Assembly (NCBI RefSeq): GCF_003002895.1
Contig: NZ_PVTI01000014.1
Span: 1-64,000, forward strand
DNA length: 64,000 nt
Source: Knoellia remsis
Lineage (GTDB): Bacteria > Actinomycetota > Actinomycetes > Actinomycetales > Dermatophilaceae
Direction of reading: 5' to 3'
In this document: positions 1 through 64,000 of the stretch, piece after piece
Layout of the letters: each line of letters begins with the position of its first letter
How positions within the stretch are numbered: position 1 is the stretch's first letter
Translations under genes and position numbers: made by a program
The notes under the pieces: model-generated
Database searches by the model: none
What the model saw: the letters and a program-made list of their open reading frames with translations, nothing else
Told to the model about the DNA's origin: nothing

Positions 1-103
1 ACGACACCACCGACCCAACATCAGCCAAAACCCCACTCGCAGAACGCAACACAGCACCCAGAGCCGCCCCCGGCGACCCCTCCAGCTGCTCCATCGCGTC
101 CAT
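1..103 (-). CDS. Partial reading frame (N-terminus only), possibly DUF222/HNH-type
   Basis: An open frame begins at an ATG (complement of 101-103) and runs off the left edge with no stop in 34 codons. The visible start reads MDAMEQLEGSPGAALGAVLR and goes on rich in Ala, Val and Gly. Codons ending in T (GGT, GCT, CGT, TCT, GTT, GAT) are frequent, unlike the G/C-ending codons of every neighbour, so the piece may have been acquired separately. Such N-termini are common in the actinobacterial DUF222/HNH (13E12-like) family, but the fragment is too short to assign. No clear ribosome binding site is seen. Confidence 0.4.
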   Translation of the reverse strand, partial: MDAMEQLEGSPGAALGAVLRSASGVLADVGSVVS

Positions 104-281
104 GGGAACAGTGAAGCAGCCACCACTGACAGAGCCCTTCACACAGCCCCTGAGAGCGCGACCGGACCCCGCCCTGGGACGGCTCGCGGACGCCAAGGGC
201 CCACCACGGCCAACCACAGGAAGCGAGGGCCACGCGCCCGACGCCAGCTCAACCGCAGGCAGGCGGGATGGGCGCACCGAA

Positions 282-320
282 GGCGCGCGCGGGTCCCACG
301 CTCTGCGCGGGCCGGCATAC
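282..320 (+). repeat. 39-bp dispersed repeat, copy 1, ending in the CGGCATAC octamer
   Basis: This 39-bp stretch matches the reverse complement of 37709-37747 at 38 of 39 positions. It carries a near-perfect hairpin (CCCACGC-TCT-GCGCGGG here; CCCACGC-TCT-GCGTGGG, perfect, in copy 2) followed by CGGCATAC. In one frame it would encode [13 protein letters not shown], the same peptide found in the N-terminal extension of IspF. The rest of 104-413, between the partial frame and the WXG100 gene, holds no gene I can support. Confidence 0.7.
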
Positions 321-413
321 CTGTGGAAAACTCCGCGGCCGAATTCGGGATCTTCCCTACCGTCATCGTCAGAGGTCGCGCACGAGGTGCGGCCGGACAC
401 GAAGGGGACCGAC

Positions 414-704
414 ATGGCAGCCCAGTTCCAGGTGGACACCGAGCGCATCACCGCCGCCTCCGGTGACATCGCCCGCATCAGCAACGAGATCGAGGCGCAG
501 GTCGCGCAGATGCTCTCGCGACTCACCGCCCTCCAGGACGCGTGGAAGGGCGGCGCCGCCACCCAGTTCCATGGCGTCGTCACGCAGTGGCAGGGCACCC
601 AGCGCCAGGTGCAGAGCTCACTTGCCTCCATCGGTCAGGTGCTCGGCGCAGCCGGCGCGCAGTACGCCGAGACCGAGGCGAACAACACCCGCATGTTCTC
701 GTGA
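414..704 (+). CDS. WXG100 (ESAT-6-like) protein
   Basis: A 96-residue protein with the size and make-up of WXG100 proteins, small helical-hairpin substrates or partners of type VII (ESX) secretion. The signature W-x-G is visible as DAWKGGAA near residue 44, in the turn between two amphipathic helices that are rich in Ala, Gln and Ser. The start is the ATG at 414 with GGGGAC upstream; the frame is open further upstream but that part runs through the 39-bp repeat and is not protein-like. No second WXG100 gene or ESX component is seen beside it, so its secretion partners lie elsewhere. The role is inferred from the family only. Confidence 0.85.
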   Translation: MAAQFQVDTERITAASGDIARISNEIEAQVAQMLSRLTALQDAWKGGAATQFHGVVTQWQGTQRQVQSSLASIGQVLGAAGAQYAETEANNTRMFS

Positions 705-823
705 CTCCACGGGCCGCCCGCACGCGTGCTGATGGAGGGGTCAGCACGTGACCGGGCGGCCCGAGGTTCGCGGCGCCCCGCGCCCACAGGTCGCGGTGCC
801 CCTCGCCCCACGGTCACGACGTC

Positions 824-3370
824 TCACTCCGTCGTGACGGCGCGCAGGATGTCGAGCTTCGAGGCCCGCCATCCTGGCCACCAGGCCGCGAGCACGCCGA
901 CCACTCCGGCGAGCCCGACGAAGAACACCAGCTGTGGCCACGGCACGGCGAGCAGCTCGATCCCGTCGTCGGCAAGCGAGCGTTGCAGCGCCACGCCGAA
1001 CGCCACCCCGAGGACGACACCCAGGGTCGCGCCGAGCAGGGCGATGACGATCGACTCCAGACGCAGCATTCGCTTGAGCTGGCGACGGCTCAGGCCGACC
1101 GCTCGCAGCAGCCCGATCTCCCGGGTCCGTTCGATGACCGACAGCGCGAGCGTGTTGATGATGCCGAGGATCGCGATGACGACGGCCAGCCCGAGCAACG
1201 CATAGATGAGGTAGAGCATCTGGTTGATCATCCCGCCCTGCTCGTCGGCGTACTCGGACTTGTCCTTGACGGTCACGACGGGCAGGTCGGCGATCGCGGC
1301 ATCGAGGGCACGCCCGACGCTCGCCTCGCTCCGCCCGGAGTCCCGTTCGACGAAGACGTAGGCATCGGTGTTCGGCGCCCCAAGACTCGTCAGCCCGGCG
1401 CGGCTCAGGACGACGTCGGATCCGATGATCGTCGACTCGTCGTGGATCGCACTGACCCGGAAGGGTTTCGTCGTCCCACCCCGCGTCAGCTCGACGGTCG
1501 ACCCGACGCGCAGCGACCGCGCCGCCGCCTCCTCCTTCGACACGGAGACGGTCGTCGACGTCAGGTCGGCGATGTCGCCCTCGACCATGACCCGGTCCCC
1601 GATCATGTCGACCTTGTCCGGCTCGAGCGCCAGCGCACTCGCCTGCGTCCCGCCCACGGCGAGCCGGTCGAACGTCAGCGCGGACACGCGCGACACCCCG
1701 TCCACGCCGGCGAGCTCCTTCGCAACCTCGCCGGAGAACGGCATACCGATCGCGCTCGAGACGACGTAGTCGGCCGTGAAGCCCTTGTCGATGGCCGCGT
1801 CGATGCTCGTCTTCGCACTCGCGCCGAGGACGGACATCATCGACACGAGCGTCACGCCGATCATCAGCGCCGATGCGGTCGCCCCGGTGCGCCGCGGGTT
1901 ACGGATTGCATTCTGCTCGGCCATGAGCCCCACCGCGCCGAAGAGGCGCCGATACACCCAGCCGATGCCTCCCACGACCGGTCGGCCCACGAAGGGGCTG
2001 ACGAGCGCAACCCCGAGGACGACGCCGAGGATGCCCGCTCCGATCCAGTACGTCTCGTTCGGCACGTCCGCGAAGAGCCCCGTCCCGAGCAGCCCCGCGC
2101 CGGCCACGGTGAGCAGGGTTCCGAGCAGCGCCCGTCCGCGCATGCCGCTCTCGGCGAGGAGCGCGTCATCGCGCATCGCCGCGACGGGCGGCACCTTGCC
2201 CGCCTTGCGTGCCGGAAGGTATGCCGCGACGAGGGTCACGACGAGGCCCACCGCGAGCGAGACGAGGATCGTTCGAGGGGCGACGACGAGGGACTGCGAG
2301 CTGAGGTCCAACCCGAACCGGCCGAAGAGGACGCGGATGAGCATCGCGAGGAGGATGCCGAGGCCCAGCCCGATCGCCGACCCGACGAGGCCGATCGCGG
2401 TCGCCTCGAACAGCACCGAACGCGCCACCTGTCGACGCGTCGAACCGAGCGCCCGGAAGAGCGCGAGCTCCCGGGACCGCTGCGCCACCAAGATGCTGAA
2501 CGTGTTGACGATGAGGAACGACCCCACGACGAGGGCGACGCCGGCGAACACGAGCAAGAAGGTGGTGATGAACCCGAGGGCTTCCTGGATGTCGCTCGCG
2601 GCGGCCTCCGCTGCCGCGTCACCGGTGACGGCTTCGACGCCGTCGGGCAGCTGCGCGGCGACGGCGTCGCGCAAGTCCGCCTGACTCGTGCCCGGCTCGG
2701 CCGTGACCCAGATGTCGGTGAACGTGTCGGCGCCCTGGGTGAAGAGTTGCTGCGCCTGCTCGGTGTCGAAGATCGACAGGCTCGCCCCGTTGAGCCCGCC
2801 GCTGCTCCGGGCGATTCCGACGAGCCGGGCCTCGAACCGGGGCTGCTCGCCCGCGCTCACGAGAGGGACGGTCTCGCCGACGAGGTAGCCACCCTTCTCG
2901 GCGGTGCGTTCGTCGAGGACGACCTCACCGGCGGCACTCGGCCACCGGCCGCTGACGATCGTGAGCGGCTCGACGCCCTTGGCCGCGGGTCCGCCGGTGT
3001 GGTTGAGGGCGATGCCGGGTGGACCGTAGCCGCCGACGAGCTTGCCCTGCTTCGACACGACGAAGGTGCCGAAGCTCGTGATGTTCCCGTCGACCCGCGC
3101 GGCGCCGGGGGTGTCCTCGAGCTCGGTGACGAGGGAGGCGGGCAGCGACGCGGTGGACGGCTGGGACTCGGGATCGACGTCGGTGCCACCGGCCGGACGC
3201 ACGACGACGTCCCCAACCGAGCTCGACATGATCGAGTCGAAGCTCTTGCCGAGGGTGTCGGTGAAGACGAACGACCCCGCGACGAACGCGACGCCGAGGA
3301 TGATCGCGAAGGCGCTCATGAACAGCCGCAGCTTGCGGGCCATGAGGCTCTTCCAGCTGGCGCGCAGCAT
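824..3370 (-). CDS. ABC transporter permease, MacB/FtsX type, duplicated FtsX domains
   Basis: An 848-residue membrane protein. It has an N-terminal membrane segment (about residues 17-39), a large extracytoplasmic MacB-type domain, a first FtsX permease core at about 260-385 (starting FITTFLLVFAGVALVVGSF), further helices near 405-470, a second periplasmic part, and a second FtsX core at about 715-840. The motif after the first core, QRSRELALFRALGSTRRQV, and its counterpart ERTREIGLLRAVGLSRRQL, are typical coupling regions of this family. It follows its ATPase by 6 nt, so the two form one exporter operon. The family moves lipids, lipoproteins, peptides or drugs across or out of the membrane; the substrate is not evident. 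Confidence 0.92.
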   Translation of the reverse strand: MLRASWKSLMARKLRLFMSAFAIILGVAFVAGSFVFTDTLGKSFDSIMSSSVGDVVVRPAGGTDVDPESQPSTASLPASLVTELEDTPGAARVDGNITSFGTFVVSKQGKLVGGYGPPGIALNHTGGPAAKGVEPLTIVSGRWPSAAGEVVLDERTAEKGGYLVGETVPLVSAGEQPRFEARLVGIARSSGGLNGASLSIFDTEQAQQLFTQGADTFTDIWVTAEPGTSQADLRDAVAAQLPDGVEAVTGDAAAEAAASDIQEALGFITTFLLVFAGVALVVGSFLIVNTFSILVAQRSRELALFRALGSTRRQVARSVLFEATAIGLVGSAIGLGLGILLAMLIRVLFGRFGLDLSSQSLVVAPRTILVSLAVGLVVTLVAAYLPARKAGKVPPVAAMRDDALLAESGMRGRALLGTLLTVAGAGLLGTGLFADVPNETYWIGAGILGVVLGVALVSPFVGRPVVGGIGWVYRRLFGAVGLMAEQNAIRNPRRTGATASALMIGVTLVSMMSVLGASAKTSIDAAIDKGFTADYVVSSAIGMPFSGEVAKELAGVDGVSRVSALTFDRLAVGGTQASALALEPDKVDMIGDRVMVEGDIADLTSTTVSVSKEEAAARSLRVGSTVELTRGGTTKPFRVSAIHDESTIIGSDVVLSRAGLTSLGAPNTDAYVFVERDSGRSEASVGRALDAAIADLPVVTVKDKSEYADEQGGMINQMLYLIYALLGLAVVIAILGIINTLALSVIERTREIGLLRAVGLSRRQLKRMLRLESIVIALLGATLGVVLGVAFGVALQRSLADDGIELLAVPWPQLVFFVGLAGVVGVLAAWWPGWRASKLDILRAVTTE

Positions 3371-3376
3371 GGCGGC

Positions 3377-4330
3377 TCAGTCCTGCTCGCGCGCGTCGCG
3401 CGCCGTCGTGGGTATGCCGCGCGCGGCCATGTCGTCCGCGTGGCCGTGCGCGCCCCGCGCCTCCCGCGAGCTCGTGGGTATGCCGCGCGTGGGTATGCCG
3501 TCCGCCTCGCCCTGCGCGCCCCGCACCTCCCGCGCGTCCAGGCTCTTCATCGTCTCGAGGATCAGGTCCGGCGTCGGCTCGCGCAGCTCGGTGACGATCT
3601 GGCCGTCGGCGAGGAAGACGACGCGGTCGGTCCAGCTCGCCGCACCCGGGTCGTGGGTGACCATGACGATCGTCTGCCCGAACTCGTCGACCGAGCGCCG
3701 CAGGAACGCCAGCACCTCGGCGCCGGACGTCGAGTCGAGGTTGCCCGTGGGCTCATCCGCGAAGATGACCGCCGGCCGGCTCACCAACGCTCGTGCACAC
3801 GCGACGCGCTGCTGCTGGCCACCGGACAGCTCACCGGGCCGGTGGGTCAGCCGGTCGCGCAGCCCCACCGTGTCGATGACGGTGTCGAACCACTCCGGGT
3901 CCGGCTTGCGACCGGCGATCGACAGCGGCAGGACGATGTTCTCCTGCGCGCTGAGCGTCGGGATGAGGTTGAACGACTGGAAGATGAAGCCGATGTAGTC
4001 GCGGCGCACCTTCGTGAGGTCCTTCTCGCGCAACGCGGTCAGGTCCACGCGTCCGAGCTTGACGACTCCGCTCGTCACCGAGTCCAAACCGGCGGCGCAG
4101 TGCATGAGCGTCGACTTGCCGGAGCCCGACGGCCCCATGATCGCGGTGAACTCCCCTGCCGCGATGTCGAGGCTCACCCCGTCGAGGGCGCGGACGGCGG
4201 TGTCGCCCGAGCCGTAGGTCTTGACGAGGTCGGTCACCCGGGCCGCGACGCGCCGGCGCGCCTGCCCGTCGGGGGCGGTGACGCTCGGTGTGGAGCTGTC
4301 GGAACGTTCGGGCACGACGTCGGTGGTCAT
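3377..4330 (-). CDS. ABC transporter ATPase, MacB/LolD type, with repetitive C-terminal tail
   Basis: A 317-residue ATPase partner of the downstream FtsX-type permease. Walker A is GPSGSGKST, the Q-loop lies in GFIFQSFNLI, the signature is LSGGQQQR and Walker B is VIFADEPTGNLD, the form typical of LolD/MacB proteins. The start is taken at ATG 4330 because a -10 box TAGCGT (4338-4343) sits exactly 7 nt upstream, which predicts a leaderless mRNA. The last 45 or so residues are not part of the fold. They come from a 66-bp in-frame tandem repeat (3405-3534), each unit ending RGIPT and carrying CGGCATAC copies with the rare Ile codon ATA. Confidence 0.93.
   Translation of the reverse strand: MTTDVVPERSDSSTPSVTAPDGQARRRVAARVTDLVKTYGSGDTAVRALDGVSLDIAAGEFTAIMGPSGSGKSTLMHCAAGLDSVTSGVVKLGRVDLTALREKDLTKVRRDYIGFIFQSFNLIPTLSAQENIVLPLSIAGRKPDPEWFDTVIDTVGLRDRLTHRPGELSGGQQQRVACARALVSRPAVIFADEPTGNLDSTSGAEVLAFLRRSVDEFGQTIVMVTHDPGAASWTDRVVFLADGQIVTELREPTPDLILETMKSLDAREVRGAQGEADGIPTRGIPTSSREARGAHGHADDMAARGIPTTARDAREQD
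3405..3534 (-). repeat. 66-bp in-frame tandem repeat in the ABC ATPase tail
   Basis: Two 64-bp imperfect copies, 3405-3468 and 3471-3534, are offset by 66 bp, that is 22 codons. Each encodes a version of RE(A/V)RGA(H/Q)G followed by a variable stretch and RGIPT. The pair holds three GTATGCCG octamers (3412, 3478, 3493). The ATPase core is complete before this tail, so the repeat looks like an added element that kept the frame. Confidence 0.75.
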
Positions 4331-4447
4331 GGCGACCACGCTAGGGCGCGGGCGGCCTACGCCGCGCTCGGGTTCACCCCCGAGGCGACCCTGAACGCTC
4401 CCTGAACACCGCAGTCCGCACACACGGGCCCCCGCACACCCAGGCCG

Positions 4448-4642
4448 TCATTCGTCGGGCGTGAAGACCTTGTCGACGGAGGTGTCGAACGTCGCGGCGA
4501 TCCGGAACGCGAGGGAAAGCCTCGGGTCGAAGTGCCCCTTCTCGATCGAGATGACGGTCTGCCGGGTCACGCCGAGCCGGTCGGCGCACTCCTGCTGCGA
4601 CATCGCCGCCGCCTCGCGCAGCTCCTTGAGGGTGTTGCGCAT
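4448..4642 (-). CDS. Small XRE-family transcriptional regulator
   Basis: A 64-residue Cro/C1-type helix-turn-helix protein, essentially only the DNA-binding domain. The segment MSQQECADRLGVTRQTVISI is a clear HTH, followed by the conserved EKG(H/R) turn. Proteins of this size usually regulate the membrane protein encoded beside them. Here the ATG overlaps the stop of the upstream membrane-protein gene as TGATG, so the two are translationally coupled. A 20-bp inverted repeat before that gene (5083-5147) is the likely operator. The target is inferred from context. Confidence 0.88.
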   Translation of the reverse strand: MRNTLKELREAAAMSQQECADRLGVTRQTVISIEKGHFDPRLSLAFRIAATFDTSVDKVFTPDE

Positions 4643-5064
4643 CAGAGCGGCCGACGCGACGCCACGAGGTAGCGCACCCCGAAGCTGAGCAACCCGAGGA
4701 CGAGGAAGACCGGCACCGGGAGCGCCCGCATCCCCATCGCGTACTGCGCGAGCGCCGCGAGGCCCATCACCGCCACGAGGTTGGTGAACGCACCGAACCC
4801 GGCACGCTGCGCCCAGGCCCGTTCCACGGTGTCCTCGGCGTGGGTCACCGGGTCGGCGGCATCCGGGTCCGGGATGAGCGCCCACGCCCCCGCGAAGAAC
4901 AGTGGCCCGCACAGGAGCACGAAAACCGTTGCGGCAAGGGCACGTTCGTCGGTCGGCGACGTCACGAACACCATGACGCCGAGCGCCAGGCTCAGGACGA
5001 TGCCGATGATGACGATGGCCGTCCAGCGGTCGCAGGACGTGCGGACGACGGTGGTGTCAGGCAT
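4642..5064 (-). CDS. Small membrane protein, partner of the XRE regulator
   Basis: A 140-residue protein with four predicted membrane segments arranged as two hairpins: about 18-35, 44-63, 92-110 and 116-133. The loop between the hairpins is acidic (PDPDAADPVTHAEDTVERAW). GGGAGG lies 9 nt before the ATG at 5064. It is the first gene of a two-gene unit with the small XRE regulator and lies behind a large inverted repeat that probably binds that regulator. This pairing of an XRE repressor with a DUF2178-like membrane protein is common in bacteria, but no biochemical role is known to me. Confidence 0.75.
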   Translation of the reverse strand: MPDTTVVRTSCDRWTAIVIIGIVLSLALGVMVFVTSPTDERALAATVFVLLCGPLFFAGAWALIPDPDAADPVTHAEDTVERAWAQRAGFGAFTNLVAVMGLAALAQYAMGMRALPVPVFLVLGLLSFGVRYLVASRRPL

Positions 5065-5082
5065 GATGCGAAACCTCCCGAG

Positions 5083-5147
5083 TGTCTGGTTTGTTTGACA
5101 TGAACAGCATGGCACGGCATCGCCACACATGTCAAAGAAACCAGACA
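5083..5147 (-). promoter_or_regulatory. 20-bp inverted repeat with promoter, probable operator
   Basis: Arms 5083-5102 and 5128-5147 pair with one mismatch around a 25-nt spacer; each arm contains TTTGACATG next to TCTGG. On the minus strand TTGACA (5130-5135) could be a -35 box, with CATGCT as a weak -10 after 18 nt, in front of the membrane-protein gene. A repressor bound to both arms would cover this promoter. The XRE protein encoded two genes downstream is the obvious candidate. Confidence 0.55.
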
Positions 5148-5202
5148 ACCCGCCGTCGGACCATGCGCGCGAGGCGCGCGGCCGGCATACGCGCAGGGCA
5201 GA

Positions 5203-5239
5203 CGAAAGGCGGCCTCCCCTCGGGGAGACCGCCTTTCGC
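5203..5239 (-). terminator. Rho-independent type terminator of groEL
   Basis: Two 17-nt arms (5203-5219 and 5223-5239) pair with a single mismatch around a 3-nt loop, giving a very stable hairpin about 25 nt beyond the groEL stop. The arms end in AAAGGCGG/CCGCCTTT. A GTATGCCG octamer begins at the edge of the right arm. Confidence 0.85.
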
Positions 5240-5263
5240 GTATGCCGTGTGGCCGGCGTGGGA

Positions 5264-6967
<1,704 letters not shown>

Positions 6968-7011
6968 TCAGGTCATGCGCGCGTGCCGACCCTCACCGGT
7001 CTGGCCAGGAA

Positions 7012-7073
7012 TTGTCACTCTCGGGGTGAGAGTGCTAACGCCATTATTGGCACTCTCACCCCGAGAGTGCAAA
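7012..7073 (-). promoter_or_regulatory. Two CIRCE (HrcA) operators around the groEL promoter
   Basis: Two 27-bp elements fit the CIRCE pattern of 9-nt arms around 9 nt: TTGTCACTC-N9-GAGTGCTAA at 7012-7038 and TTGGCACTC-N9-GAGTGCAAA at 7047-7073. Even their N9 spacers are reverse complements, so the whole block is one large inverted repeat. On the minus strand a promoter lies inside: -35 TTGCAC (7067-7072), 18 nt, -10 AATAAT (7043-7048). HrcA binding to either site would block it. The rest of the gap from 6893 to 7213 shows nothing beyond a GTATGCCG octamer at 7092. Confidence 0.95.
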
Positions 7074-7213
7074 CGGCAACCGGCTCGCTCCGTATGCCGT
7101 TCGCGCGCCTTTCGTGGTCAGTGCGGACCGACGGACGTGCGATGGGCGGCAGAGCACAGCGCCGACCAGCACAGCTGAGCACGAGGTCGTCGGCGCCCGC
7201 CGGTCCGAGCCCC

Positions 7214-7966
7214 CTATTGCACGTCCGTCGGTCCGTCGTCGCTCACCTGGGTCCGCCCGCTCTGGACCTGACCAGACGGTCGCGACTCACCCTGCGTCGA
7301 CCGGCCCGTCCGGCTGGCCTCCGCGCGGCGGGCGTCCTGCTCGCGCCGCCGCCGCACCTCACGCATGGCGATCAGGCACGCCAGCGCGACCGGGACAACG
7401 AACTTCGACACCACCTCGACGATGGTCTTCAGCCACTCCGGCAGGTTCGGCCAGGGGATGTCCGGCAGGTCCCAGTCGGGCCACGGGATCGACGGCAGGT
7501 CCGGCAGGTCGACGCTCGGCGTCGGGACCGTCGGCAGGTCGATGTCCGGTGTCCACGACAGGGCCAGGCTGGCGAGCAGGACGGGGATGAGCACCTTCGC
7601 CAGTGCCGCCGTCGTGTGCAGCACGATGTGGGTGCGGGGGCGGGCGCGGATCCGCTCCTCGCGACGTGCCGCCTTCGTCCCCGGGTCCGGGACCATGTCG
7701 ATCTCGACGGCGTCGACGATCCGCGTCGCGCGGGTCACCCCGAGCAGCCCGGCCCGAACCTCGATCCGCCCGCGAGCACCGGGGTGAGCGGGCGTGGCGC
7801 GCGAGTCGCGCTGGGGAGTGATCTTCACCCGGTCGTCCTTCGTCGTCCGGCGCGCGACCTCGACGCCGTCGACGGTCCAGACGTACTCCCGGCTGATGCC
7901 CTTCTCTGCGACCTCGAGCCGGTGGGTGTACCCGGACCGGGTGAGCTCGAACCCCTGAACTGCCAT
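7214..7966 (-). CDS. Membrane protein of unknown function with Pro/Trp-rich linker
   Basis: A 250-residue protein I do not recognise. The N-terminal 110 residues look like a soluble domain (it includes YTHRLEVAEKGISREYVW and a run of DDRVKITPQRD). A membrane segment follows (IVLHTTAALAKVLIPVLLASL), then a striking linker with repeated D-(L/I)-P and P-W units, a second hydrophobic segment (VVSKFVVPVALACLIAM), and a basic, Ser/Gln-rich tail. The start is placed at ATG 7966, with AGGG 7 nt upstream; an ATG at 7984 in the same frame is possible. It lies downstream of uppP on the same strand with a 110-nt gap. Confidence 0.65.
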   Translation of the reverse strand: MAVQGFELTRSGYTHRLEVAEKGISREYVWTVDGVEVARRTTKDDRVKITPQRDSRATPAHPGARGRIEVRAGLLGVTRATRIVDAVEIDMVPDPGTKAARREERIRARPRTHIVLHTTAALAKVLIPVLLASLALSWTPDIDLPTVPTPSVDLPDLPSIPWPDWDLPDIPWPNLPEWLKTIVEVVSKFVVPVALACLIAMREVRRRREQDARRAEASRTGRSTQGESRPSGQVQSGRTQVSDDGPTDVQ

Positions 7967-8076
7967 TCCTCGACCCTGCTCCATGACCGCCGGCCGGCAC
8001 ATCCGTCGCGAGTCGGGTTCCGCGTCATCCGGAAGTCGCACGCGGCTCGGGCCGACAGCACGCTGGCCGGAGCAGC

Positions 8077-8901
8077 TCAGGCCGACAGCACCCCGGCCGT
8101 GAGGAGGATGAGCGTCGCCGACCCGAGCAGGACCCGGTAGATGACGAACGGCGTGTACGAGCGCGTGCTGACATACCTCAGCAACCAGGCGATCGCGGCA
8201 TACCCGACGAGGAAGGACACGATCGTGCCGACGAGCGTCGGCCCCCAGCCGTAGGCGTTGTCACCGCCCGGGATCTCCGGCAGCTGGAAGAGGCCCGCAC
8301 CCACGACCGCCGGGATGGCGAGGAGGAACGCGTAGCGCGTCGCCGCCTCGCGCTCGTAGCCGAGGAAGCGGCCCATCGAGATCGTCGCGCCGCTGCGGGA
8401 GACGCCGGGGATGAGCGCCATCGCCTGGGCGGCACCCAGCAGCACCGCGTCGCGCATGGTGAGGGCGTCGATCTTCTTGGTGTTCGGGCCGATCCGGTCG
8501 GCGATGCCGAGGACGATGCCGAGGACGATGAGGGTCGTCCCGATGATCCAGAGGTTGCGGAAGTCCCGCTCGATGATGTCCTTGAGTAGCACGCCGAGGA
8601 TGACGATCGGCAGCGAGCCGACGATGATGAACCAGCCCATCCGGGCGTCGTCGCTGCCGCGCCACTCGGGCTTGAACAGCGCGAGCACCCAGGCCTTGCC
8701 GATGCGCCAGATGTCCTTGCGGAAGTAGATGAGGACCGCGAGCTCGGTACCGATCTGGACGACGGCGGTGAACGCGGCGCCCGGGTCGCCCCAGCCGAAC
8801 AGCTCGGGGAAGATCCGCAGGTGGGCGCTGCTCGAGATCGGCAGGAACTCGGTGAGGCCCTGCAGGATCCCGAGGACGACGGCCTTGATGAGATCGAACA
8901 C
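8077..8901 (-). CDS. uppP: Undecaprenyl-diphosphatase UppP (BacA)
   Basis: A 274-residue multi-pass membrane enzyme that removes a phosphate from undecaprenyl diphosphate to recycle the lipid carrier for cell-wall synthesis; the family also gives bacitracin tolerance. Both active-site regions are visible: GLTEFLPISSSAHL near residue 15 and PGVSRSGATISMGR near residue 165. Length and hydrophobic profile are those of the family. The start is GTG 8901; a TAGGCT -10 box at 8910-8915, 8 nt upstream, suggests its own near-leaderless promoter although it follows two genes on the same strand. Confidence 0.96.
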   Translation of the reverse strand: MFDLIKAVVLGILQGLTEFLPISSSAHLRIFPELFGWGDPGAAFTAVVQIGTELAVLIYFRKDIWRIGKAWVLALFKPEWRGSDDARMGWFIIVGSLPIVILGVLLKDIIERDFRNLWIIGTTLIVLGIVLGIADRIGPNTKKIDALTMRDAVLLGAAQAMALIPGVSRSGATISMGRFLGYEREAATRYAFLLAIPAVVGAGLFQLPEIPGGDNAYGWGPTLVGTIVSFLVGYAAIAWLLRYVSTRSYTPFVIYRVLLGSATLILLTAGVLSA

Positions 8902-8926
8902 GACAGCGGAGCCTACGGGGGCTCGC

Positions 8927-9388
8927 TCAGAGCTCGGGCGCGTGGCCCTCGAACGTCGCCCGCATCGCGCCGTCCGCCTCGGACGTCACCGGGTCCTCGA
9001 GGTCGGCGACGAAGACCGCGACGAGCGTGCGGGCCGGGTTCGACTCGGCCTCGTCGAGCGCCGCGCGCCAGGCCGCGAGGTTGGGGTGCTCCCCCGGCGT
9101 CGCCTGCGCCGGCTCCAGCGACTCGACGGCCGCGGCGAGCTGAGCGGTCGTGAGGTCGACCGTCGCGCTCGACCCATCGTGGCCGAGCACCGTCGCGAGC
9201 ACGACGGCGGGCAGCCCGTTGCCGGTGTTGGGCGTGTTGACGTGCCCGAACTCCCACTCCGGCGAGCTCGACGCGGGACTCAGCCCCACGGCATACGCGA
9301 CCGGCTGGCGCCAGCCCTCGATCCGCGACGCGAGGTGGTCCCGGATGGCGACGAGCCCCTCCGGCGTGGACCAGTCGAGCTCGGCCAT
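8927..9388 (-). CDS. Hypothetical protein
   Basis: A 153-residue soluble, acidic protein that I do not recognise. It starts MAELDWSTPEGLVAIRDHLA, has a Gly/Asn-rich stretch around residues 45-62 (GHVNTPNTGNGLPAVVLATV), and ends in a predicted strand-helix region (ARTLVAVFVADLEDPVTSE). It sits 12 nt after the DUF3263 gene and 25 nt before uppP on the same strand, so it may share a transcript with both. Neither motifs nor context give a function. Confidence 0.7.
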   Translation of the reverse strand: MAELDWSTPEGLVAIRDHLASRIEGWRQPVAYAVGLSPASSSPEWEFGHVNTPNTGNGLPAVVLATVLGHDGSSATVDLTTAQLAAAVESLEPAQATPGEHPNLAAWRAALDEAESNPARTLVAVFVADLEDPVTSEADGAMRATFEGHAPEL

Positions 9389-9400
9389 CGTCGTCGCCGC

Positions 9401-9700
9401 TCAGCCCTGCGGCTGCAGGCCGAGGCGTCGCGCCGAGCGGGCGCGCTGGCGGGTGGCACGCTGGCGACGCAGGCGCTTGACGAGCATCGGGTCGTGCTCG
9501 AGCGCAACGGGGCTGTCGATGAGGGCGTTGAGCACCTGGTAGTAGCGGGTCGGGCTCATGTCGAAGAGCTCCTTGATGGCCGACTCCTTCGACCCGGCGT
9601 ACTTCCACCACTGCCGCTCGAAGTCGATGATCCGGGCGTCGCGCTCGCTCAGGGCCTCCGGCGCGGAGGCGGGCGTGGAGTGCTGTTCGGCGACGTTCAC
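9401..9700 (-). CDS. DUF3263 domain protein
   Basis: A 99-residue protein of the actinobacterial DUF3263 family. The core reads LSERDARIIDFERQWWKYAG and continues SAIKELFDMSPTRYYQVLN, a small helical domain resembling a helix-turn-helix. The tail is strongly basic (RLRRQRATRQRARSARRLG), which fits nucleic-acid contact. The start is GTG 9700 with GAAGGG 7 nt upstream. A clear promoter with a 10-bp palindrome over its -35 box lies at 9737-9771, so the gene is probably controlled. In actinobacteria it often lies close to a LytR-type gene; here none is adjacent. Confidence 0.85.
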   Translation of the reverse strand: MNVAEQHSTPASAPEALSERDARIIDFERQWWKYAGSKESAIKELFDMSPTRYYQVLNALIDSPVALEHDPMLVKRLRRQRATRQRARSARRLGLQPQG

Positions 9701-9736
9701 GGCTTCGACCCTTCATCTGTGACGACTGCGAGCGCC

Positions 9737-9771
9737 ACTCTAACCGTCGAATGACACCTCTGTCATTCGAC
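9737..9771 (-). promoter_or_regulatory. Promoter of DUF3263 gene with overlapping palindrome
   Basis: On the minus strand, -35 ATGACA (9761-9766), 18 nt and -10 TAGAGT (9737-9742) form a good promoter for the DUF3263 gene. A perfect inverted repeat, GTCGAATGAC (9746-9755) and GTCATTCGAC (9762-9771) around 6 nt, covers the spacer and -35 box and so looks like an operator. It also lies at the 3' end of the HAD gene, whose stop is at 9763-9765, so it might act as a weak terminator too. Confidence 0.6.
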
Positions 9772-10482
9772 CCGGCGTGTTGGCTGGACACGGCTCACCG
9801 TGTCGTGCTCACGCGCCTCAGTCGTCACATCCGTCCCACCCAGCAGGTATGCCGTGAGCTGCTCGACGCTGTCGACGACAGCGTCCGGGCCGGTCGCCTC
9901 GAGCGCCTCGCGGGTGCCCGCGCCCCAGGTGACGGCGACGGCGTGCATGCCGGCGGCCTTCGCGGCGAGGACGTCGACGGTGGCGTCGCCGACGTAGACC
10001 GCATCGGCGGGGTCGGCGCCGACCTTGCCCGCGGCGACGAGGAGTGGGTCGGGGTCGGGCTTGTGCCGGTCGGTGTCCTCGAGCGCGCCGGCGACGTCGA
10101 TGAGGCCGTCGATGCCGACGCCGACGAGGGCGAGCCGGGCGGTGTCGGTGCGCTTGGAGGTGACGACGTGGAGGTTCGCACCGGCCTCGGTGAGCGCGGT
10201 CAGCATCTCGGGCACGCCGGCATACCGCTCGATGAGGCGCTCGGTGTTGGCGAGGTTCCACTCGCGATAGGTGGCGTCGAGGTCGTGCCCGCGTTCAGGG
10301 CTCTCCTCAAGGAGTGCGGGGAGGAGCGGGCGGCCGATCCACGCGCGGGCGCGAGCGTCGTCGACCTCCTCCCCGAGCACGGTGCGGAAGGCGTGCTGGT
10401 AGGACGCGACGATGAGCGGGATCGTGTTGGCGAGGGTGCCGTCGAGGTCGAAGAAGATCGTCTGCCAGCGCGGGGTGCTCAC
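9763..10482 (-). CDS. HAD-superfamily hydrolase, phosphoglycolate-phosphatase-like
   Basis: A 239-residue HAD phosphatase. Motif I is FFDLDGTLANT (nucleophile and acid Asp), motif II VVTSKR, motif III lysine KPDPDPLLVAA and motif IV VYVGDATVD. The helical cap lies between motifs I and II, as in Gph and PpaX proteins. It is 7 nt after the second arsC gene and appears to be the last gene of the arsenic operon, although its role may be unrelated, such as removal of phosphoglycolate or pyrophosphate. The last 30 residues are unlike the family and end in the promoter/operator region of the next gene. Confidence 0.85.
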   Translation of the reverse strand: MSTPRWQTIFFDLDGTLANTIPLIVASYQHAFRTVLGEEVDDARARAWIGRPLLPALLEESPERGHDLDATYREWNLANTERLIERYAGVPEMLTALTEAGANLHVVTSKRTDTARLALVGVGIDGLIDVAGALEDTDRHKPDPDPLLVAAGKVGADPADAVYVGDATVDVLAAKAAGMHAVAVTWGAGTREALEATGPDAVVDSVEQLTAYLLGGTDVTTEAREHDTVSRVQPTRRVE

Positions 10483-10489
10483 GCCGACA

Positions 10490-10900
10490 TCATGTCGGGT
10501 CGGGCCGCAGGCTCTCGATGAGGGTCACGACGCGGCGGCCGATCTGGTCGCGGATCGGTCGGACGTCGGCGACGCTCAGGCCGTGCGGGTCGGGCAGCTC
10601 CCAGTCCTCGTAGCGCTTGCCCGGGAAGGTCGGGCCCACGTCACCGCAGCCCATGGTGATGACGACGTCGGACTCGAGCACCGCCTCGTCGGTGAGCAGG
10701 GTCGGCCGGGCCGCGGTGATGTCGATGCCGATCTCGGCCATGGCCGTGACGGCAGCGGGGTTGACGCGGCTCGCGGGGTTGCTTCCGGCGGAACGGACCT
10801 CGATCTCGCCCTGGCTCAGCGATTCCAGCCATGCGGCAGCCATCTGGGAGCGCCCGGCGTTGTGGACACAGACGAAGAGGACCGAGGGGCGACGACTCAT
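10490..10900 (-). CDS. arsC: Arsenate reductase, low-molecular-weight phosphatase type (copy 2)
   Basis: A 136-residue protein with the P-loop VCVHNAGRSQ carrying a catalytic cysteine (CxxNxxRS), followed by ITMGCGD with a second cysteine. These features mark the thioredoxin- or mycothiol-dependent ArsC family, which reduces arsenate to arsenite. It is a close relative of the gene just upstream; both share MAAAWLESL and FPGKRYEDWELPDP, so this is a tandem duplication. The ATG overlaps the stop of copy 1 as ATGA. In the actinobacterial mycothiol/mycoredoxin system the arsenate-mycothiol transferase belongs to this fold, so one copy could serve that role. Confidence 0.92.
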   Translation of the reverse strand: MSRRPSVLFVCVHNAGRSQMAAAWLESLSQGEIEVRSAGSNPASRVNPAAVTAMAEIGIDITAARPTLLTDEAVLESDVVITMGCGDVGPTFPGKRYEDWELPDPHGLSVADVRPIRDQIGRRVVTLIESLRPDPT

Positions 10901-11307
10901 CGGGTCGATGGTCTCAGGCTCTCGAGCAGCTCGACCACCCGGCGTCGGATCTCGTCCCGGATCGGGCGCACGGCGTCGAGGCCCTGTCCCGCCGGGTCGG
11001 GCAGCTCCCAGTCCTCGTAGCGCTTGCCCGGGAAGACCGGGCACGCGTCGCCGCACCCCATCGTGATGACGACGTCGGACTCGCGCACCGCCTCGGGCGT
11101 GAGCACCTTCGGTCGGGCCGCACCGACGTCGATGCCGACCTCGGCCATCGCCGCGACGACCGCGGGGTTGACCTCGTCGGCCGGCGCGCTGCCCGCCGAC
11201 CGGACCTCGACCGTGTCGCCGCCGAGGGACTCCAGCCACGCGGCAGCCATCTGCGACCGGCCGGCGTTGTGGACGCAGACGAAGAGGACCGACGGACGCG
11301 CGCTCAT
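10897..11307 (-). CDS. arsC: Arsenate reductase, low-molecular-weight phosphatase type (copy 1)
   Basis: A 136-residue paralogue of the next gene, same length and same motifs: P-loop VCVHNAGRSQ, then ITMGCGDACPVFPGKRYEDW. It has one more cysteine (GCGDAC) than copy 2 (GCGDVG). That difference is in the region where these enzymes place their resolving cysteine, so the two copies may use different electron donors; this is inference. The ATG overlaps the aquaporin stop and its own stop overlaps copy 2, both as ATGA, so the set is translated as a coupled unit. Confidence 0.92.
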   Translation of the reverse strand: MSARPSVLFVCVHNAGRSQMAAAWLESLGGDTVEVRSAGSAPADEVNPAVVAAMAEVGIDVGAARPKVLTPEAVRESDVVITMGCGDACPVFPGKRYEDWELPDPAGQGLDAVRPIRDEIRRRVVELLESLRPSTR

Positions 11308-11984
11308 GAGGCCTCCTGCGGCTCGAGGACGAAGAGATGGATGCCGGCCAGGCCCACCAGTGTGCCGGTCACCTGGGCGAGGACGAACGGAAGAACCGAC
11401 TCAGGGGCGATACCGGCGAAGCTGTCGCTGAACATCCGGGCGATGGTCACCGCCGGGTTGGCGAACGAGGTCGACGACGTGAACCAGTAGGCCGCGAGGA
11501 TCCACAGCGCGACGAGCCCCGGCGCCAGGTGGTCGCGACGGCCGCGGCTCACGTATCCCACGACGAGCACGAGCCCGACGGTCGCGACGACCTCGCTCAG
11601 CCAGCGACCGGCCCCGGGACGCTGCGTCGTGGCGAGCTGGAGGGGAGCAAGGTCGAACATGAGCTTCGCGATGACGACGCCGAGCACTCCCCCGGCGACC
11701 TGGGCCACGGCATACGCGGGCAGGTGCGGCCACGGCAGGTCCCGGCGGGCCGCCTGCGCGAGCGACACGGCGGGGTTGAGGTGGGCGCCGCTCACCGGGG
11801 CGAGGACGGTGATGAGCACGGCCAGGGCCGCCACCGAGGCGAGCGCGTTGGCCAGGAGCTGCAGGCCGATGTCATCGGTGAGGCGCTGGGCCATGATCCC
11901 GGAGCCGACGACCGCGGCGAGCAGCCCGCCGGTCCCGACCAGCTCTGCCGCGAGCGCCCGGGAGAGCACCGTCACCGGCAGCAC
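11304..11984 (-). CDS. MIP-family channel (AqpS-like aquaglyceroporin) in arsenic operon
   Basis: A 226-residue membrane channel with six helices and the two half-helix motifs HLNPAVS (near residue 69) and FANPAVT (near 176). In arsenic operons such channels let arsenite, and in some cases methylarsenite, leave the cell passively. No ArsB or Acr3 pump is present in this operon, so this channel is likely to be the exit route after ArsC reduction, as shown for rhizobial AqpS. The start overlaps the end of the arsI-like gene by 13 nt, and its stop overlaps arsC copy 1 as ATGA. Confidence 0.88.
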   Translation of the reverse strand: MLPVTVLSRALAAELVGTGGLLAAVVGSGIMAQRLTDDIGLQLLANALASVAALAVLITVLAPVSGAHLNPAVSLAQAARRDLPWPHLPAYAVAQVAGGVLGVVIAKLMFDLAPLQLATTQRPGAGRWLSEVVATVGLVLVVGYVSRGRRDHLAPGLVALWILAAYWFTSSTSFANPAVTIARMFSDSFAGIAPESVLPFVLAQVTGTLVGLAGIHLFVLEPQEAS

Positions 11985-12477
11985 GCCGACGCGGCGGGCG
12001 ACGACGAGCCGTCAACGACTCCGGTGACCTCGGTGACGTCGAGGATCTCGAGGCTCGCGGTAGCCGGGCGGGCGTCAGCGGGGTGCTCGTCCGTGACGGT
12101 GTAGACCTCCCACGGGGCGCCTGCGGGGTCATGGACCCACACCTTGTCCTGGCGGGCGTAGCAGCACGTCGTGTCGTTCTCGTCGAACGCGGCGAGACCG
12201 GCCGCGGCGAAGCGCTCGCGGGCGGCGGCGACCTCGTCGGTCGAGACCTCGACGCCGAGGTGGTTCAGCGCGCCGGCCGGTCCGTGTCCTCGGGTCTGCT
12301 CACCGGTCTCGATGAGGACGAGCTTGAGCGGGGGCTCGGCGATCGCGAAGTTCGCGTAGCCGGGCCGGCGCTTGCCGGCTCGACGCCGAACATCGCCGAG
12401 TAGAACGCGACGGACGCGTCGAGGTCGCTCACGTTGAGGGCGAGCTGGACCCGACCCGTGGTGGGTGTCTGCGTCAT
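11972..12477 (-). pseudogene. ArsI/CadI-type VOC protein with a one-base frameshift
   Basis: The first frame starts at ATG 12477 (MTQTPTTGRVQLALNVSDLD) and matches a VOC dioxygenase up to YSAMFGVEPA. The family then continues in another frame from KRRPGYANFAIAEPPLKLVL to the end. One missing base near 12371-12375 explains the break. The C-terminal part has the cysteine pair TTCCYA followed by DKVWVHDPAGAPWEVYTV, as in ArsI, which cleaves the carbon-arsenic bond of methylarsenite. The gene heads the arsenic operon. A sequencing error is at least as likely as true inactivation, since the downstream frame shows no further damage. Confidence 0.8.
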
Positions 12478-12493
12478 GACGCTCTCCTGAAGT

Positions 12494-12558
12494 ATCGATG
12501 GGCATCGATGTAGGTGTTGCGCCTCATCGAACCGCACGCATCGATATCCGTCAATATG
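12494..12558. promoter_or_regulatory. Divergent arsI/arsR control region with ArsR-like operators
   Basis: A perfect palindrome, ATCGATG-GG-CATCGAT (12494-12509), lies 17 nt upstream of the arsI-like start. A second related site, CATCGATAT then GTCAATATG (12539-12558), lies before arsR. Both share CATCGAT and are AT-rich against the background, as expected of ArsR-family operators. Two sites would let ArsR control both directions and release them when arsenite binds. Confidence 0.55.
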
Positions 12559-12591
12559 CGTGGCAGGATGGTCCGTAACCGAGGAGGAGTC

Positions 12592-12933
12592 ATGACCACC
12601 GCCCAGGACCGCACCGTGTCCGGAGCCGCGTGCTGCGGCATCACCACCCCCGGCGGACTCACCCGCGACCAGGCCGAGTCCAGCGCCGCCCTGCTCAAGG
12701 CTGTGGCGGACCCGGTGCGCCTCCAGCTGCTCAGCATCATCCGGGCGACCGAGGGCGGGGAGGCCTGCGTGTGTGACCTCACCCCCGCGGTGGCCCTGTC
12801 CCAGCCGACCGTGAGCCACCACCTCAAGGTCCTCTCCGAGGCCGGGCTCGTGACGCGCGAGCAGCGCGGCCAGTGGGCGTGGTTCAGCGTCGTTCCCGAA
12901 CGGCTCGAGGACGTGCGCGCGATCTTCGAGTAG
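12592..12933 (+). CDS. arsR: ArsR-family arsenite-responsive repressor
   Basis: A 113-residue winged-helix repressor. The start is fixed by GAGGAGGA 3 nt before ATG 12592. The family core runs ALLKAVADPVRLQLLSII, the metal-binding cysteines appear as ACVCDL, and the recognition helix is in LSQPTVSHHLKVLSEAGLV. An extra cysteine pair (AACCG) near residue 14 resembles the N-terminal arsenite sites of actinobacterial ArsR proteins. It is transcribed away from the arsI-aqp-arsC-arsC operon, so it very probably represses that operon and itself until arsenite or methylarsenite binds. Confidence 0.93.
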   Translation: MTTAQDRTVSGAACCGITTPGGLTRDQAESSAALLKAVADPVRLQLLSIIRATEGGEACVCDLTPAVALSQPTVSHHLKVLSEAGLVTREQRGQWAWFSVVPERLEDVRAIFE

Positions 12934-12973
12934 CGGCCACCTGCCGTCCGCGCGCACGGATTAGGTTGGCAGG

Positions 12974-13660
12974 GTGACCCAGGTGACCCGCCGACCGCTC
13001 GCCGAGCTCGTCCACCCGTTGTGGGCGCAGGCGCTGGCGCCGGTCGAGGACGACATCTCCCGGCTCGGCGAGTTCCTGCGCGCCGAGGTCGCGGCGGGCC
13101 GCGGCTACCTCCCCGGCGGGGCGCACGTGCTGCGGGCGTTCGAGCAGCCGCTCGAGGACGTGCGGGTGCTCATCGTCGGCCAGGACCCCTACCCCACCCC
13201 CGGCCACCCGATCGGGCTGAGCTTCGCCGTCGCGCCGGACGTCCGCCCGATCCCGCGCAGCCTCGTCAACATCTACACCGAGCTCGGCACCGACCTCGGC
13301 GTTCCGACCCCGACGAGCGGTGACCTCACCCCGTGGTCCGAGCGCGGCGTCCTCCTCCTCAACCGCGTCCTCACCGTCCGCCCCGGCGCGAGCGCGAGCC
13401 ATCGCGGCAAGGGCTGGGAGGCCGTGACCGACCGCGCGATCGACGCGCTCGTCGAGCGCGGCGGCCCCCTCGTCGCGATCCTCTGGGGCAGGGACGCGAG
13501 GGCGCTGCGCGGGCGGCTCACCGGCATACCGTGCGTCGAAAGCGCCCACCCCTCACCGCTCTCCGCGCATTCGGGCTTCTTCGGGTCCAAGCCGTTCAGC
13601 CAGGTCAACGACCTCCTCGCCCGTCAGGGCGCCGACCCCATCGACTGGAGCCTTCCGTGA
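12974..13660 (+). CDS. ung: Uracil-DNA glycosylase, family 1
   Basis: A 228-residue enzyme that removes uracil from DNA, the first step of base-excision repair. The water-activating motif [16 protein letters not shown] is visible near residues 74-89, and the DNA-intercalation loop [11 protein letters not shown] near 193-203; both are diagnostic of family 1. The start is GTG 12974: a -10 box TAGGTT (12962-12967) ends 6 nt before it, predicting a leaderless mRNA. Its stop overlaps the next gene's GTG start as GTGA. The GIP at residues 186-188 uses ATA inside a CGGCATAC octamer. Confidence 0.97.
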
Positions 13661-14481
13661 CGCCCCTCGGCCAGAACCCGCCCCGCGTGTGGAGCAGCTA
13701 CGTCGCCATCGGCGACTCCTTCACCGAAGGCATGTCCGACCCCGACCCCGATGTCGACGACGGCTACATCGGCTGGGCCGACCGGCTCGCGGAGTCGCTG
13801 AGCGACCTCGCGCAGATGGAGCACCTGCCGTTCCACTACGCCAACCTCGCCGTGCGCGGCCGGCTGCTCTCGGACGTCGTCGGCCCGCAGCTCGACAAGG
13901 CGCTGGAGATGTCGCCCGACCTCGTCTCGATGGTCGGCGGCGGCAACGACCTGCTCCGCCCGTCGGTCGACACCAACGACATCATGGACACCCTCGAGCA
14001 GGCAGTGATCCGCTTGCGGCAGAACGGTTCCGACGTCATCCTCGCCACACCGGTCGACCCGCAGGAGGCCGGGCTGCTCAAGCCGCTGCGCGGCCGGCAC
14101 GCCATCCACACGGCGAACATCTTCACCATCGCCCAGCGGCACGGCTGCTACGTCCTCAACCTCTGGGGCATGCCGGCGCTGCGCGACTGGCGGCTGTGGG
14201 CCGACGACCGGATCCACCTCACGACCGAGGGGCACCGCCGGGTGGCGCTCGCCGCCCTCGCAACCCTCGGGCACGCGACCGACGAGGACGACTGGCGCAC
14301 CCCGCTGCCCGCGGGCGAGGCGACGACGCGGCGACAGGAGCTGCGCTCGCACGCGGCCTGGGCGCGTCAGCACTTCGCACCGTGGGTGCAGCGCCGGATG
14401 AAGGGGCAGTCCAGCGGCGACCACGTCGACCCCAAGCGGCCCGAGCTGTCGCCGATGCGACCCTTCGTCGACGGACCTTGA
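13657..14481 (+). CDS. SGNH/GDSL-type hydrolase
   Basis: A 274-residue esterase-like protein. Block I is [12 protein letters not shown] with the catalytic Ser in GDSF, block III is GGGNDLLRP, and block V is [10 protein letters not shown] with the Asp/His pair. These give the Ser-His-Asp set of SGNH hydrolases, which act on acyl esters of lipids or sugars. No signal peptide is seen, so it is likely cytoplasmic. The C-terminal 70 residues are basic ([20 protein letters not shown]). Start GTG 13657 overlaps the ung stop as GTGA, so it is co-translated with ung; a functional link is not evident. Confidence 0.85.
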
Positions 14482-14570
14482 CCGGCCTGTCGACCGGGCG
14501 GCCCTCGGCCCCACGGCACCCCCCGCGGCCCGAGTTCGCTACTGCCGGGTCGCCCGTTACGGTGACCCTC

Positions 14571-15737
14571 ATGCCGGTCACCCGCCTCATGCCCACCGAT
14601 GAGGGCCAGGACCTCATCGACCTCACCCGCGAGATCTGCGACAAGGAGCTGCGGCCCAAGGTCGACGAGGCCGAGCGCGCCGCGGCCTCCGGCGAGGCGT
14701 TCCCGACCGAGGTGTTCCGCACCCTCGGCCGTGCCGGGCTGCTGTCGCTGCCGCACCCGGAGGAGTTCGGTGGCGGCGGGCAGCCGTACGAGGTCTACCT
14801 GCAGGTCGTCGAGGAGATCGCGTCGGCCTGGATGAGCGTCGCCGTCGGCGTCTCGGTGCACTCGCTCACGGCCTACCCCGTGACGACGTTCGGCACGGAC
14901 GCGCAGAAGGCCGCCCTGCTTCCGGACATGCTCTCTGGCGAACAGCTCGGCGCGTACGGACTGTCCGAACCGCTCGCCGGCTCGGACGTCGGCTCGATGA
15001 CGACCAGGGCGACCCGGGACGGCGAGGGTGACGACGCGGCATACGTCATCAAGGGCCGCAAGGCGTGGATCTCGCACGCCGGCCACGCGGACTACTACAC
15101 GACCTTCGCGCGCACGTCCGACGACGGCGGGCGGGGCCTGTCGTGCTTCATCGTGCCCGCGGGCGACCCGGCGATGACGTTCGGGACACCCGAGAAGAAG
15201 ATGGGCCTGCACTGCGACACCGTGCGCGAGGTGATCTATGACGGGGTGCGCGTCGACGCCGACCGCCGCATCGGAGACGAGGGTCAAGGCATGGCCATCG
15301 CCCTGTCTGCGCTCGATGCGGGTCGGCTCGGGATCGCTTCTGCCGCAACGGGACTCGCGCAGTCGGCGCTCGACGTGGCCGCGAAGTACGCGAAGGAGCG
15401 GGTGCAGTTCGGCCGTCCGATCGGAGACAACCAGGGGCTCGCGTTCATGCTCGCCGACATGGAGGCCGCGGTTTCCGGTGCGCGGGCGGCCTACCTGTAT
15501 GCCGCGCGGCTCAAGGATGCGGGGCGGCCCTTCTCGAAGGAGGCGGCCGTGGCCAAGCTGCTCGCGACGGACGCCGCGATGAAGGTGACGACCGACGCGA
15601 TACAGGTGCTCGGCGGCGCCGGCTACACCCAGGACTTCCCGGTGGAGCGGATGTTCCGCGAGGCGAAGGTGACCCAGATCTTCGAGGGGACCAACCAGAT
15701 CCAGCGGCTCGTCATCAGCCGCCACGTCCTGCGCTGA
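14571..15737 (+). CDS. Acyl-CoA dehydrogenase
   Basis: A 388-residue FAD flavoenzyme of normal family length. The N-terminal helical domain is followed by the FAD-contact segment GAYGLSEPLAGSD, the central beta domain with KAWISHAG, and the C-terminal domain with ERVQFGRPIG and the signature QVLGGAGYTQDFPVERM. The catalytic base is expected in the final region IFEGTNQIQRLVISRH. It introduces the alpha-beta double bond into acyl-CoA in fatty-acid or branched-chain amino-acid breakdown; the chain length cannot be read. A -10 box TACGGT (14558-14563) lies 7 nt before ATG 14571, suggesting a leaderless mRNA. A hairpin terminator follows. Confidence 0.94.
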   Translation: MPVTRLMPTDEGQDLIDLTREICDKELRPKVDEAERAAASGEAFPTEVFRTLGRAGLLSLPHPEEFGGGGQPYEVYLQVVEEIASAWMSVAVGVSVHSLTAYPVTTFGTDAQKAALLPDMLSGEQLGAYGLSEPLAGSDVGSMTTRATRDGEGDDAAYVIKGRKAWISHAGHADYYTTFARTSDDGGRGLSCFIVPAGDPAMTFGTPEKKMGLHCDTVREVIYDGVRVDADRRIGDEGQGMAIALSALDAGRLGIASAATGLAQSALDVAAKYAKERVQFGRPIGDNQGLAFMLADMEAAVSGARAAYLYAARLKDAGRPFSKEAAVAKLLATDAAMKVTTDAIQVLGGAGYTQDFPVERMFREAKVTQIFEGTNQIQRLVISRHVLR

Positions 15738-15773
15738 CCCGTCCGGGACGTGCGCGTTCCCCCGCCAATGTCA

Positions 15774-15802
15774 GACCGGGCCGTCTCATACACGGCCCGG
15801 TC
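15774..15802 (+). terminator. Hairpin terminator after acyl-CoA dehydrogenase
   Basis: GACCGGGCCGT (15774-15784) pairs perfectly with ACGGCCCGGTC (15792-15802) around a 7-nt loop, 36 nt after the stop codon, followed by ACCTCTTTAT. It lies between convergent genes and could stop transcription from both sides. Confidence 0.8.
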
Positions 15803-15885
15803 ACCTCTTTATAGGTCGGCGACGCGCTCTCGCCGGTGACCGACACGCGTCCTGCGGGCAAACGCCGCCGGAAACCTTGGCCCCG

Positions 15886-17247
15886 TCAGTCGGGCCGGTC
15901 GCCGTGGTCACGGTCGCGGGAGATGCCGGGCAGGAGCACGTCGCCCCCGCGCAGCGCGTCCAGCGCTCCCGGGTGCTGGTCGACGAAGGCCAGTCCCTTG
16001 TGCCGGTAGCGCCAGATCTGCACCGACCCGAACCCCCAGAGCAGGAACTGGACCGACATCGCCCACTTGAAGTCGGTGAGCGTGTAGGTCCCCGGTCCGC
16101 CCGGCGCGAGCTGGTCGAGGATGAGCCCGACGAGCGCCATCGTCACGAGCGAGGCGAAGAACCCGCCGATGTTGATGACGCCGGTCGCACGCCCCAGCCG
16201 GTCCGACGGGTGGAAGGTCCGGGCGAGGTCGAACCCCACCATCGACCCCGGCCCGCCGAACGACGTGACGCAGACGAGCACGACGAGCAGCCACAGCGGC
16301 GCCCGTCCCGGCCAGAGCAGCACGACCGCCCACACGAAGGCGATGGCCCCGACGATCGCGAGCACGAGCTGGGAGCGCCGGTAGGGCAGCCGACCCGTCA
16401 GCGCCCCGATGACCGGGCCCGCCACGACCGAGGTCAAGGTGAGCGTGATGAGCAGCCCACCGGCAACGGCCGGGCTCAGGCCCTGCCCCTCGACGAGGAA
16501 CGGGTACCCCCACAGCATCGTGAACACCGTCGACCCGAACTGCCCCGTGAAGTGGATCCACATGGCCAGGCGCGTCCCCGGGTTGCCCCACACCTCTGCC
16601 AAGGTGCGCCTGAGCGCCCGGACCTTGATCCGCTCGACGCCCTGGGCGGCATACGGGGAGTCCTTGACGACGAGGACGAGGGCGACGGAGAGCAGTGCGC
16701 CCACCCCCGCCGGGATGGCGAACGACTTCTCCCACCCGAACCGGTGCAGCGATGCGGCGAGCGGCGTGGCGGCGGCGACGGCACCGAGCTGCCCGATCAT
16801 GCCGCTCAGCTGGGTGATGACCGGCGCCTGCTTGACCCGGAACCACAGTGCGACGAGTCGCAGCAGGCTCGTGAAGATCATCGCGTCGCCGATGCCGAGC
16901 AGCACCCGCGCCGCGAGCCCGATCTCGAACCCACCGGCGAACGCGAACCACAGCTGCCCCACCGACATGAACCCCAGGCCGGCCAGCAGCAACGCCCGCG
17001 ACCCGAAGCGGTCGAGGAGCACGCCCACAGGGATCTGCATCGCGGCGTACACGACGAGCTGGACCACGGTGAACGTCGCGAGCTGCGCCGCGGTGATGTC
17101 GAATCGTTGTGCCGCAACGAGACCGGCGACGCCGAGGCTGGTCCGGTGGAAGACCGCGAGGACGTAGACCGCGAGCCCGACGAGCCAGATCGCCCACGCG
17201 CGGCGCCGGCCGATGTCGTGCACCTGGCGGCGGAGCGGTCGCGTCAC
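15886..17247 (-). CDS. MFS transporter
   Basis: A 453-residue carrier with twelve predicted membrane helices. The family signature after helix 2 is visible as GVLLDRFGSRALLLAG. The N-terminus is short and basic. The overall form (VYVLAVFHRTSLGVAG in helix 1) resembles the actinobacterial carriers annotated as sugar- or nitrate/nitrite-porter-like MFS proteins, but the substrate cannot be told. The long hydrophilic C-terminal tail ends in charged residues (ISRDRDHGDRPD). Start GTG 17247 is 6 nt after a TAGAAT -10 box (17254-17259), so the mRNA is probably leaderless. Confidence 0.85.
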   Translation of the reverse strand: MTRPLRRQVHDIGRRRAWAIWLVGLAVYVLAVFHRTSLGVAGLVAAQRFDITAAQLATFTVVQLVVYAAMQIPVGVLLDRFGSRALLLAGLGFMSVGQLWFAFAGGFEIGLAARVLLGIGDAMIFTSLLRLVALWFRVKQAPVITQLSGMIGQLGAVAAATPLAASLHRFGWEKSFAIPAGVGALLSVALVLVVKDSPYAAQGVERIKVRALRRTLAEVWGNPGTRLAMWIHFTGQFGSTVFTMLWGYPFLVEGQGLSPAVAGGLLITLTLTSVVAGPVIGALTGRLPYRRSQLVLAIVGAIAFVWAVVLLWPGRAPLWLLVVLVCVTSFGGPGSMVGFDLARTFHPSDRLGRATGVINIGGFFASLVTMALVGLILDQLAPGGPGTYTLTDFKWAMSVQFLLWGFGSVQIWRYRHKGLAFVDQHPGALDALRGGDVLLPGISRDRDHGDRPD

Positions 17248-17368
17248 CGGTCGATTCTAGGGAGCGGCGACCGTATGCCGTCCGCGCGGTTCGCTGCGTG
17301 GGCCTCGCCTGCGCGAGTGGCCGGTAGAGTGCAGGACGCCGTCGGGGGCGAGACGCTCGCCGACGTAC

Positions 17369-17441
17369 GCTGGCGTGGCGCAATTGGTAGCGCACCTGTC
17401 TTGTAAACAGGTGGTTAGGGGTTCGAGTCCCCTCGCCAGCT
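17369..17441 (+). tRNA. tRNA-Thr (anticodon TGT)
   Basis: A 73-nt cloverleaf: acceptor arms GCTGGCG and CGCCAGC, D-stem GCGC, anticodon stem CCTGT/ACAGG with loop CTTGTAA (anticodon TGT), T-arm with GGTTCGAGTCC. The CCA end is not encoded. Its 3' part is repeated at 19623-19669, marking it as an integration site. Confidence 0.97.
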
Positions 17442-17446
17442 CTCGC
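17421..17446 (+). repeat. attL-like core at the 3' end of tRNA-Thr
   Basis: These 26 nt, from the T-arm through the acceptor stem and 5 nt beyond, are repeated exactly at 19644-19669. Upstream the similarity continues with five mismatches back to the anticodon loop (17400). Confidence 0.8.
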
Positions 17447-17599
17447 CGGCTCGACCTGGCGCGTGGACCCGCCCTCGCCAGCTATCGCACGCATGGTTTG
17501 GGCAGAGGCTCTGCTCGTCGCTGAGTGGCTCCATCAGGCTGGCGATCAAGGCGCCCCGAACATATCCCGTGTCGACGGAGGCCTTGGACCATCGCTAGG

Positions 17600-17629
17600 T
17601 GGACACAACTAAAGCGGTATCGCTATATT
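17600..17629 (+). promoter_or_regulatory. Promoter of the island operon (leaderless)
   Basis: A near-consensus promoter: -35 TGGACA (17600-17605), 18 nt, -10 TATATT (17624-17629), each 5 of 6 to consensus. The expected transcription start falls at or next to the ATG at 17637, so the operon mRNA should be leaderless. The region is much more AT-rich than its surroundings. Confidence 0.65.
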
Positions 17630-17636
17630 TGTGTAT

Positions 17637-18347
17637 ATGGAGATCACGACACGAGAGGCGGCCGAGCGCCTCGACGTGAACCACGCCCGGGTCCGCGCGC
17701 TGGTCGCGTCCGGGATACTCACGGCACGGCTTGTCGGGCGCCAGTGGCTCGTCGACACCGACAGCGTCGACCGACAGGCCGAGATGAAGACAGCTCAGGC
17801 GACGGGTCGTCCAATGGCGCAGCGTGTCGCCTGGGCGGCGGGCGTCCTGGCCGACGGTGGTCGCGCCGACTGGCTCACTGCCAGTGAGGCCTACCGCCTC
17901 CGCAGGCGGCTCGGCTCGCGCGCGCGCGCCGAGGTCGTCCAGCGGTGGCTCAGGTCACGTTCGGGTGACATCCGGAGTTTTCGGGTTGGCCAGAGCGACC
18001 TCACCAAGCTGCTGGCCGTCGACGGCGTCGTCGCCACGGGGGTCAGCGCCGCTGTGGCGTACGGCCTCGGTTTGGGGACCGGAGGAACCGGCGACGCCTA
18101 CGTCACGAGTTCCTTGGTCGGCCAGCTGACGAGCGACTTCTACCTGGTCGAGAGCCGCACCGGGAACCTCACGTTGCGGGTCGTCGACGGCGACCTGCAT
18201 CTGCGCAGCGCACGCAGCGTCGGCGGAAGGACTGTTGCCCCGCGGCTGATCGTCGGAGCGGACCTCGCCGACGACCGCGACGCCCGGACGAAGAGCGCCG
18301 GCCGGGAGCTGATCCAGTCGGTGCTGGATGCGAGAGCCAGCGGATGA
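17637..18347 (+). CDS. HTH (excisionase/MerR-like) protein, probable AbiEi-like antitoxin
   Basis: A 236-residue protein. Residues 1-45 form a helix-turn-helix of the excisionase type (TTREAAERLDVNHARVRAL) with the usual wing GRQWLVDTDSVDR. The remainder contains ATGVSAAVAYGLGLGTG and a beta-rich stretch, which resembles the C-terminal domain of AbiEi antitoxins; this match is by eye and tentative. A GTG at 17631 is in frame, but ATG 17637 suits the predicted transcription start. The stop overlaps the next start as ATGA, as in type IV toxin-antitoxin operons. It probably represses its own promoter. Confidence 0.75.
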   Translation: MEITTREAAERLDVNHARVRALVASGILTARLVGRQWLVDTDSVDRQAEMKTAQATGRPMAQRVAWAAGVLADGGRADWLTASEAYRLRRRLGSRARAEVVQRWLRSRSGDIRSFRVGQSDLTKLLAVDGVVATGVSAAVAYGLGLGTGGTGDAYVTSSLVGQLTSDFYLVESRTGNLTLRVVDGDLHLRSARSVGGRTVAPRLIVGADLADDRDARTKSAGRELIQSVLDARASG

Positions 18348-19411
18348 CCGACCCCGCGGACCACGCGATCCTGTCCGCGATCGCGGCCATCACCGGCCAG
18401 TCGGTCACCGACCTCGCAGCCGCGTTCCGCGAAGCCCTCTCAAGGCATCTCGAGGAAGGGCCAGCGTCGTCCGACGACGTTGCCGACCTCATAGCGCGCC
18501 TCAGGACGCGGCTCGGACTTGCTCCCGCCGTCGACCTCGACACCGCTCGAGGACTCGGCAAGGGGATCGACGACTTCGTTGCCGCTCGATCAATCGCCTT
18601 CACCACCGGTGAGCTGGCAGCGTGGGTCGACGTCCTGCGACACACAGCAGAACAGGTTCAGACAGTTGACCGGGCACCGGTCGCGATCCCGGCCCTGCCG
18701 GAACACCAAACAGCGATGTGGACGACGCTGATCGAGCTCGAGCTCACCGGACTGCCGTGGGTGCTCGTCGGCGGACAGATGACGATGCTTCACTGTCTGG
18801 AGAACGACGTCCCATTCACGCGGGCGACCGATGATGGAGACCTGATTGTCGGCGTCTGGACCCACCGGGCCGCGCTGCAGGAAGCCAGCGCGTTCCTGCA
18901 ATCCCAAGGGTTTCGCGAAGAACGCACATCTGACGGTTACGGCTACAGGTTCGTCCGCGGAGACAGGCCGTACCAAACCAAGGTCGACGTCTTACTCCCG
19001 GAGGGCCTGGACAGCCAGACGCGACAGCCGAAGACGATGTCAGGTCGTCCCGGTCTGTCAACGCAGGGTGGCAATCAAGCCCTCACAAGGGCACAGAGGG
19101 TGCCCGTCATCGTGGGAGGTCGAACTGGTCATGTCCGTAGGCCGACGCTGCTCGGCTCGATCGTGGCCAAGGCGCACGCGTACATCGTCGACAGCAGGCT
19201 GCCCGAGCGTCACGCGCAGGATCTCGCCACGCTCGTCGAGATTGCCCTGCGCGAACCCCGTCGGAACCTCCGCGACGCACGACCCGACGACCGCAAACCT
19301 GTCCGACGGTTCCTGAGGGACAAGACAGCGGACCATGCGGACTTCCGGCACACGTCGGACCCGGAAGCCGTATTCAACTTCCTCGAGCGGATGGCGAACC
19401 TTGGTCGCTGA
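18344..19411 (+). CDS. AbiEii-like nucleotidyltransferase, probable toxin or phage-defence effector
   Basis: A 355-residue protein with a nucleotidyltransferase core in its second half. WVLVGGQMTMLH gives the Gly-Gly motif and FTRATDDGDLIV the DxD metal ligands; a third acidic residue is in TKVDVLLPEG. A later helix, SIVAKAHAYIVD then RHAQDLATLVEI, matches the Lys/Asp motif typical of AbiEii. In type IV systems such enzymes block growth, in studied cases by adding nucleotides to tRNA, and protect against phage. The first 120 residues are helical and not recognisable. The gene overlaps the HTH gene by 4 nt. Function is inferred from motifs and context. Confidence 0.78.
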   Translation: MTDPADHAILSAIAAITGQSVTDLAAAFREALSRHLEEGPASSDDVADLIARLRTRLGLAPAVDLDTARGLGKGIDDFVAARSIAFTTGELAAWVDVLRHTAEQVQTVDRAPVAIPALPEHQTAMWTTLIELELTGLPWVLVGGQMTMLHCLENDVPFTRATDDGDLIVGVWTHRAALQEASAFLQSQGFREERTSDGYGYRFVRGDRPYQTKVDVLLPEGLDSQTRQPKTMSGRPGLSTQGGNQALTRAQRVPVIVGGRTGHVRRPTLLGSIVAKAHAYIVDSRLPERHAQDLATLVEIALREPRRNLRDARPDDRKPVRRFLRDKTADHADFRHTSDPEAVFNFLERMANLGR

Positions 19412-19594
19412 ATCCACGCCCGAGCAACCCCGGCTGGCTCCAGACAGACTTCACCTCCACCCCCGTCGTGGCCGACACCAGACGCCGCCCGGGAGTGCCT
19501 TATGGCCTTCGCGGACGCGAGATTCGGAAGCGCCAACTCGTTCGGCCGTGCCGGACGATGACACCCTACGAGGCCACACGAGGGTCGCGCCCAA

Positions 19595-19669
19595 CTTGTA
19601 AACAGGTGGTTTGAGAGCCCAACTTGTCAACAGGTGGTCGAGAGTTCGAGTCCCCTCGCCAGCTCTCGC
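19595..19669 (+). repeat. attR-like region: two copies of tRNA-Thr 3' sequence
   Basis: A short copy of the anticodon-arm sequence (CTTGTAAACAGGTGGTT, 19595-19611) is followed 28 nt later by a longer copy from the anticodon loop to past the acceptor stem (19623-19669). The longer copy has the exact 26-nt core. Neither has the 5' half of a tRNA, so neither is a functional gene. Two partial copies in a row suggest more than one integration or excision event. Confidence 0.75.
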
Positions 19670-19698
19670 AGGCTCTCACTCGTGGCTAGCGTGGAGGC

Positions 19699-20130
19699 AT
19701 GACCTCCGCGACCTTGCCTCCGTTCCATCTCGCCATCCCGGTTCACGACATCGAGGCCGCCCGCACGTTCTACGGTGACGTCCTCGGTTTCGGTCGGGGG
19801 CGCAGCGACGAGCGCTGGACCGACTGGAACATGGATGGCCACCAGGTCGTCACCCACCAGGTCGACAACCACGAGCGCGCCGTCGCCGGCACGAATCCGG
19901 TCGACGGACACGACGTCCCGGTGCCGCACTTCGGCCTCGTCCTCAGCGTCGAGCGGTTCACCGAGCTCGCCGACCGGCTCCGGGCCGCGGGCACCGACTT
20001 CGTCATCGAGCCCTACGTCCGGTTCGAGGGTGAGCCGGGCGAGCAGTGGACGATGTTCTTCCTCGACCCGTCCGGCAACGCCCTCGAGTTCAAGGCTTTT
20101 GCGGACCCAGCCCAGCTCTTCGCGACGTGA
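19699..20130 (+). CDS. VOC-family (glyoxalase/dioxygenase fold) protein
   Basis: A 143-residue protein with one complete pair of VOC beta-alpha-beta modules: FHLAIPVHDIEAARTFYGDV at the start, FGLVLSVERFTELADRL in the middle and FFLDPSGNALEFKAF at the end. The metal ligands expected in this fold are His 10, Glu in ALEFK and a His such as in PVPHFG. Similar small proteins act as glyoxalases, dioxygenases or drug-binding proteins, so no reaction can be given. A TAGCGT -10 box (19687-19692) is 6 nt before ATG 19699; GGAGG in the same gap could also serve as a ribosome site. It is the first gene beyond the island. Confidence 0.85.
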   Translation: MTSATLPPFHLAIPVHDIEAARTFYGDVLGFGRGRSDERWTDWNMDGHQVVTHQVDNHERAVAGTNPVDGHDVPVPHFGLVLSVERFTELADRLRAAGTDFVIEPYVRFEGEPGEQWTMFFLDPSGNALEFKAFADPAQLFAT

Positions 20131-20133
20131 CCC

Positions 20134-20793
20134 TCACCCGCAGTCGACAGTGAAGGTGCTCGGCGTCACCGGGGCATCCGACGTCCCCGGGGCGGTGAGA
20201 AGCCCACGTTCGCCCGTCCACACCAGCGAGTATCTGCCGCGGCTGAAGGGCTGCTGGCCGTCTTCAGCCTGGTATCCGTCCACCACGTTCGTCACGACAC
20301 GTCCGGACGGCAAGAGGTGGATGTCGCCGCTGCCCAACAGGAGGAACGACCGCTCCACCACCACGACCCGGCACCCCTGAGGACTCGCGGGCTCCAGGAC
20401 GACGTATGTCATCACAAGGTCGTCCAAGGCCCCGAGGACGGTGAGGAAGCAGCTCCCCACGGCCACCACAAGCGTCGCCATTCGTCGCGCACAACGCTTC
20501 TGCCGCAAGGCAATCGGGGACCGCCGGATCGGCTCCGACACGACCGCCCGGGCCACCCCGAGCGCGGCAGCCAGCACGAGGGCGCCACCGGCGAGGACAC
20601 TCGAGCGCACGACGATCCCACCGAGGACGAGCAGGTGGTCCCGACAGTCGTACGGCAGGCTGAGCAGGATGCTCGCGAGCAGCAGCGCGACGAGCACTCG
20701 CCCGGACCATCGCCGCCAGATCGGCTCCACACCCACTGCCCACCCCGTCGTCTCGTACCATCGGCGCCGCCACGCTAGCCACGCGCCGGCCAC
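20134..20793 (-). CDS. Hypothetical membrane protein
   Basis: A 219-residue protein I do not recognise. It has three or four predicted membrane segments (about 31-48, 56-75, 85-96 and 107-133) and an extracytoplasmic C-terminal domain of about 90 residues. That domain has a cysteine in PQGCRVVVVERSFLLLGSG and another as the penultimate residue of the protein, which might form a disulphide. The start is uncertain: GTG 20793 gives the longest frame, and internal GTG codons are possible. Only 3 nt separate it from the convergent VOC gene. Confidence 0.6.
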   Translation of the reverse strand: MAGAWLAWRRRWYETTGWAVGVEPIWRRWSGRVLVALLLASILLSLPYDCRDHLLVLGGIVVRSSVLAGGALVLAAALGVARAVVSEPIRRSPIALRQKRCARRMATLVVAVGSCFLTVLGALDDLVMTYVVLEPASPQGCRVVVVERSFLLLGSGDIHLLPSGRVVTNVVDGYQAEDGQQPFSRGRYSLVWTGERGLLTAPGTSDAPVTPSTFTVDCG

Positions 20794-20891
20794 GGGGACG
20801 ACGCGGCATACGGACCATCACGAAACGCTCACACCACCGGCACACCTGCACCCAGGCACCCGTGCGCCAGGGCACCCAGGCACCCGCGGAG

Positions 20892-21584
20892 TCAGTCGAA
20901 GAGGCCGTTGAGATACCGCTGGATCGCGCGCCGGGTGATCGGGCCCCAGCTGCCGTCCTGCTCGACACCGACCCGCTTCTGGACCGCCTTGCGCGTGATC
21001 GGGCCGAGGCTGCCGTCCTCGGTCGTGCCGACCTTGTGCTGAAGCTTCTTGATGTCGGTCGAGGACCACGAACCGTTGACCGTCCCGCCGACCCAAGTCT
21101 CGACGCCCATGCGCGTGCGCGGCCCGAGCTGGCCGTCGACGGCGAGCGGGAAGAGACTGCGCGTGCTGTCGCGTGACACGTCGACGGCGAGACCGTTCTC
21201 GAGGGTGAGGCCCGCGCGGACGCTGCACGTCGGCCACGCGCCCGGGCCCTGGACCTTGAGGACCTCCTGCGCGATGAGGATCTGCTGGCTCTTCGTCGCG
21301 AGGTTCGCGGTGTAGGCGTAGCGCTGACCGCCGAAGCCCTTCCAGGTGTTGAACGAGAACTGCAGCCCGCCGTAGTAGCCGTTGCCGGTGTTGATCGACC
21401 AGTTGCCGCCGCTCTCGCACTCGGCGACGCGGTCCCACACCGTCTCGGTGGCCCCGGCGCCGGTGGCCGCGGCGAGGATCGCGGCGGAGGCCGTGGCCGC
21501 GAGGGCGGTGGATCCGATGAGCGTGCGCCGAATGGGACGTCGACGCGTCGGCTGCGTCGGGAACTCAGGGGCGAAGAGGGGCAT
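20892..21584 (-). CDS. Secreted resuscitation-promoting-factor-type transglycosylase with C-terminal repeats
   Basis: A 230-residue exported protein. Residues 1-46 form a basic, twin-Arg-rich signal region ending near GAGATE. The Rpf domain follows (VWDRVAECESGGNWSINTGN, with the catalytic Glu in AECESGG, then YYGGLQFS and TWKGFGG). The C-terminal half has three short peptidoglycan-binding-like repeats: LGPRTRMGVETW, LGPITRKAVQKR and WGPITRRAIQRY. Rpf enzymes cleave the glycan strand and help dormant cells resume growth. AAAGGTG lies 8 nt before the ATG. A good promoter is seen upstream, but no ydaO-type riboswitch fits in the short leader. Confidence 0.92.
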   Translation of the reverse strand: MPLFAPEFPTQPTRRRPIRRTLIGSTALAATASAAILAAATGAGATETVWDRVAECESGGNWSINTGNGYYGGLQFSFNTWKGFGGQRYAYTANLATKSQQILIAQEVLKVQGPGAWPTCSVRAGLTLENGLAVDVSRDSTRSLFPLAVDGQLGPRTRMGVETWVGGTVNGSWSSTDIKKLQHKVGTTEDGSLGPITRKAVQKRVGVEQDGSWGPITRRAIQRYLNGLFD

Positions 21585-21618
21585 GGCAGAACACCTTTGC
21601 GTCAGGGGACGGCAAAGG

Positions 21619-21648
21619 ACGCTACGCCACTTCTGTCACTTGTTTCAA
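21619..21648 (-). promoter_or_regulatory. Promoter of the Rpf-type gene
   Basis: On the minus strand -35 TTGAAA (21643-21648), 18 nt, -10 TAGCGT (21619-21624). Two GTGAC sequences in the same orientation flank the -35 box (CTGTGAC upstream, AAGTGAC downstream); paired GTGAC-like sites are found at some Rpf promoters, where they bind a regulator such as MtrA, but the assignment here is inference. Confidence 0.6.
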
Positions 21649-21751
21649 TACAGTCACAGAACTACACAAATGTAACTCACGACCCGCCAGTATCACCAGC
21701 ACAGGCACCGGCGTGTCGAGCCAAAGAGGAAGAGAGAAGGGCGCGCCGGGG

Positions 21752-22912
21752 TCAAAGACGACCGCTGCGGAAGGCAGCGAACGTCCGCTTCGCCTTCGCG
21801 TCCGGGATGACGATCGACTGACCGTCGGGGCTCGTCCCGAAGCTCCCGGTCGCGACCTGACGCCCGGCCCGGCTCGGGTCCACCCGGTAGAACGCCGCGG
21901 CGAAGGTCAGCGCCTGCGTCGCGGAGAGGTTGGTGTCGACGTACTTCGACACGATCGTCATCGACCCCGGGACGGAGCCGACGCCCGCGAGCCGGGCCTT
22001 GACCGCCGCCGCGATGACGAGCTCCCCCTGGTGGCGCGACCGCCCGAAGTCGCCGTCGGGCAGCGACTTGCGCTCACGGGCATAGGCCAGCGCCTGTGCA
22101 CCGGTGAGCACCTGAGGGCCGGCTGGGATGACGACGTCACTGCCGGTGAGGCGCACCTCCTTCGGCACGAGCATGGGGAGACCGCCACTCTCGTCGACGA
22201 TCTTCGCGAAGCCGTCGAAGCCGACCGCGACATAACCCTCGACGGGGATGCCGGTCACGGCGGCGACGGCCTGCTGCTGACCGGCTCCGCCGGCATACGC
22301 GTATGCCGCGTTGAGCTTCGCGTGACCGCGCTTCGGCATCGGGGCCCAGATGTCGCGCGGCAGGCCGAGGACCCCGGCGCCACCGCGGGTGTCGATGCCG
22401 ACGAGCTGGAGGGTGTCGGCGCGAGTTCCCTTGAGCGGCTTGCCGACTCGCGCGTCCGTCCCGATGACGATGACGTGCCGCGGGCCGGTGCCGAGCTGTG
22501 GTTCCCGCTTCAGGGACGGCCACCAGCCGCCGACGACCTGCCACGTCGCCCTCGAGCCCGAGCCGGGTCCGACGAGGAGGGTCGCGTCCGACCCACCCGC
22601 GACGACAGCGACCCGCTCGCCCTTCCAGGTGCCCGTCGTGGCCTTCCCCGTGAAGCCGCTGGTGCCGTACACCCCGCGCACGGCCTCGAGCATCCCCGCG
22701 TCGGCACCATCGACCGTCACGGTCGCCCCCGAGGTCGACGACGGTGACGCCGCGCCCGACGTGCCGGACGAGCCCGACGCGGACGTCGCTGACGACCCGG
22801 ACAAGCCCCCACCACCCTGCTGCCCCGTGGCGCCGTCGCCGCCCTCCCCCGCACAGGCCGAGAGGACGAGCGCGCAGGCGAGCGTGGCGGCGGCAACCGA
22901 TGGCGTTCTCAC
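21752..22912 (-). CDS. LytR-CpsA-Psr (LCP) family lipoprotein
   Basis: A 386-residue exported protein. The signal ends in the lipobox LVLSACAG, so it should be a lipoprotein rather than the usual LCP membrane protein. A Ser/Gly/Thr-rich linker follows. The LCP domain shows VIGTDAR, RADTLQLVGIDT, LGLPRDIWAP, KLNAAYAYAGGAG and YARERKSLPDGDFGRSRHQ, including the Arg and Asp residues that hold the polyprenyl-pyrophosphate substrate. LCP enzymes attach polymers such as arabinogalactan or teichoic acids to peptidoglycan. The gene starts at GTG 22912, 6 nt after a TACGGT -10 box (22919-22924). Two GTATGCCG octamers face each other in codons for AAYAYAG. Confidence 0.9.
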   Translation of the reverse strand: MRTPSVAAATLACALVLSACAGEGGDGATGQQGGGGLSGSSATSASGSSGTSGAASPSSTSGATVTVDGADAGMLEAVRGVYGTSGFTGKATTGTWKGERVAVVAGGSDATLLVGPGSGSRATWQVVGGWWPSLKREPQLGTGPRHVIVIGTDARVGKPLKGTRADTLQLVGIDTRGGAGVLGLPRDIWAPMPKRGHAKLNAAYAYAGGAGQQQAVAAVTGIPVEGYVAVGFDGFAKIVDESGGLPMLVPKEVRLTGSDVVIPAGPQVLTGAQALAYARERKSLPDGDFGRSRHQGELVIAAAVKARLAGVGSVPGSMTIVSKYVDTNLSATQALTFAAAFYRVDPSRAGRQVATGSFGTSPDGQSIVIPDAKAKRTFAAFRSGRL

Positions 22913-22933
22913 GCGACCACCGTAGGCGACCGG

Positions 22934-24391
22934 CTAGACGCGGGTGCGGCGCCGAAGTCGCGTCATCCGCCGGTCCCAGGGCGAGGCGAAGATCTCGCCG
23001 AGCGTCGTCCCGGTCGCGATCGCGAGGAGCACACCGGCGGCGGCGAGCAGGGTCGCGACACCGGCCTGGAACGAGAGGGTCCCCACCTCCGCGCTTTCAC
23101 CGACGAGCTCGTAGAGGCCGCGGAAGATCGCCAGACCGGGCAGCAGGCTGAAGCTCGCCGGGACGACGGCGACCATCGACGGCGCGCCCAGCCGCAGGGC
23201 CATGATCCGCCCGGCGAAGCCGACGACGACCGCCGCCAGCCCGGTCGCCGTGACCGATCCGACGTCGAGCACTCGCGTGAGGACGGCGAGGACCGACACA
23301 CCCACGAGCGACAGCGCCGCCGTCGGGAGGACGAGCCGGCGCCGGGTCTGCATCGTCACGGCACCACACGAGCCGACGACGAGCGCACCGATGATGGCTG
23401 CCCACCACTGCGACTGCGTCGTTCGGAGCTCGAGCACCGACGGCGAGACGAAGTCGAAGGACATCATCTCGGTGAGCCGCAGCGTCAGGCTGAGGCCGAC
23501 CGCGACCCCGATGATCAGGCCCGTCAGCGCCAGCATGACGGCGAGCAGACGTCCGGCGCCGGTCACGGCATACCCGAAGATGACGTCCTCGACGGCGGAT
23601 GCCATCGTGCGCCCGGGCAGCAGGGCGACGATCCCACCGGCGACGATGAAGGCGAAGTCGTCGCCGTCGATGGGGAACCAGCCCAGGGCACCCAGGGCAT
23701 ACGCCGCCCACGCGAGCACCGTCGCGACGAACGCGGCCACGGCGTTGGAGTAGAAGTCCGGCAGGTGCAGTGGCTTGAGGACGCGCTCGACGGCCGAGAC
23801 ACCGAGCACGACGAGGATCGCGACGAGGGCCGTGAGCACCGAGGCGCCGATCATCACGGCGACGGCCGACGCGAGCAGTGCCGTCGCGGCCGTGACGGCC
23901 CACTCCGGCCAGATCCGGTTGGCGCGCTTGATGTCACGCAGCTGCTCGGCAGCCTCGGCGAGGTCGATGTGGCCGTTGACGAAGGCGTCGACGAGCTCAT
24001 GCACGGCGACGAGTCGGGCGTAGTCGTGACGCGAGGACCGCACGACCCGCAGCGACGTCACGGCGTGCGCGGCGTCGATGCGGGCGTGCACGAGCAGCGA
24101 CTGCAGGGTGATGTCGATCTCGACGTTCGACAGGCCGGCGGCGGCACACACGGCCGCGACGGAGACCTCGACCTGCGGGGCACCGGCGCCGGAGCGCAGC
24201 ATGAGCTCCCCGATGCGGACGGCGAGGTCGAGCGCTTCGCGCACCCTGGCCTCGGCGGCCTCCTCCTCAACCCGCGCGACCTGGGCACCGCGGTAGGGCG
24301 TGCGCCGCAGCAGGTCCGCGAGCGGCATCGGCTCGGTCGGGGGACTTCCCTGGAGGCGCCACGCCCGCCGGCGTCGGGCTTCCTCGCTCAC
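22934..24391 (-). CDS. ThrE-type threonine/serine exporter family protein
   Basis: A 485-residue membrane protein. The soluble N-terminal ThrE half (about 45-170) includes VRIGELMLRSGAGAPQVEVS and the typical RVVRSSRHDYARLVAVHELV. Ten hydrophobic helices follow, with GGIVALLPGRTMASAVEDVI and FFxLLPGLAIFRGLYELV-like segments in each half (the latter visible as SLLPGLAIFRGLYEL). This is the arrangement of Corynebacterium ThrE, which exports threonine and serine using proton motive force. Start GTG 24391 overlaps the kinase stop as GTGA, so the exporter is coupled to the kinase gene upstream. Confidence 0.9.
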   Translation of the reverse strand: MSEEARRRRAWRLQGSPPTEPMPLADLLRRTPYRGAQVARVEEEAAEARVREALDLAVRIGELMLRSGAGAPQVEVSVAAVCAAAGLSNVEIDITLQSLLVHARIDAAHAVTSLRVVRSSRHDYARLVAVHELVDAFVNGHIDLAEAAEQLRDIKRANRIWPEWAVTAATALLASAVAVMIGASVLTALVAILVVLGVSAVERVLKPLHLPDFYSNAVAAFVATVLAWAAYALGALGWFPIDGDDFAFIVAGGIVALLPGRTMASAVEDVIFGYAVTGAGRLLAVMLALTGLIIGVAVGLSLTLRLTEMMSFDFVSPSVLELRTTQSQWWAAIIGALVVGSCGAVTMQTRRRLVLPTAALSLVGVSVLAVLTRVLDVGSVTATGLAAVVVGFAGRIMALRLGAPSMVAVVPASFSLLPGLAIFRGLYELVGESAEVGTLSFQAGVATLLAAAGVLLAIATGTTLGEIFASPWDRRMTRLRRRTRV

Positions 24392-26199
24392 GGCAGGAGG
24401 GACCCGTCGGCCCAGGGACTGGTCATCGGCCACCACGACGGCTGGCCCTGCGTCAGGCCGACCGCCACGGCCGCCCCCATCGCGACGAGCAGGAGCAGGA
24501 CGAGCACCCGGCTGCCACCGGCGCCCGGGCTGAGGCCGCGCACGACGGACCGGGTGCCGCGGCGCAGTCCGGCGCCACCCGGGCCCCACCACGCGAGCAG
24601 CCCGGCGAGCGCGCCACCCACGGCGAGGGGCAGGAACGCGTCGGGCTGCGGCGAACCGCTCCCGCGCGAGGCGACGACGGCGAGCGCCGCGCAGAACGCA
24701 CCGGCCACGGCGATGACGGCCGGCATGACCGCGCCGAACACCGCGCTCACCGTGCCGACGAGGAGGTGCCACGGGCCGGCGAGGACGGCTACCGGCACGT
24801 CACTGCGACGCCGCCCCTTCTCGTGCCGGCGGACGACGAGGGAGGTGACGGACCGGTCCGTCGTGCGGGCGAGAACCATCCAGAGCAGCAGCCCGAGTGC
24901 TGCGACGACGGGCGCGACGGCCGCGGTCGCGGTCAGCAGCCCGAGCAGTGCCGCGACCGTGCCGCTGCGGCTGGGTCGCCCGATGCGCGGGTCGACCTGC
25001 TGCTCACCCGGCGATCCGGGCGCGCCCTGCGGGCTCGGCGCCGGGGCCTGCGGGTATGCCGTCCGCTCCAGCTCGTGCCCGGGCGGCGGTCCTGTCGTGG
25101 GCACCGGGGTCGCGGGCGCCGGGGTCGCCGGTGCCCCGACAAGGGTGGGCGGCAGGGGTTGCTGCGGGCGGGTGTCCGGGAGCGCCTGCTGCGGCTGCGT
25201 CGCGGGCGCCAGCGATGCGGCCACGGGTGGGATCGGCTGCCGAGACCTGTTGCGCGACAACGGGTTCCGCGACAACGGCAGGACCGACGTCCGAGGTACC
25301 GCCAGCGCCTCGGTCGCCGGAGCCGTCGGCCGGGGCCGGACGGTGATGACGTCGGTGACGAGCCCGCCGCGGGCATAACGCTCGAGGGCCGTGACGACCT
25401 CCCGCTCGTGCGGACGTTCGGACGGGACCGGCGCGAGCGCGGCATACAACAACGGAGCTATGCGGGGGTCGACGCCGGAAAGGTCGGCGTCCCCGGCGGT
25501 GACCCGGGTGAGCACGGCGTCCATCGACCCGCGGCCGAACGGCGGCCGGCCGGACGCGGCATACGCGAGCGTCGCGGCCCAGCCCCACCAGTCGGTGGCC
25601 CGCGAGACCGGCGCACCCTCGATGACCTCAGGAGCGAGGTAGCCGGGGGTGCCCATGACGAGCCCGGTCATCGTGAGGCGCACGTCGTCGGCGACATGGG
25701 CGATGCCGAAGTCGATGAGCACCGGGTCGCCGTCGACGACGAGCACGTTGCCCGGCTTGAGGTCGCGGTGGATGACGTCGCAGCCGTGGATGGCGTCGAG
25801 GGCCTCGGCGAGTCCGCTGCCGAGGCGGTGCAGGGCGTCACCGTCGAGCGGGCCCTGGCTCTCGACGAGGTCGTCGAGCGGGACGCCGGGGACGTAGCGA
25901 GTGACGATGTACGGGCGCTCGCCGTCGATGTCGGCGTCGATGACCGGTGCGACCCGGGGGCTGCGGACTCGGCCGAGGGTGTCGACCTCTCGGGACAGGC
26001 GGGCACGCGCGGCGGGGTCGAGGGCGACGTGCGGGCGCAGCACCTTGATGGCGACAGCTCGGCCCTGTCGGTCGAGTGCGAGGTGGACCACCCCCATGCC
26101 GCCCTCACCGAGGCGCTGGACGAGGCGGTACCTCCCGAGGACGGCGTGCTCGGGCAGGTGCTCCCGCCCGGACGGGTCGTCGAGGATCTCCGCGGTCAT
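24388..26199 (-). CDS. Membrane-linked Ser/Thr protein kinase (PknB type)
   Basis: A 603-residue kinase. The N-terminal catalytic domain (about 22-275) has the Gly loop LGEGGMGVV, Lys in VAIKVLRP, the catalytic loop HRDLKPGNVLV, the metal motif DFGIAH and the activation segment GTPGYLAPEV. A Pro/Thr-rich linker follows, then four to six hydrophobic segments near the C-terminus. PASTA or other sensor domains are absent. It probably signals at the inner face of the membrane. A -10 box TACCGT (26207-26212) lies 7 nt before ATG 26199, so the mRNA is likely leaderless; three 9-bp repeats lie further upstream. Confidence 0.94.
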   Translation of the reverse strand: MTAEILDDPSGREHLPEHAVLGRYRLVQRLGEGGMGVVHLALDRQGRAVAIKVLRPHVALDPAARARLSREVDTLGRVRSPRVAPVIDADIDGERPYIVTRYVPGVPLDDLVESQGPLDGDALHRLGSGLAEALDAIHGCDVIHRDLKPGNVLVVDGDPVLIDFGIAHVADDVRLTMTGLVMGTPGYLAPEVIEGAPVSRATDWWGWAATLAYAASGRPPFGRGSMDAVLTRVTAGDADLSGVDPRIAPLLYAALAPVPSERPHEREVVTALERYARGGLVTDVITVRPRPTAPATEALAVPRTSVLPLSRNPLSRNRSRQPIPPVAASLAPATQPQQALPDTRPQQPLPPTLVGAPATPAPATPVPTTGPPPGHELERTAYPQAPAPSPQGAPGSPGEQQVDPRIGRPSRSGTVAALLGLLTATAAVAPVVAALGLLLWMVLARTTDRSVTSLVVRRHEKGRRRSDVPVAVLAGPWHLLVGTVSAVFGAVMPAVIAVAGAFCAALAVVASRGSGSPQPDAFLPLAVGGALAGLLAWWGPGGAGLRRGTRSVVRGLSPGAGGSRVLVLLLLVAMGAAVAVGLTQGQPSWWPMTSPWADGSLLP

Positions 26200-26255
26200 G
26201 GCCACCACGGTAGGCGCTCACCCTGAGTGGAGTCTGTCCGAACCGCCGATGAGCC

Positions 26256-26280
26256 TGTGACTGATGTGACTCGTGTGACT
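26256..26280 (-). promoter_or_regulatory. Three tandem TGTGACT repeats, 9-bp period
   Basis: TGTGACT occurs at 26256, 26265 and 26274, exactly 9 bp apart, 44-68 nt upstream of the predicted kinase -10 box and just beyond the CBS gene stop. Direct repeats of this spacing on one face of the helix are typical of response-regulator sites. Confidence 0.45.
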
Positions 26281-26282
26281 TC

Positions 26283-26717
26283 TTACTGCTGGATGTAGTC
26301 GCGCAGCTGGTCGCGCTCGGCCTGGAGGTCGGTGATCCGGTGCTTGACGACGTCGCCGATGCTCACGATCGCGACGAGCCGGTCATCGACGACGACCGGC
26401 ACGTGCCGGATCCGGTGCTCGGTCATCGTGTGCTCGAGACCGACGAGCTCGTCCTCGGGCGTCGCCGTGCGCACCTGCGCCTGGCCGGTCATGATCGACG
26501 ACACCGGCTGCGTCAGGACGTCCGCGCCCGACTTCTGGAGGTGCCGCACGACGTCCCGCTCGCTGACGATGCCGGCGAGCGACTGGCCGTCGTCACTGAC
26601 GACGACGGCGCCGATGCCGTGCTCGGCCAGCAGGTCGAGGAGGTCGGTGACACTGGCGTCGGAGCGCACCGTGACGACGGTGTCTCCCTTGCGCTTCACG
26701 ACATCGGAGATCCTCAT
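26283..26717 (-). CDS. Tandem CBS-domain protein
   Basis: A 144-residue protein made of two CBS domains and little else, so it is a free-standing nucleotide-sensing pair. The first domain runs from VKRKGDTVVTV to GIVSERDVVRHL and the second from VSSIMTGQAQVRTATP to IVSIGDVVKHRI. Both G-I-V-S and S-x-x-D elements that contact adenosine nucleotides are present. A helical, charged tail (LQAERDQLRDYIQQ) may help dimer formation. Such proteins bind AMP, ATP, NAD or SAM and regulate partners that cannot be named here. Leaderless start at 26717: TACCGT lies at 26724-26729, 6 nt upstream. Confidence 0.92.
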   Translation of the reverse strand: MRISDVVKRKGDTVVTVRSDASVTDLLDLLAEHGIGAVVVSDDGQSLAGIVSERDVVRHLQKSGADVLTQPVSSIMTGQAQVRTATPEDELVGLEHTMTEHRIRHVPVVVDDRLVAIVSIGDVVKHRITDLQAERDQLRDYIQQ

Positions 26718-26922
26718 GTGCCGACGGTAGTGACTTCCGCGAGAACGCGCCAGACATCGCCGCGCCTCCAGCCGACCGGCGGACTTCGTGCGGGGACCTC
26801 GTGACAGGCGTCACGGCATACGGCATGCTGTGCGACAACCGTGTGCACCGACGCGCACGGGGTTTTCCCTTTACAACGGATCGTCCGGCACGTTCCTGCC
26901 GGTGAAGGAAGGCAATGACGCC

Positions 26923-28026
26923 ATGGCAACAGTGAAGTACGACGAGTCCACCCGGATCTACCCGGGGAACGACGCCCCGTCGGTCGACCGCCTCAACATC
27001 GACATCGCGGACGGTGAGTTCCTCGTCCTCGTCGGCCCCTCCGGTAGCGGCAAGTCCACCGCCCTGCGGATGCTCGCCGGCCTCGAGGAGGTCAACGGCG
27101 GCAAGATCTGGATCGGTGACCGTGACGTCACCAACCTCTCCCCCAAGGACCGTGACGTCGCCATGGTCTTCCAGAACTACGCGCTCTACCCGCACATGAG
27201 CGTCGCCGACAACATGGGCTTCGCGCTCAAGATCGCCGGCGTCGACAAGGGCGAGATCCGCAAGCGCGTCGAGGAGGCCGCGAAGATCCTCGACCTCGAG
27301 CCCTACCTCGAGCGCAAGCCGAAGGCCCTCTCCGGTGGTCAGCGCCAGCGCGTCGCCATGGGCCGCGCGATCGTCCGCTCGCCGCAGGTCTTCCTCATGG
27401 ACGAGCCGCTGTCGAACCTCGACGCCAAGCTCCGCGTCCAGACCCGCACCCAGATCGCCTCGCTGCAGCGCCGGCTCGGCGTCACGACCGTCTACGTCAC
27501 GCACGACCAGGTCGAGGCCATGACGATGGGCGACCGCATCGCGGTCCTCAAGGACGGCATCCTCCAGCAGGTCGCGACCCCGCGCGAGATGTACGACAGC
27601 CCGGCGAACGTCTTCGTCGCCGGCTTCATCGGCTCGCCCGCGATGAACCTCGTCTCGGTGCCCGTCACCGACGGCGGCGTGAAGTTCGGCTCGCACACCC
27701 TGCCGGTGTCGCGTGACGCGCTCGCCGGTGGCGGCTCGAACGTCATCGTCGGCGTCCGCCCCGAGGACGTCGAGGTCACGAGCGGCGAGGGCCTCGAGCT
27801 CACCGTCGACGTCGTCGAGGAGCTCGGCGCGGACGCGTACGTCTACGGCACGCCGACCGACGAGAACATCCGCCTCGAGGGTGGCGACGACGCGCTGGCC
27901 AAGCCGTTCATCGCACGCGTCGACGGCCGTCGCGTCCCGATGAAGGGCGACAAGGTCTTCGTCCAGCCGAACGCCGACCACATGCACGTCTTCAACGCCG
28001 ACTCGGGTGCCCGCCTGAGCGGCTGA
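26923..28026 (+). CDS. msiK: Sugar ABC transporter ATPase, MsiK/UgpC type
   Basis: A 367-residue ATPase of the MalK/UgpC/MsiK group. Walker A is GPSGSGKST, the Q-loop VFQNYALYPHM, the signature LSGGQRQR and Walker B VFLMDEPLSNLD; the TOBE regulatory domain occupies the last 120 residues (NVIVGVRPEDVEV). In Streptomyces and relatives one unlinked MsiK powers several sugar importers. The gene here also stands alone, without permease or binding-protein genes, which supports that role. AAGGAAGG precedes ATG 26923. A strong hairpin follows the gene. Confidence 0.9.
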   Translation: MATVKYDESTRIYPGNDAPSVDRLNIDIADGEFLVLVGPSGSGKSTALRMLAGLEEVNGGKIWIGDRDVTNLSPKDRDVAMVFQNYALYPHMSVADNMGFALKIAGVDKGEIRKRVEEAAKILDLEPYLERKPKALSGGQRQRVAMGRAIVRSPQVFLMDEPLSNLDAKLRVQTRTQIASLQRRLGVTTVYVTHDQVEAMTMGDRIAVLKDGILQQVATPREMYDSPANVFVAGFIGSPAMNLVSVPVTDGGVKFGSHTLPVSRDALAGGGSNVIVGVRPEDVEVTSGEGLELTVDVVEELGADAYVYGTPTDENIRLEGGDDALAKPFIARVDGRRVPMKGDKVFVQPNADHMHVFNADSGARLSG

Positions 28027-28042
28027 CGAGTCTCGTGTACAC

Positions 28043-28095
28043 CTTCGGGGGTGGCCAGGGCGCGGTCGTATGCCGCGTGCTCGCCACCCCCGAAG
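28043..28095 (+). terminator. Long hairpin terminator after msiK, enclosing a GTATGCCG octamer
   Basis: CTTCGGGGGTGGC (28043-28055) pairs perfectly with GCCACCCCCGAAG (28083-28095). An inner stem, CGCGG/CCGCG, is formed with help of the octamer at 28068-28075, which sits in the loop. Confidence 0.8.
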
Positions 28096-28126
28096 CGTGT
28101 CCGTCCCCAGGTTGCGGAGTTCCCTG

Positions 28127-29371
28127 ATGCCTCTCGAGATCACGACGGCCCGACCCGACCCGGCGCTGCTCGACCTGCCGTGGTCGACGCCGCTCGAGGA
28201 CTGGCCGGACCAGTACCTCGCCGCGCTGCCTCGGGGCATCTCGCGGCACGTCGTGCGGTTCGTCAAGCTCTCCGGCCGGGTGCTCGCGGTCAAGGAGATC
28301 AAGGAGGACCTGGCCCGGCGCGAGTACGACATGCTGCGCGACCTGCGCCGCCTGCACGAGCCCGCCGTCGAGCCGTTCGGGGTCGTGAGCGGCCGCGTCG
28401 GGGCCGATGGTGAGCCGCTCGACGCGTGCCTCATCACCCGGCACCTCAAGTTCTCCCTCCCCTACCGGGCGCTCTTCTCGCAGGGGCTGCGGCCGGGCAC
28501 CGAGACCCGGCTCATCGACGCCCTCGCGGTGCTCCTCGTGCGCCTGCACCTCGCCGGGTTCTGGTGGGGTGACGTGTCCCTGTCGAACACGCTGTTCCGA
28601 CGCGATGCGGGCAGCTTCGCGGCCTATCTCGTCGACGCCGAGACGGGTGAGCTCTTCCCGTCGCTGACCAACGGGCAGCGGGCGCACGACCTCGATATCG
28701 CTCGGGTCAACATCGCGGGCGAGCTCATGGACCTCCAGGCCGGTGACCTGCTCGACCCCGAGATCGACCCGGTCGTCATCTCGAACCGCATCGTCACCCG
28801 CTACGACGCGCTGTGGGCCGAGCTCACCGCGACCGAGGAGTTCGACACCGGCGAGCGGTGGCGCGTCGAGGAGCGGATCCGCCGGCTCAACGCCGTCGGC
28901 TTCGACGTCGACGAGCTCGCGATCTCGACCGACATCGACGGCACGCGGATCAGCATCCAGCCCAAGGTCGTCGACGCCGGGCACCACTCGCGACGGCTGC
29001 TGCGGCTCACCGGCCTCGACGTCGGCGAGGGCCAGGCGCGCCGGCTGCTCAACGACCTCGACAACTACCGCGCCGCGAGCGACCGCCAGAACGACGACGA
29101 GGAGATCGTCGCCCACGAGTGGCTCACCCGGATCTACGAGCCGATCACCCGCCGCGTGCCGCGCGAGCTGTCCGGCAAGCTCGAGCCCGCCGAGCTCTTC
29201 CACGAGGTGCTCGAGCACCGGTGGTACATGGCCGAGCGCGAGCAGAACGACGTGCCGATCGAGCGAGCCATCGAGGACTACGTCGCCTCGATCCTGCCGA
29301 CGAAGCCGGACGAGGCGGCCGTCGTCGGCGTCGACACCATCGAGATGCCCGTCATCGCCGAGCGCCCCTGA
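28127..29371 (+). CDS. DUF4032 protein with LPS-kinase-like fold
   Basis: A 414-residue cytoplasmic protein of the actinobacterial DUF4032 family. The first 200 residues resemble a small kinase-like domain: a lysine in RVLAVKEIKEDLARREYD, then LHLAGFWWGDVSLSNTLFRR in place of the catalytic loop (Asp in WGDVSLSNT) and AYLVDAETGEL in place of DFG. The second half is the family-specific DUF4032 region, acidic and helical (NDDEEIVAHEWLTRIYEPI). The family function is not known to me. GGAG lies 9 nt before ATG 28127. It is convergent with the amidohydrolase gene, separated by a large inverted repeat. Confidence 0.85.
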   Translation: MPLEITTARPDPALLDLPWSTPLEDWPDQYLAALPRGISRHVVRFVKLSGRVLAVKEIKEDLARREYDMLRDLRRLHEPAVEPFGVVSGRVGADGEPLDACLITRHLKFSLPYRALFSQGLRPGTETRLIDALAVLLVRLHLAGFWWGDVSLSNTLFRRDAGSFAAYLVDAETGELFPSLTNGQRAHDLDIARVNIAGELMDLQAGDLLDPEIDPVVISNRIVTRYDALWAELTATEEFDTGERWRVEERIRRLNAVGFDVDELAISTDIDGTRISIQPKVVDAGHHSRRLLRLTGLDVGEGQARRLLNDLDNYRAASDRQNDDEEIVAHEWLTRIYEPITRRVPRELSGKLEPAELFHEVLEHRWYMAEREQNDVPIERAIEDYVASILPTKPDEAAVVGVDTIEMPVIAERP

Positions 29372-29383
29372 CCCCCAGCCCTG

Positions 29384-29459
29384 CGACTTATTGCGCATAG
29401 TTTGCCGTTCCAGCGCGGGCGCGCCTTCCACGCAAGGGCAAACTATGCGCAATAGGTCG
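29384..29459. terminator. 23-bp inverted repeat between convergent genes, supplies the downstream stop codon
   Basis: Arms 29384-29406 and 29437-29459 pair over 23 bp with one mismatch; the 30-nt loop is GC-rich. It lies between two convergent genes and should act as a two-way terminator. The right arm contains the last codons and stop of the amidohydrolase (PTYCA then TAG), so it entered or grew into the gene end. The first 11 nt, CGACTTATTGC, recur at 53622-53632 after another gene. Confidence 0.7.
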
Positions 29460-30357
29460 GGTCCAGGGCGAGCAGGCGGGCACCGTTGTGCCACAGGACT
29501 GCTCGCATCCAGTCGTCGCCGAGGTCGAGGCGGGCCAAGGCGTCGACCTGGTGGGCGTAGGGGTAGGGGATGTTCGGGAAGTCCGACCCGAAGACGATGC
29601 GGTCGCGCAGGTCCGGCAGCCGCTCCCGGTAGCGCGACGGCATCGGCGTGCGCGCCTCGGTGAAGTCCGTCGCCGCCATCGTCGTGTCGAGGTGGACGTG
29701 GGGGAAGCGCTCGGTGAGGTCGGCGAAGGCGTCGTACTCCGGCATACCCAAATGGGCGATGACGAGCGCGAGCTGGGGGAAACGGTCGAGGACGCGTTCG
29801 ACGCGCTGCGCGCCCGTGAACTCGCCGGGCAGCGGCGCCGACCCGGCGTGGATGACGACGGGGACGCCCGCGCGTTCCAGCTGCGCCCATGCCGGGTCGA
29901 GCAGCGGGTCGTCGGGCGCGTAGGCACCGACCTGGACGTGCAGCTTCCACAGCCGCGCGCCGGTCTCCAGCGCCTCGGCAACGTAGTCCTCGACCCCCGG
30001 CTCGGGGTACATCGTCGCGCAGTGGATGCCATCCGGCACGCGCGCGGCGAAGTCGGCGTTCCACGCGTTGAGCCCGGCCGCCATGCCCGGCTTGTGCGGG
30101 TAGGTCAGTGCCGGGATCGCGTGAACACCGAACTGCCGCAACAGGTTGAGCCGCTCTTCCTCGGGCAGCCGGTAGGTGATCGGCCACGGCACGCCGTAGT
30201 GCGCCTCGGCCGCGTCGAAGTACGCCCACACCTTGCGCAGCATCGGTTCCGGCAGGAAGTGGACGTGGAGGTCCGCGATCCCGGGGAGTCCCAGCGAGTC
30301 GACGTATGCCGGGATCTCGGCGTCGGACTGTGGTCCCGGTGTCGTGCGCTCGGCCAT
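29443..30357 (-). CDS. Amidohydrolase-family (ACMSD-like) metal-dependent hydrolase
   Basis: A 304-residue TIM-barrel protein. It has the metal motif IADLHVHFLPEP (HxH) near residue 27, a lysine region RLWKLHVQVGAY, His in VVIHAGSAPLP and ALVIAHLGMPEYDAF, and the final Asp in IVFGSDFPNIPYPY. These are the ligands of amidohydrolase-2 enzymes, which include decarboxylases and lactone or amide hydrolases; the substrate is open. Start ATG 30357 lies 7 nt after a TAGCGT -10 box (30365-30370). The last five residues and the stop come from the inverted repeat at the gene end. Confidence 0.85.
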   Translation of the reverse strand: MAERTTPGPQSDAEIPAYVDSLGLPGIADLHVHFLPEPMLRKVWAYFDAAEAHYGVPWPITYRLPEEERLNLLRQFGVHAIPALTYPHKPGMAAGLNAWNADFAARVPDGIHCATMYPEPGVEDYVAEALETGARLWKLHVQVGAYAPDDPLLDPAWAQLERAGVPVVIHAGSAPLPGEFTGAQRVERVLDRFPQLALVIAHLGMPEYDAFADLTERFPHVHLDTTMAATDFTEARTPMPSRYRERLPDLRDRIVFGSDFPNIPYPYAHQVDALARLDLGDDWMRAVLWHNGARLLALDPTYCA

Positions 30358-30369
30358 GGAAGTCACGCT

Positions 30370-30383
30370 AACCGTCGACGGTT
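30370..30383. promoter_or_regulatory. Perfect 14-bp palindrome between divergent promoters
   Basis: AACCGTCGACGGTT is a perfect palindrome that begins at the edge of the amidohydrolase -10 box (30365-30370) and ends 5 nt before a -10-like TAGGAT (30389-30394) reading toward the RDD gene. A dimeric regulator bound here could control both directions. Confidence 0.4.
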
Positions 30384-30437
30384 CGCCCTAGGATCGGGTG
30401 ACCCGAACGCCACATCCTCCAGGGGGAGAGACCTGCC

Positions 30438-31052
30438 ATGTCCGAGACGCACGACCCGAACCAGCAAACGCCGGCCCAGAACCCGCAGAACCCGTATGGC
30501 GCACCGCCGGTCGCGGCTCCCTACGGTGGCGGGCCGGCATACCCCGGTTCGAAGGCGTACGTCGAGCAGCACTTCGGACCGGTCGCCGACTTCGGCAGCC
30601 GCGCGGGCGCGCTCATCATCGACAGCCTGCTGTCGCTGATCGGGCTCATTCCGTTCCTCATCGGCGTCGTGCTGCTCGTCGTGTCGATCCCCGAGACGGA
30701 CTCCTACGGCAGCACGATCGACGGAACGGGGAACGCCGGCTTGGCCGCAACCGGCGGGATCCTCATGGGCCTGGGCTTTCTGCTGGGCGTCGCGATCATG
30801 ATCTGGAACCGCATCTTCCGGATGGGCCGGACGGGTCAGAGCATCGGCAAGAAGGTCATGGGGCTCAAGCTCATCGGGGAGCAGACCGGACAGCCGATCG
30901 GGGCCCTGCAGACGTTCCTGCGCGAGCTGCTCAGCGGCCTGATCAACCAGATCATCTACCTCAGCTACCTCTGGATGCTCTGGGACGACAACAAGCAGAC
31001 GCTCGCCGACAAGGTCGTCCACTCGACCGTCATCCGCGTCCCCAAGTCCTGA
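30438..31052 (+). CDS. RDD-family membrane protein (first of a pair)
   Basis: A 204-residue membrane protein. A Pro/Gln/Tyr-rich cytoplasmic N-terminus of about 50 residues precedes the RDD domain, which starts DFGSRAGALIIDSLLS; Arg and Asp are in the expected places. Further helices lie at about 75-92, 105-120 and 155-170, with the conserved TGQSIGKKVMGLKLIG between them. GGGGGAG precedes the ATG. It is followed 64 nt later by a paralogue, so the two probably share a transcript. RDD proteins are membrane proteins of mostly unknown role; some act in ion homeostasis. Confidence 0.88.
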   Translation: MSETHDPNQQTPAQNPQNPYGAPPVAAPYGGGPAYPGSKAYVEQHFGPVADFGSRAGALIIDSLLSLIGLIPFLIGVVLLVVSIPETDSYGSTIDGTGNAGLAATGGILMGLGFLLGVAIMIWNRIFRMGRTGQSIGKKVMGLKLIGEQTGQPIGALQTFLRELLSGLINQIIYLSYLWMLWDDNKQTLADKVVHSTVIRVPKS

Positions 31053-31116
31053 ACCGGCACGTCAGAGGACGCCGCCACACCGAACAGCCGTACTGACAAC
31101 CGAGGGGAGATCCACC

Positions 31117-31737
31117 ATGTCCGAGGCCTACCCGCCGAACCAGCCCCACCCGCCGCAGCAGCCGCACCGCCCGAACGAGCCCTACCCCCAGTCCTCGACG
31201 AACCCGTATGCCGCGACGCCACCCGCTCCGCACTCCTTCCCGGCATCCGCGCCCGGGACGGCTCCCGGCATGGCCGGTCCGGGTGCGTTCGCCGCCTACG
31301 GTCAGCGCGCCGGCGCCTACCTCGCCGACACCGCGATCGCGCTCGGCCTCGGTCTGGTCCCACTGGTGCTCGGCACGTTCGCGGCCGGCGTGGCGTCCTC
31401 GGACCGGTCGGCGAACATCGTGGGGTCCACGGGCGCATTGCTCATGTACGTGGTCGTGTTCGGGTTCAGCCTGTGGAACCTGGTCTTTCGGCAGGGCAGG
31501 ACGGGGCAGAGCATCGGCAAGAAAGCCCTCGGGATCGCTGTCGTGGGCGAGCGGACCGGTCAGCCACTCGGCCCCGGGACCGCCTTCGTGCGGTGGTTCG
31601 TCATGTGGCTCATCGGCGCACTCTCGTGCGGCCTCGGCACGGTCGTGAACTTCCTCTTCCCGCTGTGGGACCCCAAGAAGCAGACACTCCACGACAAGGC
31701 CGCGAGCTCGATCGTCGTGCGACGGCCTGCCGCCTGA
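31117..31737 (+). CDS. RDD-family membrane protein (second of a pair)
   Basis: A 206-residue paralogue of the preceding protein. It has the same plan: a Pro/Gln/His-rich N-terminus of about 60 residues, the RDD motif in AAYGQRAGAYLADTAIALG, and TGQSIGKKALGIAVVGERTG before the last helices. GAGGGGAG lies 8 nt before the ATG. The duplication is old, since the helices differ while the motif blocks are kept. Together the two may form a hetero-oligomer; this is inference. Confidence 0.88.
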   Translation: MSEAYPPNQPHPPQQPHRPNEPYPQSSTNPYAATPPAPHSFPASAPGTAPGMAGPGAFAAYGQRAGAYLADTAIALGLGLVPLVLGTFAAGVASSDRSANIVGSTGALLMYVVVFGFSLWNLVFRQGRTGQSIGKKALGIAVVGERTGQPLGPGTAFVRWFVMWLIGALSCGLGTVVNFLFPLWDPKKQTLHDKAASSIVVRRPAA

Positions 31738-31756
31738 ACCGTCGCGTCGGACACGG

Positions 31757-32212
31757 TCAGACGGGTGAGAGCCAGGTCCAGCCGGGGACGTTGCGCAGCA
31801 CCCAGAACGCCATGATCGCGACGAAGAGGCCGTAGAGCAGCCACGCCGGTGCCGCGGTCATGCGCTGCTCGCCGCGCCACTCCCGACGGGTCCACCGCAC
31901 GAACCCGAACGCCATGACGACGATCGCGGCGACGGTGAGGGGGTTGCGCTGCAGCGCCTCGACCACGTCACCGTTGGTCAGCGAGTGGGTGGCGCGCATC
32001 GTGCCGCATCCCGGACACCACGTGCCGGTGAGGGCGAGCCACGGACAGGTGGGGAAGTTGCCCGGCTCGTAGGGGTTGATGACGTGGACCACCAGCGCGC
32101 AGCCCGCCGCTGCGGCCGCGGTGAGCGCGGGCCAGAGCAGGCGACGCCCCCGCCCGACCGACGGATCGGTGGACGGGGGCGTCGTGCGCTGCGTCAGGGA
32201 CGTCGCGATCAC
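31757..32212 (-). CDS. DUF2752 membrane protein
   Basis: A 151-residue protein with three membrane segments. The DUF2752 signature is clear: NFPTCPWLALTGTWCPGCGT followed by MRATHSL, with paired cysteines (C-P...C-P-G-C-G). Start GTG 32212 overlaps the stop of the CD225 gene as GTGA, so translation is coupled to it. The family often lies beside CD225 or TM2 small membrane proteins, as here. A role is not established. Confidence 0.88.
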   Translation of the reverse strand: MIATSLTQRTTPPSTDPSVGRGRRLLWPALTAAAAAGCALVVHVINPYEPGNFPTCPWLALTGTWCPGCGTMRATHSLTNGDVVEALQRNPLTVAAIVVMAFGFVRWTRREWRGEQRMTAAPAWLLYGLFVAIMAFWVLRNVPGWTWLSPV

Positions 32213-32630
32213 ATACCTGTCGAGGTCGAGTCCATGTTCATCGCGCCGGTGGCGATGAGAACGCCGTAGATGATCGAGCCGATGATGCCGAGCACGAGGG
32301 CGATCGTCGCGAACTTCTTCGCCTTGCGAGCAGACTCGAGGGCGCCGGCCTGGTCGCCGCCGTTCCACTTGCCGTTGACCTGGGCCGCGAAGACAACGGC
32401 CGGGATGCCGATCGGCCAGCAGCAGAGCAGGCCGAGGATCGCGAGGACGAGGTTGTTGGGCGGCGGCGGACCGGCGGGGGTGCCACCGACCGGCGGCGGG
32501 GCACCGTAGGCGCCGCCGTCGTAGCCGCCACCACTCGGCGGGGGCGGCGGGGTCTGGCCGCCGTAGCACCACCGGGGGGCGTGGAGCCGCCGGGCGGCGG
32601 CGGGGGCGGGGTGCTTCCGTAGTCACTCAT
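32209..32630 (-). pseudogene. CD225/dispanin-type membrane protein gene with a one-base frameshift
   Basis: The start at ATG 32630 reads MSDYGSTPPPPPPGGSTPPG. After about residue 20 the reading frame must shift by one base (near 32566-32572) to continue YGGQTPPPPPSGGGYDGGAY and the membrane domain NNLVLAILGLLCCWPIGIPA, ending MNMDSTSTGM. The region has runs of C and G where base calls are error-prone. The shifted frame is intact to its stop, which overlaps the DUF2752 start, so a sequencing error is more likely than a dead gene. CD225 proteins have two membrane helices and a Pro-rich head. Confidence 0.75.
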
Positions 32631-32787
32631 GCGTTTCCCTCTCCTGTGTGTGCGGGGAGGCTCCCCCGCCGTCGGTCGACCGACTGCTCGCCATCGTGGC
32701 ACAGGTGACGCGGCCGTGACGCCAACACCCACCGAACGACGGTCACGATCCGCGCACGAGGCACGCACCCGGCATACGGGCTGCTGA

Positions 32788-33762
32788 TCAGCGGCGACGC
32801 CGGCGCGCGACCTCGTAGAGCGTCACGCCCGTCGCGATGCCGGCGTTGAGCGACTCCACCGCGGAGCTCATCGGCACCGACACGATCTGGTCGCACGTCT
32901 CGCGCACGAGCCGGGACAGCCCCTTGCCCTCGGAGCCGACGACGACCACGAGCGGCTCGTCCGCGAGCGCCAGGTCGGGCAGCTCGACGTCGCCGTCCAT
33001 GTCGAGACCGACGACGAAGAAGCCGGCCTTGCGGTAGTCCTCGAGCGCGCGGGTGAGGTTCGTGGCCTGCGCGACGGGGATCCGCGCTGCCGCACCCGCC
33101 GAGGTCTTCCACGCCGACGCGGTCATGCCGACCGAGCGCCGCGCGGGGACGACGACGCCGTGCCCACCGAACGCCGCGACCGAGCGCACGATGGCCCCGA
33201 GGTTGCGCGGGTCGGTGATGCCGTCGAGCGCGACGATGAGCGGGACGCCCGGCAGCTCGGGGTTGAGCAGGTCACTGGGGTGCGCGTACTCGTAGGGCGG
33301 CACCTGGAGCGCGAGCCCCTGGTGCACGGCGCCGTCGGTGAGCCGGTCGAGCTCGCCGCGCGGGGTCTCGAGGACGGGTATGCCGCGTTCGGACGCGATC
33401 TTCAGCGCTTCGCGCACGCGGTCGTCGCTGTCGATGCGCCCGGCGACGTACATCGTCGCGACCGGGACGTCGGTGCGCAGCGCCTCGAGGACCGAGTTGC
33501 GGCCGGCGACGACCTCGCTCGACGCCTTCTTGCGCGACCCCCCGGAGCCGGAGCGCCCGCCAGAGCCGCCAACACCGCCCGAGCCGCCACGGCGATCCGC
33601 GGCCTTGGCCAGCTTGTGCGCCTTGTGGTTCGGGCGGTCGACGGCGCGCGGGGTCGGGCCCTTGCCCTCGAGGCCCTTGCGGCGCTGGCCTCCGGACCCG
33701 ACGGCCGGGGCCTTCTTGCCGCCCTTGCGGACCGCGCCCCGTCGCTGGCTGTTGCCGGCCAT
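32788..33762 (-). CDS. rlmB: 23S rRNA (guanosine-2'-O-)-methyltransferase RlmB / TrmH family
   Basis: A 324-residue SPOUT methyltransferase. The first 80 residues are basic and Gly/Ser-rich, a common extension in actinobacteria that may bind RNA. The substrate-binding domain starts at [12 protein letters not shown] and the catalytic domain has [34 protein letters not shown] and [19 protein letters not shown], the three SpoU motifs that build the knot. It methylates a conserved guanosine in 23S rRNA with SAM. The gene starts 2 nt after the cysS stop, the same pair as in mycobacteria. Confidence 0.95.
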
Positions 33763-33764
33763 GG

Positions 33765-35216
33765 CTACTCCCCTTGTCCTGCAGTCGAACTGGACCGTGT
33801 GAGCGACCAGCGGGCACCGGCCGGGGTGTCCTCGATCGCCACCCCCGCGGCCACGAGCTCGTCGCGGATGGCGTCGCTCGTCGCCCAGTCCCGCGCCGAG
33901 CGCGCGGTGGCGCGCGCCGCGAGCCGCGCCTGCACGAGCACGTCGAGCGCGGCCATCGCGTCATCGGCGCCGCCTGCGAGCCCACCGGACCACACCGGGT
34001 CGAGCGGGTTGACGCCGAGCACGTCGGTCATCGCGATGACGAGCCGCGCCAGCGAGCGCGCCTCCTCCGGCTCGCCCTCGTCGAGCGCGGTGTTGCCGCG
34101 GGTCACCGTCTCGTGAACCGCGCGCAGCGCCCCCGAGACGCCGAGGTCGTCGTCCATCGCCGCGACGAAGTCCGCGGGCAGCTCCTCGTCACCGGACGGC
34201 ATACCGGCATCGTCGGCGCCGAGCGCGCGACGCAGGAAGCCCTCGATGCGGTCCACGGCGGCCTCGGCCTCGGCGAGCGAGCCCTCGTGGAACTCGATCG
34301 TCGACCGGTAGTGCGCGGCGGTGAGGTAGTAGCGCACGGCGAGCGGACGTGCCTGCTTGACGATCTCGTGGACGAGGAGGGAGTTGCCGAGCGACTTGCT
34401 CATCTTCTCGCCGCTGATCGTCACCCACGCGTTGTGCATCCACAGGTTCGTGAACGGCAGCCCGGCCGCGCGCGACTGCGCCTGCTCGTTCTCGTGGTGC
34501 GGGAAGCGCAGGTCGACGCCGCCGCCGTGGATGTCGAAGGCGTCGCCGAGGTACTTGCGTGCCATCGCCGAACACTCGAGGTGCCAGCCGGGACGGCCGC
34601 GGCCCCACGGGGTCGGCCAGCTCGCCGACTCGGGCTCGTCGTCCTTGCGTCCCTTCCAGAGCGCGAAGTCGCGCGGGTCGCGCTTGCCACGCGGGTCGGC
34701 GTCCTGCGCCGCTTCCATGTCGTCGAGCTTCTGGTGCGTCACTTCGCCGTATGCCGGCCAGCTGCGGACGTCGAAGTAGACGTCACCCGAGCCGTCCTCG
34801 GCGGCATAGGCGTGGCCGCGGTCGATGAGGAGCTGCATGAGCTCGACCATCTCGGGGATGTGGCCCATGGCGCGCGGCTCGTAGGTCGGCGGCAGCACCC
34901 CGAGCATCCGCAGCGCTTCGGCGGTGAGGACCTCGTTGCGGTAGGACAGCGCGAACCAGTCCTCGCCGGACTCCGCGGCCTTGCGCAGGATCTTGTCGTC
35001 GAGGTCGGTGACGTTGCGGATGAGGGTGACGTCGTAGCCGTGACCGCGCGTGAGCCAGCGCCGGAGCACGTCGAAGGCGACGGCGAAGCGGACGTGCCCG
35101 ATGTGCGGCGGCGCCTGGGTCGTGAGCCCGCAGATGTACATCCCGACCCGTCCGGGCTGGAGGGGGACGAAGTCCCGCGGCTCACGCGAGACGGAGTCGA
35201 ACAGTCGCAGGGTCAC
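33765..35216 (-). CDS. cysS: Cysteinyl-tRNA synthetase
   Basis: A 483-residue class I synthetase that charges tRNA-Cys. The HIGH motif is in [20 protein letters not shown] with a zinc-ligand cysteine just before it, further ligands are in WHLECSAMA and PHHENE, and the KMSKS loop is [10 protein letters not shown]. The start is GTG 35216: a TAGGCT -10 box (35224-35229) lies 7 nt upstream, so the mRNA is probably leaderless; the frame is open further but has no good start signal. It is followed by rlmB. Confidence 0.97.
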
Positions 35217-35344
35217 CCGCCCAAGCCTACCGGCGCACACGCACGGTCCCGGCCACGCGGCATACGGCCTCTGCACGTTTCCCGCCGTCCCCGGCAAAGG
35301 GGTGACAGATGGGGTCGTATGCCGGTGGGCTGGGTCGCGCAGCG

Positions 35345-36049
35345 TCAGTGGCCGCGGGCGATCCACTCGTCGAGGTGTGGCGCCTCGGCGCCGATCGTCG
35401 TCGACTCGCCGTGACCGGTGAGGACGACGGTGCTGCGCGGGAGGGTGAGCAGCGTGGTGCGGATCGACTCGATGATCGTGTCGAAGCTACTGAACGAGCG
35501 GCCCGTCGCGCCCGGCCCGCCCTTGAAAAGGGTGTCGCCGGTGAAGACGACGTTCATCGCCCGCACGTGGAAGCAGCACGCACCCGGAGCGTGCCCGGGG
35601 GTGTGCAGGACCCGCAGCACGACGTCACCGACGCGGAACTCGTCGCCGTCGGCGTGGAAGACGTCGGGGTCACCGTCCTGGCTGAGCTTCCAGATGATCC
35701 GGGACTCGCGGTGGATGTGCACCTTGGCGCCGGTCGCGCGCGAGAGCACCGGCGCGACGTTGATGTGGTCGTTGTGGCCGTGGGTGAGCAGGATCGCCCG
35801 CACCTTGCGGCCGGCGATGGCCCGGGCGATGGCGACCTCGTCGTGGGCCGCGTCGATGACGATGCACTCGCGGTCGTCGCCGATGACCCAGACGTTGTTC
35901 TCCACGTCCCACGACCCGCCGTCGAAGTCGAACGTGCCCGACGTGACGACGCGGTCGATGCGCACGCCCCCACGCGAGGGTGCGATGTCCGGCATCCCGC
36001 CCTGCTCCCGCATGTCCTTCGACACCCCCGCCCTCTCCTCGGAGCTCAC
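35345..36049 (-). CDS. MBL-fold hydrolase next to MscR
   Basis: A 234-residue metallo-beta-lactamase-fold hydrolase. The metal motif is [17 protein letters not shown] (HxHxDH), followed by [15 protein letters not shown] and [11 protein letters not shown], then [12 protein letters not shown]. This is the glyoxalase-II-like group that in actinobacteria sits directly after the mycothiol-dependent formaldehyde dehydrogenase and probably hydrolyses the S-formyl or other mycothiol ester it makes. Start GTG 36049 overlaps the dehydrogenase stop as GTGA; later Met codons (residues 13 and 19) are alternative starts. Confidence 0.88.
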
Positions 36050-37143
36050 AGGACCACCACCGACCGCAGCACGTCTCCGCGTTCCATCTTGGCGAACGCC
36101 TCCTCGATGTCCTCGAGCCCGATGCGCTCCGACACGAACCCGTCGAGGTCGAAGCGGCCCTGCCGGTAGAGGTCGACGAGCATCGGGAAGTCGCGGCTCG
36201 GCAGGCAGTCGCCGTACCAGCTCGATTTCAGCGCGCCGCCCCGGCCGAAGACCTCGATCATCGGCAGGGTGACCTGCTTGTCCGGGGTCGGCACGCCGAC
36301 GAGGACGAGCGTGCCGGCCAGGTCGCGCGCATAGAACGCCTGCTCGTAGGTCTCGGGCCGGCCGACCGCCTCGACGACGACGTCGGCACCGAAGCCACCG
36401 GTCAGCTCGCGGATCCGCTCGACGACGTCCTCGTTCCCGGCATCGACCGTGTGGGTCGCCCCGAAGCCGCGCGCCGTCTCGAACTTGCGTGGGTCGACGT
36501 CGACGGCGACGATCGTCGTCGCCCCCGCGACGCGCGCACCGGCGATCGCCGCGTTGCCGACGCCCCCGCAGCCGATGACCGCGACCGAGTCCCCGCGCCC
36601 GACGCCACCGGTGTTGACCGCTGCGCCGAACCCGGCCATGACACCGCACCCGAGCAGCCCCACGGCGGCAGCGTCGGCCGACGGGTCGACCTTGGTGCAC
36701 TGCCCGGCGGCGACGAGCGTCTTCTCGATGAAGGCGCCGATGCCCAAGGCCGGGGTGAGCTCGGTGCCCACGCCCTCACCGGACGCGATCGTCATGCGCT
36801 GCGTCGCGTTGTGGGTGTTGAAGCAGTACCACGGCTTGCCCTTGGCGCAGGCCCGGCACTGTCCGCACACCGCGCGCCAGTTGAGGATGACGAAGTCACC
36901 CGGAGCCACCTCGGTGACGCCCTCGCCGACCGACTCGACGACGCCGGCGGCCTCGTGGCCCAGCAGGAAGGGGAACTCGTCGCTGATCCCGCCCTCGCGG
37001 TAGTGCAGGTCGGTGTGGCACACCCCGCAGGACTGGACCTCCACGACGGCCTCCCCCGGGCCCGGGTCGGGCACGGTGATGTCGACGACCTCGACCTCCG
37101 CACCCTTCTCGCGCGCGATGACTCCCCTGACGGTCTGCGGCAC
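36046..37143 (-). CDS. mscR: S-(hydroxymethyl)mycothiol dehydrogenase / S-nitrosomycothiol reductase
   Basis: A 365-residue zinc alcohol dehydrogenase. The catalytic zinc ligands are in [11 protein letters not shown] and [12 protein letters not shown], the structural zinc cysteines in [15 protein letters not shown], and the NAD-binding fold in [20 protein letters not shown]. The pattern matches actinobacterial MscR, which oxidises the formaldehyde-mycothiol adduct and reduces nitrosomycothiol. GTG 37143 is chosen because AGGAGGTG lies 5 nt upstream; an upstream GTG at 37167 would put that site inside the gene. It forms an operon with the MBL hydrolase. Confidence 0.94.
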
Positions 37144-37234
37144 GTGCCCACCTCCTGTGACGGTCACATCGACCCTAGGGGGTGGCGGGATATGCGCAAC
37201 CGCAAGGGCACCGTTCGTCCCAGCGGCACCAGTC

Positions 37235-37813
37235 TCAGGCAGGCAGGACGAGCGCGGTCGCGACGGCCGCGACCCCCTCCCCGCGACCGGTGAGCCCGAG
37301 CCCGTCGGTCGTCGTGCCGCTCACGGACACCGGGGCGCCGCATGCCTGCGACAGCGCCGCCTGTGCCTCGTCGCGGCGGGTGCCGATCTTGGGCCGGTTG
37401 CCGACGACCTGGATGGCGATGTTGCCGATCTCGAAGCCGGCTGACCGCACGAGCCGCGCGGCCTCGGCGAGGAGGGCCGCACCCGAGGCGCCCGCGAGCT
37501 CGGGGCGACCGGTGCCGAAGTGCTCGCCGAGGTCGCCGATCCCGGCCGCAGAGAAGAGCGCGTCGCAGGCCGCGTGCGCCGCGACGTCGGCGTCGGAGTG
37601 CCCGTCGAGCCCGCGCTCGCCCGGCCAGTGCAGGCCGGCGACCCACAGCTCGCGCTCGCTCCCCTCGGCGGCGAAGGCGTGGACGTCGGTGCCGATCCCG
37701 ATGCGCGGGTATGCCGGCCCACGCAGAGCGTGGGACCCGCGCGCGCCGTCCGGGGCCCCCTCGCCGGTGGGGTGGGTCACCGCGTCGACGGCGTCGCGAG
37801 CCGGTTCGCTCAT
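37235..37813 (-). CDS. ispF: 2-C-methyl-D-erythritol 2,4-cyclodiphosphate synthase with N-terminal extension
   Basis: A 192-residue enzyme of the MEP isoprenoid pathway. The true domain begins at [12 protein letters not shown] (metal Asp and His), followed by [20 protein letters not shown] and the C-terminal [17 protein letters not shown]. Normal IspF starts at this point and is about 158 residues long. The extra 35 residues come from the gap to the SDR gene, including the 39-bp dispersed repeat, which encodes [13 protein letters not shown]. The ATG at 37813 overlaps the SDR stop as ATGA, so the extended form is likely made; no start signal is seen at the usual place. Confidence 0.93.
37709..37747 (-). 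repeat. 39-bp dispersed repeat, copy 2, inside ispF
   Basis: Matches 282-320 in inverse orientation at 38 of 39 positions. It contains a perfect hairpin, CCCACGC-TCT-GCGTGGG, and ends in a CGGCATAC octamer on the coding strand. It adds part of the N-terminal extension of IspF in frame. Confidence 0.8.
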
Positions 37814-38646
37814 GACGTCGCCGTCCAGTCGATCGCGCCCCGGTGCAGCTTGTGCGGCGCGGCCTGCGCGACCGGCTTGACGACGAGGGTGTCGATGTTG
37901 ACGTGCTGCGGCAGACCGACCGCGAAGGCGACACAGGCCGCGACGTCGTCGGCGACGAGCGGACGGTCGACACCCTCGTAGACCTTGTCCGCGCCCGCCT
38001 GGTCGCCGTCGAGCCGGGTCAGCGAGAACTCCTCGGTGTGCACCATGCCGGGGTGGATGTCGATGACCCGGACCGGTTCGCCGTTGAGCTCGAGCCGCAG
38101 GGTCTGCGAGACCGCGACCTCGGCGTGCTTCGCCGCGACGTAGCCACCGCCCCCCTCGTATGCCGTGTCGCCGGCGATCGAGGTGATCATGACGATCGTG
38201 GTCCGCGGGGACCGTCGGAGCAGCGGGAGCGCGGCCTGGGTCACCCGGACCGTGCCGAGCACGTTCGTCGCGTACATCGCCTCCCACTTGGCGAGGTCCC
38301 CGTCCTCGACGCGCTCGACCCCGAGCGCGCCACCGGCGTTGTTGACGAGGACGTCGAGCCGGTCGAGGCCCGCGAAGGCCGCGTCCACGCTGGCCGGGTC
38401 GGTGACGTCGAGCTGGACCGGGGTCACGGAATCACCGAGCTCGGCGGTGACGGCGTCGAGCCGGTCGCGACGACGGCCGGCGACCAGCACGGCATACCCG
38501 TCCTCGACGAGGCGGCGAGCCGTCGCGGCGCCGATGCCGGTGCCGCCTCCGGTGACGAGGGCGACGGGCTTCTCGCTCGGATCGGTCTGCCTCGGCGGCT
38601 CGGTCTGCTTGGTCTGCTCGGTCGGCTCGCTCGGCGATGCGGTCAC
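37810..38646 (-). CDS. Short-chain dehydrogenase/reductase (YdfG-like)
   Basis: A 278-residue SDR. The nucleotide-binding motif is [20 protein letters not shown], followed by AGRRRDRLD (Arg residues that favour NADP), [10 protein letters not shown], the catalytic [20 protein letters not shown] (Ser, Tyr, Lys) and [12 protein letters not shown]. The first 27 residues are a Thr/Gln/Pro-rich extension ([15 protein letters not shown]) with no homology. The family reduces 3-hydroxy acids such as serine or malonic semialdehyde. Placed between ispD and ispF with GTGA and ATGA overlaps, it is translated with the MEP genes; a direct link is not shown. Confidence 0.9.
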
Positions 38647-39326
38647 GGTTTCAGGATACGTTCGGCGCGCTCGAGGTCCTCGGGTGTCGTGACCTTGAAG
38701 GCGAGTGGGTCACCGTCGACGACGACGACGTCACCGCCGAGCCGCTCGACGAGCGCGGCGTCGTCGGTGGCCTGCGCCCCGCCGGCGTGGGCCTGCTCGA
38801 GGAGGTCACGCCGGAACGCCTGCGGTGTCTGGATGGCGCGCAGGCTCGCGCGCTCCGGTGTCGCGACGACGTGTCCCCCGGCGTCGACTTGCTTCACCGT
38901 GTCGGTCACGGCGAGCCCGGGGACGACCGCGTCGTGGCCGTCGCGGACCGCGGTGACGAGCCGGTCGAAGAGCTGCGGCGGGGCGAGGGCCCGGGCCGCG
39001 TCGTGGACGAGGACGACGTCGATCTCCGGGCGCAGCGCGGCGAGACCGGCGGAGACGGAGTCGGTCCGCTCGGCCCCACCGGGGACGACCGACACATCCG
39101 CCGCGCGGGGGTGCCCGGACACGAGCGCGCCCGCCTCCCTCAGGTGGGAGGCGGGCGCGACGATGACGACATGCGCCGTGTCAGCGGCCTCGAAGGACCG
39201 CGCCACGGCACGTTCGAGCAGGGTCAGTCCCGCGAGGCGCACGAACGCCTTGGGCTCGGCGGCGCCGAGGCGCGTGCCTGCCCCGGCGGCGACGATGACG
39301 ACGCCGACGGACTGCTGTCCGCTCAG
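38643..39326 (-). CDS. ispD: 2-C-methyl-D-erythritol 4-phosphate cytidylyltransferase, probable CTG start
   Basis: A 227-residue CTP transferase of the MEP pathway. The CTP loop [19 protein letters not shown] lies at the N-terminus, then [20 protein letters not shown] and [17 protein letters not shown]. The first ATG/GTG in frame (39242) would cut off the essential CTP loop, and the frame closes upstream (TGA) before any ATG, GTG or TTG is met. The only plausible start is CTG 39326, which overlaps the carD stop as CTGA, exactly like the ATGA and GTGA joints elsewhere in the window. A one-base sequence error near the start is the alternative. Confidence 0.9.
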
Positions 39327-39805
39327 GACGCGAGAACCTCGTCGAGGATGGACTCAGCCTTGTCCTCGTCGGTCTTCTCGGCGAGCGCGAGCTCCGAGAC
39401 GAGGATCTGGCGAGCCTTGGAGAGCATGCGCTTCTCACCGGCGGACAGGCCGCGGTCCTTGTCACGACGCCACAGGTCACGCACGACCTCGGCGACCTTG
39501 ATGACGTCACCCGAGGCGAGCTTCTCGAGGTTGGCCTTGAAGCGGCGCGACCAGTTGGTCGGCTCCTCGGCGTAGGGGGCCCGCAGGACCTCGAACACCT
39601 TGTCGAGGCCCTCCTTGTCGACGACGTCGCGCACTCCGACGAGGTCGCAGTTCTCTGCGGGAACCTCGATCACGAGGTCGCCCTGGGCGACCTTGAGCTT
39701 GAGGTAGAGCTTCTCCTCGCCCTTGATGGTGCGCTTGTTGATCTCTTCGATGCGCGCAGCCCCGTGGTGGGGGTACACGACCGTCTCGCCGACCTTGAAA
39801 ACCAT
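39323..39805 (-). CDS. carD: CarD-family RNA polymerase-binding regulator
   Basis: A 160-residue regulator. The Tudor-like RNA polymerase interaction domain is [20 protein letters not shown] through GDLVIEVP, and the helical DNA-binding half includes [19 protein letters not shown] and the conserved Trp in [15 protein letters not shown]. CarD stabilises open promoter complexes, especially at rRNA promoters, and is essential in mycobacteria. AAAGGGG lies 10 nt before the ATG, with a possible -10 TAAACT further up. Its stop overlaps the presumed CTG start of ispD, as carD and ispD are adjacent in mycobacteria too. Confidence 0.96.
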
Positions 39806-40003
39806 ATGCTTTTTGCCCCTTTCGCGAGGGTAAGTTTAACACGCTGCCACCGACACGGGGAATCGGAGCGGACGGCATACCCGCAGGTCAGAGGCACGAA
39901 AACCGTTGAGACAAGGCCAAATTGGGGGTTGACACAACGGCGAATGCATGCCTCGCGCGGCCACCCGCGCGCGAGGGCCCTGAGCCTCGCTACGCTGTCC
40001 CCC

Positions 40004-40543
40004 GTGACGACCGCTGCTTCGAAGACCTCCCGCCACCGCGTGCGCGCGACGCTGGCTGCCGCTGCCCTCGGGACGAGCCTGCTCGGGGGGTGCGTGGTCT
40101 TCAACCCGATCCAGACCGACTACGCCTACCAGCCGGCGGACGGCGTCAATGCGACGTTCGGTGACCTCGAGGTCCGTGGCCTGGTCGTCGTCTCCAACGC
40201 CAAGGGAACCCCCGGCAACCTCGCGGGCCAGGTGATCAACCGCTCGAGCGAGGACGTCCAGCTCACCTTCCAGAGCGAGGGGAGCGCGGGCGCCCAGGCG
40301 ACGGTGAAGCGGCAGAGCTCGCTCACGCTCGGGGAGGGCGAGGGCAAGCCCGTCACCCTCGACAAGGTCGAGGTCGCCCCCGGCGAGACCCTCGAGCTGC
40401 AGGTGTCCACGCCCGCCACCGGTCTCAACCTGCTCCTCGTGCCGGTGCTGCCGTCCACCGGCTACTACGAGGACGCCAAGCCGTCCGGCGCCCCGCCCGC
40501 TCCCAGCCCGGACACCACCGAGTCCGAGGGCTCCGGTCACTGA
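40004..40543 (+). CDS. LpqE-like lipoprotein
   Basis: A 179-residue exported lipoprotein. The basic N-terminus (SKTSRHRVRA) and hydrophobic stretch end in the lipobox LLGGCVVF. A beta-sandwich-like domain follows with ATFGDLEVRGLVVVSNAKGT and GETLELQVSTPATGLNLLLV; a Pro/Ser-rich tail ends the protein. Position, divergent from carD, and length match mycobacterial LpqE, whose role is unknown. GTG 40004 is 7 nt after a TACGCT -10 box (39991-39996), so the mRNA is probably leaderless. Confidence 0.82.
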   Translation: MTTAASKTSRHRVRATLAAAALGTSLLGGCVVFNPIQTDYAYQPADGVNATFGDLEVRGLVVVSNAKGTPGNLAGQVINRSSEDVQLTFQSEGSAGAQATVKRQSSLTLGEGEGKPVTLDKVEVAPGETLELQVSTPATGLNLLLVPVLPSTGYYEDAKPSGAPPAPSPDTTESEGSGH

Positions 40544-40564
40544 CGGTTGGTGAGGCTGGGCTGT

Positions 40565-40600
40565 TGAGGCTCGGCGCTCGGCTGAGGCTCGGCGCTCGGC
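40565..40600. repeat. 18-bp tandem repeat (two copies)
   Basis: TGAGGCTCGGCGCTCGGC occurs twice in a row (40565-40582 and 40583-40600) in the gap between the LpqE-like gene and the convergent regX3 gene. The gap holds nothing else. Confidence 0.7.
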
Positions 40601-40601
40601 G

Positions 40602-41282
40602 TCAGGCCTCGAACTTGTAGCCCAGCCCGCGCACCGTCACGATGTGCCGCGGGTTCGTCGGGTCGGGCTCGACCTTGGCACGCAGCCGCTTGACGTGGAC
40701 GTCGAGCGTCTTGGTGTCGCCGACGTAGTCACTCCCCCAGACCCGGTCGATGAGCTGCATCCGGGTGAGGACGCGGCCGGTGTTGCGCAACAGCATCTCC
40801 AGCAGCTCGAACTCCTTGAGCGGCAGTTGGGTCGCGGCGCCGCCGACGGTGACGACGTGCCGTTCGACATCCATCCGCACCGGGCCGGCCTCGAGCGTGG
40901 TCGGCAGCAGTTCCTCGGGCTCACTGAGCCGGCGCAGCACCGCCTTGATGCGGGCGAGCAGCTCGCGCGACGAGTAGGGCTTCGTGACGTAGTCGTCCGC
41001 GCCGAGCTCGAGCCCGACGACCTTGTCGATCTCGGAGTCCTTGGCGGTGAGCATGATGACCGGCACGTTCGACTTCTGGCGCAGGGCGCGACAGACGTCG
41101 ACGCCGGAGAGGCCCGGCAGCATGAGGTCGAGGAGGACGAGGTCCGCACCAGCACTGTCGAACTCGGCGAGCGCGTCGTTGCCGTTGTCGGCGACGCTCA
41201 CCTCGTAGCCCTCCTTGCGGAGCAGGTACGACAGGGGGTCCGAGAAGGACACTTCGTCCTCGACGACGAGAATGCGGGTCAT
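40602..41282 (-). CDS. regX3: Phosphate-responsive response regulator RegX3
   Basis: A 226-residue OmpR/PhoB-type regulator. The receiver has the acidic pair VVEDE, the phosphoacceptor Asp in LVLLDLMLPG, Thr in IMLTAKD and Lys in DYVTKPYS. The winged-helix domain has LPLKEFELLEMLLRNTGRVL and KTLDVHVKRLRAKVE. It is the partner of SenX3, whose stop overlaps its ATG as ATGA. RegX3 controls phosphate uptake and related genes; a likely PHO box lies in front of phoU at 42591. Confidence 0.95.
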   Translation of the reverse strand: MTRILVVEDEVSFSDPLSYLLRKEGYEVSVADNGNDALAEFDSAGADLVLLDLMLPGLSGVDVCRALRQKSNVPVIMLTAKDSEIDKVVGLELGADDYVTKPYSSRELLARIKAVLRRLSEPEELLPTTLEAGPVRMDVERHVVTVGGAATQLPLKEFELLEMLLRNTGRVLTRMQLIDRVWGSDYVGDTKTLDVHVKRLRAKVEPDPTNPRHIVTVRGLGYKFEA

Positions 41283-42517
41283 CCGTGCTGTTCTCCTTGT
41301 GCTGTGCCGACAGTGTGCCGGTCACTCTGCCGCTCCTGCGGTCGGTCGTCCGGATCGGCGGCATCCTGCCGGTCGGAGTCTGCCGCACCCCGGTCGGATG
41401 CCGCAGGAAGTCTCATCGTGAACGTCGATCCGTGACCCTCCTCACTCCACACCGACACGTCGCCGCCGTGGGTGGCGCAGACGTGCTTGACGATGGCGAG
41501 GCCGAGCCCGGTGCCTCCGGTGGCTCGCGAGCGGGCGGCATCGACGCGGTAGAACCGCTCGAAGATCCGGCTCTGCTCCGGCACCGGGATTCCCTGGCCC
41601 TGGTCGGAGACGGTGATCTCGACGGTGTCTCCGACCCGGCGGGCGGCGACGGCCACGCGCGTGCCCGCCTCGGAGTAGTTGACCGCGTTGCTCACGAGGT
41701 TCGCCACCGCCGTGACGAGGAGCTCGGCGTCCCCGAAGACGCTGGCGCGCGGGTCCGCCGACGTCTCGAGCGAGATGTCGCGCGCTCCCGCGGCGACGCC
41801 GACCCGGTCGACGGCCTCGGCGATGACGCCGGGGATCTCGACGAGCTCCGGCTCGTGCAGGGTGTCCGCGACTTGGAGGCGGGACAGGTCGACGATCTCC
41901 TTGACGAGGCGCGTGAGCCGGGTCGACTCGACCTGGATCCGGCCGGCGAACCGGGACACCGCCTCCGGGTCGTCACGCGCGTCGAGCACCGCCTCGGCGA
42001 GCAGGGCGATGCCGCCGACCGGTGTCTTGAGCTCGTGGGAGACGTTGGCGACGAAGTCGCGGCGCACCTCCTCGACGCGCCGGGCGGCGGTGTGGTCCTC
42101 GGCGAGGACGAGGATGTGACGGGCACCGAGCGGCGCGACCCGGGCCTTCATGAGCGTGTTCGTCGTCGTGCCGAAGCCACGCGAGAGCTCGAGGTCGACC
42201 TCGCGGATCTCACCGTCACGGCGCACCTGCCGGGCGAGCTGGCGCAGTTCGGTGTGCACGAGCTCGCCGTGCCGCACCAGCCCGTAGCTCACCGCGGACG
42301 CCGAGTTGTTGACGACGGCGTCGCTCGGGTCGAGGACGATCGCGATGGACTTCAGGACCGCCAGGACGTCCCCGACACCGGCAGGCAGTGCCGGAGGTTC
42401 TGGCGACGGAGGCACCGTCCGGAAGGTGCGTTCGCTCAGCCGACTCGCGGCGACGGCGACGGCGCCGATGACCAGCCCCAGGCCGCCGCCCACGATCATG
42501 GCGAGCGTCGAGTCCAC
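41279..42517 (-). CDS. senX3: Sensor histidine kinase SenX3
   Basis: A 412-residue kinase. One clear N-terminal membrane segment (IVGGGLGLVIGAVAVAA) is followed by a PAS-like region (about 50-150), the H-box FVANVSHELKTPVGGIALLA, the N-box NLVSNAVNYSE and the G-boxes VSDQGQGIPVPEQ and GGTGLGLAIVKH. It senses phosphate status through the Pst system and PhoU and phosphorylates RegX3. The start is GTG 42517, 6 nt after TACGCT (42524-42529), hence leaderless. The tail after the kinase domain is rich in Asp, Arg and Gln. Confidence 0.95.
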   Translation of the reverse strand: MDSTLAMIVGGGLGLVIGAVAVAASRLSERTFRTVPPSPEPPALPAGVGDVLAVLKSIAIVLDPSDAVVNNSASAVSYGLVRHGELVHTELRQLARQVRRDGEIREVDLELSRGFGTTTNTLMKARVAPLGARHILVLAEDHTAARRVEEVRRDFVANVSHELKTPVGGIALLAEAVLDARDDPEAVSRFAGRIQVESTRLTRLVKEIVDLSRLQVADTLHEPELVEIPGVIAEAVDRVGVAAGARDISLETSADPRASVFGDAELLVTAVANLVSNAVNYSEAGTRVAVAARRVGDTVEITVSDQGQGIPVPEQSRIFERFYRVDAARSRATGGTGLGLAIVKHVCATHGGDVSVWSEEGHGSTFTMRLPAASDRGAADSDRQDAADPDDRPQERQSDRHTVGTAQGEQHG

Positions 42518-42590
42518 CGTGTCAGCGTAGTGGGCGGGTGAGTGAACCCAGACCCACCTGCGGGTGATCAGTGGGGTGACAGCGCAAGAT

Positions 42591-42619
42591 GTTCACCTTT
42601 GCGGTGGCGGGAATTCACC
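42591..42619 (+). promoter_or_regulatory. Likely PHO box (RegX3/PhoP-type direct repeats)
   Basis: GTTCACC (42591-42597) and ATTCACC (42613-42619) are 22 bp apart, equal to two 11-bp units of actinobacterial PHO boxes. On the other strand GGGTTCAC lies at 42542-42549. The sites fall between the divergent senX3 and phoU genes. Confidence 0.5.
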
Positions 42620-42771
42620 ACCTCGTGCCACGCTGCCCGCGTCCGTCGCCGTGACGGGCGGTGAGTGGCGCGCCCGCGCGCCACCCGGCATACCGGACCG
42701 CGTCCGTGGGTACCGTCCCAGGGACGGACCGCCCGGAGACGACTTTCCTCACACAAGGGAGCACCCCCAAC

Positions 42772-43482
42772 ATGCGCCAGGCATTCCAGCAGGAGCTGGA
42801 CCGCGTCACCGAGGGACTGGTCGAGATGACCCGGCTCGCCAGCTCGGCGATGTCGCGCGCGACGACCGCCCTCCTCGACGCCGACGTCCAGCTGGCCGAG
42901 TCGGTCATCGGGGCCGACGCCGAGATCGACGCGCTGCGCGAGAAGCTCGACCTCGCGTCTTTCGACCTGCTCGCGCTGCAGCAGCCGGTCGCGACCGACC
43001 TGCGCATGGTCGTCACGTCGATGCGCATGAGCGCCGACATCGAGCGGATGGGTGACCTCGCCCGACACGTCGCCAAGGTGGCCCGGCTGCGCTACCCCAA
43101 CAGCGCGGTTCCGGCCGAGCTGCGCTCCGTCGTCCTCGAGATGGGCCAGGTCGCCGAGCGCATCGTCACCAAGGCCGGGTCGGTCATCGCCGCCCGCGAC
43201 GTCGAGGCCGCGAAGCAGATCGAGCGCGACGACGACGCCATGGACGCGCTGCACCGCCGCCTCTTCGAGGTCCTCTCCGCCGACACGTGGGACCAGCCGA
43301 CCGAGACGACGGTCGACCTCACCCTCGTCGGCCGCTACTACGAGCGGTTCGCCGACCACGCCGTGTCGGTCGCGCGCCGCGTCATCTACCTCGTCACCGG
43401 CGATGTCGACGCCCGGTCGGAGTCGAGCCACGAGGACGACGAGGACGAGGAGACCTTCCCCGAGGAGCAGCGCGGGTCCTGA
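42772..43482 (+). CDS. phoU: Phosphate signalling protein PhoU
   Basis: A 236-residue all-helical protein with the two PhoU repeats. Repeat one includes LVEMTRLASSAMSRATTALL and ATDLRMVVTSMRMSADIERMG; repeat two includes ERDDDAMDALHRRLFEVL and VGRYYERFADHAVSVARRVI, each with the E/DxxxD metal sites. A very acidic tail (EDDEDEETFPEE) follows. PhoU links the phosphate importer to the SenX3 kinase and keeps the regulon off when phosphate is plentiful. AAGGGAG lies 11 nt before ATG 42772. It is divergent from senX3, as in mycobacterial relatives where the genes are close. Confidence 0.95.
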   Translation: MRQAFQQELDRVTEGLVEMTRLASSAMSRATTALLDADVQLAESVIGADAEIDALREKLDLASFDLLALQQPVATDLRMVVTSMRMSADIERMGDLARHVAKVARLRYPNSAVPAELRSVVLEMGQVAERIVTKAGSVIAARDVEAAKQIERDDDAMDALHRRLFEVLSADTWDQPTETTVDLTLVGRYYERFADHAVSVARRVIYLVTGDVDARSESSHEDDEDEETFPEEQRGS

Positions 43483-43503
43483 GCCGAGGGCTTCGCACGA
43501 GGT

Positions 43504-43545
43504 GAGAGATCCCGTATGCCGCGCGCGCGGCATACGGGATCTCTC
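43504..43545. terminator. Perfect 42-bp palindrome built from two opposed GTATGCCG octamers
   Basis: The sequence from 43504 to 43545 is perfectly self-complementary, with octamers at 43514-43521 and 43528-43535 and a CGCGCGCG centre. After a small bulge the stem extends further through CACGAG (43496-43501) and CTCGTG (43551-43556). It lies between convergent phoU and gpmA and should terminate both. A second hairpin, GGCGGCGCAG paired with CTGCGCCGCC, lies at 43577-43622. Confidence 0.85.
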
Positions 43546-43700
43546 GCGTTCTCGTGGGGTCGCCGATGGTCACCGGCGGCGCAGAAGCTGGCCATGGGCG
43601 CACGTGTGGCTGCGCCGCCCACCACGATGTGCGCCGTTCGCGCCACCGGCGCAGAAAGTTCTGCGGGTGAGGCCCCTTCGAGGTCACGGAGTGACCGGCG

Positions 43701-44435
43701 TCAGCGGCCTTGGTTCGCGACGGCGGCGGCGGCCGCGGCGGCGGCGTCCGGGTCGAGGTACTCCGCCGGCTTCGTCGGCATGAAGTCGTCGCCGAGCTCG
43801 TAGACGAGGGGTTGCCCGGTCGGGATGTTCAGCCCGGCGATGTCCTCGTCGGAGATGCCGTCGAGGTGCTTGACGAGGGCGCGCAGCGAGTTGCCGTGCG
43901 CCGTGACGAGGACGGTTTCTCCGGCGCGCAGGTCGTCCTGGATCGGCCCCTCCCAGTAGGGCATGAGCCGGGCGATGACGTCCTTGAGGCACTCGGTGCG
44001 CGGCACGTCGATGCCGGCGTAGCGCGGGTCGTCGCTCTGGTCGAACTCCGAGCCGAGCTCGATCTCCGGCGGCGGGGTGTCGAACGAGCGACGCCACAGC
44101 ATGAACTGCTCGTCGCCGTACTTCTCCCGCGTCGCTGCCTTGTCCAGCCCCTGCAGCGCGCCGTAGTGCCGCTCGTTGAGCCGCCAGTCGCGGCGCACCG
44201 GGATCCAGTGCCGGTCGGCGGTGTCGAGCGCGATGTTGGCGGTGTTGATGGCCCGGCGCAACAGGGACGTGTGCACGACGGTGGGCAGGATTCCCTTGTC
44301 CTTCAACAGCTTCCCGCCGGTGACGGCTTCGGCACGACCCTGGTCGTTGAGGTCGACGTCGACCCAGCCGGTGAAGAGGTTCTTCGCGTTCCAGTCGGAG
44401 TGGCCGTGACGCAGGAGGATGAGGGTGCTCGCCAT
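43701..44435 (-). CDS. gpmA: 2,3-bisphosphoglycerate-dependent phosphoglycerate mutase
   Basis: A 244-residue glycolytic enzyme interconverting 3- and 2-phosphoglycerate. The phosphohistidine motif is [20 protein letters not shown], with [14 protein letters not shown], the family segment [20 protein letters not shown] and the second His in [14 protein letters not shown]. The C-terminus has a run of eight Ala before VANQGR, which is unusual. ATG 44435 lies 7 nt after a TAGGGT -10 box (44443-44448). It follows mshA and ybjN on the same strand, the mycobacterial order. Confidence 0.96.
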
Positions 44436-44445
44436 GGCGCCCACC

Positions 44446-44979
44446 CTAGCGAGGCGCCTCGGGGCCGGGGTCACCGTCTCGCTGGAGGATCGAGCGGAAC
44501 GCCTCGAGGTTGCGCAGGGACTCGCCGCGCGACACCCGCCACGCCCATTCCTTGTGCATCGAGGTGAGGAACCCGATGACGAGCAGCTCGTTGAACGGCG
44601 CGTCGGCGGCCTCGAGGACGACGCCGAGGATCTGGTCGAGCTGCGCCTCGTCGACGCCGGCCGCAGGCACGCGGCCGGTGACGTACACGTCTCCGCTGCC
44701 GTCGACGGCATACGCGAGACCCGGGAGCCGGAGGTTGCGGCGCAGCAGGTGGCGGTAGAACTCCTCGTGGTTCTCGTCGGGGTTGCGGATGACGAACGCC
44801 GACACCGAGAGGTCGTCGCCGGCGACGAGGGAGACGACGGTGCGCAGCTTCTTCTCCCCCGGGAGGGTGACGACGAACTCGCCGTCGCGCGCCCCCGCCT
44901 CCCACTCGAGCTCGTTGTCGGCGAGGAAGGCCTCGATCGTGCGGGCCAGGTCCGTCGTGGCGACGGGTTCGGGGGTCAT
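44446..44979 (-). CDS. YbjN-domain protein
   Basis: A 177-residue protein of the YbjN/type III secretion-chaperone-like fold. The domain runs from [15 protein letters not shown] to [19 protein letters not shown] and includes [16 protein letters not shown] and [20 protein letters not shown]. Such proteins lie between mshA and gpm in many actinobacteria; the function is not known, though a chaperone role has been suggested for the fold. The ATG overlaps the mshA stop as ATGA. Confidence 0.88.
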
Positions 44980-46289
44980 GGGATCACCGCCGTGGGTATG
45001 CCGGTCAGTGCACCGGACTCGTTGATGCTCGCCTTGCGTGGGGTGGCGAGCGCGGACTCGTACACTCCGACGAGCCGTCGTGCGGTCGAGTCCCAGCCGA
45101 ACCCTCGGGATCGGCGAACCGCCTTCGCGGAGAGGGACGCTCGACGCGTGGGATCGTCGATGACCGACTCGATGGCGTCGGCCCAGTCATGGACGTCGTG
45201 ACCGTCGACGAGGACTCCGGCATCACCGACAGCGGTGGGCAGGCCGCCGACGTTCGTGGCGACGACGACCGCACCACTGGCCTGGGCCTCGACGGCGACG
45301 AGCCCGAAGGACTCGTTGTGAGAAGGCACCGTGACGACGTCCGCGGCGCGCATCCACGTCGCGAGGGTCTCGCGGTCGGTGGGCGGCACGAACCGGACGA
45401 TGTCGGCGATGCCCTCCTCCTCGGCGAGCCGGTCCAGACCCATCGGTGCACGGACGGCGATGCCGCTGGCTCCACCGAGGATGCCCACGACGAGCCGGTC
45501 CCGCAGGGAAGGGTTCCGGCGCACGAGCATCGCGGCTGCCCTGATGAGGACGTCCGGCGCCTTGAGGGGCTGGATCCGCCCGACGAAGAGCAGGACGACC
45601 GCGTCCTCGGGCACGCCGAGTGAGGCACGCGCGACGGTCCGGTCTCCCGGATGGAACACGTCGAGGTCGACACCGGGCAGGACCACGTCGACGCGCGCCG
45701 GGTCCGCGTCATACAGCTCCACGAGCTCGCGAGCCTCGCCGTCCGTGTTGGCGACGAGCCGGTCAGCGGCCTCGACGACCTGGGCCTCGCCGATCTCGCG
45801 CCCCATGGGCTCCTCGGCGTCACCCGCAGCGCGGTGGAGGTTCTTGACCCGGGCCATCGTGTGCATCGTGTGCACGAGCGGCACGTCCCAGCGGTCGGCC
45901 GCGAGCCAGCCCACCTGGCCGGAGAGCCAGTAGTGCGAGTGCACGAGGTCGTAGTGGCCTTCGGGAGCGTGGGCGGCGACGCGCATCATGCCCGCGGCGA
46001 ACGCGCACAGCTGGCCGGGCAGGTCCTCCTTGCCCAGCCCCTCGTAGGGCCCGGCGGCGATGTGCCGGACGACGAGGCCGGGTTCGACCTCGACGACGGG
46101 CGCCTCCGCGGCGGTCGTGCGGCGGGTGAAGATGTCGACGTCGATGCCGGCACGCGCCAGTCGGCGAGCGGTCTCGAGGACGTAGACGTTCATGCCACCG
46201 GCATCGCCGGTGCCGGGCTGCGCCAGGGGTGAGGTGTGCACGGACACCATCGCGACCCGGAGGAGGCCCCCCGTCTCGACGCTCGTCAT
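44976..46289 (-). CDS. mshA: D-inositol-3-phosphate glycosyltransferase
   Basis: A 437-residue GT4-family enzyme that makes the first intermediate of mycothiol from UDP-GlcNAc and inositol 3-phosphate. The N-terminal half has VSVHTSPLAQPGTGDAGGMN and DLVHSHYWLSGQVGWLA; the C-terminal half has LLFVGRIQPLKAPDVLIRA and SHNESFGLVAVEAQASGAVV with the conserved ExxG/ESFG nucleotide contact. The block mshA-ybjN-gpmA is the actinobacterial order. Mycothiol serves as the low-molecular thiol for MscR and possibly ArsC elsewhere in the window. Confidence 0.95.
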   Translation of the reverse strand: MTSVETGGLLRVAMVSVHTSPLAQPGTGDAGGMNVYVLETARRLARAGIDVDIFTRRTTAAEAPVVEVEPGLVVRHIAAGPYEGLGKEDLPGQLCAFAAGMMRVAAHAPEGHYDLVHSHYWLSGQVGWLAADRWDVPLVHTMHTMARVKNLHRAAGDAEEPMGREIGEAQVVEAADRLVANTDGEARELVELYDADPARVDVVLPGVDLDVFHPGDRTVARASLGVPEDAVVLLFVGRIQPLKAPDVLIRAAAMLVRRNPSLRDRLVVGILGGASGIAVRAPMGLDRLAEEEGIADIVRFVPPTDRETLATWMRAADVVTVPSHNESFGLVAVEAQASGAVVVATNVGGLPTAVGDAGVLVDGHDVHDWADAIESVIDDPTRRASLSAKAVRRSRGFGWDSTARRLVGVYESALATPRKASINESGALTGIPTAVIP

Positions 46290-46312
46290 TTCGCCAGTCT
46301 GTCACGCACCCG

Positions 46313-47104
46313 TCAGCCCGGCCGCGGCACACCCGTGAGGGTCAGGGTCGCCCGGCTCGACCAGACATGCACGTCGAGGCGACCGTCGGGGCGCAGGTCG
46401 ACACCGCGGGTGCTCAGCCCCGGCCCGACCCCCACGACCGTTCCCCGCGCAGAGGTCAGCGCCCGTTGCTCGCCCTCACGGGGTTCGAGCCACCACCCGC
46501 GGTTGCGGAGCGCGCGCTCGGGCAGCGCCGGCACGAGACCCGTCGTCGCGGGCATGTAGTCGAGATGCACCACGACGGCGTCGGCGCCCTCGACGTCGGC
46601 CTGCACGTAGACGCCGGCACTGGTGAGGAGGAAGAGCAGTCGCAGGGTCATGCTGCGCGGGGCACCGTCCACCGTGCCGTAGACGACGCCGTCGTAGGTC
46701 GCGCGGCCCGGCTGGATGCGGACGTCGTCGATGCGGACGTGGTCGAGTGTGGCGTCGACGTCCTCGGCCGGGTGCCCGTCCCGCTCCCCCAGGGTGCCGA
46801 GGACAGCGCTCACCGGGGAGCCGCGGGTGATCGTGTCCACGAGCGGTCCGGAGTCGGCCGAGACCCTGAACCCCGACTGGTACGCCGCCACCGTGTAGCC
46901 GCGGCCCAGCGTGACGATGCCGCGGGCGTCCGTCGCGACGGTGAGCAGCCCGGGATCGACGCGGTCGAGACCGATGTCGGTGCGCAGCAGGACCGGCACC
47001 TTCTCGGCGACGCCGAGGAGCAGGGCCGCGGTGACCGAGACGACGAGGGCGACCATGCTCAGACTCGTGCCCTGACGCTGAGCACCGAATCCCCGCCATC
47101 GCAC
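46313..47104 (-). CDS. Hypothetical exported membrane-anchored protein
   Basis: A 263-residue protein with a single N-terminal membrane anchor (SLSMVALVVSVTAALLLGVA) and an extracytoplasmic part made mostly of predicted beta strands. It has two repeats of a YxV/T plus GG pattern around RGYTVAAYQSGFRVSADSG and ATYDGVVYGTVDGAPRSMTL, but I do not recognise a domain. Start GTG 47104 lies 6 nt after a TAGGCT -10 box (47111-47116). It ends 23 nt before mshA on the same strand, so it may be co-transcribed with it. Confidence 0.7.
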   Translation of the reverse strand: MRWRGFGAQRQGTSLSMVALVVSVTAALLLGVAEKVPVLLRTDIGLDRVDPGLLTVATDARGIVTLGRGYTVAAYQSGFRVSADSGPLVDTITRGSPVSAVLGTLGERDGHPAEDVDATLDHVRIDDVRIQPGRATYDGVVYGTVDGAPRSMTLRLLFLLTSAGVYVQADVEGADAVVVHLDYMPATTGLVPALPERALRNRGWWLEPREGEQRALTSARGTVVGVGPGLSTRGVDLRPDGRLDVHVWSSRATLTLTGVPRPG

Positions 47105-47167
47105 TCGCTCAGCCTAGGCGCTGACAGCGTGCCGCTCGGGTCGCCGTCGCCTCGTGGGTGGACGAGG

Positions 47168-48178
47168 TCAGGCGATGCGGTCGAGGTCGGCGGCGAGGAC
47201 CTCGTGGTGCAACGCCTCACCGGCGGCACACCGCGCCACCTCCGCAGCCGCGACCTGCCCGAGCCGGTGGCTCTCGCGCCCCAGGGAACCCGCGAGGTGC
47301 GGGGTGAGCACGACGTTGGGCAGCGTGAAGAAGGGGTGGCCCACGGGCAGCGGCTCCGGGTCGGTGACGTCGAGCCAGGCGTCGAGCCGTCCGCTGACGA
47401 CGTGCGGGAGCAGCGCCTCCGTGTCGACGAGGCTGCCCCGTGCGGTGTTGACGAGGACGGCACCGTCGGGCATGGCGGCGAGACCGTCGGCGTCGATGAG
47501 GTGCCGGGTCGACGGCAGCTCGGGTGCGTGGACGGTGACGACGTGGCTGCGCCCGAGCAGGTCCGGCAGGGTGACGAGCTCGGCGCCGAGAGCGGCGGCA
47601 TCGTCCGCCGTGAGGAACGGGTCGGCGACGAGGACGCGGACGTCGAGGGCACGCAACCGCTCGAGCACGAGCCGACCGATGCGGGAGGCTCCGACGACGC
47701 CGATGGTGAGGCCGTGGTTGCCCACCCAGAGGCCGTCACCGATGTCGGGGCGCAGCTCGCCGGTCTCGCGGTATGCCGCGACGTACCTGGCCGTGCGCTT
47801 GCCGGCGAGGATGACGGTCGCCAGGGTGAACTCCGCGACCGGGACGGCGTTGGCGTCGGCGGCGTTGCTCACCCGCACGCCGGCTCGCCACACGTCGGGA
47901 GCGAGGTAGGGGCGCAGTGTCCCCGCGGCATGCGCGACGAGGCGCAGGCCGTCGAAGCGCGCGAGGACGGCCGCGTCGACGAAGGGGCTGCCCCACCCGG
48001 TGACGATGGCCTCGGCCGAGGCGAGCCGGTTCCACGGCGCGGTGGCGAAGTCTGTGACGAGGAGCGGTGCGCCGTCGTCGTCCCGGAGGAGCTCGGTGTT
48101 GTCGGCGAGCGTCGTCAGCGCCCGCTCGTCGAGCACCGAGTCGGCGGTCGGTCGGGGCATGACGATGGCGGTCCGCAC
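47168..48178 (-). CDS. D-isomer-specific 2-hydroxyacid dehydrogenase family protein
   Basis: A 336-residue oxidoreductase. The NAD motif is VGVVGASRIGRLVLERL near residue 160, with Ser where a Gly is usual. The catalytic Arg is in VLVNTARGSLVDTEAL, the Glu in LDVTDPEPLPVGHP and the His in LTPHLAGSLGRESHR. The group includes glyoxylate/hydroxypyruvate and phosphoglycerate dehydrogenases. GTG 48178 is chosen because TATGTT (48186-48191) lies 7 nt upstream. It is divergent from a sugar isomerase gene, which suggests a sugar-acid breakdown pair. Confidence 0.85.
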   Translation of the reverse strand: MRTAIVMPRPTADSVLDERALTTLADNTELLRDDDGAPLLVTDFATAPWNRLASAEAIVTGWGSPFVDAAVLARFDGLRLVAHAAGTLRPYLAPDVWRAGVRVSNAADANAVPVAEFTLATVILAGKRTARYVAAYRETGELRPDIGDGLWVGNHGLTIGVVGASRIGRLVLERLRALDVRVLVADPFLTADDAAALGAELVTLPDLLGRSHVVTVHAPELPSTRHLIDADGLAAMPDGAVLVNTARGSLVDTEALLPHVVSGRLDAWLDVTDPEPLPVGHPFFTLPNVVLTPHLAGSLGRESHRLGQVAAAEVARCAAGEALHHEVLAADLDRIA

Positions 48179-48236
48179 GTGAGCGAACATAGTGGGCGCA
48201 GCACTACGGCACGTGGACTCCGACGAAAGGCCCTCC

Positions 48237-49073
48237 ATGACGCGCGCAGGCGCCGACGCCCTGCGGCTTGGGCTGTGTTCGGTGACCTTCCGCGCCCTGA
48301 CATCGGCCTCGGTGGCTCGGGCCGCGCGCGCGGCCGGGCTGGCCGCCGTCGAGTGGGGCGCCGACCACCATGCCCCGGCGTCCGACCTCGACGCGGTGCG
48401 TGCCACCCGCAAGGTGAGCGAGGACGCCGGACTCGCGGTCGCGTCATACGGCTCGTACTGGCGCGCAGGGGTCGATGACCTGACGGCTGCCGAAGCCGTG
48501 GTGCACGCGGCGCGTGAGCTGGGTGCACCTCGCGTCCGGGTGTGGGCCGGGGCGTCGGGCACCGACGACACCGACGGTGCGACCCGCGCTCGCGTCGTCG
48601 ACGGACTGCGCGAGTTCGCCGAGCTCGCGGCCGCTCACTCGGTCGTCGTCGGCACCGAGTTCCACGGCAACACCCTGACCGACAGCGCGGATGCGACCCT
48701 GCGCCTCCTCGACGACGTCGGCCACCCGAACCTGCAGACCTACTGGCAGCCGCGACCCGGCGACCCCGACGACGTCGCGGTCGCCGGGCTGGGCCGCCTG
48801 CTCGACGAGGCGTCCGTATGCGGCGTGCACGCCTTCTCGTGGTGGCCCACCACCGAGCGACTGCCCTTGGACGCACGGGCGACGTTGTGGCAGAACGTCA
48901 TTGGCGTGCTCGGAGATCGTGACTGGAGCGGCGACGTGCTCCTCGAGTTTGTGCCCGACGACGACCCGGCGCAGCTCGTCGCGTCCGCGGACTCCTGGCG
49001 TACGTGGGCCGGAGGGGCGCGTTGCGAACCCGCCCATCGAGTGAGACCGGGGCGGCTGGGGCGCAGGGGCTGA
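48237..49073 (+). CDS. Sugar phosphate isomerase/epimerase (xylose isomerase-like TIM barrel)
   Basis: A 278-residue TIM-barrel protein of the AP-endonuclease-2 group. It shows LGLCSVTFRAL in the first strand, VEWGADHHAPASDLDAVR with the HH pair, ELGAPRVRVWAGASG, VGTEFHGNTLTDSA (Glu/His metal ligands) and VHAFSWWP. These are the metal-site positions of sugar isomerases and epimerases. No substrate can be given. AAAGG lies 6 nt before ATG 48237. It is divergent from the hydroxyacid dehydrogenase and followed 3 nt later by a methyltransferase gene. Confidence 0.82.
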   Translation: MTRAGADALRLGLCSVTFRALTSASVARAARAAGLAAVEWGADHHAPASDLDAVRATRKVSEDAGLAVASYGSYWRAGVDDLTAAEAVVHAARELGAPRVRVWAGASGTDDTDGATRARVVDGLREFAELAAAHSVVVGTEFHGNTLTDSADATLRLLDDVGHPNLQTYWQPRPGDPDDVAVAGLGRLLDEASVCGVHAFSWWPTTERLPLDARATLWQNVIGVLGDRDWSGDVLLEFVPDDDPAQLVASADSWRTWAGGARCEPAHRVRPGRLGRRG

Positions 49074-49076
49074 ACG

Positions 49077-49877
49077 GTGGCGACGAGCAGGCCCGTGGGG
49101 GTGATCACCCGCGGCACGACCAACCCGAACCGGTTGCGCCGGGGCGACCGCTGGCTCGCGGGACCGCAGGCGTGGCGACTTCGGCGGGCGCCCGAGCCGC
49201 CCGTCGTCGTGGACCTCGGCTACGGCGCCTCCCCCGTCACGGCCGTCGAGCTGCACGACCGGCTGAGCCGGGTCCGTCCCGACGTCGAGGTCGTGGGCAT
49301 CGAGATCGACCCCGAGCGCGTCGCGGCCGCGCAGCGGCTGGAGCGGCCCGGGCTGGGCTTCCGGCGCGGCGGGTTCGAGGTCCCGCTCGACGGACGCGAC
49401 GCGACGGTGATCCGGGCCTTCAACGTCCTGCGCCAGTACGACGAGGCGGAGGTCGACGGCGCGTGGGACCGGCTGCGGTCACGGCTCGCCCCCGACGGGC
49501 TACTCGTGGACGGCACGTGCGACGAGCTCGGCCGCCTCGCCGCCTGGGTCGCCGTCACCCGCGATGGACCGCAGAGCCTGACCTTCTCGTGGCACCTGCG
49601 CGGTCTCGACCGTCCGTCCGTCGTCGCCGAGCGACTGCCCAAGGCGCTCATCCATCGCAACGTCCCCGGCGAGCCGGTCCACGCCTTCCTCGCCGACCTC
49701 GACCGGCACTGGGAACGACAGGCCGCGCACGCGGCATACGGTGTGCGACAACGGTTCCGGGCGACGGCACAGGCGATGCGCGGCGCTGGGTGGCCGCTCG
49801 TCGACGGCCCGGCACGGTGGCGGCTCGGCGAGCTCACCGTCGCGTGGTCAGCGGTGCGGCCTCACCAGGGGCCGTAG
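49077..49877 (+). CDS. SAM-dependent class I methyltransferase
   Basis: A 266-residue protein. The SAM motif I is VVVDLGYGASPVTAVEL and the acidic loop is VVGIEIDPERVAAAQRL. The N-terminus (RGTTNPNRLRRGDRWL) and the C-terminal region after residue 170 are characteristic of an actinobacterial conserved group of unknown target. Its GTG start is 3 nt after the isomerase stop, so they are co-transcribed. The last 16 nt overlap the end of the convergent DUF2516 gene. Confidence 0.8.
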   Translation: MATSRPVGVITRGTTNPNRLRRGDRWLAGPQAWRLRRAPEPPVVVDLGYGASPVTAVELHDRLSRVRPDVEVVGIEIDPERVAAAQRLERPGLGFRRGGFEVPLDGRDATVIRAFNVLRQYDEAEVDGAWDRLRSRLAPDGLLVDGTCDELGRLAAWVAVTRDGPQSLTFSWHLRGLDRPSVVAERLPKALIHRNVPGEPVHAFLADLDRHWERQAAHAAYGVRQRFRATAQAMRGAGWPLVDGPARWRLGELTVAWSAVRPHQGP

Positions 49878-50194
49878 GGACCCTGGTGCAGGTTGTTGCC
49901 ACGACCGCGACCCTGCACGGAGTCGACCGCGGGTCGCACGTCGGCGAGGTACACCCCGGCCGCGGCCACGCCGATGATGCCGAGGAAGAGCAGGGCACCG
50001 CCGAGGGCGACGAAGCCGAGCAGGCAGGCGACGCCCGTGACGCCGAGCCAGAAGTTCTTCGTGCGCTTGCTCGCCGCGACGAACGCGTCGGGGCGGGTCC
50101 GCAGCGCGTGGATGAACGCGAACACTTCGATGGCGAGGGCCGCCAGCGTGAGCGCGAGCAGCACCCACGACTGGACCTGACCGAGAGCGAACAT
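49862..50194 (-). CDS. DUF2516 membrane protein
   Basis: A 110-residue protein with three membrane helices (about 8-30, 50-64, 68-84), separated by the typical basic loop ALRTRPDAFVAASKRTKNFW, and a hydrophilic tail (DSVQGRGRGNNLHQGPYGPW). The family is found beside hbhA in mycobacteria, and hbhA is also close here. Function is unknown. ATG 50194 is 6 nt after a TAGGCT -10 box (50201-50206). Confidence 0.9.
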   Translation of the reverse strand: MFALGQVQSWVLLALTLAALAIEVFAFIHALRTRPDAFVAASKRTKNFWLGVTGVACLLGFVALGGALLFLGIIGVAAAGVYLADVRPAVDSVQGRGRGNNLHQGPYGPW

Positions 50195-50214
50195 GGCGTC
50201 AGCCTACGGGAGGG

Positions 50215-50649
50215 CTACGGCGTGGCTGTGTCGATGACGATCGTCACCGGCCCGTCGGCGACGGACTCGATCGTCATGTGCGCACCGAAGCTGCCCGTCG
50301 CCACCGTGAGGCCGCGGTCGCGCAGCGCCGAGACGACCTGTGCGACAACGGGTTCGGCGACATCACCGGGTGCCGCGGCGCTCCACGACGGGCGCCGGCC
50401 CTTGCGGGTGTCGGCGAGCAGGGTGAACTGGCTGACGACGAGCACCGGTGCACCGGCATCGGTGACCGACCGCTCCCCCTCGAGGAGGCGCAGGTCTGCG
50501 ATCTTGCGGGCGACGAGGTCGACCTCGGCCGGTCCGTCGTCGTGACCCACGCCGACGAGGACGAAGAGCCCGGGCTCGTCGATCGCTCCGACCGTCTCGC
50601 CGTCGACGACGACGGCAGCCCGCTGCACCCGCTGGATGACCGCCCTCAC
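50215..50649 (-). CDS. dtd: D-aminoacyl-tRNA deacylase
   Basis: A 144-residue proofreading enzyme that removes D-amino acids (and Gly from tRNA-Ala). It begins MRAVIQRVQRAAVVVDGE, and both catalytic-site motifs are visible: SQFTLLADTRKGRRPSW and MTIESVADGPVTIVIDT (the family GPVT element). The length is normal. GAGAGGAG lies 5 nt before GTG 50649. It follows the asparaginase gene on the same strand by 32 nt. Confidence 0.95.
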   Translation of the reverse strand: MRAVIQRVQRAAVVVDGETVGAIDEPGLFVLVGVGHDDGPAEVDLVARKIADLRLLEGERSVTDAGAPVLVVSQFTLLADTRKGRRPSWSAAAPGDVAEPVVAQVVSALRDRGLTVATGSFGAHMTIESVADGPVTIVIDTATP

Positions 50650-50681
50650 GGTGCTCCTCTCCCTGGCGTGCTCGCGATGGC

Positions 50682-51737
50682 TCAGATGCCCACGGCGACC
50701 ACGGAGCCGACCGGCTGGCCGTGCCCGAGGATCGGCGCGTCCTCGAGGGCCCCGAGCGCGCCGGTCTCGACGCCGAGGCGACGCAGCACCGCGGCGAGGA
50801 TGACCGTGCGCGCCCGCTGCCCGCCGTCAGCGACCTTGAGGGCGATGCCGCGGCCGTCCGCGAGACCCACGGCATACACCGCCTCGGCACCGTCCTTGGC
50901 AATGGCTCCGGAGGTGCCCCGGATGAACGCCGTGACGTCGCGGCGGGTGCCGCCGAGGAACTCTGGGTGCGCCCGGATCGCGTCGGCGACCCTCGCCTCA
51001 TCCGTGCCCGAATCCGCGCTCGCGAGCCGGCCGAAGGCGCGCGCCAGCCCGGCGAGCGACACGGCCATGACCGGGGCGCCGCAGCCGTCGACGGCGGTGG
51101 CCGCGACCGGCTCGCCCGCGAGCTCGGCCAGGGTGTCGGCGCAGGCCTGCTGGAGTGGGTGGTCGAGCTCGCGGTACGTCGCGAGGTCCCAGCCGTTCGC
51201 GACGCACGTCGCGAGCATGCCGGCGTGCTTGCCGGAGCAGTTCTGGGCGATCGACTCCTTGTCGCGTCCGTCGCGCACCCAGGCGAGGCGGGCCACCTCG
51301 TCGTAGGGGAAGTCGGGGGTGTTCTGGAGGTCGCCGACAGCCAAGCCCGCACCGGCGAGGATCTCGACGACCGCCTCGAGGTGGAACGGCTCGCCCGAGT
51401 GGCTCGCGCAGACGAGCGCGAGGTGGTGGGGCGCGACGTCGAGCCCGGCCCGGACCATCGCGAGCGCCTGGATCGGCTTGTTCGACGAACGCGGGAAGAC
51501 CGGGTCGGTGGCGTCGCCGAGGACGAGCTCGACGGAGCCGTCGGGAGCCGTGACGACGACGCTGCCCCGGTGCACTGACTCGACGAAGCCACCCCGGACG
51601 GCCTGTGCGAGGACGGGCGCCTCACCGAGCACGGCGGGCGTCGGCAGCGTCGGACCTGCGTGGGCCGAGGTGGCGGCTGGCCCGGCGGCGGGGTGACCGG
51701 AAGGTGCGGCGGACTGCGGAAGGGGCGCGGACGGCAT
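50682..51737 (-). CDS. Asparaginase (PF06089-type)
   Basis: A 351-residue enzyme of the second bacterial asparaginase family (unrelated to AnsA/AnsB). It shows LAQAVRGGFVESVHRGSVVV, SSNKPIQALAMV, CASHSGEPFHLEAV, AQNCSGKHAGMLATC, GCGAPVMAVSLAGLA and GTSGAIAKDGAEAVYAVG, all conserved blocks of this family. The first 35 residues are Pro/Ala-rich. ATG 51737 sits inside a CGGCATAC octamer and 7 nt after a GATACT -10-like box (51745-51750), so this start and a leaderless mRNA are preferred to a longer frame. Confidence 0.88.
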   Translation of the reverse strand: MPSAPLPQSAAPSGHPAAGPAATSAHAGPTLPTPAVLGEAPVLAQAVRGGFVESVHRGSVVVTAPDGSVELVLGDATDPVFPRSSNKPIQALAMVRAGLDVAPHHLALVCASHSGEPFHLEAVVEILAGAGLAVGDLQNTPDFPYDEVARLAWVRDGRDKESIAQNCSGKHAGMLATCVANGWDLATYRELDHPLQQACADTLAELAGEPVAATAVDGCGAPVMAVSLAGLARAFGRLASADSGTDEARVADAIRAHPEFLGGTRRDVTAFIRGTSGAIAKDGAEAVYAVGLADGRGIALKVADGGQRARTVILAAVLRRLGVETGALGALEDAPILGHGQPVGSVVAVGI

Positions 51738-51794
51738 ACGGACCAGTATCGACACCGCCTCCACCTCAGCAGTATCGGGTCGCCCGACAACGCA

Positions 51795-51829
51795 CCGCTC
51801 CACCCGAGAAGGCTTCTCGGGTGGAGCGG
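51795..51829 (-). terminator. Hairpin terminator of the hbhA-like gene
   Basis: Two 17-nt arms (51795-51811 and 51813-51829) are perfectly complementary around a single base, so the real loop opens a few pairs. It lies 31 nt beyond the stop of the hbhA-like gene. Confidence 0.85.
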
Positions 51830-51859
51830 GACGTCGTACCTGATGTGGCCGTATGCCGG

Positions 51860-52558
51860 TCAGTCGCCGACCTTGGCGGCGGCCTTCTTCGTGGCCTTGG
51901 TCGAGCCGGCGGCGGTCTTGCGCGCGCTCGTCGTCGTGGCCTTGGCCGACGTCGTCGTGCGCTTGGCGCCCTTGGTCGCGGTGGTGCGGGTGCGCTTGGC
52001 GGCGGTGCGGGTGCGCTTGGTCGCGGCCTTGACCTCGGTCGTCGCGATCTGGGCCGTGTCCTGCGCGGACTCGACGACACCCTCGGTGACGGTCTCGACG
52101 ACGCGGGCGGCCTCGTTGCGGCCGGTGGTGAAGGTCGCGAGCGCCGAGGTGCGGACGTCCTTGGCGGCCTTGCGGGCCGTGGTGACGGCGCCCTTGCCGA
52201 GGGCGAGGGTGGTCTCGGCCTGCTCGACGAGGTCCTGGGTGGCCTTCTGGTTGCGGATGCGGGTGACGAGCTTCTCGCCGCGGGCGGCGAGACCCTCGTA
52301 GGACTTGGCGACGTCCTCGTAGCCCTGGACGACCTGGCCGAGGGCCTTGGTCGGGAGCGCCTTGGCGTCGTCGATCGCGACCTGCGCGCGGTTCTGGACC
52401 GCGGCGGGCTTGAGCTCGGCGCGCAGGTCGGAGCGGACCTTGAGCGCACGGGCGCGGGCCTCACGGGCGCGCTCGACGGCGAGGTCGGTGGCGCCGACGA
52501 CGGCGAGGAACGGGGTGGTGCCCTGGTTCTTGGTGCTGGTCTGGGTCTTGGTGGCCAT
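51860..52558 (-). CDS. Heparin-binding haemagglutinin (HbhA)-like protein
   Basis: A 232-residue protein with a long helical, coiled-coil-like middle (about 25-160, including LPTKALGQVVQGYEDVAKSY) and a Lys/Ala/Thr-rich tail (KRTRTAAKRTRTTATKGAKR onward) like histone H1 or mycobacterial HbhA. The family binds sulphated sugars and affects adhesion or aggregation; the basic tail could equally bind DNA. AGGAG precedes ATG 52558. The XRE gene just upstream and nearby DUF2516 repeat the mycobacterial Rv0474-Rv0476 order, which supports orthology. Confidence 0.85.
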   Translation of the reverse strand: MATKTQTSTKNQGTTPFLAVVGATDLAVERAREARARALKVRSDLRAELKPAAVQNRAQVAIDDAKALPTKALGQVVQGYEDVAKSYEGLAARGEKLVTRIRNQKATQDLVEQAETTLALGKGAVTTARKAAKDVRTSALATFTTGRNEAARVVETVTEGVVESAQDTAQIATTEVKAATKRTRTAAKRTRTTATKGAKRTTTSAKATTTSARKTAAGSTKATKKAAAKVGD

Positions 52559-52609
52559 GCTCACTCCTGGAGTGTGGGTGGGGTGGTGCGGTCGCGGTGA
52601 GCCCTGCGC

Positions 52610-52977
52610 TCAGCGCGTGGTCTCGTCGCCGACGAAGGACTCGTAGACGTCGATGAGGGTCGCCTTCTGGCGGTCGGTGAGAGCGGGGTCGGCGGCAATG
52701 GCGGCCCGCACGCTCGGGGCGGTCGTCTCGGCGGCAGGGGGCTCGTCGAGGATTCCGGCCTTGACGTAGAGCGTCTCGGCCGACACCTCCAGGCCCTTGG
52801 CGAGCTGTTGCAGGACCGAGGCGCTGGGGCGCTTCAGTCCTCGCTCGATCTGCGAGAGATAGGGGTTGGAGATGCCCGCGAGCTCGGACAGCTGACGCAG
52901 CGACAGCCGGTGCGACAGACGCTGCTCGCGCAGGTAGTCGCCCAGTCCGGCGAGGTCGTTCAGCGGGTTCCGGCTCA
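52610..52977 (-). CDS. XRE-family regulator upstream of hbhA-like gene (Rv0474-like)
   Basis: A 121-residue regulator with one N-terminal helix-turn-helix: LREQRLSHRLSLRQLSELAG followed by ISNPYLSQIERGLKRPSASV. The C-terminal 50 residues are acidic and helical (ALTDRQKATLIDVYESFV). It matches the actinobacterial regulator next to hbhA. Start GTG 52977 has GGAGGA directly upstream, unusually close (2 nt), so start or initiation mode is uncertain. Confidence 0.88.
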
Positions 52978-53112
52978 CTCCTCCAGTGTGCTTGCTGTAG
53001 TTAGCACTTTGCAAACTGACGCAAGCGTGATGGTGAACACAGGCGGTCGGGTGCGCTTCCGGCATACGGTCTCACGTATGCCGTCCGCTTGGGCTTGCCC
53101 TAATCTTGCGTT

Positions 53113-53616
53113 ATGCCTGTGCGTGGCGTCCTGAGCTTCCCCAACCCGGTCAACGAGAAGGCCGCGCGCTCCGTCGCGGCCGGCGTCGTGCTGCTCGGTG
53201 TCGTCACCCTGGCGACGCAGTGGTGGTGGCTCGCGGCGGTCATGGCGGTCGGGTTCGCGCTGCGGGTCGCGGCCGGGCCCCGGTTCTCACCGCTGGGGCG
53301 GCTCGCGGTCCACGTCGTCGCGCCCCGGCTCGGTGCGCCGCGGATGGTGCCGGGGCCGCCGAAGCGCTTCGCCCAGACGGTCGGGCTTGTGACGAGCGCG
53401 GCGGCCGCGGTGGCGGCACTGGGGTTCGGGGCGACGACGGTCGCGAGCGTCCTGCTCGGGGTGCTCGTCGTCTTCGCGACGCTCGAGGCGGCGGTCGGGT
53501 TCTGCGCCGGGTGCTGGGCGTTCGGTCACCTCATGCGGCTCGGCGTCATCCCCGAGGAGACCTGCGCCGCCTGCGCTGACCTCAGCCTCCGCCCGCGTCA
53601 GCACAACCTCGTCTGA
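53113..53616 (+). CDS. DUF4395 membrane protein
   Basis: A 167-residue protein with four membrane helices in two pairs. The DUF4395 features are FPNPVNEKAARSVAAGVVLL at the start and VGFCAGCWAFGHLM near the end, where the CxxC pair sits at a membrane edge, followed by CAACADL. In other actinobacteria it lies beside thioredoxin- or sulphurtransferase-like genes, suggesting thiol chemistry; none is adjacent here. ATG 53113 is 6 nt after TAATCT (53101-53106), so it is probably leaderless. Confidence 0.88.
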   Translation: MPVRGVLSFPNPVNEKAARSVAAGVVLLGVVTLATQWWWLAAVMAVGFALRVAAGPRFSPLGRLAVHVVAPRLGAPRMVPGPPKRFAQTVGLVTSAAAAVAALGFGATTVASVLLGVLVVFATLEAAVGFCAGCWAFGHLMRLGVIPEETCAACADLSLRPRQHNLV

Positions 53617-53661
53617 CGCCCCGACTTATTGCCGATTCCGTTCGCTCACCCGCCGACTCCT

Positions 53662-53760
53662 TGCCTGAGTCGTCCCCCGGCGCGTGAGTCGTCACTCCAT
53701 GCCTGAGTCGTCCCCCGGCGCGTGAGTCGTCCCTCCATATGGGGACAACTCACCCAGAAG
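53662..53760. repeat. 38-bp tandem repeat and hairpin
   Basis: TGCCTGAGTCGTCCCCCGGC and the 17 nt after it are repeated with a 38-bp period (53662 and 53700). The second copy ends in a hairpin, GTGAGTCGTCCC paired with GGGACAACTCAC (one mismatch). The block separates the DUF4395 gene from the convergent BKACE gene and probably terminates both. The gap 53617-53789 has no gene. Confidence 0.7.
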
Positions 53761-53789
53761 AGTGCGTCTCGAACCACCGACCCGCGAGC

Positions 53790-54632
53790 TCAGCGGGGCT
53801 TGATGCCGAGGAGCTCGCGGGCGTCGGACGTCGACATCGGCGGGCGCTGCATCGTCGTCGCGATCTCCGCCGCCCGGGCGACGAGCTCGCTGTTGTGCTC
53901 CACCTGCCGCCCGCGGGCGAAGACGACGTTGTCCTCCATGCCGACCCGCAGGTGCCCGCCCGCCGACAGGGCGGCCGCCACGATCGGCAGGTGACTGCGC
54001 CCGATGCCAGTCGCCGACCACGACGTCACCTGCGGCGGGAGCATCGCCACACCCGCCATGAGTGCCGCGGTCGTTCCGGGCATCCCGCCGGGCACACCGG
54101 TGACGAAGTCGACGTGCACCTTGCCGCCGAAGGGCAGCCCGTGCCGGTCGATGAGCCGGGCCAGCGCCGCGACGTGCCCGAGGTCGAACAGCTCGAACTC
54201 CGGCACGACCTCGCGCTCCTGCGCCTGGACGTAGAGGTCGGACATGAACCCCCACGGGTTCATGAAGACGTCGTCGCCGAAGTTCGTCGTGCCGCACGTG
54301 AGCGAGCACGAGTCCGGCTCGGCGTCGAGGACGGTGAGCCGCTGCTCGAGCGGGTCGTGCACCGAACCACCCGTGGACAGCTGCACGATGAGGTCGGTCT
54401 CGGAGCGGATCGCCTGGACCGCGTCGCGCAGACGCGCTGGGTCGAGGGTCGGCCGGTGCTCCCCGTCGCGGATGTGCAGGTGGATCATGGCCGCGCCCGC
54501 CGCCTCGCACGTGCGCGCCGTCTCGACGAGCTCCTCGAGCGTGGTCGGCAGCTGCGGCACGTCGGCCTTGTCGAGCTCGGCCCCGGTGGGCGCGACGGTG
54601 ATGAGCGTCGTGGACGCGGCAGGGATGGCCAT
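53790..54632 (-). CDS. BKACE-family beta-keto acid cleavage enzyme (DUF849)
   Basis: A 280-residue TIM-barrel enzyme. The zinc ligands are in AGAAMIHLHIRDGEHRPTLD (HxH) with Glu in a late loop (VGMEDNVVF), and the acetyl-CoA-side residues are around QLSTGGSVHDPLEQRL. The family condenses a beta-keto acid with acetyl-CoA to give acetoacetate and a new CoA ester, for example in lysine fermentation or carnitine breakdown. The substrate cannot be read from sequence, and the gene has no pathway neighbours. Confidence 0.9.
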   Translation of the reverse strand: MAIPAASTTLITVAPTGAELDKADVPQLPTTLEELVETARTCEAAGAAMIHLHIRDGEHRPTLDPARLRDAVQAIRSETDLIVQLSTGGSVHDPLEQRLTVLDAEPDSCSLTCGTTNFGDDVFMNPWGFMSDLYVQAQEREVVPEFELFDLGHVAALARLIDRHGLPFGGKVHVDFVTGVPGGMPGTTAALMAGVAMLPPQVTSWSATGIGRSHLPIVAAALSAGGHLRVGMEDNVVFARGRQVEHNSELVARAAEIATTMQRPPMSTSDARELLGIKPR

Positions 54633-54695
54633 GTCGGTCAGTGTGTCAGGACGAACCCCGATCGAGCGAGCCGCTCCGCGAAGATCCTCCGGCGA

Positions 54696-55733
54696 TCAGG
54701 GGGTGACGATGACGGTTTGTGCGCCAGCCACGCCCTCGGCCACAAGATCAGCGCCGACCGGGGTGTTCCGCTTGACGACGGCGAGCGCGATCGGCCCGTC
54801 CTCGTGGTGGCGCGCGACCGACGTGAGCCGCCCGACCTCGCGCCCGTCGAGGGTCAGCGGCGTCCCGGCCGCCGGCAGGACGTGCCCGGACCCGTCGAGG
54901 TGGAGGAAGACGACCCGTCGCGGCGGTCGCCCGAGGTTGTGCACCCGCGCGATCGTCTCCTGCCCGCGATAACAACCCTTGTGCAGGTGCACCGCCGTCC
55001 GTAGCCAGTCGACCTCATGGGCGATCGTCCGGTGGTCGGTCTCGAACCCGAGCCGCGGCCGCCATGCCGCAACCCGCAGGGCCTCGGCCGCCCAGACGCC
55101 GGCCAAGGGCCGGTCGCCCACCGCCTCCTCCAGCGACGCGCGGGGCACGATTACCTCGCGCCAGCGCCGCGCCTCACCCGGGTGGTCGCTCTCCGGGCCG
55201 TATGCCGCGGTGTCACCCACCAGCGCCGGCCACGGGTCCACCCACGTCGGCGGCTCCCCCTCCGCACCGAGAGACGAAATCGGTTCTCCGAGAACGGCAT
55301 ACGCGTCGGTCACGTCAGCAACCTCGACGCGCAGCATGAAGCGCATCGAGTCGAGCCAAGCGACGAGCGCGGGCGCGGTGCCGGGCTCGACCGTGACCCA
55401 CGCCGACTCGCCGTCGTCGACGAGGTGCAGTGCGTGCTCGACGTGGCCCTTCGGTGAGAGGACGAGTGTCTCGACCGAGGTGCGCGGCGCGAGCCCGGTG
55501 AGCTGTTGCGTCGTCATCGAGTGCAGCCAGGTGAGCCGGTCCGGACCGGACACGCGCACGACACCGCGGTGCGAGAGGTCGACGACGGCGAGGCCCTCCT
55601 CGAGGAGGCGCTGCTCGCGGACCGGGTCGCCGTAGTGCGCGGCGACCCCGGCGTCGGCGCCCTCCCCCTCGACGGCGCCCGGACGGGGGAGCAGCGGAGA
55701 GGGGGCCACGGTGACGGTCGTCGTGTCGGTCAT
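54696..55733 (-). CDS. ygfZ: YgfZ/GcvT-domain folate-dependent Fe-S repair protein
   Basis: A 345-residue protein of the GcvT-like fold. The diagnostic YgfZ motif is HLHKGCYRGQETIARVHNLG (K-G-C-Y-x-G-Q-E), and the N-terminal part has GVVRVSGPDRLTWLHSMTTQ. It binds folate and helps maintain or repair iron-sulphur enzymes. The ATG at 55733 overlaps the stop of the fur-family gene as ATGA, so Fe/redox regulator and Fe-S repair protein are made together, as in many actinobacteria. Confidence 0.92.
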   Translation of the reverse strand: MTDTTTVTVAPSPLLPRPGAVEGEGADAGVAAHYGDPVREQRLLEEGLAVVDLSHRGVVRVSGPDRLTWLHSMTTQQLTGLAPRTSVETLVLSPKGHVEHALHLVDDGESAWVTVEPGTAPALVAWLDSMRFMLRVEVADVTDAYAVLGEPISSLGAEGEPPTWVDPWPALVGDTAAYGPESDHPGEARRWREVIVPRASLEEAVGDRPLAGVWAAEALRVAAWRPRLGFETDHRTIAHEVDWLRTAVHLHKGCYRGQETIARVHNLGRPPRRVVFLHLDGSGHVLPAAGTPLTLDGREVGRLTSVARHHEDGPIALAVVKRNTPVGADLVAEGVAGAQTVIVTP

Positions 55734-56158
55734 GTCTCTTCCCTGGGACTCCTGCAGTCGCGGCACAGGCCGTGGATCGCGGCATGGGTGACGTCGGCCT
55801 CGAATCCGAGTGAACGGTCGAGCCGCTCGACGAATTCCTTCGCCACATCGGTCGGTGCCTCGCCCACGGAACCGCACTCACGGCATACGACATGGACGTG
55901 CGTGGCATGCGACGCGAGGTGGTAGCTCGGCACGCGATGGTCGACGTGCGTGTGGCTCACGAGCCCGAGATCCTGCAGCGCCTCGAGCGAGCGGTAGACC
56001 GTCGACAGCGCCATCGGCGCACCACCGCGCGCGGCGACCGTGTCGACGATCTGCTCCGGGGTGGCGTGGCCCAGCTCCTCGACCGCATCGAGCACGAGCT
56101 GGCGCTGCGGCGTCAGCCGTCGTCCGGCGGCCCGCAGTCGCGCGCCGAGATCACTCAC
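55730..56158 (-). CDS. Fur-family metalloregulator
   Basis: A 142-residue regulator. The winged helix contains LTPQRQLVLDAVEELGHATP and LSTVYRSLEALQDLGLVSHT. The metal region has HLASHATHVHVVCRECGSVG and LCRDCRSPRE, giving two CxxC zinc pairs and several His. It could be a FurA, Zur or PerR relative. Start GTG 56158 is 6 nt after TACATT (56165-56170); that -10 box overlaps the first unit of an array of four GTATGCCG octamers. It is coupled to ygfZ. Confidence 0.92.
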   Translation of the reverse strand: MSDLGARLRAAGRRLTPQRQLVLDAVEELGHATPEQIVDTVAARGGAPMALSTVYRSLEALQDLGLVSHTHVDHRVPSYHLASHATHVHVVCRECGSVGEAPTDVAKEFVERLDRSLGFEADVTHAAIHGLCRDCRSPREET

Positions 56159-56167
56159 GCCACCAAT

Positions 56168-56261
56168 GTATGCCGGTGACCGCCGCAGGCGTATGCCGGT
56201 CACGACGACGGGGGTATGCCGGCCGCGCACCTTGCGCGTATGCCGGCCGCGCGCCTCGCGT
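56168..56261. repeat. Array of four GTATGCCG octamers, 23-24 bp apart
   Basis: Octamers start at 56168, 56191, 56214 and 56238, all in the same direction, in the divergent fur/LCP gap. Flanking bases are partly conserved (GTATGCCGGTCACG, GTATGCCGGCCGCGC). The spacing is about two helix turns and the first unit overlaps the fur -10 box, so the array looks like binding sites (iteron-like). Confidence 0.75.
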
Positions 56262-56308
56262 CGTCGAAGCTGGCCGGGCGCCACAGCGCCCGCACCTACA
56301 CTGGCGGC

Positions 56309-57337
56309 GTGCTGGACGAGTTCACACCCGAGGAGAGCCGCGCCTCCCGGCGCGAGGAGCGCCGACCCCGGCGGGGCCGGCGGCTGCTCATCGCGCTCGC
56401 GTCGCTCCTCGCCCTCGCTCTCGTCGGCGTCGGCGGGTTCGCGGTGTTCCTCAACCAGAAGGTGTCGGGCAACATCACGCGGGAGAAGCTGCTGCCCTCC
56501 GCGGCCCCGACGGAGATCAACGGCACGCCGGTGCCCCAGACGGGGGTCGGCCAGAACTACCTCGTCATTGGGTCCGACGCCCGTCCGGGCGAGTCCGCGA
56601 GCCGCGCCGACGTCATCGTGCTCGTCCACGTGCCCGCGGACAAGAAGGCCGTGCAGCTCATCCACTTCCCCCGCGACCTCTACGTCGACATCCCGGGGCG
56701 GAGCAAGGACAAGATCAACGCCTCCTACGCCTATGGCGGTGCGCCGCTGCTGGTCAGCACGATGCAGAACCTCCTCGGCATCAAGATCGACCACGTCGCG
56801 AAGACCGACTTCGAGGGCTTCAAGAACATGACCGACGCGGTCGGGGGTGTCCGCGTCTACGCCGAGGAGGCGAGCAGCGGCGGCGGCAACGGCGGGCCCT
56901 ACGAGATCAAGCAGGGCTGGAACGACCTCAACGGCGACCAGGCGCTCGCCTTCGTCCGCGAACGCTACGAGCTGTCCGAGGGCGACATCTCCCGAGGCAA
57001 GCGCCAGCAGGCGTTCATCAAGGCCCTCATGCTCAAGACGCTGAGCCCGGAGGTCATCGCCAACCCCATCACGCTGACGAAGTTCCTCGACGCGGCGACC
57101 GACAACCTCGTCGTCGACGAGAAGCTCACCGTCGGGCTCATGCGCAGCGAGGCGTTCTCGATGCGCGGGCTGCGCAGCGACGACGTCGTCTTCATCACCG
57201 CGCCCTTCTCCGGCTACGGCACGGCGCCGAACGGCGGATCCATCGACATCGTCGACGAGAAGCAGATGGCCGAGCTCGGGACGCGGCTGCGCACCGACAC
57301 CATGGACGACTACGCCGACGGCAGGGTCACGCCCTGA
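56309..57337 (+). CDS. LytR-CpsA-Psr (LCP) family membrane protein
   Basis: A 342-residue protein with a basic cytoplasmic head (ESRASRREERRPRRGRR), one membrane helix (LLIALASLLALALVGVGGF) and an extracytoplasmic LCP domain: YLVIGSDARPGESASRADVI, IHFPRDLYVDIPG, KINASYAYGG, GVRVYAEEAS and LAFVRERYELSEGDISRGKR. These hold the Arg/Asp residues for the polyprenyl-phosphate substrate. It attaches wall polymers to peptidoglycan, a second LCP enzyme besides the lipoprotein at 21752. GTG 56309 lies 6 nt after TACACT (56297-56302). Confidence 0.94.
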   Translation: MLDEFTPEESRASRREERRPRRGRRLLIALASLLALALVGVGGFAVFLNQKVSGNITREKLLPSAAPTEINGTPVPQTGVGQNYLVIGSDARPGESASRADVIVLVHVPADKKAVQLIHFPRDLYVDIPGRSKDKINASYAYGGAPLLVSTMQNLLGIKIDHVAKTDFEGFKNMTDAVGGVRVYAEEASSGGGNGGPYEIKQGWNDLNGDQALAFVRERYELSEGDISRGKRQQAFIKALMLKTLSPEVIANPITLTKFLDAATDNLVVDEKLTVGLMRSEAFSMRGLRSDDVVFITAPFSGYGTAPNGGSIDIVDEKQMAELGTRLRTDTMDDYADGRVTP

Positions 57338-57397
57338 CGTCGAGCCGTCGGCGGTGCGTCACGCGACGCGGACGTCGAGCCGGCGGAGGGGCGTCAC
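57336..57397. repeat. 35-bp-period direct repeat after the LCP gene
   Basis: GACGTCGAGCCGTCGGCGG (57336) and GACGTCGAGCCGGCGGAGG (57371) are imperfect copies 35 bp apart, each followed by GCGTCAC. They fill the gap to the convergent nitrobindin gene. Confidence 0.55.
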
Positions 57398-57422
57398 ACC
57401 GGCGCGCGGCGCCGCGCCAGCG

Positions 57423-57932
57423 TCACTCGACGCGCTTGAGCTCTGCGGAGACGTGCGAGGTGAGCGGCTCGCCCATGGCGGCCATGTCCATGACCCAGAG
57501 CAGGTTCGACTGGACGTAGCCGTACATGCGGTGCCCCGCGGTGTACTCCTTCGCGTGCGGGCTGCGCATGACGCCGTCGGTGCGCAGCTCGATCTTCGCG
57601 GGCTGCGCATGACCGGCATACATCTCGACGATGCCGCTCGGGTGGGCGAGGAGCAGCTCGACGTTGGTGCCGTCCGGCGTCTCCGGGACACCCCGCCAGA
57701 AGCCGGTCTCGGTGGCGAGCGGGCGAACCTTCTCGCCCTCCTCGTCGAGGAGCCACGTCTGGCTGCGCCACTCGAGGAACGGGCGCCCGTCGTGGGTGCA
57801 GGTGATCTCCTGGCCGAAGTTCACCGACTCCATGGTCGGGTAGCCGACGACGCCGGCGCCGGCCCAGGTCCCGACGAGCCACGCGAGCGGGGCGACGTCG
57901 GAGTGCAGGGAGGTGTCGAGATGGAAGGGCAC
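57423..57932 (-). CDS. Nitrobindin-like haem-binding beta-barrel protein (DUF1794)
   Basis: A 169-residue protein of the FABP-like/nitrobindin family. The family signature G-x-W-x-G-x-G appears as LVGTWAGAGVVGYPT, followed by FGQEITCTHDGRPFLEWRSQ and WVMDMAAMGEPLTSHVSAEL, with His 157 in place of the haem-ligand histidine. Nitrobindins bind ferric haem and react with nitric oxide or peroxynitrite. GTG 57932 is 7 nt after TACGAT (57940-57945). It is divergent from a DsrE-type gene. Confidence 0.88.
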   Translation of the reverse strand: MPFHLDTSLHSDVAPLAWLVGTWAGAGVVGYPTMESVNFGQEITCTHDGRPFLEWRSQTWLLDEEGEKVRPLATETGFWRGVPETPDGTNVELLLAHPSGIVEMYAGHAQPAKIELRTDGVMRSPHAKEYTAGHRMYGYVQSNLLWVMDMAAMGEPLTSHVSAELKRVE

Positions 57933-57967
57933 GAATGGGATCGTAGTCGCAGCCGAAGGGAGCTTCC

Positions 57968-58360
57968 ATGAGCACGGACACCACTGGCGCGCCCCGACGC
58001 GCCCACACGCTCGTCGTCAAGATCACCTGTGGCGAGGAGGCGCTCGAACGCCTCAACCAGGGGCTGACCGTCGCGTCGACCGCGCTCGCCGCCGGGGTCG
58101 AGGTCAGCGTCTGGCTCACCGGTGACGCGACGTGGATGGCCGTCGCCGGCCGGGCCGAGCAGCTCACCCTCCCCCACGGCGCGCCCCTGTCCGAGCTGCG
58201 CGACACCCTGCTCGACGGCGCGAGCGTCACCGTCTGCGGGCAGTGCGCCGCCCGGCGCGAGCTCGGCCCCGACGACCTGCTCGAGGGAGCGGCGATCCGG
58301 GGCGCGGCGGCGTTCGTCGAGGAGATCCTCGCGCCGGGCGTGCAGGCGATCGTCTACTGA
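57968..58360 (+). CDS. DsrE-family protein
   Basis: A 130-residue protein of the DsrE/TusD-like fold. It has LVVKITCGEEALERLNQGL, VEVSVWLTGDATWMA and SVTVCGQCAARRELGPDDL, the last with a CxxC in place of the sulphur-relay cysteine of DsrE. The family handles persulphide or acts as small peroxiredoxin-like proteins; specific function is unknown here. GAAGGGAG precedes ATG 57968. It is divergent from the nitrobindin gene. Confidence 0.85.
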   Translation: MSTDTTGAPRRAHTLVVKITCGEEALERLNQGLTVASTALAAGVEVSVWLTGDATWMAVAGRAEQLTLPHGAPLSELRDTLLDGASVTVCGQCAARRELGPDDLLEGAAIRGAAAFVEEILAPGVQAIVY

Positions 58361-58426
58361 CGGCAGTCTGAAGAACGGGTCCGCTGACGAACGGCCGGCC
58401 GCCGAACGGGTCGGCCGGCGAACAGG

Positions 58427-59290
58427 TCAGCCGACGAAGAAGTTGGCGAGCACGAGCACTGGCACCGCGCCGATGAGCACCCCGGCCACGGCGGCCGTGA
58501 CCTGGCCGCGCATCCCCCGGACGGGCGGCAGCGCGGCGAGGGCCCGCCGCATCACGTGCGCCAGCCCGGCGGCGACCATACCGATGACGCCGCCCGCGAG
58601 GAGCCCGACGTCATCGAGCAGCCGGCCGGTGACGCCGCCACCGACGAGACCCAGCAGCGCCGCCAGGGGGAACATCCAGGGCCGCACCTTGTCATACGGG
58701 GCGGAGAGGTCGGCCAGCGAGGAGAGGGCGACCGCCGCCGCCACGGCGAGCACGACGTGGGGGCCGCCGAACGTCCGGCCGAGCGGGACCCAGGCGGCGC
58801 CCATCGTCGCGATGGCGATGCCGGCGGCGCTCACGGCGATCGACTGCGTCAGCCGCGGCCGGCCGTCCCGCCGCAGCAGCTGGTGCAGGAACATCGCGAG
58901 CAGGGCGCCCGCGACGACGACCGGCAGGTGCCGCAGGAACGGCTGGTCCGGCGTGAGCGCGACGACGATCGGGGCGATGACACCGGCCACGCCGATGGCG
59001 ATGGACGACCCGAACCGGCTCGACGACCCGAGCAGCCCCGGCCAGCCCCAGGCGAGGACGATGCCGCCCCACGCGACCGCGGCCGCACCCAGCGCGGGGT
59101 CCGCCGCGAACCCGAGAGCCAGCAGGCCGGCATACAGGATCGTCGCGAGGACGAGGGTGACGCGGCGCTCGGTGGCGATCGGCGGAAGGATCGGGTTGCG
59201 ACGTCGCTCCTCGCGCGCCGCGCGCCGGGCGGCGCGCGAGTCGCTCACCGGCTGCGTCGCTTCCACGGCAGGCATCCTGCCATCACCCAC
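58427..59290 (-). CDS. Hypothetical multi-pass membrane protein
   Basis: A 287-residue protein with eight predicted helices after a basic, Arg-rich head (SRAARRAAREERRRNPILPP). Helices include LILYAGLLALGFA-like and VAGVIAPIVVALTP segments. I do not recognise the family; the type is common in actinobacteria. GTG 59290 gives the longest frame and has a G-rich stretch 8 nt upstream; ATG 59275 is possible. It starts 4 nt after the MoaD-like gene, so they are co-transcribed. Confidence 0.7.
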   Translation of the reverse strand: MGDGRMPAVEATQPVSDSRAARRAAREERRRNPILPPIATERRVTLVLATILYAGLLALGFAADPALGAAAVAWGGIVLAWGWPGLLGSSSRFGSSIAIGVAGVIAPIVVALTPDQPFLRHLPVVVAGALLAMFLHQLLRRDGRPRLTQSIAVSAAGIAIATMGAAWVPLGRTFGGPHVVLAVAAAVALSSLADLSAPYDKVRPWMFPLAALLGLVGGGVTGRLLDDVGLLAGGVIGMVAAGLAHVMRRALAALPPVRGMRGQVTAAVAGVLIGAVPVLVLANFFVG

Positions 59291-59294
59291 GCCG

Positions 59295-59573
59295 TCAGCC
59301 CCCGGCGAACGGCGGGAGCAGCTCGACGACCGCGCCCTCGGCGACCTCGAGGTCCCGCGAGGACGCGCGCCCGTCGACGATGACCGAGCACACCGCGACG
59401 ACCTCGGTCAGGTCCGGGTGCGCGGCGACCGCGGCGTCGAGGACGTCACCGACCAGCGGCCCCGTCTCGAGGGTCTCCTCGGCGACGCCGGCGGCCGCGC
59501 GGGCACCGGCCCAGTAGCGCACCGTCACCGGTCTCACAGCCCGGCGATTCGGGTCCGTCACGCTCGCATCCAC
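59295..59573 (-). CDS. MoaD/ThiS-type sulphur carrier protein
   Basis: A 92-residue ubiquitin-like protein ending in the essential GG ([12 protein letters not shown]). The fold begins at [19 protein letters not shown] and VEELLPP-like end matches MoaD, which is thiocarboxylated and gives sulphur to molybdopterin; ThiS-like roles cannot be excluded. No moaE is adjacent. The start is GTG 59573, back to back with the glnR start 15 nt away. Confidence 0.85.
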
Positions 59574-59587
59574 CTATCCTGTGCGGG

Positions 59588-60286
59588 ATGGCCCAACTCC
59601 TGCTGCTGACCAACGCCTTGGCGCCAAGCGCCGAGGTGCTGCCAGCACTGGGCCTGCTGAGCCACCATGTTCGCATCCTCCCGGCGGAGCCGACGGCCCT
59701 CATCGACGCACCCCCGGCCGAGGCGGTCCTCGTCGACGCGCGTCGTGAGCTCGCGATGGCCCGCTCGCTGTGCCGCGTCATCCGCACGACCGGGTTGTCC
59801 GTGCCGCTCTTCGCCGTCCTCACCGAGGGTGGGCTGGCCGGGCTGACGCCGGAGTGGGGCATCGACGACGTCTTCCTCGACACGGCCGGCCCGGCGGAGG
59901 TCGAGGCGCGGCTCCGGCTCGCGATCGCCCGCGCCCTCGACGTCGACGGCGAGGAGGACGAGGTCCGCATCACCGCGGGCGCCCTCGTCATCGACGAGGC
60001 GACCTACTCCGTGCGGCTGCGCGGGGTGGTGCTCGACCTCACCTACAAGGAGTTCGAGCTGCTCAAGTACCTCGCGCAGCATCCCGGCCGCGTCTTCACG
60101 CGCGCGCAGCTGCTGCAGGAGGTCTGGGGCTACGACTACTTCGGCGGCACGCGCACCGTCGACGTGCACGTGCGCCGGCTGCGCGCCAAGCTCGGCTCGG
60201 ACCACGAGAGCCTCATCGGCACGGTGCGCAACGTCGGCTACCGGTTCGTGCCCGAGGAGGCCGAACCCGAGACGGCGACCTCGTGA
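59588..60286 (+). CDS. glnR: OmpR-family regulator, GlnR-like
   Basis: A 232-residue regulator with an atypical receiver (it lacks the usual acidic pair but keeps an Asp in [10 protein letters not shown]) and a normal winged helix: [20 protein letters not shown] and [18 protein letters not shown]. This form, and the neighbouring mshD, match actinobacterial GlnR, an orphan regulator of nitrogen genes. ATG 59588 is 7 nt after TATCCT (59575-59580). Its stop overlaps the mshD start as GTGA. Confidence 0.9.
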
Positions 60287-61308
60287 CGGCGCTGGCGGGC
60301 GTGCGACTCGAGACGTCGTCCTCGCTGGACGCCTCCGTGGTCGGCGCGGTGCGCGACGTGGTGGCGCGGGCGGCGGCGGTCGACGGGGTGGAGGCGATCT
60401 CGGAGGCGTTCGCCCTCGCGCTCGACTCGCCGCATGCGTCGGTCACCCACACCGTCGCGTATGCCGGTGGGTCGCCTTCCGTGCTCGGGTATGCCGTCCG
60501 CGACGATTCCGGGTCGGCGGAGCTCGTCGTGGACCCGGAGTCGCGTCGGCGCGGGGTCGGGCACGCGCTCCTGGATGCGCTGCTCGAGGGTGGCGCGACG
60601 GGGGTGTGGGCGCACGGCGACCTGCCCGCGGCTCGGGCGCTGGCGGGGACGGCCGGGCTCGTCCCGACGCGCGAGCTGCACGTCATGTCGCGACGGGTGC
60701 AGCCCGGCGACGAGGTGGATCCCGTTCTGCCGCAAGGGTTCGCGGTCCGGACGTTCGAGCCGGGGAGGGACGAACAGGCGTGGCTGGCCGTCAACGCCGC
60801 CGCATTTGCGTCGCACCCGGAGCAGGGCTCGATCACGCTCGCGGACCTGCGTGACCGGATGTCGCAGCCGTGGTTCGACGCGGCGGGCTTCTTCCTCGTC
60901 GAGGACACGACGGTGACCGGCGACGACGGCCGGCACCCACTCGCCGCCTTCCACTGGACCAAGAGGGAACCCGGATCACACAACGGGCCGGGCCACGCTC
61001 GAGACGGCGACGAAGGAGCCGGCACCGCACGGCCGGGCCCCGCTCGAGACGGCGACGAAGGAGCCGGCACGAGTGGGGAGGTGTACGTCGTGGGCGTGCA
61101 CCCGGCATACCAAGGACGCGGGCTGGCCGGACCGCTCACCGGGCTCGGCACGGCATACCTCGCCCGTCAGGGCGTCGAGACGATCGAGCTCTACGTCGAC
61201 GGCGACAACACGCGCGCGCTGGCGACCTATCGGCGGGCCGGGTTCGAGGATGCCGCGCTGCACGTCGTCTACGGCAGGGTCACCGGGGCGGGCACCGTCG
61301 CGCCGTAG
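60283..61308 (+). CDS. mshD: Mycothiol synthase with repeat insertion
   Basis: A 341-residue enzyme with two GNAT domains; it acetylates the cysteine amine in the last step of mycothiol synthesis. The first domain has [20 protein letters not shown], the linker the MshD hallmark [20 protein letters not shown], and the second domain [19 protein letters not shown] and [20 protein letters not shown]. Between FHWTKRE and VYVVG, where relatives have a short loop, lies a 45-bp tandem repeat giving two copies of [10 protein letters not shown]. The gene is coupled to glnR, as in mycobacteria (Rv0818-Rv0819). Confidence 0.93.
60984..61073 (+). repeat. 45-bp in-frame tandem repeat inside mshD
   Basis: Two copies with a 45-bp period (GGCCGGGCC at 60986 and 61031) share a 38-nt core with one mismatch, containing CTCGAGACGGCGACGAAGGA. 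They add about 30 residues to a loop of the second acetyltransferase domain. Confidence 0.8.
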
Positions 61309-61349
61309 AGTGGCCCGGTCCATCCGAGGGAACCCGCGAGGGAGTGCAC

Positions 61350-63083
61350 GTGTCCGACCATCGGCCCGACGACGCCGAGAGCGACCCGGTCAACGCCGCC
61401 GCCTCCCCGGAAGCGACCCCCGAGTCGGATCCGGTCGCCGACCCGGCGTCGGCCGTCCCGGTTCGCGACAACGTCGCCCGCAACAGCGCGATCATGGCGA
61501 TCGGCACGTTCGGGTCCCGCATCCTCGGCTTCGTCCGGACGGCCATGCTCACCGGCATCGTCGGTGTCAACGCCCTCACCGCCGACTCGTTCAGCGTCGC
61601 GAACTCGCTGCCGACCCAGCTCTACGTCCTCATCAACGGCGGCCTGCTGTCCGCCGTGCTCATCCCGCAACTGACCAAGGCGATGCTCCGCAAGGACGGG
61701 GGCCAGGACTTCAGCGACCGGCTCATCACCCTGTGCCTGCTCGTCCTCGCAGGCACGACCGTCGCCTCGCTCGCCGCGGCACCATGGATCGTCCGTCTGC
61801 TCACGGACAACGAGGACGAGGCCTTCCTGTCGCTGACGACGAAGTTCGCGTTGCTCTGCCTGCCGCAGATCTTCTTCTACGGGCTCTACTCCGTGCTCGG
61901 GCAGGTGCTCAACGCGCGCGGCAACTTCTCCGCATACGCGTGGGCGCCCGCCTGGGCCAACGTCATCCAGATCGCGGGGCTCGCCTGGTTCATCGTCGAG
62001 TGGGGCCAGCAGACCTCCTTGCAGGACTGGTCCGCGGAGATGATCTGGGTGCTCGCCGGCTCGACGACGCTCGGCATCGTCGTGCAGGGCGTCGGACTGG
62101 TCGTGCCGCTCGTGAAGTCGGGCTTTCGCTACCGCCCCCGGTTCGGGTGGCGCGGCCACGGCTTCCGTGACCTCTCGCGGATGGCCATGTGGACGATCGC
62201 CGCCCTGCTCATCTCGCAGGCCTACGGCTTCCTCAGCACCTACACGAACAGCTCCGGCGCCGCGCGCGCCGACAACGTGCCCGGCAACTACGCCCAGGCG
62301 CTCGCCTACGGCCTCTACATCCTCCCCCACTCGATCATCACGATCTCGCTCATCACCGCGCTCTTTCCGGCGATGTCCCGTGCCCACGAGCAGGGGGACC
62401 TGGCCGCGATGCGCCGCCAGGTCGTCAACGGGCTCAAGACTCCGTCGGTGCTGCTCATCCCCGCGACCGCGGCGCTGCTCGCCCTGGGGCGGCCGATCGC
62501 GGCGACGCTCTTCCCCGGCTCCGCCTACGACGCGGACCTGGGCATCGACGACGCCGCCGACGTCGGCCTCATCATGGGCATCATGGGGATCGGCCTCGTG
62601 CCCTTCGGGATCACGGCGCTCAAGCAGCGCTACTGCTTCGCCCGCGGCGACGGCAAGATGAACTTCTGGACGGTCGTCGTCCTCATGGCCGGCAACGCTC
62701 TCGGCTGTGTCGTCGCCCTCCTCTGGTCCGCGCCCGAGTACGTCGTCATGACCGTCGCCGCCGGGGCGAGCATCTCGAACTTCGTCGCCGCTGCGGTCTT
62801 CATCGTGATCGCGCGACGCCAGCTCGGCGGTCTCGGTATGAGCAGCGTGGTCCGGTTGTGGGTCCGCCTTGTCCTCGTGTGCGCAATCGGTGGCGTGGCC
62901 GCGTGGGGCATCGCGACGTTGGTCGCCGACCCCGGCGACGCCTGGGTCACGCAGGCCCTCGCGGTCGCGGCGGGCCTGCTCGCGCTGGGCCTCGTCTACC
63001 TCGCAGGCGCGCGGCTCCTGCGCATCCGCGAGGTCGACGAACTGCTCGCCCCGATCCTGCGCCGCGTCCGCCTCGCCCGCTGA
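61350..63083 (+). CDS. murJ: Lipid II flippase MurJ (MviN)
   Basis: A 577-residue protein of the MATE-like MOP superfamily with fourteen predicted helices. An acidic N-terminal tail (40 residues) precedes the core, which begins RNSAIMAIGTFGSRILGFVR and contains INGGLLSAVLIPQLTKAM, LYSVLGQVLNARGNFSAYAW and LALGRPIAATLFPGSAYD. MurJ moves lipid II across the membrane for peptidoglycan synthesis. It lacks the pseudokinase and sugar-binding parts found in mycobacterial MviN. GAGGGAG precedes GTG 61350. It ends in three tandem hairpins. Confidence 0.93.
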   Translation: MSDHRPDDAESDPVNAAASPEATPESDPVADPASAVPVRDNVARNSAIMAIGTFGSRILGFVRTAMLTGIVGVNALTADSFSVANSLPTQLYVLINGGLLSAVLIPQLTKAMLRKDGGQDFSDRLITLCLLVLAGTTVASLAAAPWIVRLLTDNEDEAFLSLTTKFALLCLPQIFFYGLYSVLGQVLNARGNFSAYAWAPAWANVIQIAGLAWFIVEWGQQTSLQDWSAEMIWVLAGSTTLGIVVQGVGLVVPLVKSGFRYRPRFGWRGHGFRDLSRMAMWTIAALLISQAYGFLSTYTNSSGAARADNVPGNYAQALAYGLYILPHSIITISLITALFPAMSRAHEQGDLAAMRRQVVNGLKTPSVLLIPATAALLALGRPIAATLFPGSAYDADLGIDDAADVGLIMGIMGIGLVPFGITALKQRYCFARGDGKMNFWTVVVLMAGNALGCVVALLWSAPEYVVMTVAAGASISNFVAAAVFIVIARRQLGGLGMSSVVRLWVRLVLVCAIGGVAAWGIATLVADPGDAWVTQALAVAAGLLALGLVYLAGARLLRIREVDELLAPILRRVRLAR

Positions 63084-63094
63084 GGACGAGACAG

Positions 63095-63240
63095 ACCGTC
63101 CCCAACTCACCGATTGGGTGACTTGGGGACGCCGGGGGTCGGTCAGACCGTCCCGAACTCACCAATTGGGCCGGTTAGGGACGCCGGGGGTCGGTCGGAC
63201 GGTCCCGAACTCACCAATTGGGTGACTTAGGGACGCCGGG
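63095..63240. repeat. Three tandem 52-bp hairpin repeats
   Basis: Units start at 63095, 63147 and 63199 (period 52 bp). Each contains GTCCC-AACTCACC and, after about 4 nt, a complementary GGGTGACTT-GGGAC or a variant, so each can fold. They lie between murJ and the convergent ATP-grasp gene, and the third unit provides the last codons and stop of that gene (PRRP then TAA). Confidence 0.8.
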
Positions 63241-64000
63241 GGACGTCGGAGTCGGCCGGCTCGCCACCGGGGTGGTAGGCCGCCTCGGGGTCGTAGTACC
63301 GGTGGAACTTCCGGTCGTAGGACACCCCGGCAGCGAGGATCTTGGCCCACCGCAACGGGTGGCGTTCGGCCTTGTAGTGCAACGGGTTCCGCAGCCCACC
63401 GGCCTTGATGACGCGCTGGGTGCGAGTCCACAGGTCGGGGTGGCGCTCGAGTGCCCACTTGACCGTGCGCACCGGCACGACCGAGTACACCGTCTCGGTG
63501 TCGGCCTCGACGAGCTCGACGTCCTCCGGCAGGGAGTCGTTGACGTACTCGTCGACGTACCACGTCACCGGGTTGAAGCCGGTGCCCGTGACGTAGTAGT
63601 TCGAGCGGCCGAGCCGCGGGTTGAGCTCGAAGAACTTCGTCTTCCCGTCGCGCGGGTCGTACTTGAGGTCGAAGTTGGCGTAGCCGACCCACTTCAGCTC
63701 GGCGAGCAACCGCACCGCCTCGTCGACGATCGCGCGGTTCTGCCCGGTGAGGATCGCCGCCGGCACGCCGAGAAGACCGGGCGCGTGCTCCTCGATGAGG
63801 GTGCGGCCGTAGGAGGCGAACCGGACGCGAGAGTCCTTGTCGCAGTAGCAGGTCAGGATCCGCATGCCGGTGTCGTCGCCGGGGATCGTGTCCTGGACGA
63901 GCAGGGTCTCGCGGTAGCCGGCGCCCTGGATCTTGGCCACGAGCTCGCGCAGCTCGGCCGGCGTTGACACGGAGTGCACCTTGGCCTGCCCCGCGAACTT
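63227..64000 (-). CDS. ATP-grasp carboxylate-amine ligase (partial, N-terminus outside)
   Basis: The C-terminal 257 residues of an ATP-grasp protein that continues past the right edge. Visible parts are KFAGQAKVHSV, the ATP-site region VGYANFDLKYDPRDGKTKFF with ELNPRLGRSNYYVTGTGFNP (Glu and Asn metal ligands), and a C-terminal extension with WALERHPDLWTRTQRVI. It resembles D-aspartate ligase-like or preQ0-type carboxylate-amine ligases; the substrate is unknown. The end is formed by the tandem hairpin repeats. Confidence 0.85.
   Translation of the reverse strand, partial: KFAGQAKVHSVSTPAELRELVAKIQGAGYRETLLVQDTIPGDDTGMRILTCYCDKDSRVRFASYGRTLIEEHAPGLLGVPAAILTGQNRAIVDEAVRLLAELKWVGYANFDLKYDPRDGKTKFFELNPRLGRSNYYVTGTGFNPVTWYVDEYVNDSLPEDVELVEADTETVYSVVPVRTVKWALERHPDLWTRTQRVIKAGGLRNPLHYKAERHPLRWAKILAAGVSYDRKFHRYYDPEAAYHPGGEPADSDVPRRP

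Follow-up and report, generated by a model that had tools for sequence, protein, structure and literature searches.

A strand-balanced octamer with dialects in Knoellia remsis and its family as a probable DNA-uptake word

Why does one eight-base word, GTATGCCG, recur about once per thousand bases across the genome of Knoellia remsis? The question arose from a stretch of 64,000 nt (GCF_003002895.1, contig NZ_PVTI01000014.1, positions 1 to 64,000), hereafter the window, in which an earlier note had put the octamer at about 67 copies against 2-3 expected and had taken it for a genome-wide repeated word. We found 67 exact copies, 31 on the plus and 36 on the minus strand, the first at 313 and the last ending at 61158 (Table 1), as compared to 2.2 predicted by base composition; dinucleotide shuffles of the window gave a mean of 0.85 and a largest count of 4, none reaching 67. 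The genome-wide claim held as well, since the 3,573,222 bases of the genome carry 3277 copies (~917/Mb), while the reversed-word control occurs 276 times. The octamer is thus far commoner than this similar word, and chance as its source was ruled out by the shuffles together with the genome control. It ranked first among 8-mers by composition z in the window and was also first in 200 kb of contig C1. Across 264 kb, the 263 exact copies amounted to 29 times the expectation from composition. The excess was confined to the exact spelling: the 24 one-mismatch forms in the same 264 kb were unenriched, with 201 seen against 243 predicted by composition and 216 in a codon shuffle over the forms seen.

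The copies show no polarity. The genome carries 1622 on the forward and 1655 on the reverse strand, a 200-kb contig piece has 99+/97-, and the strands were near balance in every one of five 40-kb bins of one contig piece, in agreement with the even, non-polar distribution described in the note. Orientation, which in Chi, KOPS and AIMS follows the direction of replication, was unbiased in every stretch examined, and a polar Chi or KOPS role was therefore ruled out there. DUS and USS likewise lack strand polarity along the chromosome.

As the note had stated, the word lies both in genes and in gaps. Using a simple purpose-made gene caller in place of a standard annotator, we assigned 43 window copies to called genes and 23 to the spaces between them, with 1 lying across a gene edge; the gaps are nevertheless far denser (3.34/kb versus 0.75/kb in genes). 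In the stretches compared, the density was 3.2-3.3/kb in intergenic and 0.65-0.75/kb in genic DNA, a 4-5x difference. All four readings listed in the note (Tyr-Ala, Ala-Tyr, Met-Pro and Gly-Ile-Pro) were found in coding copies, and in 264 kb the word accounts for 13 of the 23 ATA codons and 70 of the 162 TAT codons. Its proposed dominance over codon choice was substantiated by a synonymous-codon shuffle that preserves protein and codon usage, which yielded a mean of 7.8 and a maximum of 15 coding copies as compared to the 158 real ones. Because this shuffle breaks codon pairs, codon-pair bias was judged from the intergenic DNA instead, where the excess of 4-5x over the coding density shows that such bias does not account for the enrichment. 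Codon bias as a cause was thus ruled out. The density was undiminished in genes with atypical codon use and stayed flat when 246 genes were split by codon typicality into quintiles (rho 0.03). No common flank was found around the coding copies, which ruled out a longer dispersed repeat as their source. The intergenic copies of the genome share a weak 3' context, CCGC.C.CC, so some of them may come from duplicated elements.

The word is also maintained. Conservation at aligned sites, a comparison close to the one on synonymous sites proposed in the note, showed identity in 566 of the 744 aligned cells when species of the genus were compared (76%), twice the rate of 1679 anagrams (36%). The alignments set 20 kb from each relative beside the 64-kb window in one syntenic region; every genome pair was counted in both directions, which makes the 744 cells interdependent. 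A one-mismatch state was found at 8% of the aligned cells for the word and at 33% for anagrams. Neighboring copies at most 35 bp apart in 34 relatives were inverted in 25 cases and tandem in 2 (two-sided p 6e-6), the pairs stemming from 15 genomes, while the genome of K. remsis has 12 inverted and 8 tandem pairs (p 0.5). The inverted-pair excess in relatives and the unenriched one-mismatch forms point in opposite directions and left our odds for the explanations considered below unchanged.

Table 1. Exact copies of the octamer and one inverted repeat in the window
Feature	Position	Strand	Remark
GTATGCCG copy	313..320	-	between genes
GTATGCCG copy	1739..1746	-	exact match
GTATGCCG copy	2219..2226	+	exact match
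GTATGCCG copy	3412..3419	+	exact match
GTATGCCG copy	3478..3485	+	exact match
GTATGCCG copy	3493..3500	+	exact match
GTATGCCG copy	5183..5190	-	between genes
GTATGCCG copy	5240..5247	+	between genes
GTATGCCG copy	7092..7099	+	between genes
GTATGCCG copy	8196..8203	-	exact match
GTATGCCG copy	9289..9296	-	exact match
GTATGCCG copy	9847..9854	+	exact match
GTATGCCG copy	10218..10225	-	exact match
GTATGCCG copy	11708..11715	-	exact match
GTATGCCG copy	13522..13529	-	exact match
GTATGCCG copy	15037..15044	-	exact match
GTATGCCG copy	15497..15504	+	exact match
GTATGCCG copy	16647..16654	-	exact match
GTATGCCG copy	17273..17280	+	between genes
GTATGCCG copy	20804..20811	-	between genes
GTATGCCG copy	22291..22298	-	inverted pair with 22301
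GTATGCCG copy	22301..22308	+	inverted pair with 22291
GTATGCCG copy	23566..23573	-	exact match
GTATGCCG copy	25054..25061	+	exact match
GTATGCCG copy	25440..25447	-	exact match
GTATGCCG copy	25557..25564	-	exact match
GTATGCCG copy	26814..26821	-	between genes
GTATGCCG copy	28068..28075	+	between genes
GTATGCCG copy	29740..29747	-	exact match
GTATGCCG copy	30304..30311	+	exact match
GTATGCCG copy	30535..30542	-	exact match
GTATGCCG copy	31206..31213	+	between genes
GTATGCCG copy	32770..32777	-	between genes
GTATGCCG copy	33378..33385	+	exact match
GTATGCCG copy	34197..34204	-	exact match
GTATGCCG copy	34749..34756	+	exact match
GTATGCCG copy	35258..35265	-	between genes
GTATGCCG copy	35317..35324	+	between genes
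GTATGCCG copy	37709..37716	+	exact match
GTATGCCG copy	38158..38165	+	exact match
GTATGCCG copy	38490..38497	-	exact match
GTATGCCG copy	39873..39880	-	between genes
GTATGCCG copy	42686..42693	-	between genes
GTATGCCG copy	43514..43521	+	in inverted repeat 43504..43545
GTATGCCG copy	43528..43535	-	in inverted repeat 43504..43545
GTATGCCG copy	44706..44713	-	exact match
GTATGCCG copy	44996..45003	+	exact match
GTATGCCG copy	47771..47778	+	exact match
GTATGCCG copy	49732..49739	-	exact match
GTATGCCG copy	50870..50877	-	exact match
GTATGCCG copy	51732..51739	-	between genes
GTATGCCG copy	51851..51858	+	between genes
GTATGCCG copy	53060..53067	-	between genes; inverted pair with 53076
GTATGCCG copy	53076..53083	+	between genes; inverted pair with 53060
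GTATGCCG copy	55200..55207	+	exact match
GTATGCCG copy	55295..55302	-	exact match
GTATGCCG copy	55881..55888	-	exact match
GTATGCCG copy	56168..56175	+	tandem no. 1/4, between genes
GTATGCCG copy	56191..56198	+	tandem no. 2/4, between genes
GTATGCCG copy	56214..56221	+	tandem no. 3/4, between genes
GTATGCCG copy	56238..56245	+	tandem no. 4/4; overlaps called gene start at 56240
GTATGCCG copy	57614..57621	-	exact match
GTATGCCG copy	59128..59135	-	exact match
GTATGCCG copy	60459..60466	+	exact match
GTATGCCG copy	60489..60496	+	exact match
GTATGCCG copy	61103..61110	-	exact match
GTATGCCG copy	61151..61158	-	exact match
inverted repeat, potential hairpin between genes	43504..43545	.	facing copies 43514 + / 43528 -, 10 further paired bases on each outer side

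The word is an old trait of the family. More than 200 copies/Mb, a cut-off of our own choice, were found in 37 of the 60 sampled family genomes (29 of 52 genera), and in a CysS tree of 58 genomes, based on this single gene and midpoint-rooted for drawing, word-rich genera stand on either side of the deepest split. In some other genera, one of the one-letter variants GGATGCCG, GTACGCCG and GTATGCGG replaces or accompanies it. These dialects are strongly enriched: GGATGCCG in G033 (75 copies versus 9.2 expected) and G024 (42 versus 7.0), GTACGCCG in G047 (68 versus 10.6) and G055 (48 versus 9.3), both additionally backed by a codon-shuffle test, and GTATGCGG in G027 (18 versus 1.2). The dialects GAATGCCG in G020 (46 versus 1.8) and GTATGACG in G034 (25 versus 1.9) showed the same behavior. 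Over whole genomes, GGATGCCG reached 3949 copies in G033 and 3816 in G024, and GTACGCCG 3903 in G047 and 2618 in G055, while G051 holds two dialects at once (1217 copies of GTATGCCG and 2195 of GGATGCCG), as does Simonsiella muelleri with two DUS dialects in one genome (PMC3630211, in excerpt). Strong enrichment of GGATGCCG extends to a second family, probably Microbacteriaceae; natural transformability is described for a member of Microbacteriaceae, Rhodoluna lacicola (PMC11577799, in excerpt). We scored a genome as wordless when its top four 8-mers (48-80 kb per genome) contained no word-like or dialect-like outlier; the result for G022 is weak, because the caller left half of its sequence intergenic. 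Plasmid and phage searches for the word content of mobile elements returned no usable relatives.

We then turned to the genes that could take up DNA. K. remsis carries comEA-comEC and a Tad locus with the ATPase, two T2SSF-type genes, a 64-aa candidate Flp pilin and a TadE minor pilin, while the PilM and N_methyl models, markers of the type IVa pilus, had no match in its genome. Judged by gene content, this set resembles the transformation machinery of Micrococcus luteus, which uses Flp pili and ComEA/ComEC (PMC4322843, in excerpt); the likeness lies in comEA-comEC, the tad cluster, the small candidate Flp pilin and TadE. M. luteus, however, requires two tad clusters according to the same excerpt, whereas one was read in K. 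remsis, and the main text of that paper does not use the term "uptake sequence". ComEC is present in 92 of 98 genomes, TadE in 97, and the Tad ATPase model matched all 98 at E<=0.001 and 83 above its cut-off, including 10 of the 12 wordless genomes. Word-bearing and wordless genera could not be told apart by any of the families searched, namely ComEC, PilM, N_methyl, PilT, Tad ATPase and TadE. An above-cut-off Tad ATPase is missing in 6 of the 37 word-rich genomes (G012, G037, G038, G039, G040 and G041), three of which are 75-84% complete, while G012 is 99% complete and has 889 copies/Mb.

The pattern closely resembles the tags by which a few Gram-negative bacteria know self DNA at uptake. In its density, its strand balance, its dialects and its hairpin pairs the word corresponds to the uptake sequences of Neisseriaceae (DUS) and Pasteurellaceae (USS), and a DNA-uptake word is the best explanation, by this analogy probably the right one. 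Several features of those words are found here: abundance, non-polarity, maintenance beyond codon needs, dialects, inverted pairs (in excess in the relatives) and machinery. A surplus of one-mismatch forms that declines with mismatch load, likewise a feature of DUS and USS, is missing. Like GTATGCCG, DUS occur in thousands of copies per genome, genic and intergenic, form inverted pairs, and have dialects one or few bases apart with two in some genomes (PMC3630211 and PMC12616744, in excerpts). DUS are 10-12 bp long, fall into eight dialects and are read by ComP, a type IV minor pilin; GTATGCCG is shorter (8 bp), has another sequence, and belongs to a high-GC Gram-positive host with no type IVa pilus genes found and no known ComP. 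USS, with a 9 bp core and two types, likewise number in the hundreds to thousands, form inverted pairs and have subclade-specific spelling (PMC12616744, in excerpt), and their occurrence too is lineage-patchy (PMC1626085, in excerpt). In contrast to coding GTATGCCG copies, which lack a conserved flank, USS have AT-rich downstream parts (PMC12616744, in excerpt), and the hosts differ in envelope and pilus type. One-mismatch forms are over-represented in Haemophilus and Neisseria gonorrhoeae (PMC1939737, in excerpt) but not in excess for GTATGCCG. This speaks against an uptake word, as do the gene families shared by word-bearing and wordless genera, the six word-rich genomes with no above-cut-off Tad ATPase, the near-equal inverted and tandem pairs in K. 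remsis, the even density across codon typicality and the dialect copies that mostly lie away from GTATGCCG sites of other genera.

If the word serves uptake, the 8-mer would be bound on double-stranded DNA, in either orientation, by a receptor on the cell surface during natural transformation; the most plausible candidate is a minor Tad/Flp pilus subunit or some other DNA-binding protein exposed there. The pilus would draw the bound DNA to ComEA, and ComEC would admit one strand for recombination. With word-carrying DNA preferred at uptake, word alleles would displace wordless ones, so that the word would accumulate wherever it is tolerated, reaching roughly one copy per kb, most densely between genes, and mutated copies would be repaired from donor DNA. 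A one-base shift in receptor preference would let the genome drift toward a new dialect. We infer that cells of the genus may be competent, with biased uptake and a receptor that reads the word. There is a slightly better than even chance that sequence-selective DNA uptake originated independently a third time here, for the first time beyond Gram-negative bacteria, and that dialects act as barriers when genera exchange genes. Such selection would then have evolved anew in Gram-positive actinobacteria, mostly without the type IVa pilus behind the known systems; it would predict the choice of DNA for transforming hard-to-engineer genera and reveal a sequence barrier to gene exchange among them. 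The many genera that spell the word differently would then amount to a natural experiment in which the receptor could be sought by co-variation. Among the listed open-licence papers on actinobacterial or Gram-positive uptake sequences and competence we found no report of such a word, the listed matches to the string GTATGCCG included nothing apparently relevant, and no report of uptake or transformation was found for this genus.

The options left open in the note were DNA uptake, methylation, a HIP1-like structural word and a nucleoid-protein site; family spread, dialects, the second family, exactness, aligned conservation and the com and tad genes together favor uptake without proving it. Its main rival, unlikely in our estimate, is a site for an abundant nucleoid or chromosome-organizing protein, or a HIP1-like structural word, with dialects arising through specificity drift. 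An exact, balanced, dispersed, intergenic-rich and conserved word, family-wide and with variants, is also compatible with a binding protein that co-evolves, as are the retention of com and tad genes in wordless genera and the unenriched one-mismatch forms. Such a protein, however, hardly explains the respelling of whole genomes in related genera, which uptake drive does. Nucleoid proteins have short degenerate or AT-rich sites, and none is known to raise one exact 8-mer to tens of times above its control. Should the word be such a site after all, one exact 8-mer with this density and these dialects would be equally unusual. HIP1 (GCGATCGC) of cyanobacteria is likewise an octamer of very high frequency and clade-wide occurrence, but it is palindromic and associated with orphan methyltransferases (PMC4390886, in excerpt), whereas GTATGCCG is asymmetric and has dialects.

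That asymmetry, with methylatable adenines on both strands, suits a target site, enriched as a self mark, for a DNA methyltransferase or for a system of the BREX/restriction type, and drift of a specificity subunit could yield dialects. Restriction sites are usually avoided, the opposite of the enrichment seen here, and methylation and restriction systems turn over fast, unlike one word across 29 sampled genera with a variant in a second family; we consider this explanation improbable. Even less probable is a Chi-like recombination signal or a KOPS- or AIMS-like polar chromosome signal, with which eight exact bases in thousands of copies would agree, but against which speak the strand balance at every scale and the far higher density between genes. 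A side effect of codon-pair or mutation bias, or of an intergenic repeat dispersed over the genome, could draw on the weak 3' context of the intergenic copies. It is hardly credible, and refuted for the bulk of the copies, given the codon shuffles, the greater excess between genes, the coding copies without a common flank, the unenriched one-mismatch forms and the conservation at twice that of anagrams.

Two further observations concern the dialects. Whole-genome counts of GTACGCCG were 2216 in G030 and 1359 in G031; as family f5 shows elevated counts of this variant too (770-900 copies, control 74-211), these two are only probable GTACGCCG dialects. In-place replacement of GTATGCCG by dialects is only partial: dialect copies at sites where other genera carry GTATGCCG numbered 0/310 in G033, 0/309 in G034, 2/222 in G047 and 5/494 in G024, but 6/125 in G027, 12/358 in G020 and 26/384 in G055.

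The octamer GTATGCCG occurs in 67 exact copies in the window (31 on the forward and 36 on the reverse strand, spanning 313 to 61158), whereas dinucleotide-preserving shuffles of the same sequence average 0.85 and never exceed 4. Its edges are sharp, as the full octamer contains 67 of the 72 TATGCC and 67 of the 70 GTATGC occurrences. The whole genome of K. remsis (3,573,222 bases in 62 contigs) carries 1622 forward and 1655 reverse copies, while a control with the word spelled backwards gave 114 and 162. Across 264 kb, composed of the window and 200 kb from another contig of the genome (C1), the 263 exact copies represent a 29-fold excess over the expectation from composition. The 24 one-mismatch forms were not enriched there, reaching 201 copies in sum (0 to 48 each) against 243 expected by composition and 216 by codon shuffling, the latter for the forms seen only.

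We then assigned the copies in these 264 kb to genes predicted by a purpose-made gene caller. We found 158 copies fully within one gene, 99 in intergenic regions, and 6 spanning gene edges, at densities of 3.2 to 3.3 per kb in intergenic and 0.65 to 0.75 per kb in genic sequence. One hundred synonymous-codon shuffles yielded a mean of 7.8 and a maximum of 15 genic copies, compared to the 158 observed, and 13 of 23 ATA and 70 of 162 TAT codons lie in the word. The commonest frames were sense frame 2 (Tyr-Ala, 70 copies) and antisense frame 1 (Ala-Tyr, 59), with 83 copies sense and 75 antisense to the host gene. Orientation was nearly even within every 40-kb bin of C1, an argument against a role resembling that of Chi, KOPS, or AIMS. 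Copies were spaced almost at random, although a little more evenly (CV 0.85 to 0.89). No flank common to genic copies was found; intergenic copies of this genome showed a weak 3' context, CCGC.C.CC, which was weaker across the genus and different elsewhere. Some genes within the longest word-free gap of the window score weakly as coding; the gap is perhaps a recent insertion, though such a length falls within expectation.

Among neighbors at most 35 bp apart, inverted and tandem pairs were similarly frequent in K. remsis (12 and 8, p 0.5), while 34 relatives showed 25 inverted and 2 tandem pairs, from 15 genomes (p 6e-6). To assess conservation, we aligned the cysS region between nine species of the genus, each represented by a single genome, at a mean identity of 0.83. 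Of the 744 cells that aligned, 566 (76%) preserved the word unchanged; these cells are non-independent, as pairs were counted in both directions and the species share history. Another 699 cells did not align, and 45 contained gaps. The 1679 anagram controls were identical in 36% of cells, or 34% for the 59 anagrams containing TAT or ATA, and the one-mismatch state was found in 8% of cells for the word versus 33% for anagrams.

In the family of K. remsis (f1), 37 of 60 sampled genomes were word-rich, with at least 200 copies per Mb (range 221 to 1125). They represent 29 of 52 genera and include all nine genomes of the genus, while 38 genomes from other families of the order had at most about 64 copies per Mb. 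A CysS tree of 58 genomes, rooted at its midpoint, places word-rich genera to either side of the deepest split; therefore, the word is probably ancestral to f1 and was then lost or respelled many times. Named loci point to the identity of the family: a Nostocoides MAG locus has 18 copies in 19.5 kb (best match G015) and a Pedococcus locus just 2 in 21.5 kb (best match G039). As both genera are Intrasporangiaceae, f1 is probably this family, which we take to correspond to GTDB Dermatophilaceae.

In a second family, f19, GGATGCCG is highly abundant (4491 copies in the 3.4 Mb of G095 and 1548 in G079). Ratios of GDATGCCG to its reversed control, computed by hand from counts in 394 genomes of the class, were at least 7 in 13 of the 20 f19 genomes (highest about 21) and 2.9 to 6.3 in the remaining seven; outside f1 and f19, they never exceeded about 5.2 in the table as read by eye. 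GGATGCCG was found 26 times in 21.4 kb of Microbacterium aerolatum (2.9 to 4.1 expected), 16 and 13 times in two further Microbacteriaceae/Microbacterium loci (5.4 and 3.3 expected), 9 times in Herbiconiux (3.9 expected), and once in Gulosibacter (1.8 expected), the last two of which we take to be Microbacteriaceae. Thus, f19 is probably Microbacteriaceae.

One-letter variants, or dialects, were searched for in 28 genomes where GTATGCCG is scarce or present at an intermediate level, using 48 to 80 kb of each (20 kb for G038) and codon shuffles as the expectation. Firm signals in place of GTATGCCG were obtained for GGATGCCG in G033 (75 vs 9.2 expected) and G024 (42 vs 7.0), borne out by whole-genome counts of 3949 and 3816; for GTACGCCG in G047 (68 vs 10.6) and G055 (48 vs 9.3), borne out by 3903 and 2618; and for GTATGCGG in G027 (18 vs 1.2, sampled loci only). 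GTACGCCG is the probable dialect of G030 and G031. Alongside GTATGCCG, the sampled loci contained GAATGCCG in G020 (46 vs 1.8), GTATGACG and GTATGGCG in G034 (25 vs 1.9 and 20 vs 2.9), and GTATGACG in G013 (10 vs 1.3), and a whole-genome count gave 2195 GGATGCCG in G051. Signals were weak for GGATGCCG in G009 and GTACGCCG in G026, and 12 of the 28 genomes yielded no word (G010, G014, G016, G017, G018, G021, G022, G035, G043, G048, G052, and G056). At aligned GTATGCCG sites, the dialect was found in 26 of 384 comparisons for G055, 12 of 358 for G020, and 6 of 125 for G027, where controls were substituted at rates of 0.6, 0.1, and 1.5%, respectively. The corresponding figures were 5 of 494 for G024 and 2 of 222 for G047, with none among the 310 and 309 comparisons for G033 and G034. 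In-place replacement of GTATGCCG by dialect copies is partial only.

The uptake sequences of Neisseriaceae (DUS) and Pasteurellaceae (USS), which have no chromosome polarity, are the sole genome-wide words considered that unite thousands of exact copies, genic and intergenic placement, inverted pairs, and one-letter family dialects. By this analogy, we regard it as fairly likely that GTATGCCG would act as a DNA uptake sequence. Apart from the lack of polarity, these features of DUS and USS are described in PMC3630211, PMC1939737, and PMC12616744. The main rival, a nucleoid-protein binding site, appears rather unlikely. Unlike in DUS and USS, one-mismatch forms of GTATGCCG are not over-represented, which implies either a stricter reader or another force acting, and word density, which stays flat from genes with typical codon use to those with atypical use, lends the uptake view no support.

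Regarding uptake machinery, comEA (TIGR00426 over cut-off) adjoins comEC (PF03772 over cut-off, TIGR00361 slightly below) in the K. remsis genome, which also carries a Tad/Flp pilus (tad) cluster. Its putative pilin was judged by eye against the Micrococcus luteus sequence given in PMC6370729. A profile search of this genome found no type IVa pilus markers, the PilT model matching only far below cut-off. According to PMC4322843, M. luteus transformation uses tad genes and ComEA/ComEC, and natural transformation of the Microbacteriaceae Rhodoluna and Aurantimicrobium is described in PMC11577799. The Tad ATPase was over cut-off in 10 of 12 wordless genomes but failed to reach it in 6 of 37 word-rich ones; none of the gene families tested splits word-bearing from wordless genera, and no receptor for GTATGCCG was found among them.

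Locations of individual features and composition of the tad cluster
Feature	Location	Details
Inverted repeat with two facing intergenic GTATGCCG copies	window 43504-43545	perfect inverted repeat; one example of several
Four tandem GTATGCCG copies	window 56168-56245	23-24 bp spacing; fourth overlaps called gene start 56240
Longest word-free gap of the window	window 17273-20804	3531 bp; GC 0.674 vs 0.71 for the window
CpaE-like protein	tad cluster, K. remsis	TIGR03815, below cut-off
TadA ATPase	tad cluster, K. remsis	TIGR03819 over cut-off
Two T2SSF-type proteins	tad cluster, K. remsis	one below cut-off
64-aa protein	tad cluster, K. remsis	PF14029; TAEY segment resembles M. luteus Flp pilin
TadE minor pilin	tad cluster, K. 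remsis	NF041390 over cut-off
DEAH helicase	tad cluster, K. remsis	TIGR03817
CGAAGGGG in G044	L070, L121, L122, L148	
CGAAGGGG in G045	L071, L123, L124	
TATTAAGG in Corynebacterium sp. HS2168-gen11	L193:9487-20524	20 dispersed copies in 11 kb, unrelated flanks
ACGCCCTA / CGCCCTAC in G042	L068, L143-L145	14 intergenic copies each vs 0.7-1.9 expected
CRISPR-like array in G016	L095:16542-17275, probably further	~61-bp period; repeat includes CCCCGCATGCGCGGGGAGCAC (first copies examined)

Several other words were observed. CGAAGGGG, whose spelling is unrelated to GTATGCCG, is dispersed in two sister genera without GTATGCCG, G044 (64 vs 10.8 expected) and G045 (42 vs 5.8), and its flanks differ among the 14 copies examined in L070. 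Two Nocardioides loci, L151 and L154, carry 16 and 10 GTACGCCG in 21.4 and 11.0 kb; in L151, where 4.0 were expected, every copy is genic. This excess may reflect codon-pair bias or a further dialect. In Corynebacterium, TATTAAGG may represent a further genome word; 13 of its 20 copies are spelled CTATTAAGG, and none lies in the initial 9.4 kb of that locus. The ACGCCCTA and CGCCCTAC copies of G042 likely belong to an intergenic repeat element.
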